Positions 1 to 37,624 are shown, counted from the stretch's first letter. The stretch is 37,624 nucleotides of DNA from Candidatus Desantisbacteria bacterium CG1_02_49_89 (GCA_001871075.1 MNUP01000059.1:1-37624); one strand, 5' to 3'. Notes: generated from the sequence alone by a model not told the origin. Numbers and translations: made by a program.

Positions 1-2
1 GT

Positions 3-90
3 ACCTGCGTTAAGTTCCGCAGGAACTGCAGGTATTGGAGTAGCAGGGGTCAAGAGAAAAATGCGGTTCCCTGACAGGGCACCTACGGCA
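3..90. repeat. Palindromic cassette(s) at left edge
   Basis: ACCTGC at 3-8 pairs with GCAGGT at 28-33, and inside it GTTCC (14-18) pairs with GGAAC (22-26), a nested hairpin. A second small palindrome, CCCTGACAGGG, follows near 70-80, next to the words GGAGTAG and CACCTAC, which resemble the cassette at 34748-34868. No coding potential is seen in the first 147 bases. Confidence 0.45.
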
Positions 91-147
91 CTAAACTTAT
101 TGACAAATAAGTAATTTAATCCTCGGAACAAATACAAAGGAAAAAGC

Positions 148-1452
148 ATGTACGAATTCGACGCGCCAGCTGTTTACGCTCACGAGTCCGTGATCGCGGA
201 TGCACGGTGCAGGGTGCGCATGGAAAAGGTTATTTCGGCGCTCACGCATCCCAGGGAACCGAAGGTATTCACAGACGAAAACATCCTCAGCCTGATCGGG
301 CAGGATAAATTTTTTTCCGGGTGCAACAGGGCGATGGGAACGCTTGAACAGATCCCCGATCCTGTTATCGTGTTCAACAAGTTCAAATTCAGCGATATTG
401 CCCGGGAACAACTGAAACCCCTGAAAGAAAAACTTCTAAAAATAACTGACGCGCAAAGGGCGCTTGCCCTGACAGGGGACGGCGCGTTTGACTGGGCATG
501 CTATAATCTTCCGGAAGACCCCGACCGCAACGATAAGGTCTGCCGCCCCTGCTGGAGGATACACTTCCAGGCAGGATGCCTGCACAAGTGCCATTACTGC
601 GGGTTCGGCGGAGTGCTTATAACAATGACGAACGCCGAGGATTATATTCTTCAGCTGGGCAGGCTCATGCAGGCCCATCCGTGGCAGGAAACATTCCTGC
701 TGGAAGACGACGCTGACGTGCTGTGCCTGGAGCCTGAATTAGACTGCACAGGCCCTATCATCGAGTTTTTCGGCACCCTTAAGGACCGCTACCTTATCCT
801 GCACACGAAAAGCTGGAACACGGACTGGATGTACGGGCTGAAGCACAACGGCAAAACCATTATTGTATGGAGCATCGCCGGCCCTGCCCAGAGCAGGGAC
901 ATAGAGCCGAAAACAGGCTTAACAGAACAGAGGATCGAGGCGGCAAGGAAGTGCCAGGACGCGGGCTACACTGTCCGTTACAAGTTCAAGCCGATAATCC
1001 CGGTTGAAGGATGGAGGGAAGAAGCTTCCGGGACGATCGAGCAGGTGTTCAAAAAAACAAAGCCTGATGTCATAAGCCTGTGCTGTTTTATGTGGATGGG
1101 CATAGACGACCTTAAAAAGAAGCTCGCGAAACACAGGATGGACCCCGTTTTTATAAAAGCCGCTGAGGATGCCAGGGAGGAAACAAAGAACACGACGAGC
1201 AAGCCATTCCCGGAATGGGTACGCGCAGAGATCTACGAGTATTATCTTAATGAGATCAGGAAATATAACCGCGAGATACCTGTCTCGCTTTCCACAGAGA
1301 CCTGGTCCATGTGGAGCAGGATAGGCAAAAAATTCGGGTTTACCGCCACTAACTACGTTTGCGGGTGCGGGCCCAACTCGATACCGAACCGCAAGATCCT
1401 TTTGGCCCATCCTTACACGCAGGCGAAGCGGAACGGATCCTGGATAAAATAA
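148..1452 (+). CDS. Spore-photoproduct-lyase-like radical SAM protein (first of tandem pair)
   Basis: This 434-residue protein has a radical SAM cluster motif CxxxCxxC at Cys144, Cys148 and Cys151, which should bind a [4Fe-4S] cluster and S-adenosylmethionine. After it comes a stretch closely resembling spore photoproduct lyase (SPL): KHNGKT, then WSI, then an EAA/AGY segment and PIIPVEGW. The position I align by eye with the catalytic hydrogen-donor Cys of SPL (CTSD) reads DDAD, so DNA photolesion repair is doubtful. The C-terminus has a CxCGP motif (VCGCGPNS) shared with the next gene and possibly an extra metal ligand. A CxxC (CRPC) precedes the cluster motif. The start ATG has AAAGG seven bases upstream. 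The next gene starts 13 bases after the stop, so the two are probably co-translated. Family assignment is good; the substrate is unknown. Confidence 0.85.
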   Translation: MYEFDAPAVYAHESVIADARCRVRMEKVISALTHPREPKVFTDENILSLIGQDKFFSGCNRAMGTLEQIPDPVIVFNKFKFSDIAREQLKPLKEKLLKITDAQRALALTGDGAFDWACYNLPEDPDRNDKVCRPCWRIHFQAGCLHKCHYCGFGGVLITMTNAEDYILQLGRLMQAHPWQETFLLEDDADVLCLEPELDCTGPIIEFFGTLKDRYLILHTKSWNTDWMYGLKHNGKTIIVWSIAGPAQSRDIEPKTGLTEQRIEAARKCQDAGYTVRYKFKPIIPVEGWREEASGTIEQVFKKTKPDVISLCCFMWMGIDDLKKKLAKHRMDPVFIKAAEDAREETKNTTSKPFPEWVRAEIYEYYLNEIRKYNREIPVSLSTETWSMWSRIGKKFGFTATNYVCGCGPNSIPNRKILLAHPYTQAKRNGSWIK

Positions 1453-1465
1453 AGGAGTGTTCGCG

Positions 1466-2791
1466 ATGTTCAGAAAACTAAGGCCTGAAAAAGTATACGT
1501 GACCGAGGACGTTTATTCCGATCCCGGAGCAGCGGCGTGCGTTGACCGGATAATGAGCGCGGTGGAGGGCGCGGAGGCGCAGCGCGTGTCTTATTCCGAG
1601 CTGAACGAGATCGCGCCGGCGCGCTGGAAAAATATCCCGGAGTGGGGAGCGCAAAAGGACCCGCGCGACCCTGACCTTGTCCTGACCACAGCTAAATACC
1701 CCGCCGAGAGCGAAAAAAAGGAATTCACGACCCGCTACCCGAACCTTGGGATCCGCGACATGTACGGCTTCAGCCCCACAAGGTGGCGGGCAGACGGCGA
1801 AGCTGACTGGAGGCGCAGCGCGAGGGGATGCGTGTGCCAGTCCGCCTGGCAGCTGCACGCCATTGATGGCTGCCCGTTCCGCTGCGCTTACTGCGGGCTG
1901 GGCGGCGTCAACAAGATCCTGGTCAACATGGAAGAATACGTAAAGCACCTTGACGGGGTCTGCGAGCTGGGCCCGGACCAGCGCCTTTACAAATGGGACA
2001 ACATGACCGACGTTTCATGCTTTGAGCCGGAATGGGGCGCGTCCAAACTGCTTGTCGAATACTTCGCGCGCAAACCCGGCAAGTACCTGGAGATCTACGC
2101 GGGCAAGAGCGACAACATCGATAACCTGCTCTCCCTGGACCACAGGGGCAAGACCATTATACAGTGGAGCGTGAGCGCACGCACCCAGAGCACGGTATTA
2201 GAGAAAGAAACGGCTCCGTGGGACAGGCGCGTTGAAGCCGCGGCAAGGTGCGGGGAAGCGGGATATATCGTCAGGTTCAGGTTCTCCCCGATCATTCCTG
2301 TGAAGAACTGGGAAGACGAGAACGCGGATTTGATAGACCTTATCTTCGAAAAAACGAAGCCGGACGTGATCTCGCTGTGCCCTTTCGGCTGGATGAGCTA
2401 TGAGGAAATGAAGTCCTGCATGGACATAGGCCTGCTTGACGCCCGGTTCGCGGCTGTAATGGAATCCGCTGTCCCCTTCCTTGGCGCGCGCGGCTTCACT
2501 TCAGGCGGCGGCCGCCCCATCCCCCATGACGCCAGGGCGTATATGCTGAAAGTCCTTATTGATGAGATCCGCAGGCACAGTAAAACGATCCCGGTCTCGC
2601 TGTGCCTTGAAACCCCGGAGATGTGGGCGCTGTTCGGCCGGGAGCTGGGAATGCCCGTAAACCCCGAAAAGAAAAGCTCCTATTACTGCAACTGCGGGCC
2701 GATGTGCACCCCGGAGAATCCGTTAAACAAGGGCGTGGAGCCGGGGCAGTCGTGGTACGGGCCTGACGGAACAAAGGTGCGGCTGCGCTGA
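1466..2791 (+). CDS. Spore-photoproduct-lyase-like radical SAM protein (second of tandem pair)
   Basis: This 441-residue paralogue of the preceding gene has radical SAM cysteines at 136, 140 and 143 (CPFRCAYC) followed by GLGG. Both proteins share DV.C.EPE, a GKTII.WS strand, an EAA..C..AGY segment, PIIPV..W, KTKPDVISLC, an IPVSL.ET segment and a C-terminal CxCGP (YCNCGPMC). The site aligned with the SPL catalytic Cys reads NMTD, so the Cys is absent here too. I chose the ATG at 1466 because AAAGGAG lies eight bases upstream; a GTG at 1457 falls inside that ribosome site. The short gap to the first gene suggests a two-subunit enzyme or two steps on a related substrate. That is inference. Confidence 0.85.
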   Translation: MFRKLRPEKVYVTEDVYSDPGAAACVDRIMSAVEGAEAQRVSYSELNEIAPARWKNIPEWGAQKDPRDPDLVLTTAKYPAESEKKEFTTRYPNLGIRDMYGFSPTRWRADGEADWRRSARGCVCQSAWQLHAIDGCPFRCAYCGLGGVNKILVNMEEYVKHLDGVCELGPDQRLYKWDNMTDVSCFEPEWGASKLLVEYFARKPGKYLEIYAGKSDNIDNLLSLDHRGKTIIQWSVSARTQSTVLEKETAPWDRRVEAAARCGEAGYIVRFRFSPIIPVKNWEDENADLIDLIFEKTKPDVISLCPFGWMSYEEMKSCMDIGLLDARFAAVMESAVPFLGARGFTSGGGRPIPHDARAYMLKVLIDEIRRHSKTIPVSLCLETPEMWALFGRELGMPVNPEKKSSYYCNCGPMCTPENPLNKGVEPGQSWYGPDGTKVRLR

Positions 2792-2800
2792 CCAAAAACA

Positions 2801-2883
2801 AGATTTCCACGAAAGCACTCCGCCCGTCTTTCAGCGGGCGAGACTTCGCCCACCTGGAAGGATGGGCGAGGAAAGTACGAAAA
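2801..2883. repeat. 83-bp dispersed repeat, copy 1 (hairpin cassette inside CACGAAA satellite)
   Basis: It matches 34647-34729 with about four mismatches over 83 bases. Two hairpins (CCGCCCG with CGGGCG, and GGGCGAGAC/TTCGCCC-type arms) sit between the flanking words TTTCCACGAAAGCAC and CACGAAAA. The hairpin-free word array occurs at 23338-23382, which suggests the hairpins were inserted into the satellite. Confidence 0.85.
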
Positions 2884-2890
2884 TACAATT

Positions 2891-2989
2891 TGACACAGAT
2901 TGCCACTGATATCCACGGATTACTACATTTAGCTTTCAGCATCCAGCATTCAGCAGATTTTACACATGACTCATGACCCATGACTGCCT
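2891..2989. repeat. Word-like satellites upstream of the QueG-like gene
   Basis: Short degenerate tandem words: CAGCATCCAGCATTCAGCAG (about 2936-2954) and ATGACTCATGACCCATGACT (about 2966-2985), preceded by a CCACGGATTA-type word. No coding potential is seen. The Shine-Dalgarno AAAGGGAG of the next gene starts just beyond it. Confidence 0.7.
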
Positions 2990-3004
2990 TTAAAGGGAGA
3001 AACC

Positions 3005-3985
3005 ATGCTGACTTCGAAGAAGGTGAAGGAATACGCGAAAAAATGCGGGGCTGACATAGCAGGCATTGCGTCGATGGACAGGTTCGAGGGCGCGCCCAAG
3101 CAGATGGACCCCCGCTATATTTTCCCAGACGCCAAGGCGATGATCGTGATGGGTTTCAGAATACCCAGGGGATGTTTCAGGGGAATAGAAGAAGGGACAT
3201 ATTTCGCGAACTACTGCTCGTTCGGCTACTATCACATAAACCTTGTGCGCGCAATGGACACGCTCAGGGACGTAACAATTTTCTTAGAGGACGAAGGATA
3301 CGAAGCAGTGCCTTACGACAATACGAGCGTAAGGCTGGGCTGCGACGCGGGAAGAGCGGTGTCCCCGGAAAAACCCAGGCCGGACGTGTTCGTGCACTTC
3401 CGCATAGCGGCTTTTGCGGCAGGCCTGGGAGAGATCGGGTACAGCAAGGTATTCCTCACGCCGGAATTCGGGCCGAGGCAGAGGTTCGCGCTGATACTTA
3501 CCGACGCGCCGCTTGAGCCAGACCCGCTTTTTAAGGGCGGCCTTTGCGACAGGTGCATGCAATGCGCGAAAGAATGCTCGGGAAACGCTATCAGCCGGAC
3601 AAAGACGGTAAAGATCAAAGTTGCCGGAAAAACGTGTGAATGGGGAGAACTCGATGAGGTGAAATGCGCCGGTGCATATGAGGGAGGGATAACCGAAACC
3701 AACCCTTTTCTTCCGGAGAATCTCAGGGAGGAGATCAATAGATTGCTTAAAGAGGCGCCGAAAGACGACTGGCAGGCGCAGGCAGCTTATTCGAGCAAGG
3801 TATGGAATTTCATACGGGACAAGGTCCCGTATAACCGCGCCGCGTGGGAATCATACCACCATCCCGCGCCCATTGAGGGCGCAAGAGGCTGCATGCGCGC
3901 GTGTATGATCCACCTGGAAGAACAGGGAAAGCTGAAAAACAAGTTCAAAGAGCCTTTCAGGCGGGGAAAGGCCTGGAAACTGTAA
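3005..3985 (+). CDS. QueG-like / reductive-dehalogenase-like 4Fe-4S protein
   Basis: The 326-residue product has a ferredoxin motif CxxCxxCxxxC at Cys181, 184, 187 and 191 (CDRCMQCAKEC). The preceding segment, GLGEIGYSKVFLTPEFGPR, is typical of the COG1600 epoxyqueuosine-reductase-like fold. True QueG has two such four-Cys motifs; here the second is missing and only isolated Cys pairs (211/221 and a C-terminal GCMRAC) remain. It is therefore probably not the tRNA enzyme but a relative using one [4Fe-4S] cluster, possibly with cobalamin. The ATG has AAAGGGAG a few bases upstream. It follows the radical SAM pair after a repeat-filled gap, so shared transcription is possible but unproven. Confidence 0.8.
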   Translation: MLTSKKVKEYAKKCGADIAGIASMDRFEGAPKQMDPRYIFPDAKAMIVMGFRIPRGCFRGIEEGTYFANYCSFGYYHINLVRAMDTLRDVTIFLEDEGYEAVPYDNTSVRLGCDAGRAVSPEKPRPDVFVHFRIAAFAAGLGEIGYSKVFLTPEFGPRQRFALILTDAPLEPDPLFKGGLCDRCMQCAKECSGNAISRTKTVKIKVAGKTCEWGELDEVKCAGAYEGGITETNPFLPENLREEINRLLKEAPKDDWQAQAAYSSKVWNFIRDKVPYNRAAWESYHHPAPIEGARGCMRACMIHLEEQGKLKNKFKEPFRRGKAWKL

Positions 3986-4425
3986 AACAGAATAAATACA
4001 TTGTAAATCTCAAATTGCAAATTGTAAATTGCAAAATTAAGAAATAACCACGGAGACACAGAGAAATACATTCAGCCACGGATGCACACAGATAAATAAC
4101 TTTTGGCTGTTGCTGACAACTCACAACTGACAACTGCCTATAGCAGCCACAGGTTAACACTGTCATAAAATTAACCACAGAGACACGGAGACACAGAGGA
4201 AAACTTTTTACAGGGATCTTCGAAAGAGATTTAAAAAGCTCAGCCACGGATAAATACTTTTTTGGCTTCAAACTCATGACAAATGACTAATGCCTGCCCG
4301 CCAATCTTACTGGGTGGGACAAATGACTGCCTTCAGCCACTGAGTTCACTGAATTCACTGAGAAATTTCCTTCAGCTAATGAGCAAATGAGCTATTGAGC
4401 GCATTTTATGATTCACGAGGTTATG
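3986..4425. repeat. Longest gene-free stretch: cluster of about nine different word satellites
   Basis: No gene is seen here. The stretch reads as successive blocks of degenerate short words: CAAATTG/TTGTAAATT (about 4001-4040), CACGGAGACACAGAG (4047-4066 and near 4180-4200), CACGGATGCACACAGATAAA (about 4077-4098), ACAACTCACAACTGACAACT (about 4116-4136), CACAGGTTAACACTG (about 4148-4163), GACAAATGACT (4270-4330), CACTGAGTTCACTGAATTCA (about 4338-4358) and AATGAGCAAATGAGC (about 4377-4392). The GACAAATGACT block is split by a GC-rich palindrome (CCTGCCCGCC to GGGTGGG, about 4291-4318). The weak ribosome site CGAGG of the next gene is at 4416-4420. Confidence 0.8.
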
Positions 4426-7239
4426 ATGTCAAAAAAGTTAACGAACGACGTTCGACGCATGACCCGCCCAGCAAACGTGGCGGGCAAGCTGTTCGACGTA
4501 ATTATCGCCGGCGGCGGTTTATGCGGGATAGGCGCCGCACTTGCATTAAAAAATAATCCCACTTTGAAAAAGGGGGAAAGAGGGGGATTTAATAAAATCC
4601 TTATCCTGGAGCGGCGGCTTTCACCCGGCTGGGAAGTCTGTTCCGCGCTCAGCACCGATCTTGGCGCGGACAATACATTCGTTACCTCAGTACTTAAAGA
4701 AAGGCTTACTTCTATGGGCGGGCTGAAAAACAACCGCGTTGACCCCCCGATGTTCGAGTTTCTGCTAAACGCCCTGCTTGAGGAAAAAAACATAGATATC
4801 CTGCTGTGCGCGCATCCGATGCAGGTCACCGTAAAAGGAGATCTTGTCACGGCAATTATCGCGGGGACCAAGAGCGGGGAGATGTCCTTCGGGGCGAAGA
4901 TCTTTATTGACGCCACAGAGGAAGCCCTGTTGTGGAAACAGACAGGCGTCCCTTTCACGGACAATGATCCTCCCCCTGCGGCAAGACAGGCAGTATTTTT
5001 CAATAACATCGAACAGGAAATAACCTCCCCTGTTCTCCCGGGAGATTTCGCAGAGGCAAAGAATATAGTTATCCGTCCTTCTGTCTGGCAGAAAGAAGCC
5101 TGCGCTGAATTTGATATTCCCTCAGGCTCTATTTCTTCATGCCGGCTCGCGACATTTTCAATAATCTCTTTCATACGCGAAAAAGTGCCGCAGCTTAAGG
5201 ACGCGATCGTGACGCACACGGGCTTTGAACCGCTGCCCATGGACGCGGTTTCCTGCCCGAACACCGGGGCGGAAAGCCACCCGTATTTCAGGAACCTTTT
5301 CGCGGCAGGCCTTTGGGCGGTCCCTGACACCAGGAAAAGGCAGAGATCCGCCACCCTTGCAGGCAGGATACAGATCGGGGAAAAAGCAGGCATGCTCACA
5401 TCAAATGTTCGCATAAAACCCGTAAAGCCTTCCGGCGCTGAACTCCTGTCAAAGCCCGCCACGGCTGAAGCGGATGTTGTGGTCGCGGGAGGCGGGACAG
5501 CGGGAGCTATCGCAGCCATAGCCGCGGCAAGGCAGAACGCGAACGTGATACTTATCGAAACTTCCACTGTGCTGGGAGGAATAGGAACAGGCGGGGGCAT
5601 CCATGGATACTGCGTAGGCGCGCCGGGCGGCCTGCAGGATGAAGTTGACGCGGCAGTAGAAAAGGTATCGCCTGTTTTCAGCGGCAAACACTCGGCGCAG
5701 GGTTTCCACCCGGAAGCGAAGAAATTCGCCCTCGAGCAGATGGCGCGCGACGCAGGCGTTCAAATAATATATTCATCCCTGGTTGTGGGAGTCTGCGAGA
5801 AAAAAGGCAGGCGGATAAAAAGAGTGATCGCGGCCACCCCGTCAGGCAGGACGGTATTCAGCGCGAAGGCGTTCGTGGACTGCACCGGGGACGCGGATAT
5901 CGCGGTGATGGCAGGCGCGCCGTTCACAATAGGCAGGGAATCCGACGAGGTGCCGCACTGCTACTCCCAGTCCGGGGGCCACCTGGACAAGAACGGGAAT
6001 ATGGAGATGATCAATTTTGACGCGGGCTGGGCAGACCCGTTTGACGCGTTTGACCTTACGGCTTCCAGGCGGAAAGGCCTGAAATGCCTCGAACAAAGAT
6101 TCCCGGCGCAGAACCGCCTGCTTTATATCGCTCCGATCCTCGGAGTGAGGCAGAGCAGGCAGATAGCCGGAGATTACAGGCTTACCCTCGCTGACGAGAT
6201 CCTGGCAAGAAGGTTTGAAGACTGCGTGGGGTTCATGAAAACGTTCTATGAGAACCACGCCAATGACATAGAGAACCAGAGCGATGAAGGAGTGCTTTGG
6301 ATGTGGGTACTCGGTAATTTCTTTAAACCCATAGGGTGCGAGATCCCTTACAGGTGCATGCTGCCGAAAAACGTTGAGGGATTGCTGGTAGCGTGCAGGG
6401 CTGTGTCCGTGACAATGGACGCGCACTACGGGTTTAGGATGATGCGCGACCTGCAAAGGATCGGCGAAGCAGCGGGGATCGCGGCCGCTATCTCTGCCAG
6501 GCTTGGCAAAACCCCGCGGCAGCTTGACGTGAAGCTTGTGCAGGAACAGCTTAAAAAGACCGGGGCGCTGGACGAAAAATTCCGCCCTGTCCCCCTGATC
6601 CCCGAGAACTTCAGGAACGACACGTCGAGGCTTGCCGAAACAGGCGAGCCGAAAGACATAATCTACCCGCTCGCAATATCAGGCAAAAGCGCCGTACCCG
6701 CCCTTCTAAAGATCCTTGAAACCGCTAAGCCCGAAAACAAATTCCTGCCTGCTGTGGCGCTGGCGATGCTTAAAAGGAAAGAGGCGGTCCGGGAACTGGT
6801 AAAGAACGTGGTTGAGCGCAATCCTGCCAGGGTCCAGGAGAACGGGGCTGCGCCCAGATGGAAATCAGCGATCGTAATGCTCGGCAGGGCGGGAAGCCCG
6901 GAAGCCCTGCCTGCCCTTCTCGGCGTGCTTGAAGACAAGAATGCGGATGCTGACGCTCTTATCGCCGCATTGCGCGCGATGGGCAGGATCAAGAACAGGA
7001 AAGCCGTTCCTATGATCCTGAAATTCCTGAAGCGAAAAGATATCCCGCAAATACGCAAGTTCCAGGTCTCCTGCGCGGGTGTTGCGCCTGTTGAGGAAGA
7101 TGTTCTCTGGCAGATAGAACTTGCGGCTGCGGAAGCTCTTGCCGCACTGGGAAAGCCCCAGCCCAGTATAATAAGGAAGTACCTGGACCATCCGCGGTCC
7201 TACGTAAGAAGGTACGCTGCTAAAATAAAAGGGACTTAG
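4426..7239 (+). CDS. Double FAD-dependent oxidoreductase fused to C-terminal HEAT-type repeats
   Basis: The product, about 937 residues, has two flavin-binding halves. The first Rossmann motif is VIIAGGGLCGIGAALAL near residue 25. The second is VVVAGGGTAGAIAA near residue 352, followed by LGGIGTGGGIHGY, typical of the FAD-dependent oxidoreductase family found beside glycan-degradation genes in Planctomycetes and Lentisphaerae. From about residue 740 to the end it has helical repeats (SAVPALLKIL, EALPALLGVLED, KAVPMILKFL) like HEAT/PBS-lyase units, probably a docking scaffold. The chosen start has CGAGG five bases upstream; an upstream ATG at 4408 is possible. Two repeat-derived segments lie in frame: residues about 6-24, and a hairpin cassette between the first GGG motif and the next beta strand. 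The electron acceptor and substrate are unknown. Confidence 0.85.
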   Translation: MSKKLTNDVRRMTRPANVAGKLFDVIIAGGGLCGIGAALALKNNPTLKKGERGGFNKILILERRLSPGWEVCSALSTDLGADNTFVTSVLKERLTSMGGLKNNRVDPPMFEFLLNALLEEKNIDILLCAHPMQVTVKGDLVTAIIAGTKSGEMSFGAKIFIDATEEALLWKQTGVPFTDNDPPPAARQAVFFNNIEQEITSPVLPGDFAEAKNIVIRPSVWQKEACAEFDIPSGSISSCRLATFSIISFIREKVPQLKDAIVTHTGFEPLPMDAVSCPNTGAESHPYFRNLFAAGLWAVPDTRKRQRSATLAGRIQIGEKAGMLTSNVRIKPVKPSGAELLSKPATAEADVVVAGGGTAGAIAAIAAARQNANVILIETSTVLGGIGTGGGIHGYCVGAPGGLQDEVDAAVEKVSPVFSGKHSAQGFHPEAKKFALEQMARDAGVQIIYSSLVVGVCEKKGRRIKRVIAATPSGRTVFSAKAFVDCTGDADIAVMAGAPFTIGRESDEVPHCYSQSGGHLDKNGNMEMINFDAGWADPFDAFDLTASRRKGLKCLEQRFPAQNRLLYIAPILGVRQSRQIAGDYRLTLADEILARRFEDCVGFMKTFYENHANDIENQSDEGVLWMWVLGNFFKPIGCEIPYRCMLPKNVEGLLVACRAVSVTMDAHYGFRMMRDLQRIGEAAGIAAAISARLGKTPRQLDVKLVQEQLKKTGALDEKFRPVPLIPENFRNDTSRLAETGEPKDIIYPLAISGKSAVPALLKILETAKPENKFLPAVALAMLKRKEAVRELVKNVVERNPARVQENGAAPRWKSAIVMLGRAGSPEALPALLGVLEDKNADADALIAALRAMGRIKNRKAVPMILKFLKRKDIPQIRKFQVSCAGVAPVEEDVLWQIELAAAEALAALGKPQPSIIRKYLDHPRSYVRRYAAKIKGT
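4441..4497. repeat. In-frame ACGACGTTCGACG satellite with nested hairpin in FAD oxidoreductase N-terminus
   Basis: Words ACGAACGACGTTCGACG and GTTCGACG flank a CCCGCC (4463-4468) / GGCGGG (4479-4484) hairpin. The whole block is translated as the residues just before the first Rossmann strand. It resembles the ACGATG/ACGTCG satellites in gaps at 14040-14075 and 19160-19200. Confidence 0.6.
4551..4600. repeat. In-frame hairpin cassette within the first FAD-binding domain
   Basis: An AATCCC..CTTTGAAAAAGGGGG..AGGGGGATTT type sequence is translated as NNPTLKKGERGGFNK. It sits exactly between the first alpha helix and second beta strand of the Rossmann fold, a tolerant loop. A related cassette (AATCCTCCCCCGTTAAAGGG) lies in the gap at 7337-7368. 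Confidence 0.65.
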
Positions 7240-7253
7240 TTAAAGAATTGGCG

Positions 7254-7314
7254 GTCATTGCGAACAAAGTGAAGCAATCTAATATTCAGATTGCTTCGTT
7301 TCACTCGCAATGAC
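7254..7314. repeat. GTCATTGCGA inverted-repeat element, copy A (61 bp)
   Basis: Ends are GTCATTGCGA and TCGCAATGAC. The centre holds GAAGCAATCT and AGATTGCTTC as an inner inverted repeat. It is shorter than copies B (10953-11023) and C (30757-30984). It carries no reading frame and resembles the MITE-like palindromes known from many bacterial genomes. Confidence 0.85.
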
Positions 7315-7336
7315 AAACAAGAATCACCCTAACCAC

Positions 7337-7368
7337 AATCCTCCCCCGTTAAAGGGACGAGGAAAATT
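7337..7368. repeat. CCCCCGTTAAAGGG hairpin remnant
   Basis: AATCCTCCCCCGTTAAAGGG followed by GAGGAAAATT is a short palindromic cassette of the same type as the one inside the FAD oxidoreductase at 4551-4600. It ends directly before the AAGGAAG ribosome site of the next gene. Confidence 0.5.
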
Positions 7369-7380
7369 AAGGAAGTAATT

Positions 7381-8346
7381 ATGATAAGTAAAGAACTTGT
7401 AAAGCAGGCGATATATTTTAAGGGGCCGGAAAGGGTGCCGATAAGGTTCGCCCAGAATCCTGACGCTTCCGACATTGTGGGGCTGGGATTTAATCAGCCT
7501 AAAGGCTGGACTCCATCTAAAGAAAATGAGGACGAATGGCATTGCGTGTGGGATAACCTGATCGGCACAGGCCTGGGCCAGGTAAAAGGCCATCCTATAG
7601 ACAGATGGGAAAGATTGGAAGATTACAAGATTCCAAACCCTCACGACCAAACAAGATTCGAAGACCTGACGGCCGCTATCGATAGGTACAAAGGCAAATA
7701 CCTGACAGCAGGGATCGGGATATCCGGGTTCAACAAGCTCACGTTCCTGAGGGGTTTCGAGAACCTGCTGGCTGACATCTACACAGAGCCGGAAAAATTC
7801 AATAAACTTGCCGATATGGTATTTGATTTCGAAACAGGCCTGATCAAAGAATACGCGAAATTCCAAATTGACGCGATATGGTTCGGGGATGACTGGGGAA
7901 CCGAAAGGTCGCTTATAATAAATCCCGTGAAATGGCGGGAAGTATTCAAGCCCAGGTATAAAAAGCAGTTTGATCTCTGCCACAAACAGGGAATGGACGT
8001 AATATTCCATTCCTGCGGGTTCATCTGGGACATAATCCCTGATTTCATTGAGATCGGGGTAAACGTCCTGAACTGCGAACAGCCTATGATATTCGGGGTG
8101 GACAAGCTCGCGAAGGCATTCGGCGGGAAGGTTTGCTTCCATACCAACGTGGACGGGCAGAGAATGCTGCCAACAGCGACCCCAGAAGAAATTGTTACCG
8201 AAGCAAGGCACCTGATCGAAGCGTTCAGGCCGTATAGCGGCGGGTTTATCGCGTACGGGGACGCAACAGCAGACCACGGGTACGTGCCGAAGGAGAACGT
8301 CGCGGCGATGTCTAAGGCATTCGTGGAATTCGGCAAGCTTAAATAA
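7381..8346 (+). CDS. Uroporphyrinogen decarboxylase-family (URO-D-like) methyltransferase
   Basis: The 321-residue TIM-barrel protein belongs to the URO-D superfamily, which includes HemE and the corrinoid methyltransferases MtaA, MtbA and CmuA. The HSCG motif (His210-Cys212) is the zinc or substrate site of the methyltransferase branch, and FGDDWG and an N-terminal GPERVPI are other family signatures. HemE-specific arginine patterns are not evident, so heme synthesis is unlikely. No corrinoid protein is visible nearby. The ATG is preceded by AAGGAAG. It stands directly before a GH38 alpha-mannosidase-like gene; the same pairing recurs at 30987-34624. Its likely job is methyl transfer or demethylation in glycan or small-molecule metabolism, which is inference. 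Confidence 0.85.
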   Translation: MISKELVKQAIYFKGPERVPIRFAQNPDASDIVGLGFNQPKGWTPSKENEDEWHCVWDNLIGTGLGQVKGHPIDRWERLEDYKIPNPHDQTRFEDLTAAIDRYKGKYLTAGIGISGFNKLTFLRGFENLLADIYTEPEKFNKLADMVFDFETGLIKEYAKFQIDAIWFGDDWGTERSLIINPVKWREVFKPRYKKQFDLCHKQGMDVIFHSCGFIWDIIPDFIEIGVNVLNCEQPMIFGVDKLAKAFGGKVCFHTNVDGQRMLPTATPEEIVTEARHLIEAFRPYSGGFIAYGDATADHGYVPKENVAAMSKAFVEFGKLK

Positions 8347-8360
8347 AGATACATTTCAAA

Positions 8361-8482
8361 AGTCAAATTGCAAATTGCAAAATTTAAATTGACAAAAAAC
8401 TTACAGTGTAATATATAATTTTCTATATTTCTATATTTTAAAAATTTGAAATTTACAATTTACAATTTGAAATTTACAATTT
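8361..8482. repeat. CAAATTG / ATTTACAATTTG satellite
   Basis: CAAATTGCAAATTGCAAAATT (split here, about 8365-8385) and AATTTACAATTTACAATTTG (about 8450-8470) are the same word family on opposite strands, flanking an AT-rich block. The right part is open in the frame of the following mannosidase, creating a false 16-residue N-terminal extension. The word family recurs at 4001-4040 and inside the gene at 34858-36927. Confidence 0.75.
8389..8419 (+). promoter_or_regulatory. Sigma-70-type promoter before the first GH38 gene
   Basis: TTGACA at 8389-8394 is followed after 17 bases by TATATA, or after 19 bases by TATAAT (8414-8419). This is close to the housekeeping consensus and 75 bases upstream of the mannosidase start, so the gene may be transcribed on its own. 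The flanking DNA is AT-rich satellite, which raises the chance of a coincidental match. Confidence 0.45.
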
Positions 8483-8493
8483 TAGGAGTATAC

Positions 8494-10998
8494 ATGGTTA
8501 AGCAAATATATGTCGTGCCCTACTGCCATCCTGACTGGGCGTGGACATTTAACAGAGAATGGCATGAGAAAAGATACGTGCTGGTAGCCGAGGAAGCCCT
8601 TGACGCGATAAAAAAGCATCCCCAGTTCCGCTGGTACATGGACCCTTATGTCACCCAGGCAGAAACGATATTAAGGCGCAGGCCGCAATTATATAAGGAA
8701 CTTCGCAAAAGGATAGCCGAGGGGAAGATCGCGGTATGCGGCTCTTTCACAAACCTGCGCCCCACCATGACCGGAGAGGAAACCCAGGTGCGGGACCTGC
8801 AATACGGAAGAAAAATATATAAGGAATTGTTTCCTGAAGCGGACTTATCCGTTTACGCTGGCACTGTTGACGTGTCCGTGGGCCACCCGCAGGTGCCCCA
8901 GCTGCTTGCGCTTGCCGGGTACAAGTATTTGCGTTTCTGGAGGCCGTACGTAGCACTTACAAGGAAAAGAGTTCCGCTTGAATTCTACTGGAAAGGATTT
9001 GACGGCTCAAAGATCCTGTGCTCAAGAGGAACATACGGCGGGCTGTGCTCAGCTGAAAACCTGGCTGAAGAACTTAACAACATGGCTGAAAGGGATAATG
9101 ACCTCCGGCCGGTAAGTATCGCCTGGGTAAGCCAGGGCACAGATGACTGCAGGCCTTTAAGAACACCTTATTCCGACAAACCCCTGCCGCTTTTGGAGCT
9201 CATGGAGGAATTGAACAGCAAGGAAGGCGTGAAGGTAAATTTCGCCACCCCGCCGCAGTATTTCAGGGAGATAGAAAAGCACATGTCAGAGATACCTGAG
9301 GTAAACGGCTCGCTTGACCCCTGCGACGTGTGCTACAACGTCGGGTGGGGAGGAGCGAACGGGCTTTTCGCCCTCCGCCAGGAGAATGAGATAAATCTTA
9401 CAACGCTTGAAACGTGGAACACTATCAGAGACATTAACAACATTAAAAACATTAGAGACATTGGGGACATTGAAGACATTGAAGACATGTGGAAAACGCA
9501 CCTTCTTTCCTGCGCCCACGCCACCCAGTGGCTTTTCGAGGACGATTTCAACAAGCTTTACAATAAAGCTTTAAACGTGAAACTCGAAACCTCTGAAACA
9601 ATTGAAGCAGTCTTATCTTCTCTTGCCCGGCTTATCCGCCTGCCTGAAACCGCGCAGGCTGTTGTTTTCAACTCCCTGCCGTTTGAAAGGGAGGAATGCG
9701 TCAGGATGCTTCTCACCTTCCCGGATTCCTGCGCCGAATTCTCGCTTGCGGATGCAAAAGGCAGGGATATTCCCTTCCAGGTGCTGGATAAGAACGAGAA
9801 TTCCTCAAGATCATATGAATTTGACGTTGCGGCAAAAGTGAAGATCCCGGCCTGCGGCTATAACGCTGTTTCCGCGGCCAAGCCTGGCCTGAAACCCGCC
9901 ATGCGGGGAGAAGGGGCAACGGTTGAGTTCAACGGGAGCGATCCGGTATGTATCAAGGCAGGCGGGAAGGAATACAGAGCGGAAAGTGATAGCAGTTTCG
10001 CGGACCTGAAACTGTACCGGGTGGACACGGCAAAAGGCGCCCTGCACGCCGGGCCAATAACTTCCGTTGAGCGGGTGAAATGGGGCATCGCAAAAACTAC
10101 CGCGGATGGGGACCTTTTTTCGGTTTACAGGTCAGAAGGTTCTGCGGGGCCGCACCCCGTTACAAGAGAGATCACGGTTTATAAGGATAAACCGGTCATT
10201 GACATCAACGTTGAGGTAAAATGGGGCGCTGAAGACGGATTCCTGGCGCTTGAGTTCCCGCTCCTGTTCAAAGGGAAGATCTTCGGGGACACGCCTTTTG
10301 CTGTTGAAGAGAAGGATATTGAAAAAGAGCCGTTCCTCGCAGAGGGCGAGAGCTGCTGGGAAAATATTGAAAGGCAGAGGAAAGGCCTGTTTTACGCGAA
10401 GTCCTTCATAAGCCAGAGTGACGGCGAAGGAAGCGTTTCATACCTGAATTATGACGCGTCGCATTACTATTTTCTGCCTGGCGGGGACAGTATCGGAAAT
10501 ATTCTCATAAACAGCGTGACAAAGCTTGAGGGATGGGAAAGGTTCGTGAACAAGGCAATGCGGGCAGAAGGAACGCACAGGTTCGCGTCCCGCCTTATTT
10601 TCCATAAAGGTGACTGGAGGTCCGCGCACATCGCCCGGGTCTCACAGGCGTTTGCAAGGAAACCCGGAATTATAGCAGCGGAAGGATCTACAAGGTGCCC
10701 GCCGCAGGAACCGGCGGGTTCCTTCCTGTCGCTTGAACCTTCAAACCTTATTATGACCGGATTTTACAGGGAAGGGAAAAACTTCATACTGCGGTTTTAC
10801 GAAACTGGGGGGAGAAAAACAAAAGCAAGGATAAAGCTTCCTTTTACTGCAAAGAAGGCTGTGAAAATTGATTTGCAGGGAAAAATTATTACCATTCTTA
10901 AACATGGTAAAACTTTAAAGCTTGAAGTAAGGCCCTGGGAAATAGTTTCTTTGTCATTGCGAGGTCGCCCTGGGCGGCCGCGGCAATCTGAACGCTAG
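8494..10998 (+). CDS. Divergent GH38 alpha-mannosidase-like protein
   Basis: The 834-residue protein is related to GH38 alpha-mannosidases. Predicted zinc ligands are retained: His12 and Asp14 in CHPDWAW, and the nucleophile Asp126 in TVDVSVGHPQVPQ, spaced nine residues from Pro as in normal GH38 enzymes. The usual WxxDxFG context is changed, and the first His of HxHxD is Tyr10, so the substrate may differ from mannosides. No signal peptide is seen. I chose the ATG at 8494 because AGGAG lies five bases upstream; the longer frame back to 8446 is satellite. Residues about 312-332 are a seven-unit 9-bp minisatellite, and the last 15 or so residues and the stop codon come from an inserted inverted-repeat element. 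Confidence 0.8.
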   Translation: MVKQIYVVPYCHPDWAWTFNREWHEKRYVLVAEEALDAIKKHPQFRWYMDPYVTQAETILRRRPQLYKELRKRIAEGKIAVCGSFTNLRPTMTGEETQVRDLQYGRKIYKELFPEADLSVYAGTVDVSVGHPQVPQLLALAGYKYLRFWRPYVALTRKRVPLEFYWKGFDGSKILCSRGTYGGLCSAENLAEELNNMAERDNDLRPVSIAWVSQGTDDCRPLRTPYSDKPLPLLELMEELNSKEGVKVNFATPPQYFREIEKHMSEIPEVNGSLDPCDVCYNVGWGGANGLFALRQENEINLTTLETWNTIRDINNIKNIRDIGDIEDIEDMWKTHLLSCAHATQWLFEDDFNKLYNKALNVKLETSETIEAVLSSLARLIRLPETAQAVVFNSLPFEREECVRMLLTFPDSCAEFSLADAKGRDIPFQVLDKNENSSRSYEFDVAAKVKIPACGYNAVSAAKPGLKPAMRGEGATVEFNGSDPVCIKAGGKEYRAESDSSFADLKLYRVDTAKGALHAGPITSVERVKWGIAKTTADGDLFSVYRSEGSAGPHPVTREITVYKDKPVIDINVEVKWGAEDGFLALEFPLLFKGKIFGDTPFAVEEKDIEKEPFLAEGESCWENIERQRKGLFYAKSFISQSDGEGSVSYLNYDASHYYFLPGGDSIGNILINSVTKLEGWERFVNKAMRAEGTHRFASRLIFHKGDWRSAHIARVSQAFARKPGIIAAEGSTRCPPQEPAGSFLSLEPSNLIMTGFYREGKNFILRFYETGGRKTKARIKLPFTAKKAVKIDLQGKIITILKHGKTLKLEVRPWEIVSLSLRGRPGRPRQSER
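9427..9489. repeat. In-frame minisatellite, 7 x 9 bp, within GH38-like gene
   Basis: Seven consecutive NNN-RAC-ATT units, the last ending in ATG, are translated as RDI-NNI-KNI-RDI-GDI-EDI-EDM. The unit is exactly three codons, so copy number can change without a frameshift. It lies in a loop between the catalytic domain segments. Confidence 0.9.
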
Positions 10999-11023
10999 AT
11001 TGCTTCACTGCGTTCGCAATGAC
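10953..11023. repeat. GTCATTGCGAGG inverted-repeat element, copy B, capturing the mannosidase C-terminus
   Basis: Ends are GTCATTGCGA and TCGCAATGAC, with inner CAATCT / AGATTG arms, about 71 bp. The left half is translated as the last residues of the mannosidase (LRGRPGRPRQSER) and its stop TAG lies in the inner arm. It is the same family as 7254-7314 and 30757-30984. Confidence 0.9.
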
Positions 11024-11044
11024 ATGCAAGACCGGACAAATAAA

Positions 11045-11073
11045 AAAAAGGGGGGCATTCAGCCCTCCTTTTT
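11045..11073. terminator. Convergent rho-independent terminator
   Basis: AAAAAGGGGGGC and GCCCTCCTTTTT form a 12-bp stem with one G-U pair and a five-base loop (ATTCA), with further T residues after it. It lies where the + strand cluster (ending 10998) meets the - strand cluster (last stop at 11072-11074). On the opposite strand the hairpin is also followed by a T run, with one A-C mismatch, so it may work in both directions. Confidence 0.85.
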
Positions 11074-11869
11074 ATTTTTTCAGCAGCTGAAGGAGCCACA
11101 ATTTCTCGGCTTCATATTCCTCAATGCTCCTGTATCTGAAATCCCTGAATGTACCACCGCCCTGCTCAAGCGAGCGCACCCCGCGGTTCCTGACTGCGTT
11201 TGGAAGAAAACCTGCCGTGTCCTTAACAAGATTTGAAAAATTGGCGAAAATATTATACTGTTTCCTGTTCCCAAGATACGAATAATCAAAAGAATACCCG
11301 GAAATTGATAGGCTTTCAGCATTTTCTTTGGCAATAATATCAAGATAATAATTAGAGCTGGTCTCTTTTTTAACCTCTTCCTCCGGTTTAGTGTTTTTAG
11401 CAGAGACAGGTATGCCGGTTGTAAGAAAAACTGCAAGCGATGCAATTTTTCTTGCAGCGCCTTCATCGGCAGATGATTTTTTCTTAACCATTATACTTTC
11501 TTCAACCTGGCCGGAGCAAATTAAAATAAAATTATCCCAGGGCAGAATTTTTTCCCGCTCATTTTCTTCCAAAACCAAACCTTCCGGTTTTGGAATAACT
11601 TTTTTTAATAATTTCGGCGGGAGAATTGCTTTTAACTGCATATTATCAAGTATAAAAGTTTCCACGCCTTCCTGTTCCAGTTTCTGCCGCAGGTCCTGCG
11701 CCTTTTCCATTTCCTTTGTCCTGTACAGGATCCCCCAGTGCGACCTGATATGGCTGAGCGCGTCAAGGCGCACCATGCCTGAAGCCCGGCTCAGGGCGTC
11801 CGCCAGCTTTTGAAGGTCAAAGGCATCCTGGCTTCCGAGAACAACGTTATAAAAACTTTCTTCACTCAT
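11072..11869 (-). CDS. Conserved-looking protein of unknown function
   Basis: The protein has 265 residues and no recognised family, signal peptide or membrane segment. The first 75 residues (SRASGMVRLDALSHIRSHWG, then a helix ending in VETFILDN) look like a small alpha/beta domain often seen in uncharacterised Planctomycetes and Omnitrophota proteins. A middle basic linker (EESIMVKKKSSADEGAARK) leads to a C-terminal half rich in aromatic residues (NYYLDIIAK, FDYSYLG, YNIFANF). It is the last gene of the left-running cluster, and its stop overlaps the terminator. The ribosome site is weak (TTAGG). Function cannot be stated. Confidence 0.7.
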   Translation of the reverse strand: MSEESFYNVVLGSQDAFDLQKLADALSRASGMVRLDALSHIRSHWGILYRTKEMEKAQDLRQKLEQEGVETFILDNMQLKAILPPKLLKKVIPKPEGLVLEENEREKILPWDNFILICSGQVEESIMVKKKSSADEGAARKIASLAVFLTTGIPVSAKNTKPEEEVKKETSSNYYLDIIAKENAESLSISGYSFDYSYLGNRKQYNIFANFSNLVKDTAGFLPNAVRNRGVRSLEQGGGTFRDFRYRSIEEYEAEKLWLLQLLKK

Positions 11870-11881
11870 AAAAACCTAAAC

Positions 11882-12072
11882 CTTAACCACAGAGTCAACA
11901 GAGAATAATATTTAACCACGGATTAACACGGATTTTTACTTGTAAACTTGTAAACTGTGTAAACTCTGTAAACTACATTTGAAACCACAGGTTAACACAG
12001 GTTAACACTGTTTCTACTTTGATTCTATGACTCTCTAACTCTATCTTATGCCATACGCTATACGCCATTTGC
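11882..12072. repeat. Satellite-filled gap: CACGGATTAACACGG, GTAAACT and ATACGC words
   Basis: Consecutive word blocks: TTAACCACAGAGTCAACAGAG, then CCACGGATTAACACGG, then GTAAACTTGTAAACTGTG and AAACTCTGTAAACT, then CACAGGTTAACACAGGTTAA, and CATACGCTATACGCCAT at the end. No gene is seen. The GTAAACT words recur at 22050-22105 and 23425-23470. Confidence 0.75.
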
Positions 12073-13938
12073 TCATTGCGCCGCCGGATGTTCGAGGTGC
12101 CGCCACTGGGTATTATACAGATCGGCATACACGCCGTTCAGGGAAAGAAGTTCGGAGTGGGTGCCGGTTTCAACTATTTTTCCTTCCTGGACAACAAGTA
12201 TCTTGTTCGCATTTAGCACTGTCGACAGCCGGTGCGCGATAACGAAAGACGTGCGCTTGCGCAGGAGGTGGTCTATCGCCTGCTGGATGAGCGCCTCCGT
12301 GCGGTTATCCACCGAAGAAGTCGCTTCGTCAAGGATAAGTATGGGCGGATTTTTCAGGAGCGCCCGGGCGATCGCGACGCGCTGTTTCTCCCCCACTGAA
12401 AGCCGTATGCCGCGCTCGCCTATCTGGTGTTCGTATCCGTCAGCCAGGCCCATAATGAATTCGTGGCAATTCGCGAGCTTAGCGACTTCTATGATCTCAT
12501 CAAGGGTCGCGCCAAGCTTGCCGTAGGCGATATTCTCCCGGACAGTGCCGTTGAATAAAAACGGTTCCTGCATAACGATGCCGATATTCTCGCGCAGATC
12601 CTTGAGTTTCAGTTTTTTAACGTCTATGCCGTCTATGGATATCATTCCTTCCTGCGAATCGTAGAACCTGGGTATCAGGCTTACGATGGTGGTCTTGCCG
12701 GCACCGGTAGGGCCGACAAGAGCGATAATTTCACTCTGGCGCGCCTCGAAATCCACGCCGTGCAGGACCTCAACGCCCTTTTTATATTCAAACCTTACTT
12801 TGTGGAATACAACTTCGCCCTTTATCGGCCTCGGAAGGCTCAGCGCGCCCGGCGCCTCCTGGACCTCGGGGACCGCGTCTATGACCTCGAATATGCGCTC
12901 GCTCGCGGCGCGGGCATGCTGGAGCATATGGTTGACCTGGTTAAGCTGGTGTATTGGCTGGTAGAAAAGCCCTAGGTAAAAAAGGAAGGACACGATCTGG
13001 CCGGCGGTCATCGAGCCGTCCGTTATCGCCATCTTGCCGCCGAAAAGCAGGACCAGCACAGTGCCGATGGAAGTTGTGGTGACGATCGCGGGAGAGAATA
13101 TGGACCAGATCTTTATCGCCTGGAGATTTGTCTGCAGGTAATCGGTGCTTTTTTCTGAAAGCCTTCCGACCTCGTATTCTTCCCTTCCGAAGCTCTTTAT
13201 TTCGCGGATACCGGAGAGGCTGTCCTGCAAGAGCGCGCTTATTTCGCCCATTTTTTTTCGCACCTGCTGGTAGATCTTGTGCGCGATGATAGTGACCGCG
13301 AAGATGAGGACTGCAAGCACCGGGATCGGGACGATGGCGATGAGCGCGAGCTTCCAGTTCGTGAAGAACAGGACGAACGTGATGCCGACGAACGTGAGGA
13401 CCGCCATTATCGCCACGTCAACGCCGTCAACTATGACGCGCTCAACAGCGCCGACGTCGTTCGTGATACGGGACATCAGGTTCCCTGTCTGGGCGTTGTC
13501 ATAAAAACTGAAGGATAGCCGCTGGAGGCTGCGGTAGAGGTCCTGCCACATATCATAAATGATCTTCTGGCTGAGCCTTCCCATTATATAGCCCTTGAGC
13601 CCGCCCAGGACGTTGGACACAACATAGATCACGGCCAGGTAAATTATCAGGGAATAGAAATTCTGCAGCTGGTGCTTGGTTATGACCCGGTCGAGGATTA
13701 TCCCGATGAGCTTAGGAGGGATAAGACCGATGAGGGTGACGAACGCGGAAATGCAGAGCGAGACCGTTACCTGCCACACATAGGGTTTGAGGTAATTCAG
13801 CAGGCGCCTGTAGTTGAGCTTGGCTTCGGGAATATCATCAACGGCGAACCTGCCGAAACCGCCCCTGCCGCCCGGACCCCCGGGGCCGCGGCCCGGACCT
13901 CCGTGACCGCCCATAAGTGGACCGCCTGCGCCTCGCAT
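12073..13938 (-). CDS. ABC-type exporter (MsbA/multidrug type), fused membrane and ATPase domains
   Basis: The 621-residue half-transporter has about six membrane helices in residues 50-360 and a nucleotide-binding domain with Walker A GPTGAGKTT near 409-417, signature LSVGEKQRVAIARAL near 511, Walker B ILILDEATSSVD near 530 and the H-loop AHRLST. This layout matches MsbA/LmrA-like homodimeric exporters of lipids or drugs. The first 30 residues are a glycine-rich tail (GGHGGPGRGPGGPGGRGG) not found in MsbA. I chose the ATG at 13938 because AGAGGA lies just upstream; a TTG at 13998 would only add satellite-type sequence. The substrate is not predictable from context. Confidence 0.9.
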   Translation of the reverse strand: MRGAGGPLMGGHGGPGRGPGGPGGRGGFGRFAVDDIPEAKLNYRRLLNYLKPYVWQVTVSLCISAFVTLIGLIPPKLIGIILDRVITKHQLQNFYSLIIYLAVIYVVSNVLGGLKGYIMGRLSQKIIYDMWQDLYRSLQRLSFSFYDNAQTGNLMSRITNDVGAVERVIVDGVDVAIMAVLTFVGITFVLFFTNWKLALIAIVPIPVLAVLIFAVTIIAHKIYQQVRKKMGEISALLQDSLSGIREIKSFGREEYEVGRLSEKSTDYLQTNLQAIKIWSIFSPAIVTTTSIGTVLVLLFGGKMAITDGSMTAGQIVSFLFYLGLFYQPIHQLNQVNHMLQHARAASERIFEVIDAVPEVQEAPGALSLPRPIKGEVVFHKVRFEYKKGVEVLHGVDFEARQSEIIALVGPTGAGKTTIVSLIPRFYDSQEGMISIDGIDVKKLKLKDLRENIGIVMQEPFLFNGTVRENIAYGKLGATLDEIIEVAKLANCHEFIMGLADGYEHQIGERGIRLSVGEKQRVAIARALLKNPPILILDEATSSVDNRTEALIQQAIDHLLRKRTSFVIAHRLSTVLNANKILVVQEGKIVETGTHSELLSLNGVYADLYNTQWRHLEHPAAQ

Positions 13939-13998
13939 TTTTTCCTCTGGCCAACTGCAGATTAAGATTGAGATTAAGTCAGAAATCGGTCCTGACAA

Positions 13999-14078
13999 AT
14001 TAAGCCATTATAACTGCACGATAAATCGTGCCGCTACTTTAAGATTAAAACGATGCACGATGAACGATGTTACGAGAA
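13999..14078. repeat. ACGATG satellite with CGATAAATCG palindrome
   Basis: GCACGATAAATCGTGCCGCTAC at about 14017-14038 is a palindrome of the common type ending GCCGCTAC. It is followed by ACGATGCACGATGAACGATG (about 14050-14069). The same words recur near hemW (20490-20531) and at 19160-19200. Confidence 0.75.
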
Positions 14079-15062
14079 TCAGGGGATGGGGATAAACTGG
14101 ATGTTAAGGGGGACCATGTCCGGTTTCCTGGGAACCTCCTCGGTGTATTCGCCGGCCGCGGGCCTTACAAAACCGCCCATTTCCTTCTCCGCTCTTTCGA
14201 TGAATTCCGGGTACCTGTCAGACGAAATATAGAGCACGATGTTATCGCTGCCGGCTTTTATAACCTCTCCTTTCATGTCGTTCATTATCTCAAATATCCT
14301 GCGCTGGGAATCCTCAACGCTGTCCACAACAAGCACCAGCTTCTCCGCGGGTTCTGTTTTCTGGTTTGCCGGCAGGGGCAGAAGCTCTTCGCGTAAAGCG
14401 CGCGCGTCCACTGATCCGCTTTTCTCTTTTTTCATCTTTGCAGCGATCTTCGTGGCGTCGGTGAACGGTTTCTTTATTATCTGCCTGTCCTCAGCCTCCG
14501 CTATCCTGCTGTCCAGGAACGCGAGGACATCCTCAGTCGTGGGCTGGCGCTCTTCCGGCTCTTTCTTTGCCGCTGCCTTCTTTTTCGAAGCCGGACTTTT
14601 TCCTGATCCTTTACGCTCCCGCTGGACCTCCGAAGGCGGAACGTCCTCGGCCGGCTCAGACTCAAGCTCGGATATCTCAGCGGGTTCAGTTTCGGCCGGC
14701 TCTTCCACGATGACTTTTCGGTCGGGCCAGTAGATCACAAGAAAATATACCGCGAAAAATATCCCGGCTCCAAGAACCGCTATCTTGGTTATTGTCTGCA
14801 GGGACTGTATCCTGCGCAGGAATTCCTGCGCGTTCTGCTGCCATGTCTTCCTGTCAAGGCGCTGCCTGACCTCCATGGCTACGCGTGCCGGCTCCCTGCC
14901 CTCTGCAACGTCTGCCATCGAGATAAGCTTGCGCAGGAGCTTGAGGTCTTTCGCGCAGTTCCTGCAAACCTGAAGGTGTTCTTCAAGCTCAAGCGCTTCT
15001 TCTGGTTTCAGGTCGTTCTCGATGCTCCTGCTCAATAAATATTTTGCCTGCCTGCACTCCAT
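14079..15062 (-). CDS. Zinc-finger (zf-HC2, anti-sigma-like) single-pass membrane protein
   Basis: The 327-residue protein begins with a zf-HC2 type motif: Cys3, His29, Cys33 and Cys36 (HLQVCRNC), the zinc site of ZAS-family anti-sigma factors. A membrane helix follows at about residues 93-113, then an acidic Pro/Glu linker, a Lys-rich KKKAAAKKE segment and a C-terminal domain (EKLVLVVDSVEDSQRRIFE) predicted to face the periplasm. No sigma factor gene is adjacent, unlike the usual arrangement, so its partner must be elsewhere or its role differs. The ATG has AAGGAGAA just upstream. Confidence 0.75.
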   Translation of the reverse strand: MECRQAKYLLSRSIENDLKPEEALELEEHLQVCRNCAKDLKLLRKLISMADVAEGREPARVAMEVRQRLDRKTWQQNAQEFLRRIQSLQTITKIAVLGAGIFFAVYFLVIYWPDRKVIVEEPAETEPAEISELESEPAEDVPPSEVQRERKGSGKSPASKKKAAAKKEPEERQPTTEDVLAFLDSRIAEAEDRQIIKKPFTDATKIAAKMKKEKSGSVDARALREELLPLPANQKTEPAEKLVLVVDSVEDSQRRIFEIMNDMKGEVIKAGSDNIVLYISSDRYPEFIERAEKEMGGFVRPAAGEYTEEVPRKPDMVPLNIQFIPIP

Positions 15063-15084
15063 TGTTCTCCTTAAAGAAAATTAT

Positions 15085-15182
15085 GAGTTATGATTTATGA
15101 GTTATGAATTAACAACAAGGTATTAATTTATATGAAATTCCATGCTTTTGACTCATAACTCATCATTCATAATTCATAATTG
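15085..15182. repeat. TTATGAGTTATGA satellite enclosing an AACAACAAGGTATT cassette
   Basis: ATTATGAGTTATGATTTATG on the left and AACTCATCATTCATAATTCA on the right are inverse-oriented words. Between them is AACAACAAGGTATTAATTTA (15110-15150 region). The same cassette, in the other orientation and also flanked by TATGAATTATGAG words, is at about 33499-33536. Confidence 0.75.
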
Positions 15183-15186
15183 TCAG

Positions 15187-15825
15187 TTACTTAGTGACGG
15201 ACGGGACTTCAACCGCGCCGCCTGAAGATTTCTTAAGGCGCAGCTTTATTATTTTCTGCGCTTCCACGGGGCGGTTACCGGGACCCGTCTTGCAGCATTC
15301 GATGGTTTGTACCACATCATAGCCTTTTATGACCTTTCCGAATATCGTGTGCAAACCGTTCAGCCACGGAGTGGGGACAGTGGTAATAAAGAATTGGCTT
15401 CCGTTCGTGTTTGGGCCGGCATTCGCCATTGCCAATAAGCCGGGGCCATCGAACGTAAGCTCCTTAATGCACTCGTCCTTAAACGGAGTTCCCCAGATGG
15501 ACTGGCCGCCCCTGCCGGTGCCGGTCGGGTCGCCGCCCTGGATCATGAACCCCTTCATCACGCGGTGGAAGATCAGGCCGTCGTAATAACCCTTCTCCCC
15601 GAGGTTGATAAGATTCTCCACAGCTTTCGGAGCGACCTTTGGAAAAAGTTCAAGTTCTATCGTGCCGCGGTTCGTTTCCATTACCATAACAGGCTTATCC
15701 GGTATCACATTCCCTCCTTCTCCTTGCACGGCTTTTTTTGTTTTTACCTGGCACAATGCGGTCAGCGCGCAGAAAACCGCCGCAACCGCCAAACAGGTTA
15801 AAACAACCACAAATGGCTTTTTCAT
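15187..15825 (-). CDS. Secreted cyclophilin-type peptidyl-prolyl cis-trans isomerase
   Basis: The 212-residue protein begins with a Sec signal peptide ([20 protein letters not shown]). The cyclophilin domain runs from about residue 46. Catalytic residues are present in [19 protein letters not shown], with Arg88, Phe93 and Gln96 matching Arg55, Phe60 and Gln63 of human CypA, and later NGSQFFITT and [11 protein letters not shown]. It should assist folding of exported proteins in the periplasm. A perfect AAGGAGG lies seven bases before the ATG. It stands alone between repeat-filled gaps. Confidence 0.93.
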
Positions 15826-15856
15826 TCACCCTCCTTCTTAACTACAGAACAAATAT

Positions 15857-16013
15857 TGTTTAACCACGAATTGTTTGCTTCGCAACATTCTTTGTGAGTT
15901 ACGTCGATAAACGACGAATTGCACGAATTTTCTCTTTAACCTTTTAACCTCTTTAACCACTTTAACCTTTAACAGTATTTACAGTGGGCTGTCGACTGTG
16001 GACCGTGGACTAA
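15857..16013. repeat. Satellite-filled gap: CCACGAATT, CTTTAACC and GTGGACCGTGGAC words
   Basis: A CACGAATTG word is interrupted twice by small palindromes (TTGCTTCGCAA, and ACGTCGATAAACGACG) before the word resumes as GAATTGCACGAATTT. CTTTAACCTTTTAACCTC and GTCGACTGTGGACCGTGGAC follow. This shows the nested-insertion pattern clearly. Confidence 0.75.
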
Positions 16014-16014
16014 A

Positions 16015-16584
16015 TTATTTAACACGGAACAGCGTGATAGAATCTATCGCGACCGCGTATCCCGCTGGCCAGAACACGCGGGTCTCAAGTTGTCCGCCCG
16101 GATAATCAAAAACAAGCGGGACCTGCGCGTATTTGCCTTTCTTCAGGTCTGCGCCAATAACTTCTTTCTGGTCAAGCACGCTCTGGCCGTATTCAACGCA
16201 GGCGTCCAGGGTTACCACAACATCTTCGCCGGCGTCTTCAAGCATTTTTACGCGGAAGAACGCGACGTATTTCCCCTCGTCTATCTCGATATACGGGCCG
16301 AATATCGTGTGCCCCGCCTCATTGTCGTCAACCCTCGCGACCCAGGCTATCTTATTCCCTGCCTGGTCGTCCTTCTCTTCCTTGCCCCGGTTCTCCTGGT
16401 GCTGCAGCGCCTCGCCCTCATAGACCTCGATCTTTGCATAAGTTCCCTTCGGGAGGTCTTTGGGATTTTTCACCTCGTCCAGGATATCCTTGGGCACCTC
16501 GCCGGCGCAGAATCCCCTGCCTGCCCCGAACCCCAGCGCCAGTATTGACGCCAGCGCCACTGCAATAATGACCGTGTTGCGCAT
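16015..16584 (-). CDS. Small secreted protein, unknown function
   Basis: The 189-residue protein has a Sec signal peptide with cleavage predicted after FCAG near residue 28. The mature part looks like a beta-sandwich: alternating strands such as YVAFFRVKMLED, VVVTLDACVEYG and AVAIDSITLFRVK, reminiscent of carbohydrate-binding or jelly-roll domains. No Cys or catalytic motif stands out. AAGGAGG precedes the ATG. Its start is 48 bases after the stop of the upstream glycoside hydrolase gene, one of the few gaps with no obvious satellite, so the two may be co-transcribed. A glycan-related role is a guess from context. Confidence 0.7.
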   Translation of the reverse strand: MRNTVIIAVALASILALGFGAGRGFCAGEVPKDILDEVKNPKDLPKGTYAKIEVYEGEALQHQENRGKEEKDDQAGNKIAWVARVDDNEAGHTIFGPYIEIDEGKYVAFFRVKMLEDAGEDVVVTLDACVEYGQSVLDQKEVIGADLKKGKYAQVPLVFDYPGGQLETRVFWPAGYAVAIDSITLFRVK

Positions 16585-16632
16585 AATGCCTCCTTTTTAA
16601 AACAGACCATAGCATTATCAGAAACATCAAGA

Positions 16633-18594
16633 CTATTTTAAAAGAAAAACTACGGTGGAAAGGGGTTTCATTGTGACCGTGAACTCCTGCAGGGCCTTGC
16701 CGATCTCTTTCTGGCTGATAAGGTCAAAAACATCCGCTTTTACCGGAAGCTTTATTTTCTTCTCGCCGCCGCCGTTGGCGTGAACGCACAGGAAGGACCT
16801 GTTCGCGTAAACAACGTCTCCGGTTTCAAGGTATAAATGAACGCCTGCTTCCCTGCATATGGTACGCAGGTCATCCGCGGACGGCTGGTCCTTAAGATAA
16901 ACGCTTGTCCATTTATCAAGTTTCTTTGCGGGTTTTCCGACCCTGGAGCTCAGGTCCGCGTCCTCGTTCACGGCCTGCAGCGCGCGGGTAAGGCTGAAGC
17001 CCGTGGCCGCCTCCGCGTTCTCGTGGGTCACGGTGCGGGCGTCCTCGTCGAAGAAACAGGATTGTTCCAACCACACAGCCCACCTGTCATCCGTTTTCAC
17101 TATTCTTTCAAGCATCTTCATTATCCCCGCGTTCAGCCTGTAACAGAATTTGAAGAAATAGACCTTGTAAGGCCTTGCGAGTGGTATATCCTCGAGCAGG
17201 ATGAAATCCACCGGGGCGCCGATATGGCCGATGTCAACTATGTTGTGCCATGACTGGAATTTCGCCTGGGGCCCGCGCAGGTGCTGGGATCTCTCGTCGA
17301 TGACCACGGCGATCTCCGCTGAACCCGACATATCGCATTCAAGCGCCTGCCGGCCGGCTGCGAAGATCCTGCCGATTTCTTCAAGCAGGCAGGGATCGTT
17401 ATACCAGCCGCCTGACTGGTCCATCCACCAGGAAGCCACGCTGTTGCAGACCGCGTTGCCGAATTCTCTCCATTGCATCGAGATCGTTTCTTCAAGGGTT
17501 TTCGTTTTGCCGTAACCATCGTTCCCCGGAACGTTTATGTGCGTGCGGATGTCATTCTCATCGAACCACAGCTTCCCGTGCAGTTTTACGGACCCGGCAA
17601 GCGACATGAAATAGCTGTATCCCGTTCCCAGCTCCCTTCCGGTGTAGCAGGTGGGGCTTGAGAGCATGTCAATGTCCTTTGACCGGAGCAGCTCGCCCAG
17701 CGCGTAATGGCCAGAATCAAGCTGGCCGCGTGGGATCGACTGCAGCTGGTAGCCGTAGAAAACGCTTACGAGCGCGCGCCTGCCGGTTTTTTCCTTGACA
17801 AGCGCCGCGAAACAGCGGATGGTATCCACTATCTTCCAGTGGTGGTACCCGTAGAAATCTATAACGTCCTTCTGGGTTTCAGGAGAGAAGAACTCACCGG
17901 CCGCGGGGCTCCTCCTGCTCTTCACGGAAGGGATTTTCGCGCTGTTCAGGAAAACGGCGTGGTTGCGCCAGGAGTCCTGCAGGGCTTCGTCTGTTCCGTA
18001 TTTCTTACCGAGCCACTGCCTGAACGAAGCTTCATTCGCGGGGTTGTAATCGATCTCCGGGCCGCCCCAGTAGAACCATTCCTCGCTCTGCTCGCTGGAC
18101 AGGTGGTAGCCGATAATGTGTTCGGCGAAAGGACCCTGCTCGCAGTGCGAAATATAGGCGTCAAGGAAATCAAGCGTATCTTTCCGCCATTTCTCCGAGG
18201 CGATGGACGGAAGCAGCTGGCCGCGCAGGTATTCATCCGGGCTGCCCTGGTAGGCCGAAAGGTCCTCGCGCATGCGCAGCTCCGAAGGATTTGAGTCAAC
18301 CCACCATCTCGGGGGCATAAGGAACATCCGCGGGATCATCAAGACCTGCGGGCATGCCTTTACGGTTTTTGAAAATATTTCGTCAAGCCCGGAAAAATCA
18401 TATTCCCCGGGGCCTTTCCAGTATTTCAGGTCAACCGTGAAAAAAACAATGCGCACGCCTGCCTTCGCGAAATCCTCAAGGAATTTGTAGTCGTGGTCAG
18501 GGCCCCTCCAGAAAGCAAGGGGGACCTGCTGCCTGCCGTCCACGAAGATCGCGGGGCCGTTGTTGTGGATCCTTATTTCTGTTCTTGGTTTCAT
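16633..18594 (-). CDS. Glycoside hydrolase, GH-A clan (GH42/beta-galactosidase-like)
   Basis: The 653-residue enzyme looks like a GH42-type (beta/alpha)8 barrel. After a short beta segment (IFVDGRQQVPLAFWRG) come the barrel strands (VRIVFFTVDLKYW, QVLMIPRMF). A candidate acid/base is Glu168 in LSSEQSEEW and a candidate nucleophile is Glu346 in WFDEND. A class I glutamine amidotransferase-like trimerisation domain, usual in GH42, seems present from about residue 410 (AEIAVVIDERS, VDFILLEDIP). The C-terminus is a small beta domain (LPVKADVFDLISQKEIG). No signal peptide is seen, so action in the cytoplasm on imported sugars is likely. AGGAA precedes the ATG. The exact sugar is unknown. Confidence 0.75.
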   Translation of the reverse strand: MKPRTEIRIHNNGPAIFVDGRQQVPLAFWRGPDHDYKFLEDFAKAGVRIVFFTVDLKYWKGPGEYDFSGLDEIFSKTVKACPQVLMIPRMFLMPPRWWVDSNPSELRMREDLSAYQGSPDEYLRGQLLPSIASEKWRKDTLDFLDAYISHCEQGPFAEHIIGYHLSSEQSEEWFYWGGPEIDYNPANEASFRQWLGKKYGTDEALQDSWRNHAVFLNSAKIPSVKSRRSPAAGEFFSPETQKDVIDFYGYHHWKIVDTIRCFAALVKEKTGRRALVSVFYGYQLQSIPRGQLDSGHYALGELLRSKDIDMLSSPTCYTGRELGTGYSYFMSLAGSVKLHGKLWFDENDIRTHINVPGNDGYGKTKTLEETISMQWREFGNAVCNSVASWWMDQSGGWYNDPCLLEEIGRIFAAGRQALECDMSGSAEIAVVIDERSQHLRGPQAKFQSWHNIVDIGHIGAPVDFILLEDIPLARPYKVYFFKFCYRLNAGIMKMLERIVKTDDRWAVWLEQSCFFDEDARTVTHENAEAATGFSLTRALQAVNEDADLSSRVGKPAKKLDKWTSVYLKDQPSADDLRTICREAGVHLYLETGDVVYANRSFLCVHANGGGEKKIKLPVKADVFDLISQKEIGKALQEFTVTMKPLSTVVFLLK

Positions 18595-18599
18595 TGTAA

Positions 18600-18806
18600 A
18601 TTCCTGATTACGGTGATTTTTAACTGATGATTACGGTGATTATTAAAGAGATTACGGTGTAATAACAGAAACCAGTTTGAAACCTGCCGCCCGCATTTTT
18701 CGGATCGAGCCTCGCTCCGATGGTCATCGGAGCGGGAAACTTGAAACCGTCTCAAGCTATACGCTATGTGCAATGTGCCATATGCAGCGGTCAGCTGACC
18801 GCTACA
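18600..18806. repeat. GATTACGGTGATT satellite plus nested palindromes, reaching into the zincin stop codon
   Basis: GATTACGGTGATT repeats about three times (18606-18660). An AGTTTGAAAC word is split by a GATCGAGCCTCGCTCCGATGG-type hairpin before resuming as CTTGAAACC. ATACGCTATGTGCAATGTGC follows, and then the perfect palindrome GCGGTCAGCTGACCGC at about 18787-18802, flanked by CTACATG, which overlaps the end of the zincin gene. Confidence 0.8.
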
Positions 18807-19152
18807 TGTCTTTCTCGCCAAGCCCGAAGTGATGGCCTATCTCGTGGATGAGTACTTTCTTCAGCGTTTCCTTCACGTTCTCTTCAGCACCTGCGCTCTT
18901 TTCGATGTTTTCCCGGAAAACCGTTATTTTGTCCGGCAGAACGTTTGTATAAAAAAATCCGCGCTTTGTGGCAGGCACTCCCTGGTACAGGCCCAGCAAA
19001 AGCCCGCCGGGCCTGATCTTTCGCTCTTCAAGAAGCTCGGGGGAAGGCCTGTCCTCCACGACGATCTCAACGTTATCCATTTTGCGGCGGTATTTGCCGG
19101 GCAGTTCTTTCAGCGCTTCCACCAGGAGTTGTTCAAATATTTCTCGTTCCAT
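18802..19152 (-). CDS. Minimal zincin-like metallopeptidase (PF06262-type)
   Basis: The 116-residue protein matches the small zincin family: NVEIVVEDRPSPE, LLGLYQGVP, LPDKITVF and the zinc motif HEIGHHFG at residues 103-110 (HExxHxxG). It should be a cytoplasmic one-domain metalloprotease of unknown substrate. I chose the ATG at 19152 because the frame further upstream (to 19254) is ACATCG satellite; no clear ribosome site is visible. The stop TAG is the first part of a TAGCGGTCAGCTGACCGC palindrome, only six codons after the zinc motif, so the C-terminal tail has probably been set by a repeat insertion. Confidence 0.8.
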   Translation of the reverse strand: MEREIFEQLLVEALKELPGKYRRKMDNVEIVVEDRPSPELLEERKIRPGGLLLGLYQGVPATKRGFFYTNVLPDKITVFRENIEKSAGAEENVKETLKKVLIHEIGHHFGLGEKDM

Positions 19153-19159
19153 ATTTTTG

Positions 19160-19377
19160 AATAACGTAACATCGTGCATCGTAACATCGTTGTTCGTTAA
19201 AATTAAGCCGATGTTACTATGTCCGGAGAGCCATCGACCCAGCCGGAGAATCATTAGCCCCGTTCTGATTCGTAGGTCCCGCCGTTGAACTCCTTAGGAG
19301 CTGGCGGGGCTCTGACTCGTAGGTCCCTGTGTTAAGCCCCGGTTTTATCGGGGCTATAGGGATTACGAGGTTACGAA
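19160..19377. repeat. ACATCG and TCTGAYTCGTAGGTCC satellites with nested hairpins
   Basis: GTAACATCGTGCATCGTAAC lies at about 19167-19186. The word CTGATTCGTAGGTCC (about 19265-19279) recurs as CTGACTCGTAGGTCC (about 19312-19326). Between them is a CTCCTTAGGAG hairpin, and after the second copy a GCCCCGGTTTTATCGGGGC hairpin. GATTACGAGGTTACGAATTA closes the block at the hemW stop. Confidence 0.75.
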
Positions 19378-20514
19378 TTAAAGCAATTCTCTGGAAACAA
19401 TGTCGCAGAACAGAAATCCTTTTTTTGTAAGGCAGATGCCTGTCCTGGCGCCGCCCTTCTTTTTGAACTTTATAAGACCTTCTGTAACAAGCTTGCCTAT
19501 TGCTTCCGCTTTATCAGGCAGGTTGAAACCGGTCTTTTTTTTGAACCAGCCGTAATCTATGCCCTCAGCGGTCCTGACCTTGAACGCGGCAGTTTCGCCG
19601 GCGCTTCTTTTCGGGGAGAGTTTTTCTCTGAACGAAACCGGGCTTTTGCCGGTATTGATATCAGCGATGTACCTCCCGATATCAGCGATATTACCTGAAC
19701 GGACCCCGCCCGCGTAGGAACAGGCGGACGAGCCCAGGCCGGTGTAAGGACCGTTTGCCCAGTAATTCAGGTTGTGCCTGCTTTCAAATCCCTTTTTGGC
19801 AAAATTGGAAACCTCATAATGCCCGAAGCCTCTGGAGCCCAGGAAATCCGCGACTTCCGTGTATATATAGGAAACGATCTCGTCCGCGGCGGGTTTTATC
19901 TCTCCGCGTTTGAGTTTCCTGTAAAACGGAGTGCCTTTTTCGTATGAAAGGATGTAAAATGAAATATGGGTTACGGGTAGCCCGGCCGCCTCCTCGACTT
20001 CGGCTTTCATGGAATCCGGATGGTCCTCGAGAAGCCCCGCGATCAGATCAATGTTTATGTTCCTGAAACCGTTCTTACGGGATAGCATGACCGCGTTCAC
20101 CGCGGTTTTCGAATCGTGGATCCTGCCAAGCTGCGCAAGCCTGCCGTCGCTGAGGGACTGCACCCCGATGCTTATGCGGTTTACCCCGGAATCCAGGAAC
20201 AGCTTTATTTTGTCCGCGGTCAGGCTTTCAGGGTTCGCCTCAACGGTGAACTCAACGGATCTGCCGACGTATTTTTTAAGGCTTCCCAGCAATTTTTTCA
20301 GCTGGCCCAGGCTCAGAACAGTGGGGGTGCCCCCGCCGATGTATATGGTCGAAAATCTGTCACTCAGATTTTCGATCTGTTTAAGCAGGGCTTCTACATA
20401 TGAAGCTGTAAGGCCTTCCCCGTCTGCTATGCTGTAAAAACTGCAGTAAGGGCATTTGCTCCTGCAAAAAGGAATATGGATGTATAATGCTCGTGCATCG
20501 TGAACTTCGTTCAT
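19378..20514 (-). CDS. hemW: HemW-like radical SAM heme-chaperone family protein
   Basis: The 378-residue protein has IPFCRSKCPYCSFYS with cluster cysteines 17, 21 and 24, then FSTIYIGGGTPTVL, VEANPESLT, RISIGVQS and NLNYWANGPYTGLGSSACSY. These are hallmarks of HemW, the heme-binding relative of coproporphyrinogen oxidase HemN. HemN-specific N-terminal residues are absent, so it is a heme-trafficking protein rather than a synthetic enzyme. A C-terminal winged-helix HemN_C region ends in ICLTKKGFLFCDIVSRE. The ATG and the first eight codons (MNEVHDAR) lie inside an ACGATG/ACGAAG satellite, with no Shine-Dalgarno seen; no other start is available before the essential IHIPFC strand. Confidence 0.88.
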   Translation of the reverse strand: MNEVHDARALYIHIPFCRSKCPYCSFYSIADGEGLTASYVEALLKQIENLSDRFSTIYIGGGTPTVLSLGQLKKLLGSLKKYVGRSVEFTVEANPESLTADKIKLFLDSGVNRISIGVQSLSDGRLAQLGRIHDSKTAVNAVMLSRKNGFRNINIDLIAGLLEDHPDSMKAEVEEAAGLPVTHISFYILSYEKGTPFYRKLKRGEIKPAADEIVSYIYTEVADFLGSRGFGHYEVSNFAKKGFESRHNLNYWANGPYTGLGSSACSYAGGVRSGNIADIGRYIADINTGKSPVSFREKLSPKRSAGETAAFKVRTAEGIDYGWFKKKTGFNLPDKAEAIGKLVTEGLIKFKKKGGARTGICLTKKGFLFCDIVSRELL

Positions 20515-20531
20515 CGTGCATCGTCCGTCGC
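20490..20531. repeat. GCATCGTGAACTTCGTTCATCG satellite overlapping the hemW start
   Basis: The words CGTGCATCGTGAACTTCG and TTCATCGTGCATCGTCCG provide the initiation codon and first eight codons of hemW, read on the - strand. The same word family is seen at 14050-14069 and 19167-19186. Confidence 0.85.
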
Positions 20532-20637
20532 AATAATATTAACTATCTTATAATGTATTATCTTGGATCCCTTCTCTATTTCGCGAGTATCGACTTGGTC
20601 TTGGCGATGATCACAAGAGCTATGGTGTCAGCTTTCG

Positions 20638-21030
20638 CTATTTTGAAGCGGATGTGACGCAGTCAACCCCGGTTCCTTTGGGCGCCCAGTCCTCTCCACC
20701 CACGGTCGTGAACAGGATGACTTTTTTCTTGTCGGTATCGCTGAGTTTTTTCAGGAACTTCTTGACTTTTCCTTCAACCTGCCACGCCATGCAGGTATTG
20801 ACAATGATCACAGCGCCATAACTATCAACCGGTTCCTTCAGGGCTTTATTCATCTCAAAAAGCTTGACCGTGTTCTTGTCTTTTTCGAGTTCGGTCTTGA
20901 CCTTCGAAATTACCGCGTCCTTGAACTCGCTTTTCTTGGCCGCTATAAACACGGTCTTGTCAGCTGCCCCCGCGATCCCTGCCGAAGCTATAATTGCCAG
21001 TATCTGCGATAAAATAATCGCTTTTTTCAT
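20638..21030 (-). CDS. Secreted flavodoxin-fold-like protein, C-terminus apparently frameshifted
   Basis: The frame gives 130 residues: a Sec signal peptide (MKKAIILSQILAIIASAG, cleavage near AGA-AD) and an alternating alpha/beta domain (YGAVIIVNTCMAW, KKVILFTTVGGEDW) like flavodoxin or glutamine-amidotransferase folds. The frame stops at TAG right after VTSASK, on an AAAA run. If one A were added, or the ribosome slipped back one base, translation would continue as IAKADTIALVIIAKTKSILA, to a stop at 20576-20578. That extension looks like a normal final helix. A one-base deletion, an assembly error or programmed slippage are all possible. I chose the ATG after GGGAGGGAGA. Confidence 0.75.
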   Translation of the reverse strand: MKKAIILSQILAIIASAGIAGAADKTVFIAAKKSEFKDAVISKVKTELEKDKNTVKLFEMNKALKEPVDSYGAVIIVNTCMAWQVEGKVKKFLKKLSDTDKKKVILFTTVGGEDWAPKGTGVDCVTSASK

Positions 21031-21060
21031 TCTCCCTCCCGCTATTGCATGCAAATATTC

Positions 21061-21082
21061 GCAAACCTAAAGGTTTGCCCTA
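21061..21082. repeat. GCAAACCT-AA-AGGTTTGC palindrome (YAGGGC type)
   Basis: A perfect 8-bp stem followed by CCTAC. Read on the - strand it is GTAGGGCAAACCTTTAGG, the same cassette type as GTAGGGCAAGGCTTTAGCC inside pabB (about 30400). It lies between ParB and the upstream secreted-protein gene. Confidence 0.8.
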
Positions 21083-21098
21083 CGCTTTAACACCGTAA

Positions 21099-21956
21099 TC
21101 AACCAGGCGAAAACTGACGAAATTTCTCAAGCAGGCGCTGGAACTCTTCCTCGGAATAATATTCGATCTCGATCCTGCCTTTTTTACCGCGGTGCGAAAT
21201 CCTTACCCTTGTGCCCAGCAGTTCCTGCAGCTCATTCTCCAGTTCGGCGACATTAACGTCTTTTCCGGCTTTGACCTTTGAGCCTTGAGCTTTGAGCTTG
21301 CTGACCAGCGCTTCCGTCCTGCGCACCGACAGCTCGCTTTTAACAGCCTTCCGCGCCAGCGCTATCTGCAGCACGGGATCCTCGGCTGAAAGCAGCGCCC
21401 TGCCGTGCCCCTCGGAAAGCTTGTCCTCCGAAATAAGGTCCCTTATTTCCTGGGGCAGGCCGAGCAGGCGCAGGGTATTCGCGACCGTAGCCCTGTCCAT
21501 CCCAATCTTTTTTGCCAGGTCTTCCTGCGTTAAGAAAAATCTTTCGATAAGTATCCTGTAGCCCTCGGCTTTTTCAAGCGCGTTAAGGTCTTCGCGCTGT
21601 AGGTTTTCTATGAGCGCTATCTCGAGCATTTCGTTATCGGACGCCTCCCGCGTTATCGCCGGGACCGCTTTTAACCCCACTTCCTTCGCGGCGCGGAACC
21701 GCCTTTCCCCGGTTATGATCTCGTAGGAATCGCCGCGCCTGCGCAGTATAAGCGGCTCAAGGATGCCTTTTTCCCTTATTGAACTCACGAGTTCGGCAAG
21801 CCTTTCCGGCTTGAATTCTTTGCGGGGCTGGAATGGATTCGCGCGGATCTTTTCGACTTCTATCTGGGCAATGCCCTCTTTAAGCGCGGGCGGCGCCACT
21901 GCCGCAGGGGGTATAAGCGCCCCCAGCCCCCTTCCAAGCTTCTTTTTCGGTTCCAT
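21099..21956 (-). CDS. parB: Chromosome-partitioning protein ParB
   Basis: The 285-residue protein starts with KKKLGRGLGALIPP, a typical ParB/Spo0J N-terminal box contacting ParA. It has the CTP-binding box GERRFRAAKEVGLKAVPA, the partner box ENLQREDLNALEKAEGY, a helix-turn-helix (LTQEDLAKKIGMDRATVANTLRL, split across helices) and a C-terminal dimerisation domain (GRIEIEYYSEEEFQRLLEKF). The linker KLKAQGSKVKAG is translated from an AGCTCAAAGCTCAAGG satellite. AAAGGAGAA precedes the ATG. It is on the same strand as parA but two unrelated genes lie between them. Confidence 0.95.
   Translation of the reverse strand: MEPKKKLGRGLGALIPPAAVAPPALKEGIAQIEVEKIRANPFQPRKEFKPERLAELVSSIREKGILEPLILRRRGDSYEIITGERRFRAAKEVGLKAVPAITREASDNEMLEIALIENLQREDLNALEKAEGYRILIERFFLTQEDLAKKIGMDRATVANTLRLLGLPQEIRDLISEDKLSEGHGRALLSAEDPVLQIALARKAVKSELSVRRTEALVSKLKAQGSKVKAGKDVNVAELENELQELLGTRVRISHRGKKGRIEIEYYSEEEFQRLLEKFRQFSPG
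21269..21300. repeat. In-frame CTTTGAGCCTTGAGC satellite in the ParB linker
   Basis: TTTGACCTTTGAGCCTTGAG then CTTTGAGCTTG is a run of degenerate 7-8 bp words. It is translated (reverse strand) as KLKAQGSKVKAG between the DNA-binding and dimerisation domains, where length changes are tolerated. Confidence 0.7.
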
Positions 21957-21965
21957 GAATTCTCC

Positions 21966-22118
21966 TTTGTATGATTACGGTGATTTTAAAAGATGATTAC
22001 AGTGATTATTTAAAAATGATTACGGCGATAAATAATTGACCGCGGATTTCAAACTCTGAAAACTGTGTAAACTTTATAAACTATGTAAACTTGCAGTCTT
22101 GTAAGCTTGTTGACTGCA
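21966..22118. repeat. GATTACGGTGATT and GTAAACT satellites upstream of parB
   Basis: ATGATTACGGTGATTTTAAA, GATGATTACAGTGATTATT and ATGATTACGGCGATAAA are three copies (about 21970-22033). They are followed by AAACTGTGTAAACTTTATAA and ACTATGTAAACTTG. No parS-like site (TGTTTCACGTGAAACA) was seen. Confidence 0.8.
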
Positions 22119-22120
22119 TT

Positions 22121-23299
22121 TCATTGGTCGGGCAGCCTCGCGTACTTCGCGCCGTCCCATTTATACGTGATCGAACTGTATTCGTTCTTTTTCCTGTCAA
22201 GGATCACTATTTCCATCGCGCCGTCGCCGTCCAGGTCCTGCAGGGTCGTGCCCCAGGTAGGGCCGATCTGCTGCAGCGTCTTATACGAGGAGCCGTTCCA
22301 GGAATAAATGTTAAGGACCGCCCCGCTCTTAAAATCATAAATGCTTTCAACGGCTATGTCCGGCCAGGTGTCGTTATTTATGTTCTCGACCGTGAAATAC
22401 CCGATATCCGAGCCGCTGAGCCGCGTATTCCAGCGCACCTCCCACCTGCCGGCGCTGCGCTTGAACACGGAAACAAAACAGCTCTTCGGACCAGACGCTG
22501 ATGCTGACGCAGAAGGTATCTTGTATATCAGGACGAGCTCCGTGCTTCCGTCCTTGTCAAGGTCCGAATAGAACACGCCGTTCTGGAACATCTCGGTGTC
22601 ACTGCCGGAGAATTTAAAGATCGGGTGGCCGGCGACCGCGAGCTCACCGCCGGCTGGGAGCGGGCCGTCCGTGTCGGGGTCCACTATGCCGGAAGGGCCG
22701 CCGCCCGCGATAAACCGCTTTTTGATCTCGAGCAGTTTCGTCCTTTCCTTTGCCGCGTCATTATTGTCCGGCAGTTTTTCACCGAAATAAACGATGCCCT
22801 CGTCGTATTCGCCCAGGTAAAGGTACGCGGTGCTGAGGTATTTTATCGTATCCGCGGAGGGCGAGATGGCAAGCGCCTTCCTGCAGGCTTCAGCGCCCTT
22901 CCTGTAAAGCCGGTACGCTTCGGGGTAATTGTTCTTGGACTCCTCGGACCTCGCCAGATGGAACGAGGATTCTCCCAAAGCCGCGATCGCGTCCTCAGAC
23001 TCAGGTTTCAGCGCTATCGCTTTCTCGGCGAATTCAGCCGCCTTGGCAAACCACCCCTTCTGGAGGTATAAAAAACTGAGCTTCGCGAAAGCCTCGGATG
23101 ACCAGGGATTGAGACGCGCTGCTTTTTCCAGCCTGTCAAGCGCCTGCTCGGCATCCTTCTCTTCGTAGAGCCGCAGGCCCTCCCGGAGGTATTTGCCCGA
23201 ATAAACAAACCTGATGATAAAAAAAACCGCCAGGGCAATGCCTGCTATCAGAAGAACGTAGCGGAACCGTATGTGTTTTCTTGCGCGGGGACGGGGCAT
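22121..23299 (-). CDS. TPR protein with C-terminal VCBS/FG-GAP calcium-binding repeats
   Basis: The 392-residue protein has an N-terminal membrane anchor at about residues 13-31, then tetratricopeptide repeats to about residue 180 (AEQALDRLEKAARLNPWSSE, AKAAEFAEKAIALKPES). A C-terminal beta-propeller-like part carries three Ca-type loops: DLDKDGSTELVL, NINNDTWPDIAV and DLDGDGAMEIVI. It is likely anchored in the inner membrane with the rest in the periplasm. AAAGGATG precedes the chosen ATG; an upstream frame to 23356 has no ribosome site. The role may be in assembly or monitoring of envelope complexes, but no partner is indicated. Confidence 0.8.
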   Translation of the reverse strand: MPRPRARKHIRFRYVLLIAGIALAVFFIIRFVYSGKYLREGLRLYEEKDAEQALDRLEKAARLNPWSSEAFAKLSFLYLQKGWFAKAAEFAEKAIALKPESEDAIAALGESSFHLARSEESKNNYPEAYRLYRKGAEACRKALAISPSADTIKYLSTAYLYLGEYDEGIVYFGEKLPDNNDAAKERTKLLEIKKRFIAGGGPSGIVDPDTDGPLPAGGELAVAGHPIFKFSGSDTEMFQNGVFYSDLDKDGSTELVLIYKIPSASASASGPKSCFVSVFKRSAGRWEVRWNTRLSGSDIGYFTVENINNDTWPDIAVESIYDFKSGAVLNIYSWNGSSYKTLQQIGPTWGTTLQDLDGDGAMEIVILDRKKNEYSSITYKWDGAKYARLPDQ

Positions 23300-23324
23300 G
23301 CGGCATCCTTTAAATACAATGCAA

Positions 23325-23472
23325 AAGTCAAAATGTAAAGATTTCCACGAAAACACGAAAGTGTCACGAAAGCACGAAAAAACATTGAAGCGACTACGGA
23401 ATTTGCATGACGGAACGTCGCGCCGCTACATATACTCTGTAAACTCTGTAAACTTTGAAAACTATGGAAACT
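23325..23472. repeat. CACGAAA and GTAAACT satellites
   Basis: TTTCCACGAAAACACGAAAG and CACGAAAGCACGAAAAAAC (23343-23382) are the hairpin-free version of the 83-bp repeat at 2801 and 34647. A GACGGAACGTC..GCCGCTAC hairpin follows. ACTCTGTAAACTCTGTAAAC runs into the end of the DUF1015 gene. Confidence 0.75.
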
Positions 23473-24703
23473 TGTATATGATAAGCCCTGACAGCGGCTT
23501 GGGATAGAAATACGTTGCCTTGTGGGGCATTTTCTCGCCGCTGAGCGCTATCTCGCGCACGGTTTCCGGCTTTATGGAATTCAGGAAGAACACCGCGCTG
23601 TACCCGCCGGTGTCCACAAGCTTCTTCGCCTCGGCTTCATCCGTGACGTATTTTATGTTCTCGCCGGGCACCTCTCCAAGCTTAAGTATGTTATGCAGGA
23701 AGAAGTGATGCAGTATGACCATGTTCAGGCGCCTCCAGCACGGCGGGACATCGCCGTGGAACAGCCTTTCGACCTGGCGGATATCCCTGGCCTCAAGCAG
23801 CTCGAAGATGTTTCCGCCCGCGTACATCCCGAACCCATAGAACCCCGGTTTAAGGCAAGCGATCATCCTGCCCGGCGAACCGAATCTGGTAACCCTGAAA
23901 TATCTATTGACCAACTTAAGGAATTCCGGAGAACTGAGCCGGACAGCGGTTTTTATGGCGCGGTGCGTGGGAAGTATTTTCAGGCCCTTGTCTTCCATGG
24001 AAACGAAAAGACCCATAGTATACCCGGCGCCTTTTGCCTCCCTGCTGTATTTCAGGGCTACGTCGTAGCGGTGGTGGCCGTCCGCAATGAACACCTTTTT
24101 CTTTTTCATTTCTCTGACGAAAACGCTGACAGATCCCGGGTCCGCCACTCTCCACACCCTGCTCTTCACCCCCTGGAACTCAAGCGATTCAAGAGGCTGG
24201 CGCGCAACGGTTTTTTTAAATATCTTCTCGAGAGCGCTGCTTCCCGGAGAATAAAGGAAAAAGATCGGATTGAAGTTCGCCCTGCAGAGCCGTAGCAGGC
24301 TGAGCCTGTCCACGCGGTGGCTAAGGAACGTGTCCTCGTGGGGGAAGATGCCGCGGCCGTATTCCTCCACGCGCAGAGCGGCGACAAAACCCGTCCTTTT
24401 CTCGCCGCCGCATTCCTGAGTGCAGACGTATATCGCCGGGGACCTTCGGTCACTCACGAGAACGCCTTCCTTTATCCAGTTCCTGAAAGATCTAAGCGCG
24501 CGGGTGTATTTGTTATCCCTTGAAGAATCCCCGGGTTTTGTTTTCCCAAGTATTATACGGGTGATATTGCGGGGGGAGCGCCTGTAAAGATCCTCCTGGT
24601 CTTTGGGGGAGATCACGTCGTATGGCGGTGCAAGGACCTTCGAAAGGTCCCTGAACTTCGCCGGATTGTACATCAGCGCTTTAAACGGCTTGATCGTCGG
24701 CAT
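23462..24703 (-). CDS. DUF1015 family protein
   Basis: The 413-residue protein has the DUF1015 landmarks: N-terminal PTIKPFKALMYNP, APPYDVISPKDQE, a central IADGHHRYDVAL and a C-terminal PHKATYFYPKPLSGLI (HKST/HKAT-type ending). The His-His-Arg motif suggests an enzyme active site, but the reaction is not established. The family is often found near partition or serine/glycine genes. CAGGAG lies just before a GTG-GTG-ATG series; I take the ATG. It lies between parA and the TPR gene. Confidence 0.88.
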   Translation of the reverse strand: MPTIKPFKALMYNPAKFRDLSKVLAPPYDVISPKDQEDLYRRSPRNITRIILGKTKPGDSSRDNKYTRALRSFRNWIKEGVLVSDRRSPAIYVCTQECGGEKRTGFVAALRVEEYGRGIFPHEDTFLSHRVDRLSLLRLCRANFNPIFFLYSPGSSALEKIFKKTVARQPLESLEFQGVKSRVWRVADPGSVSVFVREMKKKKVFIADGHHRYDVALKYSREAKGAGYTMGLFVSMEDKGLKILPTHRAIKTAVRLSSPEFLKLVNRYFRVTRFGSPGRMIACLKPGFYGFGMYAGGNIFELLEARDIRQVERLFHGDVPPCWRRLNMVILHHFFLHNILKLGEVPGENIKYVTDEAEAKKLVDTGGYSAVFFLNSIKPETVREIALSGEKMPHKATYFYPKPLSGLIIYKFP

Positions 24704-24723
24704 CACCACTCCTGAAAAAACGT

Positions 24724-24832
24724 TGCTGGTTACTCGTTACTGGTTGCTGGTTAAATCTGCTGAATGCCTGAAAGTGCTGAAAGCTGAATGTAAAATCTGT
24801 GCTAATCCGTGTTAATCCGTGGTTAAATGTAG
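24724..24832. repeat. GTTGCTGGTTACTCG, CTGAAAGTGC and CTAATCCGTG satellites
   Basis: TTGCTGGTTACTCGTTACTG plus GTTGCTGGTT, then CTGAATGCCTGAAAGTGCTG and AAAGCTGAATG, then GTGCTAATCCGTGTTAATCC fill the gap between parA and the DUF1015 gene. No gene is seen. Confidence 0.75.
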
Positions 24833-25615
24833 TTATGACTGTTTTTGTAAAAATTCACGGGTAAACTCCGAGTAAGCCTTTGCCCCGGCGCTTGAGCGGT
24901 CATAGGATATCACCGGCTTGCCGTAACTGGGGGATTCGCTTAAGCGCACGTTGCGCGGCACTATCGTATCGTAAACCTTCTCTTTGAAATAACCCCTTAC
25001 TTCCTCTATCACCTCGAAGGAAAGCCTGGTGCGCGCGCTGTGCATCGTAAGCAAAAATCCCTCTATCTCAAGCGAAGGGTTGAGCCCTCCCCTGACAAGA
25101 TTGACCGTCTGCAGCAGCTGGCTCAGGCCTTCCAGCGCGTAGTATTCGCACTGCACCGGTATCAGGGCTGAGTCTGCCGTGACAAGCCCGTTCAGGGTGA
25201 GCAGGCCCAGGGAAGGCGGGCAGTCCACGATTATGAAATCATACCTTTCTTTCAGGGGCAGCAGGCTTTTTTTGAGCCTTACCTCTCTTTCATCAAGCCC
25301 GACAAGGTCTATATTCGCGCCTGCAAGCTGTATGCCGGAAGGAAGGATATCAAGTCCCTGGATAAGGGGATATTTAACGATCGCGGCGTCTACCGGGTGG
25401 CCCGCGATAAGAACTTCGTAAACGGTTTCCACGAGGGTGGTCTTGTCAATGCCAAGGCCGCCGGTCGCGTTCGCCTGCGGGTCTATGTCCACAAGCAGAA
25501 CTTTTTTAGGCGGCTGGTTCTCGGCTCCCGCGGCAAGGCAGGCGGAGAGATTGACCGCAGTAGTGGTCTTGCCCACTCCGCCTTTCTGGTTGGTAACGCA
25601 TATTATCTTTCCCAT
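24833..25615 (-). CDS. parA: Chromosome-partitioning ATPase ParA (Soj)
   Basis: The 260-residue protein has the deviant Walker A KGGVGKTT at residues 11-18, the signature NLSACLAAG, DIDPQANATGGLG, Walker B FIIVDCPPSLGLLTLN and PVQCEYYALEGLSQLL. Length and motifs match chromosomal Soj/ParA. It binds ATP and non-specific DNA and works with ParB in origin segregation. AGAGGTG precedes the ATG. In most genomes parB follows directly; here two genes and three repeat blocks separate them. Confidence 0.96.
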   Translation of the reverse strand: MGKIICVTNQKGGVGKTTTAVNLSACLAAGAENQPPKKVLLVDIDPQANATGGLGIDKTTLVETVYEVLIAGHPVDAAIVKYPLIQGLDILPSGIQLAGANIDLVGLDEREVRLKKSLLPLKERYDFIIVDCPPSLGLLTLNGLVTADSALIPVQCEYYALEGLSQLLQTVNLVRGGLNPSLEIEGFLLTMHSARTRLSFEVIEEVRGYFKEKVYDTIVPRNVRLSESPSYGKPVISYDRSSAGAKAYSEFTREFLQKQS

Positions 25616-25621
25616 TACACC

Positions 25622-25742
25622 TCTGGGATTACGGTGATTTTAAATAATGATTACGGTGATTATTTGAAGATTAGCAGTTCCTGATATAAAATCACTTTAA
25701 ATAATCACTGTAATCTCAGTCATAATCACTGTAATCAATATT
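25622..25742. repeat. GATTACGGTGATT satellite in both orientations
   Basis: GATTACGGTGATTTTAAATA and ATGATTACGGTGATTATTTG on the left are followed by ATCACTTTAAATAATCACTG and CATAATCACTGTAATCAATA in reverse orientation on the right. The gap can therefore fold as one long imperfect hairpin between parA and pilT. Confidence 0.85.
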
Positions 25743-26817
25743 AAATTAATCCTTGCTTCTGTAAATTCAGGCGCAGGTCGTTGGGGCTCGTTGCGTATGA
25801 GAGCGCGGTTTCCAGTGTAATGACTTCGCTCTTGAACAGGTCCATGAGTGACTGGTCGAACGTCTGCATCCCGTAGCCTGTGCCCTCCTCGATAACCTGC
25901 AGGATCTTGTCTATCTCGCCCGAACGTATGATGTCCCTCGCCCTTGCGGTGTTTATGAGGATCTCCACAGCGGGAACCCGGCCATTACCTGAAGCCCTGG
26001 GAACCAGGCGCTGCGAAATGATCGCCTTAAGCGTGCCCGCAAGCATTGAGCGCACCTCATCAGCCTGTTCAAGCGGGAAGAAACTCATTATGCGGTTTAT
26101 GGTCTCCGGGGCGTTGGTGGTGTGGAGCGTGCTGAGGATCAGGTGGCCTGCCTCGGCTATCTTAAGGGCGCTGCCCACGCTTTCCGCGTCGCGCATTTCA
26201 CCGATGAGGATCACGTCCGGGTCCTGGCGGACAACATTCCTCAGCGCGGAAGTGTAGGTGTCCGTGTCCGTGATGACCTCCCTCTGGGTGACAAGAGCCT
26301 TCATCTGGGGGTGGACGATCTCTATGGGGTCCTCAATGGTCACGATGTGGCAGGCGCGGTTGCGGTTTATATGGCAGGTCATAGTTGCGAGCGTGGTTGT
26401 CTTTCCGCTGCCCGTTATCCCGGTAATGAGGATGAATCCCCTGGTATCCAGGGAAAGCTGTTTGAGTATCGGGGGCAGGTTCAGGCTTTCAAAATCAAGC
26501 TCATCCGCGCTCATGACCCGCCTCATCGCAACGCTTAAATGGCCCTGCTGGTGGCAGAAGTTCACGCGGAACCTTCCTATGCCTTCAGCGGTATAACCCA
26601 CGTCCACTTCCCTCGACTTATCAAACATATCCTTGTGCGCTTCGTCAACCTTGAGTATCTCGGACACCATTTTCATAAGGTCTTCATGCGCCATCGGCTG
26701 TTCCTCCGCGAGCACAAGCTTGCCGTCAATGCGCATCGCGGGCGGGCTGCCCTCCCTGAAATGGATATCCGACGCCTTCTTCTCACACGCGGTCTTTAAA
26801 AAAGTCTTTAAATCCAT
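25741..26817 (-). CDS. pilT: Twitching motility ATPase PilT
   Basis: The 358-residue protein has a PilT N-terminal domain (KKASDIHFREGSPPAMRIDG), Walker A GITGSGKTT at 133-141, the Asp box IVTIEDPIEI, Walker B DVILIGEMRD and the His box LILSTLHTTNA. These mark the retraction ATPase of type IV pili. The PilT AIRNLIRE-type motif is present as DIIRSGEIDKI. I chose the ATG preceded by GGGGGTG; the frame upstream to 26859 is CTATGGTCTATGG satellite. No other pilus gene is in the window. Confidence 0.93.
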   Translation of the reverse strand: MDLKTFLKTACEKKASDIHFREGSPPAMRIDGKLVLAEEQPMAHEDLMKMVSEILKVDEAHKDMFDKSREVDVGYTAEGIGRFRVNFCHQQGHLSVAMRRVMSADELDFESLNLPPILKQLSLDTRGFILITGITGSGKTTTLATMTCHINRNRACHIVTIEDPIEIVHPQMKALVTQREVITDTDTYTSALRNVVRQDPDVILIGEMRDAESVGSALKIAEAGHLILSTLHTTNAPETINRIMSFFPLEQADEVRSMLAGTLKAIISQRLVPRASGNGRVPAVEILINTARARDIIRSGEIDKILQVIEEGTGYGMQTFDQSLMDLFKSEVITLETALSYATSPNDLRLNLQKQGLI

Positions 26818-26829
26818 AAAACACCCCCT

Positions 26830-26990
26830 TTTTGATATAGTCAATAGTCCATAGACCATAGTCCATAGCGAGCAGTATTTGATTAATGGATTAATGGATT
26901 AATGGTTTCTTGGTTAAAATCGATAAGATCCTTGCAGTTACTCTGACACGTTGACACGTTGATACGCTGACACGCTCTTTTGTTGCGTGC
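26830..26990. repeat. ATAGTCCATAGACC, GGATTAAT and GACACGTTGATACG satellites
   Basis: AATAGTCCATAGACCATAGT, GATTAATGGATTAATGGATT and TGACACGTTGACACGTTGAT form three word blocks in the gap between hppA and pilT. No gene is seen. Confidence 0.8.
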
Positions 26991-27003
26991 AAGCCGCGGC
27001 GCG

Positions 27004-29019
27004 CTATTTCGGGAAAAGGTTCAGGGCAGCGCTGAGCTTCAGGATAAGCGGCGCGAAAACAAGAGACACAACAGCCATCAGCTTGAGCAGTATGTTCATT
27101 GCCGGAGCAACGGTGTCCTTGAACGGGTCACCGACAGTATCGCCTATGACCGCAGCCGCGTGGTTGGGCGTGCCTTTGCCGCCCAGATATCCCCCTTCGA
27201 TATATTTTTTCGCGTTGTCCCACGCCCCGCCCGCGTTCGCCATCATGATGGCTATCGGGACCCCGGATACAAGAGAACCGGCGAGAAGCCCGCCCAGAGC
27301 TTCCTTGCCCAGCAGGATCCCGGTAACTATCGGTATTGCCACCGCAAGAATTCCCGGAACGATCATTTCCCTGAGCGCGTGCGCTGTCGTGATATCAACG
27401 CATTTCGCGTATTCGGCGCGGCCCGTGCCTTCCATCAATCCGGGAATCTCCCTGAACTGCCGCCTTACCTCTTCAACGACTTTGTAAGCGGACCTTCCCA
27501 CTGCCTTCATTGTCATCGCGGCGAACAGGAAAGGTATAACGCCCCCGATGAAAAGGCCTGCGATGATCTTTGAATCCATAATGTCTATCGCGGTCATCTG
27601 TGCCGCCTGGTTGTACGCGAAGAAAAGCGCCAGCGCTGTCAGAGCGGCTGAGCCTATCGCGAACCCTTTCGCGATAGCGGCTGTTGTGTTTCCCGCCGCG
27701 TCCAAAGAATCCGTTATTTTTCTCACCTCAGGCCCCAGGTGCGCCATCTCGGCGATGCCGCCTGAATTGTCTGATATGGGGCCGTACGCGTCCACAGCAA
27801 CGGTTATGCCTGCTATCGCGAGCATTCCCACCGCGCTTATGGCTATGCCGAAAATTCCCGCGGAAATATAAGAAATGATTATCGCCAGAGCTATGACGAT
27901 CATCGGTATGATCGTGCTCATCATACCTGTTGCCAGGCCCTGGATTATCACGGTCGCGGCCCCTGTCTTGGAGGCATCCGCGATCCTTTCAATGGATTTT
28001 CCGGACGTGTAGAACTCAGCGGTAAAGCCGATGATCATGCCCGCGACAAGGCCTGAGAAGATCGCCCAGAACACAGGCATCGAACCGTACCAATATTTCA
28101 CCACTACGAACGCGGCTATTGCGAATCCCACCGCGCTTGCGATAGTGCCGTTGCGCAGAGCTGCCTGCGGATTTTTTGTGCCTGATTTCACGAAGAAGGT
28201 CGCGAGAATAGAAGCAAGTATCCCGCCTGCCGCAAGCAGAAGCGCGAGCGCCACTCCCTTGAACTGCATCTCCGGCGCGAGAGTCGCGACGGCTATGACA
28301 AGCGTGCTTATTATCGCGCCTACGTATGATTCGTAAAGGTCAGCGCCCATTCCCGCAACGTCCCCGACATTATCGCCCACAAGGTCGGCTATGACAGCAG
28401 CGTTCCTGGGGTCGTCCTCAGGTATGTTCTTCTCGACCTTGCCCACAAGGTCAGCCCCGACGTCAGCTGCCTTGGTATAGATCCCGCCGCCGACCCTCGC
28501 GAAGAGCGCGACTGAACTTGCGCCCATGCTGAAACCCGCGAGTATGTTCACTGTCTGCGACATACCCAGCCCGATCTTCGAGAAAATAAGATAAAGAACA
28601 GATATAGCGAAAAGTCCGATGCTTACAACCGACATCCCCATAACCGCCCCGCCAGGGAACGCAACTCCCATTGCCTCGCTGAAACCTTTCTTTGCCGCCT
28701 CGGCAGTGCGGGTGTTCGCCTTGGTCGCTATCTGCATACCGACGTATCCGGCGGAGATGGAACAGAGCGCTCCCACGCAGTACGCTATGCCCGTGTAAAC
28801 ATTTATGGCAAAAAATAAAACCACCACAAGCACCGCGACAAAAACAGCGATCGCCTTATACTCCCTGTACAGGAAAGCCATTGCGCCTTCCCGTATCGCG
28901 CCGGAGATCTCCTGCATCTCCTTTGACCCCGGGTCCTTCTTAAGTACCATGAGTGACAGGTACAGAACGAAAATTAACCCCGCAAAACCGATCACAGCTG
29001 AAAAAATTACCGAATGCAT
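27004..29019 (-). CDS. hppA: Membrane-bound ion-translocating pyrophosphatase HppA, K+-dependent type
   Basis: The 671-residue, about 16-helix protein has [15 protein letters not shown] near residue 177, then [19 protein letters not shown] and a C-terminal [14 protein letters not shown]. It hydrolyses pyrophosphate and pumps H+ or Na+ across the inner membrane. In the motif [10 protein letters not shown], near residues 443-452, Ala stands where the K+-independent class has Lys (NTTKAV), so K+ dependence is expected. Na+ versus H+ cannot be settled here. GGGAGG precedes the ATG. A strong promoter is visible 120 bases upstream. Confidence 0.96.
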
Positions 29020-29039
29020 CTAAGTCCTCCCTTCTATTT

Positions 29040-29100
29040 AAAAATGTCATAAATGACATTTTTTGATTACAGCGATAAAAACCCGATTGCAGCGATTATA
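29040..29100. repeat. AATGTCATAAATGACATT palindrome plus GATTACAGCGAT words
   Basis: AAAAATGTCA and TGACATTTTT form a 10-bp stem with a TAAA loop (29040-29063). GATTACAGCGATAAAAACCC and GATTGCAGCGATTATA follow. All of this lies in the 5' untranslated region of hppA. Confidence 0.65.
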
Positions 29101-29137
29101 TACTAAGCTCAATAGCTTGATGATATAATTATATTAG

Positions 29138-29165
29138 ATTATATATATATTTTAGAATTTGTCAA
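29138..29165 (-). promoter_or_regulatory. Consensus sigma-70-type promoter for hppA
   Basis: On the - strand, TTGACA (29165-29160) is followed after 16 bases by TATAAT (29143-29138), both perfect. It points at hppA, whose ATG is about 120 bases downstream, so hppA is probably transcribed independently of pabB. Confidence 0.7.
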
Positions 29166-29204
29166 ATATAATATACTTTGATAGTGAATATTAATGGATT
29201 CCGA

Positions 29205-29277
29205 AGTTTTAACTTTCAGCCTTCAGCATTTAGCATTCAGCAGATTCGGCTTTCAACTTTTAACCCTTTTAACCTTT
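29205..29277. repeat. TTCAGCCTTCAGCATTTAGC and TTTTAACC satellites
   Basis: TTTCAGCCTTCAGCATTTAG, CATTCAGCAG and then CAACTTTTAACCCTTTTAAC fill the 3' flank of pabB. The same words occur at 2936 (CAGCATCCAGCATTCAGC), 15935 and 33540. Confidence 0.75.
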
Positions 29278-30741
29278 TTAACCTTTAACTGCTTTTATCA
29301 GCGCGCGCGCCTTATCCAGCGTCTCCCGGTATTCCTTCCTTGGGTCTGAATCAGCGACAATGCCCCCGCCTGCCTGGAAATATGCCTTCCTTCCCTTTAT
29401 CACGAAAGTGCGTATCGCTATGTTCAGGTCAGCGCTGTTGTTGAAACCCAGGTACCCGATCGCTCCGGTGTAAACATTCCTTTTTGTCGGCTCAAGCTCC
29501 TCTATGATCTCCATCGCCCTAATTTTGGGAGCGCCTGTTATCGACCCTCCGGGAAAAGCAGCCATGAGCAGGTCCACAACGCCTTTTCCTTTATAAAGCT
29601 TGCCTTCCACTGTTGAAACAGTGTGGAATACTGTGGGAAGTTTTTCAAGCCTTACTGGTTCTTTCACGCGCACAGTCCCGTAATCGCACACCCTGCCAAG
29701 GTCGTTCCGCTCAAGATCAACTATCATCACAAGCTCAGCCCTGTCTTTTCTGCTTGCCATAAGCTCATCTGCCAATTTCCTGTCTTCAGCCGGAGTTCTG
29801 CCCCGCGGCCTTGTGCCCTTTATCGGCCTTGTCTGGACATCCCTGTCCCGAACTCTGAGGAAAAGCTCAGGCGAGGAACTGACAATACTAAAGGTTCCGT
29901 AATCAAGATACGCGGAAAAACAAGCCGGGTTTATGTTGCGCAGTCTTTTAAACAGCTCAAATGGATGTGTATCAATATGGCACATAAACCTTTGAGATAA
30001 ATTTGCCTGATATATATCTCCTATTGAAATATAGTGTTTTGCGCGCTTAATAGCCCTTACATAGCCAGAATAGGTAAAATTAGATGTCAGTCTACCACTT
30101 TTAATATGCCTTTTTAGCTCTTTTTGGGATTTGGTATCTGCTTTATTAGTTTCTTTAATTCTATTTTGGGTTGACGTTAACCAGTCTCTATTTATCCCAA
30201 AGATATAAGCCTTTTTCTTGAAATTGTCAAAAACCATACCCTGGTTATAAAAACATAAATAGCAATCCGGTAAATTAATATCGTCTTTGGCTATATTGGG
30301 CAGTTTTTCAACATGCCATCCCAGATCATACGCGAAGTAGCCGACTGCGCCGCCGGTGAAGGGCGGTCGTGCGTCGTGCGTCGTAACATCGTAACATCGT
30401 ACGTCGTAGGGCAAGGCTTTAGCCTTGCAATCCTTAAGGGCAGCCGCAGACTTTTCGAAGACCTCGCCCGTCTCTTTGGGCGGGAGCCTGCGTAATAAAT
30501 CCTTGAGAAGATCAAAAGGATTACCTTTAAGATGCCTGGTTCTGCCGTTCTTTACTATCTCAATTCTTCTGCCTTTGCTGATAAACTTCAGGAAGGGGTC
30601 AGAGCCCATTATTGAATACCTGCCGTATTCAAGGTTAGGCATTCCAGATTCCAGCAGGAACGGATAGGGTTTGTCTTTAAAAACCCTTTCAAATGCTTGA
30701 ACAGGCGTCAGTTTCAGATCAGTAATCTCAATTATTTTCAT
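29278..30741 (-). CDS. pabB: Aminodeoxychorismate synthase component I (PabB)
   Basis: The 487-residue chorismate-binding enzyme makes 4-amino-4-deoxychorismate for folate. PIKGT with Lys308 is the diagnostic PabB residue (anthranilate synthase TrpE has PIAGT), and GGSITGAPK plus AMEIIEELEP support this. The N-terminus has LLESGMPNLEYGRYS, resembling the LLESx10S tryptophan site. Residues about 106-128 (ALPYDVRCYDVTTHDA) are encoded by a satellite plus palindrome inserted just before PPFTGGAVGYF. The stretch 29985-30300 is markedly more AT-rich than its flanks. I chose the ATG at 30741 (GGTGA upstream). The pabA and pabC partners are not in the window. Confidence 0.92.
   Translation of the reverse strand: MKIIEITDLKLTPVQAFERVFKDKPYPFLLESGMPNLEYGRYSIMGSDPFLKFISKGRRIEIVKNGRTRHLKGNPFDLLKDLLRRLPPKETGEVFEKSAAALKDCKAKALPYDVRCYDVTTHDARPPFTGGAVGYFAYDLGWHVEKLPNIAKDDINLPDCYLCFYNQGMVFDNFKKKAYIFGINRDWLTSTQNRIKETNKADTKSQKELKRHIKSGRLTSNFTYSGYVRAIKRAKHYISIGDIYQANLSQRFMCHIDTHPFELFKRLRNINPACFSAYLDYGTFSIVSSSPELFLRVRDRDVQTRPIKGTRPRGRTPAEDRKLADELMASRKDRAELVMIVDLERNDLGRVCDYGTVRVKEPVRLEKLPTVFHTVSTVEGKLYKGKGVVDLLMAAFPGGSITGAPKIRAMEIIEELEPTKRNVYTGAIGYLGFNNSADLNIAIRTFVIKGRKAYFQAGGGIVADSDPRKEYRETLDKARALIKAVKG
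30357..30427. repeat. In-frame ACATCG satellite with GTAGGGCAAGGCTTTAGCC palindrome inside pabB
   Basis: CGTGCGTCGTGCGTCGTAAC, then ACATCGTAACATCGTACGTC, then GTAGGGCAAGGCTTTAGCCT (30398-30421 region) are all read in frame. The same satellite words (19167) and the same palindrome type (21061-21082) occur in gaps, showing that coding and non-coding copies share one source. Confidence 0.85.
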
Positions 30742-30756
30742 ATTCACCGGTTAAAA

Positions 30757-30984
30757 GTCATTGCGAGCCCTGATGTCATATCAGGGCGCGGCAATCCGTC
30801 GTTGCGAGCCGAAGCCGCGAGCAAAGCGTGGCGGGCAGGCGAAGCAATCTCATATTGGATTGCTTCGTCACTTTGCTCTCCGAAGGAGTCCGTATGACTC
30901 TTCGGAGTCCATCGGACCTCGCAACGACGGATTGTCCCGAAGGGATCCCTTTGGGACTTCGTCACTACCGTTCCTCGCAATGAC
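30757..30984. repeat. GTCATTGCGAG inverted-repeat element, copy C, composite (228 bp)
   Basis: Perfect 11-bp terminal inverted repeats: GTCATTGCGAG (30757-30767) and CTCGCAATGAC (30974-30984). Inside is a second pair (CAATCCGTCGTTGCGAG with CTCGCAACGACGGATTG) and inside that GAAGCAATCT..TTGGATTGCTTC. Further small hairpins (CTGATGTCATATCAG, CTCCGAAGGAGT, TCCCGAAGGGA) interrupt the arms. The element ends two bases from the stop of the GH38 gene. Confidence 0.9.
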
Positions 30985-30986
30985 AA

Positions 30987-33443
30987 TCAAATATTCAGCA
31001 CTGTTATTTTAATTGTTTTTATTTCATACGGATTGAAACTGAGTTTAACTGAGTTGCCTTTTACCCGGAGCGTGCGCAGGTCTCTTTCGATCATGTCTGT
31101 TTCAGACGCGCTCTTGACTGGCGCGCTGAATTTGATCTCAACTGTTGTTTTCCTGCCCATTGTTTCATAGAACCTTAAAACCAGGCCGTTCCCGTCCTCT
31201 GCTTTTTTAAGCGCAGACATTATTATATTTTCTTTATTTATCCCGGCAAAAGAATATGCCGGCTGCGTTCCCTTTCGGGCAGAGACAACCACAGGCATCA
31301 AAGGGTAGTTGAACTCGTACCCCAGGCGCGGCGCGTTTATTTCCCTCCATCCGCCCTTGTGCGGGTAAAGCGCGAACGATATCCTGTGCGTACCCAGGTC
31401 AGAATTTGCTTTTATTATGCCTGCCGGGTTCCAGGGATTGTATCCGGGATAAGAAGGCGTGCGAAGCGCGCTCATCCTCACAACGTTGTTTTTCGCGTCA
31501 AAACCGTACCTGTTGTTATTGACAAGGCAGGCGCCGAATTTGCCGGAGGTGTCTGTGTGGTCCACCCATCTTTGCCCCGGGACCTCTTTCCTGTCCCTTT
31601 GTTCCACGGTTGCCTGCGGCGCATCAGGGTCCAGGCGCTCTGTGCAGCCGAAAGGTATTTCGAATGCAGTGCGGTCGTTCCGGGCAAAAAACGGAAAAGC
31701 TACTTTCAGCATCTTGTATTTGGAATGCCAGTCGAGTGAAAGGTCGAATTCAACAAGAGGCAGGCTGTCGTAAACCGAGATATGCATTGTTGCTTTTGAA
31801 TCAGGAGAGCCCTTTTCCCTGAAAACGTAGTCCGCTTCTATGCTTGCCCTTACAGGCCCTTTTTCCGTAACCCTCAGTTTCCCTGCTATTTTCATCTCAT
31901 TCATCCTGCCAAGGTGTATGTTCCAGGCGGTTTCCTGCTCACCGGGGAAATTGTCTTCAAAAACCTGCAGCGCTATGCCCCTGCCCGAAAGCGTATTCCT
32001 GCCGCCCTTTCTGTTCAGTATCTTTGTTATCCTTCCGGAAGAAGAATCAACGCACACGTGGAAATATTTGTTCTGGATACAGCAGGTTCCCGCCCACAGC
32101 GATGGCCTTGCCTTGTTTTTTGGCGCGGCGCTTATCTTTCTGTACCCGCTGTACCCCAGGGAGGGAACATCTTTTGCCATGAAAAGAAGTTTTTCCTTCC
32201 CGCCCTCTTTAATTTTCTGGGACAAAACGCTTTTGCCTGAACTATCAACTATCCCCGATGCGTCTTTCGCCTCGATCGCCGCAGGGCCTGTTCTTTTCCA
32301 GGAAAGCGGGTTGAAAACAGCAAACGGCTTTCCCTCCGCAGGGTTGCCCGCGCACGCGGGAATTTTTTCAAGCGCGGCATTGAGCAATTTTTTCCCTTTA
32401 TTAAAGATATCCTTAAAATCAGCTCTTGAATCGTCGTATACCTTCGGGATGGATGTGCCTGCAAGTGAATCATGGAACTGGTTGAAAAGCAGTGTTTTCC
32501 AAAACTCATCCAGTTCCTTTTTCGGATACGGGACCCCGGAAATAACAGAAAACCTTTCAATGCAGTCAAGCAATACTTCGGCCAAGCGATTGTTTTCCTT
32601 TATCTCGGAAAATGTGGTGAACGTGCCCTGGTGGGTCTTAAGGTACAGCTCGTCGTCCACAAGAGGTATATCCTTTTCTTTCACTTCTTGGGAAAGGGCT
32701 TCAAAATATCCTTCGGCGCTTGAGCATTTTATTTCAAGCCCGGGGTTCTCTCCGATGAACTTTTCAAGGTTTCCCACCATGTCCGGCACAAGGCCTTCAC
32801 CGTGGTCCCCGTTCCCGAACAGAAAGATCAGAGTTTCTATTCCGTGCGTGTTCCTTATAACCCCGAGCTGGTGGTTTATCCCGGCAGGATTGTCGTTGCT
32901 GTAAAGCCCGACTGTCTGGATCCCGAGTATCTTTGTGCCGTCAGGTGATTTCCACCAGAACGCGTAGTGGGGGAACGGGTGGAACGACTGCCACACGAGC
33001 TTTGACGTCAGGAAATAATCAATGCCGCTTTTCTTGAAGATCTGGGGAAGGGTGCGGCAGAAACCGAAAGTGTCAGGAAGCCAGGCAACCCGGACTTCCT
33101 TGTTGAATTTCTCAAGGAAATACCGCTTCGCGTATAATATCTGGCGCGCCAGGGACTCAGAGGACGGCAGGTTACAGTCCGACTCCACCCACATCCCGCC
33201 TACCGGTTCTATTGCTCCATTCTCTATTTTCTCTTTTATTTCTTTGAACAGTTCCGGGAATTCCTTTTCCATCCACTCATAATACTGCGCCGTGCTCTGG
33301 GAATAAATAAACCAGGGGTATTTTTTTATTATTTCCAGCACCTGCGAAAAGGTCTTGCGGCAGATATCCAGGGTTTCTTTTCTATCCCACAGCCACACCG
33401 CGTCAATGTGCGAGTGGCCGACCACGAACACTCTGGGCTTCAT
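30987..33443 (-). CDS. GH38 alpha-mannosidase
   Basis: The 818-residue enzyme is a canonical GH38 protein: metal ligands in VVGHSHIDAVWLW (His12, Asp14) and nucleophile Asp124 in WLPDTFGFCRTLPQ, followed by the helical and beta-sandwich C-terminal domains (FNPLSWKRTGP, VCVDSSSGRITKILN). Zn2+-dependent retaining hydrolysis of alpha-mannosides is expected. No signal peptide is seen, so it is probably cytoplasmic and acts on imported or internal oligosaccharides. GAGGT precedes the ATG. It lies downstream of a URO-D-like gene and a GH106-like gene, mirroring the + strand pair. Confidence 0.92.
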   Translation of the reverse strand: MKPRVFVVGHSHIDAVWLWDRKETLDICRKTFSQVLEIIKKYPWFIYSQSTAQYYEWMEKEFPELFKEIKEKIENGAIEPVGGMWVESDCNLPSSESLARQILYAKRYFLEKFNKEVRVAWLPDTFGFCRTLPQIFKKSGIDYFLTSKLVWQSFHPFPHYAFWWKSPDGTKILGIQTVGLYSNDNPAGINHQLGVIRNTHGIETLIFLFGNGDHGEGLVPDMVGNLEKFIGENPGLEIKCSSAEGYFEALSQEVKEKDIPLVDDELYLKTHQGTFTTFSEIKENNRLAEVLLDCIERFSVISGVPYPKKELDEFWKTLLFNQFHDSLAGTSIPKVYDDSRADFKDIFNKGKKLLNAALEKIPACAGNPAEGKPFAVFNPLSWKRTGPAAIEAKDASGIVDSSGKSVLSQKIKEGGKEKLLFMAKDVPSLGYSGYRKISAAPKNKARPSLWAGTCCIQNKYFHVCVDSSSGRITKILNRKGGRNTLSGRGIALQVFEDNFPGEQETAWNIHLGRMNEMKIAGKLRVTEKGPVRASIEADYVFREKGSPDSKATMHISVYDSLPLVEFDLSLDWHSKYKMLKVAFPFFARNDRTAFEIPFGCTERLDPDAPQATVEQRDRKEVPGQRWVDHTDTSGKFGACLVNNNRYGFDAKNNVVRMSALRTPSYPGYNPWNPAGIIKANSDLGTHRISFALYPHKGGWREINAPRLGYEFNYPLMPVVVSARKGTQPAYSFAGINKENIIMSALKKAEDGNGLVLRFYETMGRKTTVEIKFSAPVKSASETDMIERDLRTLRVKGNSVKLSFNPYEIKTIKITVLNI

Positions 33444-33454
33444 GTTTACCTCTT

Positions 33455-33562
33455 CAATTATGAATTATGAGTTATGCCCCGAGGGGCATTATGAATCAAC
33501 AACGTGGATTTTATTTCAAATAAATACCTTGTTGTTAACTTTCAACCTTCAACTTTTAACCT
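33455..33562. repeat. TATGAATTATGAG satellite, GCCCCGAGGGGC hairpin, AACAACAAGG cassette and TTTCAACC words
   Basis: TTATGAATTATGAGTTATG is interrupted by the perfect GCCCCGAGGGGC palindrome (33477-33488) before resuming as ATTATGAATC. The AACAACAAGGTATTTATTTG cassette (reverse strand, about 33499-33536) and AACTTTCAACCTTCAACTTT follow. No gene is seen. Confidence 0.8.
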
Positions 33563-34624
33563 TTAACCGAATTTTCTTCCTTCGTCTAACATAGCAAGGT
33601 AGTTCCTGACCGGGACGTAGTTGGCGACCGAGTTGCCTGTGCCCAGGGCGTAGCCGCCTCCGGGCGCGCACTGTTCAAGCACGCTTCGCGTATACGTGCG
33701 CACTTCGTCTTCCGTGTGCCTGCACAGGAAATCCATGTCAATGCCGCCCAGTATCGCTATGCGCTTGCCGTAGATCTTCTTCGCCTCGGTGACCGGAAGT
33801 ATCACGTCCTCGTATGAATGCTTGGCGTCTATCCGCACGGTATCTATCAGGTTATCCATAATTTCTTTAAGGTTCCCGCAGGAATGCAGGATGAACGGCA
33901 CGCCGCGGGCGTGCGCGATGTCCGCAAGCCTTTTCTGGAAAGGGAGCACAAATTTCTTCATCACGTCAGGGCTCATCATAGTGCCGGTCTTATACCCCAT
34001 ATCATCCCCCAGAGCTACCGCGCCGACGTTCTCGAACTGCAAAGCGCGAGCGAATATGTCCGAAAGACAGGTGGTAACCCTTTTTACGATCTCTTCCACG
34101 AAACCGGGGTCCTCAAAAACCTTATAGCACATTGTTTCAAAACCTATAAGCCTTACCGTGTTCTCATAAATACCCCCGGGGCCAAGGAAAACGATCTTCA
34201 TCCCGTCAGGCAGGTTCTTGTTAAGGAACTCCAGCTCATACCAGCTCATAAGCTGCACGGCCGGCCAGGGATATTCCTGTATATTGTTAGCATCCGAAAT
34301 GACGCCGTGATGCTCGTCCTGCCATTCCCTCTGCTCGCGCTGCAGCCCGGCGGTGTCATCCGCCTTAAGGTTGGGGTATGAAAAAACTTCCCTTGACCGC
34401 CCAGCCCTGCCAGTGACGTAGTCATAACCCAGGTCGTGGTAGAATTTTATCACGCCCCTAAGGTATCTCTCTTTCTCGTCCTTGTTCCTGCGGTCAAGCT
34501 TGGTCAAAGGTTCGCCTGTGACAGCTTCCATTATCTCCGGGTCAGCGAAGATCTCGTAGAACGGCACCCTGTCAGGCTCACCCTGCCGCAGCAGCACTTT
34601 TTTCAACACTTCAAAATCCGCCAT
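33563..34624 (-). CDS. Uroporphyrinogen decarboxylase-family (URO-D-like) methyltransferase, second copy
   Basis: The 353-residue URO-D-like protein has the HSCG motif at His247-Cys249, MGYKTGTMMSPD and ILGGIDMDFL, the layout of corrinoid methyltransferase or URO-D-like proteins linked to sugar metabolism. It is distinct in sequence from the copy at 7381. I chose the ATG at 34624 because GGGAG lies six bases upstream; the longer frame back to 34699 reads through the 83-bp dispersed repeat. It lies between a GH106-like gene and a GH38 gene on the same strand. The substrate is unknown. Confidence 0.86.
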   Translation of the reverse strand: MADFEVLKKVLLRQGEPDRVPFYEIFADPEIMEAVTGEPLTKLDRRNKDEKERYLRGVIKFYHDLGYDYVTGRAGRSREVFSYPNLKADDTAGLQREQREWQDEHHGVISDANNIQEYPWPAVQLMSWYELEFLNKNLPDGMKIVFLGPGGIYENTVRLIGFETMCYKVFEDPGFVEEIVKRVTTCLSDIFARALQFENVGAVALGDDMGYKTGTMMSPDVMKKFVLPFQKRLADIAHARGVPFILHSCGNLKEIMDNLIDTVRIDAKHSYEDVILPVTEAKKIYGKRIAILGGIDMDFLCRHTEDEVRTYTRSVLEQCAPGGGYALGTGNSVANYVPVRNYLAMLDEGRKFG

Positions 34625-34646
34625 ATAAACTCCCTTTTGCAGCCAA

Positions 34647-34729
34647 AGATTTCCACGAAAGCACTCCGCCCGTCTTTCAGCGGGCGAGACTTCGCCCACC
34701 TGAAGGGATGGGCGAGGAAAACACGAAAA
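34647..34729. repeat. 83-bp dispersed repeat, copy 2
   Basis: About 95% identical by eye to 2801-2883, 31.8 kb away in the same orientation, with differences only near the GGAAGG/GAAGGG centre and in the right GTAC/ACAC word. It would add a false MGEVSPAERRAECFRGN extension to the URO-D protein. Confidence 0.88.
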
Positions 34730-34747
34730 AATAGATCTACGTATTCC

Positions 34748-34868
34748 CCAGAACCTGGAGTAGAGCCTTTAGGCTCGTTTTCTTCAGGAGTAGACCCTTT
34801 AGGGTCGTTAAATAACGGGGCTCCCTCCTTAAAGACTGGCGGGTCTTCGAAAAGCCCCTACTCCTGAA
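34748..34868. repeat. GGAGTAGA..CTTTAGG tandem hairpin cassette with 11-bp inverted ends
   Basis: Two tandem units, GGAGTAGAGCCTTTAGGCTC and GGAGTAGACCCTTTAGGGTC, each contain a small hairpin. TTCAGGAGTAG (34783-34793) is perfectly inverted as CTACTCCTGAA (34858-34868). The right arm contains the stop codon TAG and last two codons of the GH106-like gene. Confidence 0.85.
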
Positions 34869-36927
34869 CTACTATAAAAACTCCTTCATAATCTTTTAGG
34901 TCCAGCTTGATCTTTGTGCGATTGTCAGCAAATTTGAACGCTATTTTCTTAATTTTACCTGTTTCAGGATACCACAAAGATGGCATGCCTTTAACAGGAA
35001 CAGTAACATCAATTTGACACTGATTTTCGCTGATATTTGTGACAAAATAAATATGCTTTCCGCCTTTATAAATATGTTTGTAAAGAATATCCGGGTTCGC
35101 GGGCTCAACCGCAAGGTCGGTTATTTCGAGTTTCTTCAGATACTCTGCGAGCAGCCCGGTTTCAGGCAGGAATTCTCCCATCCCGGTAAACAGCTCTTTC
35201 GAGAGCTTTTCCGCTTCAACGTCATTGTCTTTCATCCCGGCGCCGTATTTCGGCATCATGCCCACCGAAACTACTTTCCCGTCCGCCTGTACGAATTTCA
35301 TCAACTTCTTCAGCGTCTTCACCGGCATCGCATCCGTGGGCGGAATGATTATCACGCTGTATTTTTCGTCGTGCGTCGTAAGTCGCCCTTGCGGGTCGTA
35401 CGTTTTAACTTTCACACTTTGCAATTTACAATTTGCAATTTGAAATTTGTAATTCTGTATCGCTCGGTCGTCCAGGATATCAAAGTCCACCTGGCTTCTC
35501 AGAAGCGCCCTGCACACGCTCGTAAACTCGTCCGCGACCATCTGCGCGGTTTTGTCAGGATGGGCTTCATAGATCGAGCGGCCTGTCGGGTAGAAATTCG
35601 AAAGCACTCCCCATATCGGGTAATAAACCGCGGCATTACATACGTGCTTCCCGCCTGTGAGCATGTATCCCAGCCTTGAAACGCATTCGCAGTATTTCCT
35701 GTATTCGCCGCCGGGGCCGGAAACATTGACCTTGTTGGAGAAAAACGCGTTCGTCTTCAGCTCTTTCCAGAAATGCCCGTAATAGGATGTGATCACGTTC
35801 ACGCCCAGCGCGTATTGCAGGTTCGCGGTCCCTATCATCTGCCTTACAGTAACCTGGATGCCCGCGCAACGCTCGCCGTGGTCCGAGGTTTCGCTCATTG
35901 TCCTGTCAGAACCGATCACATGCGAAACAGAACTGACAAGCTTCGGCGTTATAAAGCCGTTGCCCTCTATAAGATTGCGCGGGTTCGAGGAAAGTACATC
36001 AATACCCGGAAGGTCATACCTTCTGATGCTCCTGTAAAAATCCCCGTAAAAATACGCGTGCCATATAAGGTTTTCCTCGCACAGGGAATGCCCGCTCGCT
36101 TTTATCCCGATCTTGTGGCACCAGGCCTGTATCTGCCCGAAATACCTTTCAGCGCACAGATCAGCGACAACGTCGTAGAAATCGCAGCGCACCTTCCTGT
36201 GTTCATCCCCTGTGCCGCTGAACAGTTTTTCAAGATGCAGCTCAAGAAGATACCCCTTTTTCTTTTTGAAGATTTTCGTTAGATCTTCAACCCAGGGGAT
36301 GCAGGGCGGGAACTGCTGGTTCCCGCGTATATATGCTGTCATAAGCGAAGGCTCGTCTGTGAAAATTGCCCCTACTCGCTTTTTCAGGTTCGGTATGCGT
36401 TTCGCGTATTCTTTATGGGTCAGGTCTATGAACTTTTTTATCGCGTTCTTGTTGATAATGTTCACGTACGGCCTTTTCGCGTGCACATTCTCGGTAGCGT
36501 GGGTGCCGTCGTAGGTTTTTTGGGCTTCGTATTTAATACTGCCGTTTTCTTCCTCCTTACGGACAAGCCCGATGGACTGGTATTCAGGATCGGCTTCAAG
36601 GACCAGGGTTCCCGCCTCTCCTGAAGGATAGCCTTCCTCGTCATAAAGCCACAGCACAAAACCGTGTTTTTCCGCAAGCTTTATGCCGTCGAGCAAGAGT
36701 TTCCACTGGGCTTCGTCCTTCATGTAATTTTTAAAGCTTACGTTGAACACAAGCCCGCCCACCCCGAGATTTTGCAGCAACCTAAGGTTTGTTTCAAGCA
36801 TTTTAAGGTACGCGCCTGCGGCTGACAGCTTTTCGCCCTTTTCGCTGCGCAGAAGGTTGTCAAACCCGTGAATGATCTGCATTACCCGGTATTTGTTATC
36901 TGGATTCTTGAACTGTCTTTTATCCAT
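34858..36927 (-). CDS. GH106-like (alpha-L-rhamnosidase-type) glycoside hydrolase
   Basis: The 689-residue protein resembles GH106 and related barrel hydrolases: GGLVFNVSFKNY, LWLYDEEGYPSGEAG, GAIFTDEPS (candidate acid), GIKASGHSLCEENL and VITSYYGHFWKE, with a Rossmann-like domain after residue 460. No signal peptide is seen. GGGAGAAAGG precedes the chosen ATG. The segment NYKFQIANCKLQSVKVKTYD and the following GRLTTHDEK are translated from CAAATTG and CGTCGTGCG satellites inserted in a loop. The last codons QE and stop come from an inverted-repeat cassette. The substrate is uncertain; rhamnose-containing glycans are the family guess. Confidence 0.75.
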   Translation of the reverse strand: MDKRQFKNPDNKYRVMQIIHGFDNLLRSEKGEKLSAAGAYLKMLETNLRLLQNLGVGGLVFNVSFKNYMKDEAQWKLLLDGIKLAEKHGFVLWLYDEEGYPSGEAGTLVLEADPEYQSIGLVRKEEENGSIKYEAQKTYDGTHATENVHAKRPYVNIINKNAIKKFIDLTHKEYAKRIPNLKKRVGAIFTDEPSLMTAYIRGNQQFPPCIPWVEDLTKIFKKKKGYLLELHLEKLFSGTGDEHRKVRCDFYDVVADLCAERYFGQIQAWCHKIGIKASGHSLCEENLIWHAYFYGDFYRSIRRYDLPGIDVLSSNPRNLIEGNGFITPKLVSSVSHVIGSDRTMSETSDHGERCAGIQVTVRQMIGTANLQYALGVNVITSYYGHFWKELKTNAFFSNKVNVSGPGGEYRKYCECVSRLGYMLTGGKHVCNAAVYYPIWGVLSNFYPTGRSIYEAHPDKTAQMVADEFTSVCRALLRSQVDFDILDDRAIQNYKFQIANCKLQSVKVKTYDPQGRLTTHDEKYSVIIIPPTDAMPVKTLKKLMKFVQADGKVVSVGMMPKYGAGMKDNDVEAEKLSKELFTGMGEFLPETGLLAEYLKKLEITDLAVEPANPDILYKHIYKGGKHIYFVTNISENQCQIDVTVPVKGMPSLWYPETGKIKKIAFKFADNRTKIKLDLKDYEGVFIVVQE
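35365..35460. repeat. In-frame CGTCGTGCG and CAATTTGCAATTTG satellites in the GH106-like gene
   Basis: CGTCGTGCGTCGTAAGTCGC with a nested CGCCCTTGCGGG hairpin, then TTTGCAATTTACAATTTGCA and ATTTGAAATTTGTAATTC. Both word families are the same as in gaps (4001-4040, 8361-8482, 19167). They are read in frame as a 32-residue insertion. Confidence 0.88.
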
Positions 36928-36999
36928 CCTTTCTCCCTTTTTTTCATTATGTATTGTCACGAAACGTTACTGGGTTGCTGGGTTATAAATTTTTCAGTT
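36928..36999. repeat. Short gap with GTTACTGGGTTGCTGGGTTA words
   Basis: GTTACTGGGTTGCTGGGTTA at about 36966-36985 is a two-copy word like that at 24728-24752. No retroelement template repeat or gene is seen between the reverse transcriptase stop and the next gene. Confidence 0.6.
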
Positions 37000-37624
37000 T
37001 CAAAAATAAAACAATTTAGTTAAAACCGTTTTGCTGAGATTATGGGAATTAGCATGTTTAATATGACCAATCCAAGCCATAAAAGAAGAGCGCAACCGCT
37101 GAATAGAAATCAAATTCATTCTATAATTTTTCAATAAATCCTTAAAATGTCTGGTGAATTTATAAACTGTGGACTTTCGCACAAGCCTGTGAGTCGGGAA
37201 TATCCTGAACCCCAAGAATTCCACTCCCGTGTTTACGGGAAACACGTTTTCCTTTGCTGGATTCAAGGAAAGCCTTAAACCTTCTAAAAAATTACGGATA
37301 TTTTTCTTCACATCCCATAAATATGACTTTTTGTCAGAAAAAACCGCAAAATCATCCATATACCTTAAATAACACCCGACGCGCAGGATTTCCTTAATAT
37401 AATGATCCAGTTCATTCAGGTACACATTGCCAAAGAACTGGCTGGTAAGATTGCCGATCGGGATACCCCTGCTTCTTGAAAAAGGGGTAAAAAGGCCGTC
37501 TCCCTGGTACCACGCGGGAATATATTCGCTCTCAAGAATGTTCTTTCCGCTTTCAAGGATTTTCCTGACAAGGCAGATAACATCTCTGTCTTTTATCCAT
37601 CTTGAAATAATCCGAAGTAAAATC
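37000..37624 (-). CDS. Reverse transcriptase, diversity-generating-retroelement type (5' end outside window)
   Basis: The visible C-terminal 207 residues include GIPIGNLTSQFFGNVYLNEL (motif 4) and YLRYMDDFAVF (motif 5, catalytic YMDD at 37351-37362). IGNLTSQ matches the [ILV]GxxxSQ pattern characteristic of DGR reverse transcriptases; group II intron enzymes have QGxxxSP instead. The C-terminus, SFMAWIGHIKHANSHNL, is typical for the family, and there is no maturase or HNH domain after it. The start, the accessory protein, template repeat and variable repeat would lie to the right, beyond 37624. An internal GTG at 37425 is not the true start. Confidence 0.88.
   Translation of the reverse strand, partial: ILLRIISRWIKDRDVICLVRKILESGKNILESEYIPAWYQGDGLFTPFSRSRGIPIGNLTSQFFGNVYLNELDHYIKEILRVGCYLRYMDDFAVFSDKKSYLWDVKKNIRNFLEGLRLSLNPAKENVFPVNTGVEFLGFRIFPTHRLVRKSTVYKFTRHFKDLLKNYRMNLISIQRLRSSFMAWIGHIKHANSHNLSKTVLTKLFYF

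Follow-up and report, generated by a model that had tools for sequence, protein, structure and literature searches.

A tandem pair of spore photoproduct lyase-related radical SAM proteins in Candidatus Desantisbacteria and the multi-copy family to which they belong

The gene pair and its relation to spore photoproduct lyase

Two genes for radical SAM proteins related to spore photoproduct lyase (SPL), referred to here as P1 and P2, lie head to tail on the + strand of the window, that is, the whole stretch of 37,624 nucleotides analysed from Candidatus Desantisbacteria bacterium CG1_02_49_89. The P1 gene occupies positions 148..1452 and encodes 434 amino acids. The open reading frame of P2 extends from a GTG at position 1457 (1457..2791), and an alternative start, ATG 1466, is preceded by a good Shine-Dalgarno sequence (AAGGAG), so that P2 most likely occupies positions 1466..2791, leaving the gap of 13 bases that an earlier note on this DNA had described. 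The two proteins are 32-38% identical to each other, and their genes are apparently co-transcribed. Because the window is one complete contig (of 150 in an assembly of 2.48 Mb), the region upstream of P1 is out of view.

Four genes follow P2 on the same strand. They encode a QueG/reductive-dehalogenase-like Fe-S protein (3005..3985; 47 bits for TIGR02486 and 24 bits for TIGR00276, both below the cutoff), an FAD-dependent oxidoreductase (4408..7239; Pfam FAD_oxidored and HEAT_2), a URO-D/MtaA-like methyltransferase-family protein (7381..8346; Pfam URO-D, with scores under the MtaA cutoffs of NCBIfam) and a GH38-type glycosidase (8446..10998; Pfam Glyco_hydro_38N); from position 11072 onward the opposite strand is used. 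The oxidoreductase and its C-terminal HEAT repeats form a single protein of 943 amino acids. The FAD/HEAT, URO-D and GH38 genes are tied to P1 and P2 by position in the window's genome alone. A short reverse-transcriptase stretch lies near the right end of the contig (37000-37425, - strand).

Both proteins carry the SPL core motifs that the earlier note had read from them, namely CxxxCxxC, (K/D)H(N/R)GKT, AGY and PIIPV..W, together with a C-terminal CxCGP. The cluster motif, by which radical SAM proteins are recognized, is formed by C144/C148/C151 in P1 and by C139/C143/C146 in P2 (numbered from GTG 1457), and was present in 105/105 full-length family members; the C-terminal motif reads C405-G-C407-GP in P1 and C411-N-C413-GP in P2. 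Scores for the Pfam SPL domain (PF20903, gathering cutoff 27 bits) were 57.9 bits for P1 and 58.3 bits for P2, placing both in the SPL-domain superfamily, and SPL structures were the sole sequence relatives of P1 and P2 in the PDB at E < 0.01. An AF2 model of P1 (pLDDT 84.4, pTM 0.88) likewise has the SPL fold: its best Foldseek matches were the SPL structures 4fhg, 4rh0 and 4k9r (E 4e-15, TM 0.69-0.71 on target length), and the next fold was weaker in E by many orders of magnitude. For the equivalog model 'spore photoproduct lyase' (TIGR04070, cutoff 400 bits), P1 and P2 scored 59.2 and 74.3 bits, far below the cutoff, and a true clostridial SPL (L043) scored 532.8 bits. No curated NCBIfam model takes in P1/P2-type proteins above its cutoff, no SPASM or other peptide-maturase model of Pfam or NCBIfam matched them at E 0.1, and the radical SAM mobile pair model TIGR04470 failed to match them even at that threshold. 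In the window's whole genome, searches found neither a true SPL nor a Spo0A C-terminal domain, each of which was detected in B. subtilis as a positive control; the earlier note had seen no sign of sporulation in the window.

Donor cysteine, tyrosine relay and additional conserved cysteines

Among characterized proteins, SPL/SplB (TIGR04070, PF20903; PDB 4FHC-4FHG, 4K9R, 4RH0) is the closest structural match to P1. The two share the radical SAM fold, CxxxCxxC with Tyr96 (Y96 in 105/105 members), the KHNGKT strand and the E/R/AGY/W core. They differ in the residues of the SPL radical relay. When we aligned the proteins to the SPL chains in the PDB, the position of the donor cysteine C140 was occupied by Asp in P1 (D187) and by Asn in P2, as the earlier note had proposed, and no full-length member had Cys there (0/105). 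At the position of Tyr98 (Y98 of the Gt enzyme, Y99 of the Bs enzyme), a loss that the note had not mentioned, both proteins have Gly and no member has Tyr (0/105); Y99 of B. subtilis SPL has been described as the partner in its radical relay (PMC5368176). The note had further pointed to a conserved Cys three or four residues after the donor position (DVLC/DVSC). This residue in fact lies six residues after it and is Cys in 35/105 members, the rest having mainly A, T, G or I, and we therefore rejected it as a conserved donor.

The absence of C140 is not in itself diagnostic against SPL, because the bona fide clostridial enzyme L043 lacks this cysteine as well (EGSATSD there) and keeps the Cys of its CKPS motif, and the SPL of C. 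acetobutylicum has been described as using C74, across the pocket, instead of C140 (PMC5368176). In the same loop as this alternative donor site the family has a near-invariant cysteine, likewise absent from the earlier account (C132 in P1, C127 in P2; Cys in 104/105 members). The engineered PDB variant 4rh0 (C140A/S76C) provides a reference for its position: phmmer paired P1 C132 with S76C of 4rh0 through a two-residue gap, and in the ungapped profile alignment C132 stands two residues after the C74(Ca)/S76(Gt) position. The sole member without C132 (L058) has its Cys two residues upstream, exactly at the ungapped C74 position. The family thus keeps, at most two residues from the alternative donor site, a near-invariant Cys that may serve as an H-atom donor or as a metal ligand.

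In contrast to SPL, the family also has a stretch of ~55 residues at the N-terminus, an invariant EPE at positions 195-197 and an invariant R277 (each 105/105), and a C-terminal CxC (P1 C405 and C407; 104/104) where the SPL-type C-terminus is lacking. C132 and the CxC are the only extra cysteines conserved throughout, and are thus the additional ligands by which an auxiliary cluster would be recognized. Since they are essentially invariant, a second Fe-S or metal site built from C132 and the CxC is plausible, although the AF2 model of P1 is poor in this C-terminal region (pLDDT about 58). The C-terminal CxC is found again in a second set of SPL-like proteins (L007, L008, L017, L023 and L056), in all of which the upstream Cys is kept, in agreement with a shared metal site.

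This second group, whose C-terminal motif is CNC in L007, L008, L023 and L056 (with L017 alongside), differs from P1 and P2 in having GK/GE..D(G/P)L in place of EPE, and forms a branch of its own. One of its members (L008:1465-3672, - strand) is a protein of 735 amino acids in which a radical SAM domain (65-229) is fused to an SPL-like domain (398-639) ahead of the C-terminal CNC. The closest broad relatives are the widespread 'GTGE..DSL' SPL-like proteins of non-spore-formers (among them L003, L036 and L042), which aligned with the P1/P2 family in HHalign at E 1e-50 over 252 columns. Like P1 and P2, these lack C140 (mostly Glu there), and the majority have retained the cysteine corresponding to C132; unlike them, they comprise about 360 amino acids, have neither CxC nor EPE, and mostly have Gly or Ala at R277. 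Protein B of the radical SAM mobile pair (TIGR04470), which NCBIfam lists as a 'pair' family and which resembles SPL distantly, weakly matched L043 and L007. The P1/P2 family is distinct among SPL-derived radical SAM enzymes. Our literature search, judged by titles and abstracts, found no paper on this SPL-like family.

Distribution of the family and its gene neighbourhoods

We built a tree (quick search with SH-aLRT supports) from the 105 full-length members together with SPL and SPL-like proteins. The branch dividing the members from the SPL and SPL-like proteins received an SH-aLRT support of 98. Within the family, P1 and P2 fell into different, non-sister clades. P1 is 60% identical to the product of a solitary Armatimonadota gene and P2 70% identical to that of a solitary Victivallales gene, and the first orthologues found were all solitary (P1-type in Armatimonadota and WS1 MAGs, P2-type in a Victivallales MAG). 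A more distant member occurs in an Asgard archaeal (Sigynarchaeota) MAG directly behind a sulfatase gene (L035:10001-11242), possibly as a result of interdomain transfer or of misbinning.

The family is multi-copy, with at least 9 matches in one Victivallales genome, at least 5 in a WS1 genome and at least 4 in an Armatimonadota genome, fragments included; these numbers are lower bounds, the genomes being mostly fragmented MAGs and the number of candidates taken from each genome having an upper limit. With a presence threshold of E 1e-40, it was found in 13/198 genomes from the class to which the Victivallales MAG belongs, 7/388 sampled genomes from that MAG's phylum, 32/251 genomes from the phylum of the Armatimonadota MAG, and 4/386 diverse genomes, one of which (G933, 145 bits) has an SPL-like protein only. 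The window's phylum is represented in the collection by two genomes, the second of which lacks the family. A protein-pattern scan of genome contigs with P1 alone returned no match and the same scan with A1 returned matches; viral contigs scanned with A1 gave none.

The earlier note had supposed a two-component enzyme, to be checked by constant co-occurrence of the two genes in other genomes, and had taken separate occurrence in most genomes as evidence against it. The two genes are in fact mostly separate. Of the family-bearing genomes, 24 have P1-clade genes and 7 have P2-clade genes (a further call, G002, was SPL-like only); 19 genomes had P1 without P2, and 2 had P2 without P1. Both clades occurred together in 5 genomes and were adjacent in 1, that of the window; in the other four, the P1-type and P2-type genes lie on different contigs. 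We accordingly rejected the pair as a general functional unit.

Most of the ~107 neighbourhoods compared had no gene set in common. Of three associations that stand out, the first is with QueG-like genes, which lie within <1 kb and on the same strand beside 7/135 members, where 0.135 would be predicted for about 310 copies spread over 280 Mb (Poisson 1.5e-10); neither this association nor that with DegT described below is phylogenetically independent. The seven members so flanked come from four clades and from both main phyla, which makes the QueG-like protein the best candidate for a partner of P1 and P2. Proteins of the QueG/RdhA-C-terminal-like type also exist in multiple copies, with about 310 across 47 genomes, as many as 15 in a single genome and four in tandem in L279, and their own neighbourhoods likewise have no common gene set. 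An AF2 model of the window's QueG-like protein had a pLDDT of 42 and was set aside. In G402, genes of the RYDV and EAL clades are convergent and 105 bases apart (L184:2756-5476), and are preceded by two QueG-like genes and a gene for a protein of 251 amino acids without a Pfam match, which recurs beside the family in L215.

Genes of sugar-related types recur in part of the family. The arrangement DegT - GFO/IDH - cupin - family gene, all on the same strand, was found in one clade in G484, where the family gene lies at L235:8122-9447, and in G462, with partial forms in G417 (GFO/IDH - cupin), G609 (DegT - GFO/IDH) and G193 (GFO/IDH). Across the five loci, the GFO/IDH proteins are mutually 58-79% identical. 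In G496 and G605, QYDN-clade genes have DegT directly upstream. In the P1 clade, GFO/IDH genes adjoin or lie within two genes of 8/20 members, on the opposite strand, and in five of these eight cases they are 71-89% identical. GFO/IDH accounted for 7/81 operonic neighbours and was absent from the families seen at least twice among 76 control genes. The P1 and P2 clades were not found in the DegT operon. Two further candidate associations were rejected: sulfatases, considered in view of sulfatase maturation, were at background (4/81 operonic neighbours, 3/76 controls), and homologues of the FAD/HEAT and URO-D genes were not enriched beside the family and are not general partners.

Proposed function and alternative explanations

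These results point, with chances that we regard as about even, to P1 and P2 being paralogues that diverged long ago within a single SPL-derived family of radical SAM enzymes, act on small-molecule substrates and do not form an obligate two-subunit enzyme. The family probably acts on small sugar-, aminosugar- or cyclitol-like substrates, not in DNA repair. BtrN and AprD4 are radical SAM enzymes of aminocyclitol and aminosugar pathways whose genes lie beside those of DegT aminotransferases and GFO/IDH-type dehydrogenases. The likeness to them is a functional analogy only, as they belong to other radical SAM subfamilies and AprD4 is a weak fold match to P1; and a sugar substrate for P1 and P2 themselves is an extrapolation from sister clades, because their own clades were not found in the DegT operon. 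In the mechanism we propose, each protein would cleave SAM reductively at the CxxxCxxC cluster, and a second Fe-S or metal site of C132, C405 and C407 would bind the substrate or take an electron. SAM would be consumed and not regenerated, since the Cys/Tyr relay of SPL is missing. Different clades would act on different substrates, and the QueG-like Fe-S protein of the window operon would belong to the same pathway as P1 and P2.

We also considered that P1 and P2 might repair DNA lesions in the manner of SPL, with C132/C127, near the clostridial C74, replacing C140 as H-atom donor. The earlier note had argued from the missing catalytic Cys to a new substrate and against a repair lyase. Its argument does not hold by itself, in view of L043 (533 bits for TIGR04070, CKPS Cys kept, no C140) and of the reported C74 of the C. 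acetobutylicum enzyme (PMC5368176); the pairing of C132 with the engineered Cys of 4rh0 and the exactly placed Cys of L058 also speak for such a donor. Its conclusion against a repair lyase nevertheless probably stands, because the C140 Cys and Tyr98 are both absent, the genome has no Spo0A domain, and the family is multi-copy. The scores far under the SPL equivalog cutoff, the offset of C132 by two residues in the ungapped alignment, the exchange of the SPL-type C-terminus for CxC, and neighbours that are metabolic and not of repair further weigh against SPL-type repair, which we consider distinctly unlikely. An obligate heterodimeric radical enzyme of P1 and P2 appears very improbable: the two genes are adjacent and apparently co-transcribed, two family genes converge in G402, and the protein L008 fuses a radical SAM domain to an SPL-like one, but the clades of P1 and P2 are not each other's closest relatives in the tree and, across genomes, their genes are mostly found apart or on different contigs.

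Many radical SAM enzymes that modify peptides typically have an additional Fe-S site, and the putative second site of P1 and P2 would fit maturases of peptides or proteins, for example of adjoining sulfatases or QueG-like Fe-S proteins. Sulfatases do flank the family in L035, L139, L237 and L238, and QueG-like genes adjoin it significantly often; however, sulfatases are equally common near controls, no SPASM or other maturase model matches P1 or P2, and a short ORF for a precursor was not noticed between the genes, so we regard this explanation as unlikely. Use of corrinoids is frequent in the families to which URO-D/MtaA-like and QueG-like proteins belong, and the gene order in the window, together with the significant QueG-like adjacency, could place P1 and P2 at a radical SAM step of a corrinoid or C1 pathway in which the operon's QueG-like, FAD and URO-D proteins also take part. 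Against this, other members of the family showed no enrichment of URO-D or FAD homologues beside them and the QueG-like genes are many, with unrelated surroundings; such a pathway seems to us improbable, somewhat more so than SPL-type repair.

A broader and more tentative proposal, which we judge possible but doubtful, is that the SPL-type scaffold, related to DNA repair, diversified in uncultured genomes (Lentisphaerae-, Armatimonadota/WS1- and Asgard-type) into a family of many paralogues, catabolic or biosynthetic, which acquired an auxiliary Fe-S site from C132 and the CxC and acts on sugars, aminosugars or cyclitols in at least 8 substrate clades. SPL is a radical SAM enzyme noted for a Cys/Tyr relay within the protein itself. 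With this relay lost, the fold kept and invariant cysteines gained, the large sister family described here could be used to test how the substrates of radical SAM enzymes change, and how SAM recycling gives way to SAM consumption. The family also carries a warning for annotation, as its proteins match the Pfam 'spore photoproduct lyase' domain above the cutoff, yet the label 'DNA repair' is probably wrong for them.

Follow-up and report, generated by a model that had tools for sequence, protein, structure and literature searches.

The question raised by this locus is what fills the space between its genes, and how it came there. The window is the whole of contig C119 (37.6 kb), which belongs to a 2.48-Mb bin of 150 contigs (a single MAG), and the DNA concerned lies between positions 3986 and 36999. 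As a whole, the gap DNA is a patchwork made from a few dozen types of small repeat copied genome-wide, which fall into four classes: REP/BIME-like hairpins, a palindrome of ~105 bp whose arms mostly hold four heptamers each, arrays of 7-10-bp words, among which units of 5-6 bp are almost absent, and GATTACGGTGATT, an oriented repeated signal found just upstream of genes. For the scale-up, the window was pooled with 20 more stretches from its genome into a 433-kb sample, with genes called by a simple codon model. Gaps bearing runs of N (withheld or masked; L034 853-4843 and L151) were left out, giving 274 gaps. The cross-genome panel comprised 192 genomes including the window's own (191 others), mostly one per family; G001 is the only same-order genome compared, the other supposed relatives having just the domain in common. 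Tandem words were scored as exact short-lag runs against dinucleotide shuffles and coding DNA, and hairpins at stems of ≥6 and ≥8 against shuffles. An Rfam search of the window returned no family, a search for tRNA remnants found none, and the loci of 33 named relatives held no shared words.

Degenerate tandem words are present where a preliminary description had placed them. Exact short-lag runs of at least 7 bases cover 25.5% of the bases in the window's 21 gaps; coverage is 2.6% for shuffled and 3.0% for coding sequence, and TRF lists the arrays. Considered individually, 15 of the 21 gaps exceed dinucleotide shuffles at p ≤ 0.03 when runs of at least 6 are counted. The shuffle test detected no tandem excess in the remaining six (7240, 10999, 16585, 19255, 20515 and 34700), at least four of which (7240, 10999, 19255 and 34700) carry hairpins in place of words, as judged from their sequence. 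The gap at 3986-4407 is a mosaic (TRF and sequence; shuffle p = 0.01) of the words AAATTGC/T (4000-4035), CACGGAGACACAGAG, CTGACAA, CACTGAGTT and AGCTAATG. Plus-strand arrays listed by TRF are formed by CACGGATTAA, GTAAACTNTGTAAACT and CACAGGTTAA at 11912-12008 (also seen in the sequence; families FAM1/FAM6), TTTAACC at 15932-15968 (likewise seen in the sequence), GTAAACTNTG at 22051-22091, and ATAGTCC, GATTAATG and TGACACGT at 26837-26974. Concerning unit size, the 433-kb sample holds 80, 81, 60 and 65 arrays of 7, 8, 9 and 10 bp, respectively, vs. ~4-6 each in shuffles (3.8 for period 7), and one array each of 5 and 6 bp. Harmonics of the repeat period are seen at 14-21, and the iterons give a peak at 21-23. 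Units of ~7-10 bp with few of 5-6 bp were also found in three repeat-rich genomes of other phyla, G116 having almost only 7. A separate GC-rich 21-bp tandem repeat (GCCCGGACCCCCGGGACCGCG) lies inside an ABC transporter ORF (13870-13910).

Hairpins exceed shuffles throughout the 433-kb sample, with 273 vs. 121 at stem ≥6 (2.3-fold) and 75 vs. 12 at stem ≥8 (6-fold). Within families the loops (TAAA, TGAA) and the flanks (GTAAC, GTAG) stay constant and the two stem arms vary together (e.g. TCAAACC/TCAGGGC/TCAAGGC). A GTAG foot was observed 18 times vs. 4.5 expected, many other hairpins having GTAAC, CCCC or other feet. In the window, the hairpin scan placed a REP-like example, GCACGATAAATCGTGC, on the minus strand at 14016-14037 with a CGCTAC foot, which reads GTAG on the opposite strand, and the hairpin-only gap at 34700-34857 holds AGCCTTTAGGCT and ACCCTTTAGGGT, with variable stem and fixed loop. 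The ATTGCGA palindrome is a head-to-head dimer, with 88 occurrences in the window's genome and a TGTC tag ahead of ATTGCGA in 27 of 39 cases. The pattern census located one copy at 7254-7314 (GTC-ATTGCGA...GCAATCT / AGATTGC...TCGCAATGAC), and a second copy, at 10953-11023, overlaps the 3' end of a GH38-like ORF.

As for a possible mover, ten Y1_Tnp (PF01797) loci are present in the genome. The one gene examined (L041 3655-4421) matches the REP-associated transposase model (E = 5e-21) and scores 75 bits for NF047646, whose cut-off is 80; it is RAYT-like, and sits between AGGGACAGGCACTATTTTTA inverted repeats rather than REP hairpins (TIRYT-like). Another TIR-like sequence, GTGCCTGTCCC, lies near 5640 in L048. 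The idea that Y1_Tnp alone moves the ATTGCGA palindrome is contradicted by G062, which has the most copies in the panel (375), is listed as 100% complete and gives no Y1_Tnp match; Y1_Tnp genes are therefore not needed for this family in that genome. Among genomes, the number of palindrome copies does not follow that of Y1_Tnp genes (rho 0.19).

The same pieces occur far outside this genome. The TGTC-tagged ATTGCGA palindrome was found in 31 of the 191 other genomes, nearly all of different families (32 of 192 with its own), for a control total of 1. The pattern CACGGATTN{0,4}CACGGATT is present in 14 of 192 genomes (13 others) vs. 2 for the reversed, 3 for the shuffled and 1 for the shuffled-reversed pattern. 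Arrays of CACGGATT are multi-copy in G172, G094, G025, G133 and G145; those of at least two of the 14 genomes (G095 and G177) look like coding Asn-Pro-Cys repeats and were rejected as intergenic. Doubles of CACAGAGG occur in nine panel genomes, the three "control" genomes holding GGAGACAC, which also belongs to the word set, and the heptamer GAGTTAT in three (control 1). G001 contains few words, one of them shared, and this speaks against simple vertical inheritance. The AGTCCATAG arrays were discarded as shared elements, their exact pattern being found, among the 192 genomes, only in G116 (108 copies) and not in the window's genome, so that they are look-alikes at most. Word-sharing genomes carry on average 5.6 Y1_Tnp genes vs. 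1.6 (p = 8e-7, unadjusted for genome size), and co-occurrence of palindrome and words among genomes is not significant (p = 0.21). Complete plasmids of Pseudomonadota, Bacteroidota and Cyanobacteriota bear the heptamer or the palindrome. The plasmid heptamers (Serratia, Kovacikia, Bacteroides, Pseudomonas, Microcystis) are real arrays, but the reversed-control query likewise finds plasmid-borne arrays of heptamers (5 records vs. 25 for the real query), and they were set aside as weak evidence.

From sequence comparison, the occurrence of the ATTGCGA palindrome and the CACGGATT words across phyla is best read as horizontal spread; for the words, convergent slippage is the alternative. According to the latter, slippage at 7-10 bp would reach the same words in different phyla through chance and composition, and it is a possibility that we take seriously without finding it likely. 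The reversed-control matches on plasmids agree with it, as do the small number of heptamer classes (~1,200) and a vocabulary overlap that is small beyond the ascertained words. Against it, the three same-composition controls recover far fewer genomes than CACGGATT does, and the ATTGCGA palindrome is too long for chance. Reversed control patterns also match multi-copy arrays in G190 and G098/G145 (11, 6 and 4 copies), which suggests that other genomes have word sets of their own. A wider claim, that 7-10-bp words and hairpins form a shared vocabulary spreading horizontally, with the arrays and word-armed palindromes as selfish elements moved across phyla by HUH single-strand transposition in trans and making up much of the intergenic DNA of many environmental bacteria, seems to us unlikely.

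Within the genome, the preliminary description had given each gap a private set of words, and had proposed local word amplification together with mobile palindromes that favour the satellites. The words are in fact widely dispersed. Multi-copy dispersed sequence makes up 56% of gap bases vs. 0.1% in shuffles (BLAST of gaps against gaps, 433 kb), and 85% of tandem-word bases fall within dispersed copies. Among the 274 gaps, 38 words are each found in at least two vs. none in shuffles, so that private sets are not confirmed, and greedy de novo extraction yields 22 repeat families that together account for about a quarter of the gap bases. The two-layer picture of short words and mobile-looking palindromes, some of them nested, is retained; local amplification of private words is not supported because the gaps draw on one vocabulary, copied from gap to gap over the genome. 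Hairpins that interrupt a word do exist: ATGCCCCGAGGGGCAT lies inside TTATGAGTT|ATG at 33474-33489, and L046 has a near copy. As a general pattern this is weak, an identical 7-mer flanking both sides of 8.8% of hairpins vs. 5.6% of random intervals, and any preference of palindromes for satellites is at most slight.

The TTATGA words belong to the second class. In all 13 gaps having both orientations they are convergent, and the aligned copies form a single ~105-bp element, AATTATGAGTTATGAATTATGAATTATGA ATCAACAGCAAGGAATT...AATTCCTTGCTGTTGA CTCATAACTCATAATTCATAATTCATAATT, with four heptamer units per arm in eight of the ten uninterrupted copies. Because this number is mostly fixed, satellite growth does not describe the palindrome. 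At 15078-15183, four heptamers (AATTATG/AGTTATG), an AT-rich core and four inverted heptamers were aligned. The element is predicted to fold as a long hairpin (DNA fold z of −9.9 and, for the copy at 15078-15183, −4.8), the alignment containing no compensatory change or covariation. From its sequence and the comparison of hairpin flanks, 33455-33550 is a copy whose left arm is interrupted by the ATGCCCCGAGGGGCAT hairpin mentioned above. With a single same-order genome for comparison, neither an empty site nor a target duplication or autonomous relative came to light. Other arrays also form inverted pairs (GATTACGGTGATT, 10 of 10 convergent; GTAAACT, 4 of 4 in one arrangement), and those of CACGGATT, CACGAAA and GACACGTT never do.

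Replication slippage of each gap's own word, with mobile palindromes inserted preferentially into the resulting satellites, is on this evidence quite unlikely as the source of the gaps. The reality of the tandem words and their restriction to 7-10 bp would suit a slippage process, as would the TAACTGA arrays of related Cyanothece strains, which differ mostly by 7-nt steps (PMC4679880). It does not account for words that recur genome-wide, for tandem bases mostly shared with other gaps, for a palindrome of mostly 4+4 units or for so slight a hairpin preference.

GATTACGGTGATT had been counted among the satellites; it behaves instead as an oriented signal, spaced 21-23 bp and placed upstream of start codons. 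It has 167 matches in the genome vs. none for the reversed sequence, and its tandem form is absent from all 191 other panel genomes. In 42 of the 274 gaps a start codon is preceded by the ATCACCGTAATC strand, whose closest copy usually falls between −23 and −35. Neighbouring copies are 21-23 bp apart (mode 23) with T-rich and A-rich linkers, and 73 copies point one way vs. 19 the other. The downstream genes include parA, parB, gyrB, yidC, a PTS enzyme I-type gene, and genes for prephenate dehydratase, H+-PPase and glycosidases. In the window, minus-strand iterons precede a GH42-like gene (16633-18594; iterons 18605-18659, sites −46 and −23 from the start codon), parB (21099-21956, ParB by Pfam; three iterons at 21971-22029, sites −73, −50 and −28) and the H+-PPase gene (two degenerate iterons at 29065-29096, from site positions, sequence and Pfam). 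Upstream of parA (24833-25615, ParA-type AAA_31), two convergent GATTAC[GA]GTGATT pairs occupy 25616-25740 (forward −121 and −100; reverse −45 and −23). On the basis of its sequence and placement, GATTACGGTGATT is probably a regulatory leader, i.e. a widespread regulatory or promoter-proximal site.

The ParB-like and ParA-like genes are thus both preceded by these iterons. Gene strand and GC skew change over near 11 kb, and this switch, together with the ParA/ParB-like genes, indicates that the region may be origin-proximal.

The behaviour of GATTACGGTGATT, with its strong orientation, helical spacing and start-proximal position in front of parA, parB, gyrB, yidC, the PTS enzyme I-type gene and glycosidases, could be extended to the words at large, most of which would then be DNA or RNA binding sites kept by selection for global regulators or nucleoid proteins. 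Proposals of IHF/HU sites for Geobacter tandem repeats and of translational sites for TAACTGA point the same way. The other words have no consistent position, however, most word types vary freely, and per-array orientation is mostly balanced, with CACGAAAN as the exception (15 same vs. 3 opposite), so that we hold this extension to be rather improbable. An artefact of assembly or contamination, for which a single MAG of 150 contigs with only one same-order genome for comparison leaves room, is very improbable, as families recur over the sampled contigs, elements are shorter than ~160 bp, positions are tied to start codons, and the same words or palindromes occur in the single-contig-listed genome G047 and on complete plasmids.

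We therefore consider it fairly probable that the gaps are mosaics, put together from a restricted number of small dispersed elements that would have arisen as follows. HUH transposases of the RAYT/TIRYT group would copy the hairpin elements via single-stranded DNA; word arrays and word-armed palindromes would ride along or move by similar single-strand copying; whole-unit slippage would then edit the plain arrays, and the iteron leader would bind a global regulator. If so, much gap DNA in under-sampled phyla would be a copied mosaic and not random spacer, with a strict unit-size rule and pieces common to several phyla, and a start-proximal iteron signal, previously unrecognised, would be marked ahead of core genes. 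The origin of heptamer repeats, a question dating back to the cyanobacterial STRRs, would become testable.

Precedents are published for REP elements, heptamer repeats and cross-phylum sharing. In the literature searched, the iteron leader and the word-armed palindrome appear undescribed, as do the 7-10-bp size window and the full extent of the shared vocabulary, and searches with the exact word and palindrome sequences gave no relevant paper among the matches listed. The word-armed palindrome resembles MITEs in form: it is short, non-coding (interior included) and dispersed, with long inverted ends, which here are built from tandem heptamers.

REP/BIME elements and their RAYT/TIRYT enzymes are known in GTAG and CGTC super-families (Di Nocera 2013, PMC3733652; Nunvar 2010, PMC2817692), the CGTC type being reported without a dedicated transposase. 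Like them, the present hairpins are high-copy intergenic palindromes of 20-40 nt with a tag at one end (GTAG in some; TGTC before ATTGCGA), head-to-head pairs, a preference for the 3' side of genes and Y1 HUH transposase genes in the genome, and the L041 gene between its inverted repeats recalls the TIR-flanked enzymes of PMC3733652. They differ in their more variable stems and in lying beside or within word arrays; compared with the written description in PMC3733652, the ATTGCGA stems enclose a longer, itself hairpinned interior. This palindrome has the [CT]GTC tag, the stem starting with AT and the head-to-head dimers of CGTC REPs. It is classed as REP-like and not as a CGTC member because, in place of their 8-9 bp stem, 4-5 nt loop and CCA tail, it has that longer interior and a CT or CC tail.

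Tandem hepta- and octanucleotides of Geobacter metallireducens, termed global regulator sites (classes 1-4) and proposed to bind IHF/HU (PMC2700814), share with the present arrays intergenic 7-8-bp units, opposite-strand pairs and dozens of copies. Here, units range over 7-10 bp, families are many more and one family is a compact palindrome of ~105 bp (class 4 being compared by its description). TAACTGA direct repeats are known from Beggiatoaceae, Cyanobacteria and Bacteroidetes (PMC4679880). Together with STRRs they share with the present elements intergenic arrays of tandem 7-nt units (8, 9 and 10 also occurring here), a patchy spread over phyla and, in one genome, a location just upstream of start codons. 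What sets the present genome apart is a large mixed vocabulary and a start-proximal element that is a 13-mer iteron, spaced 21-23 bp and, in its tandem form, private to it among 192 genomes.
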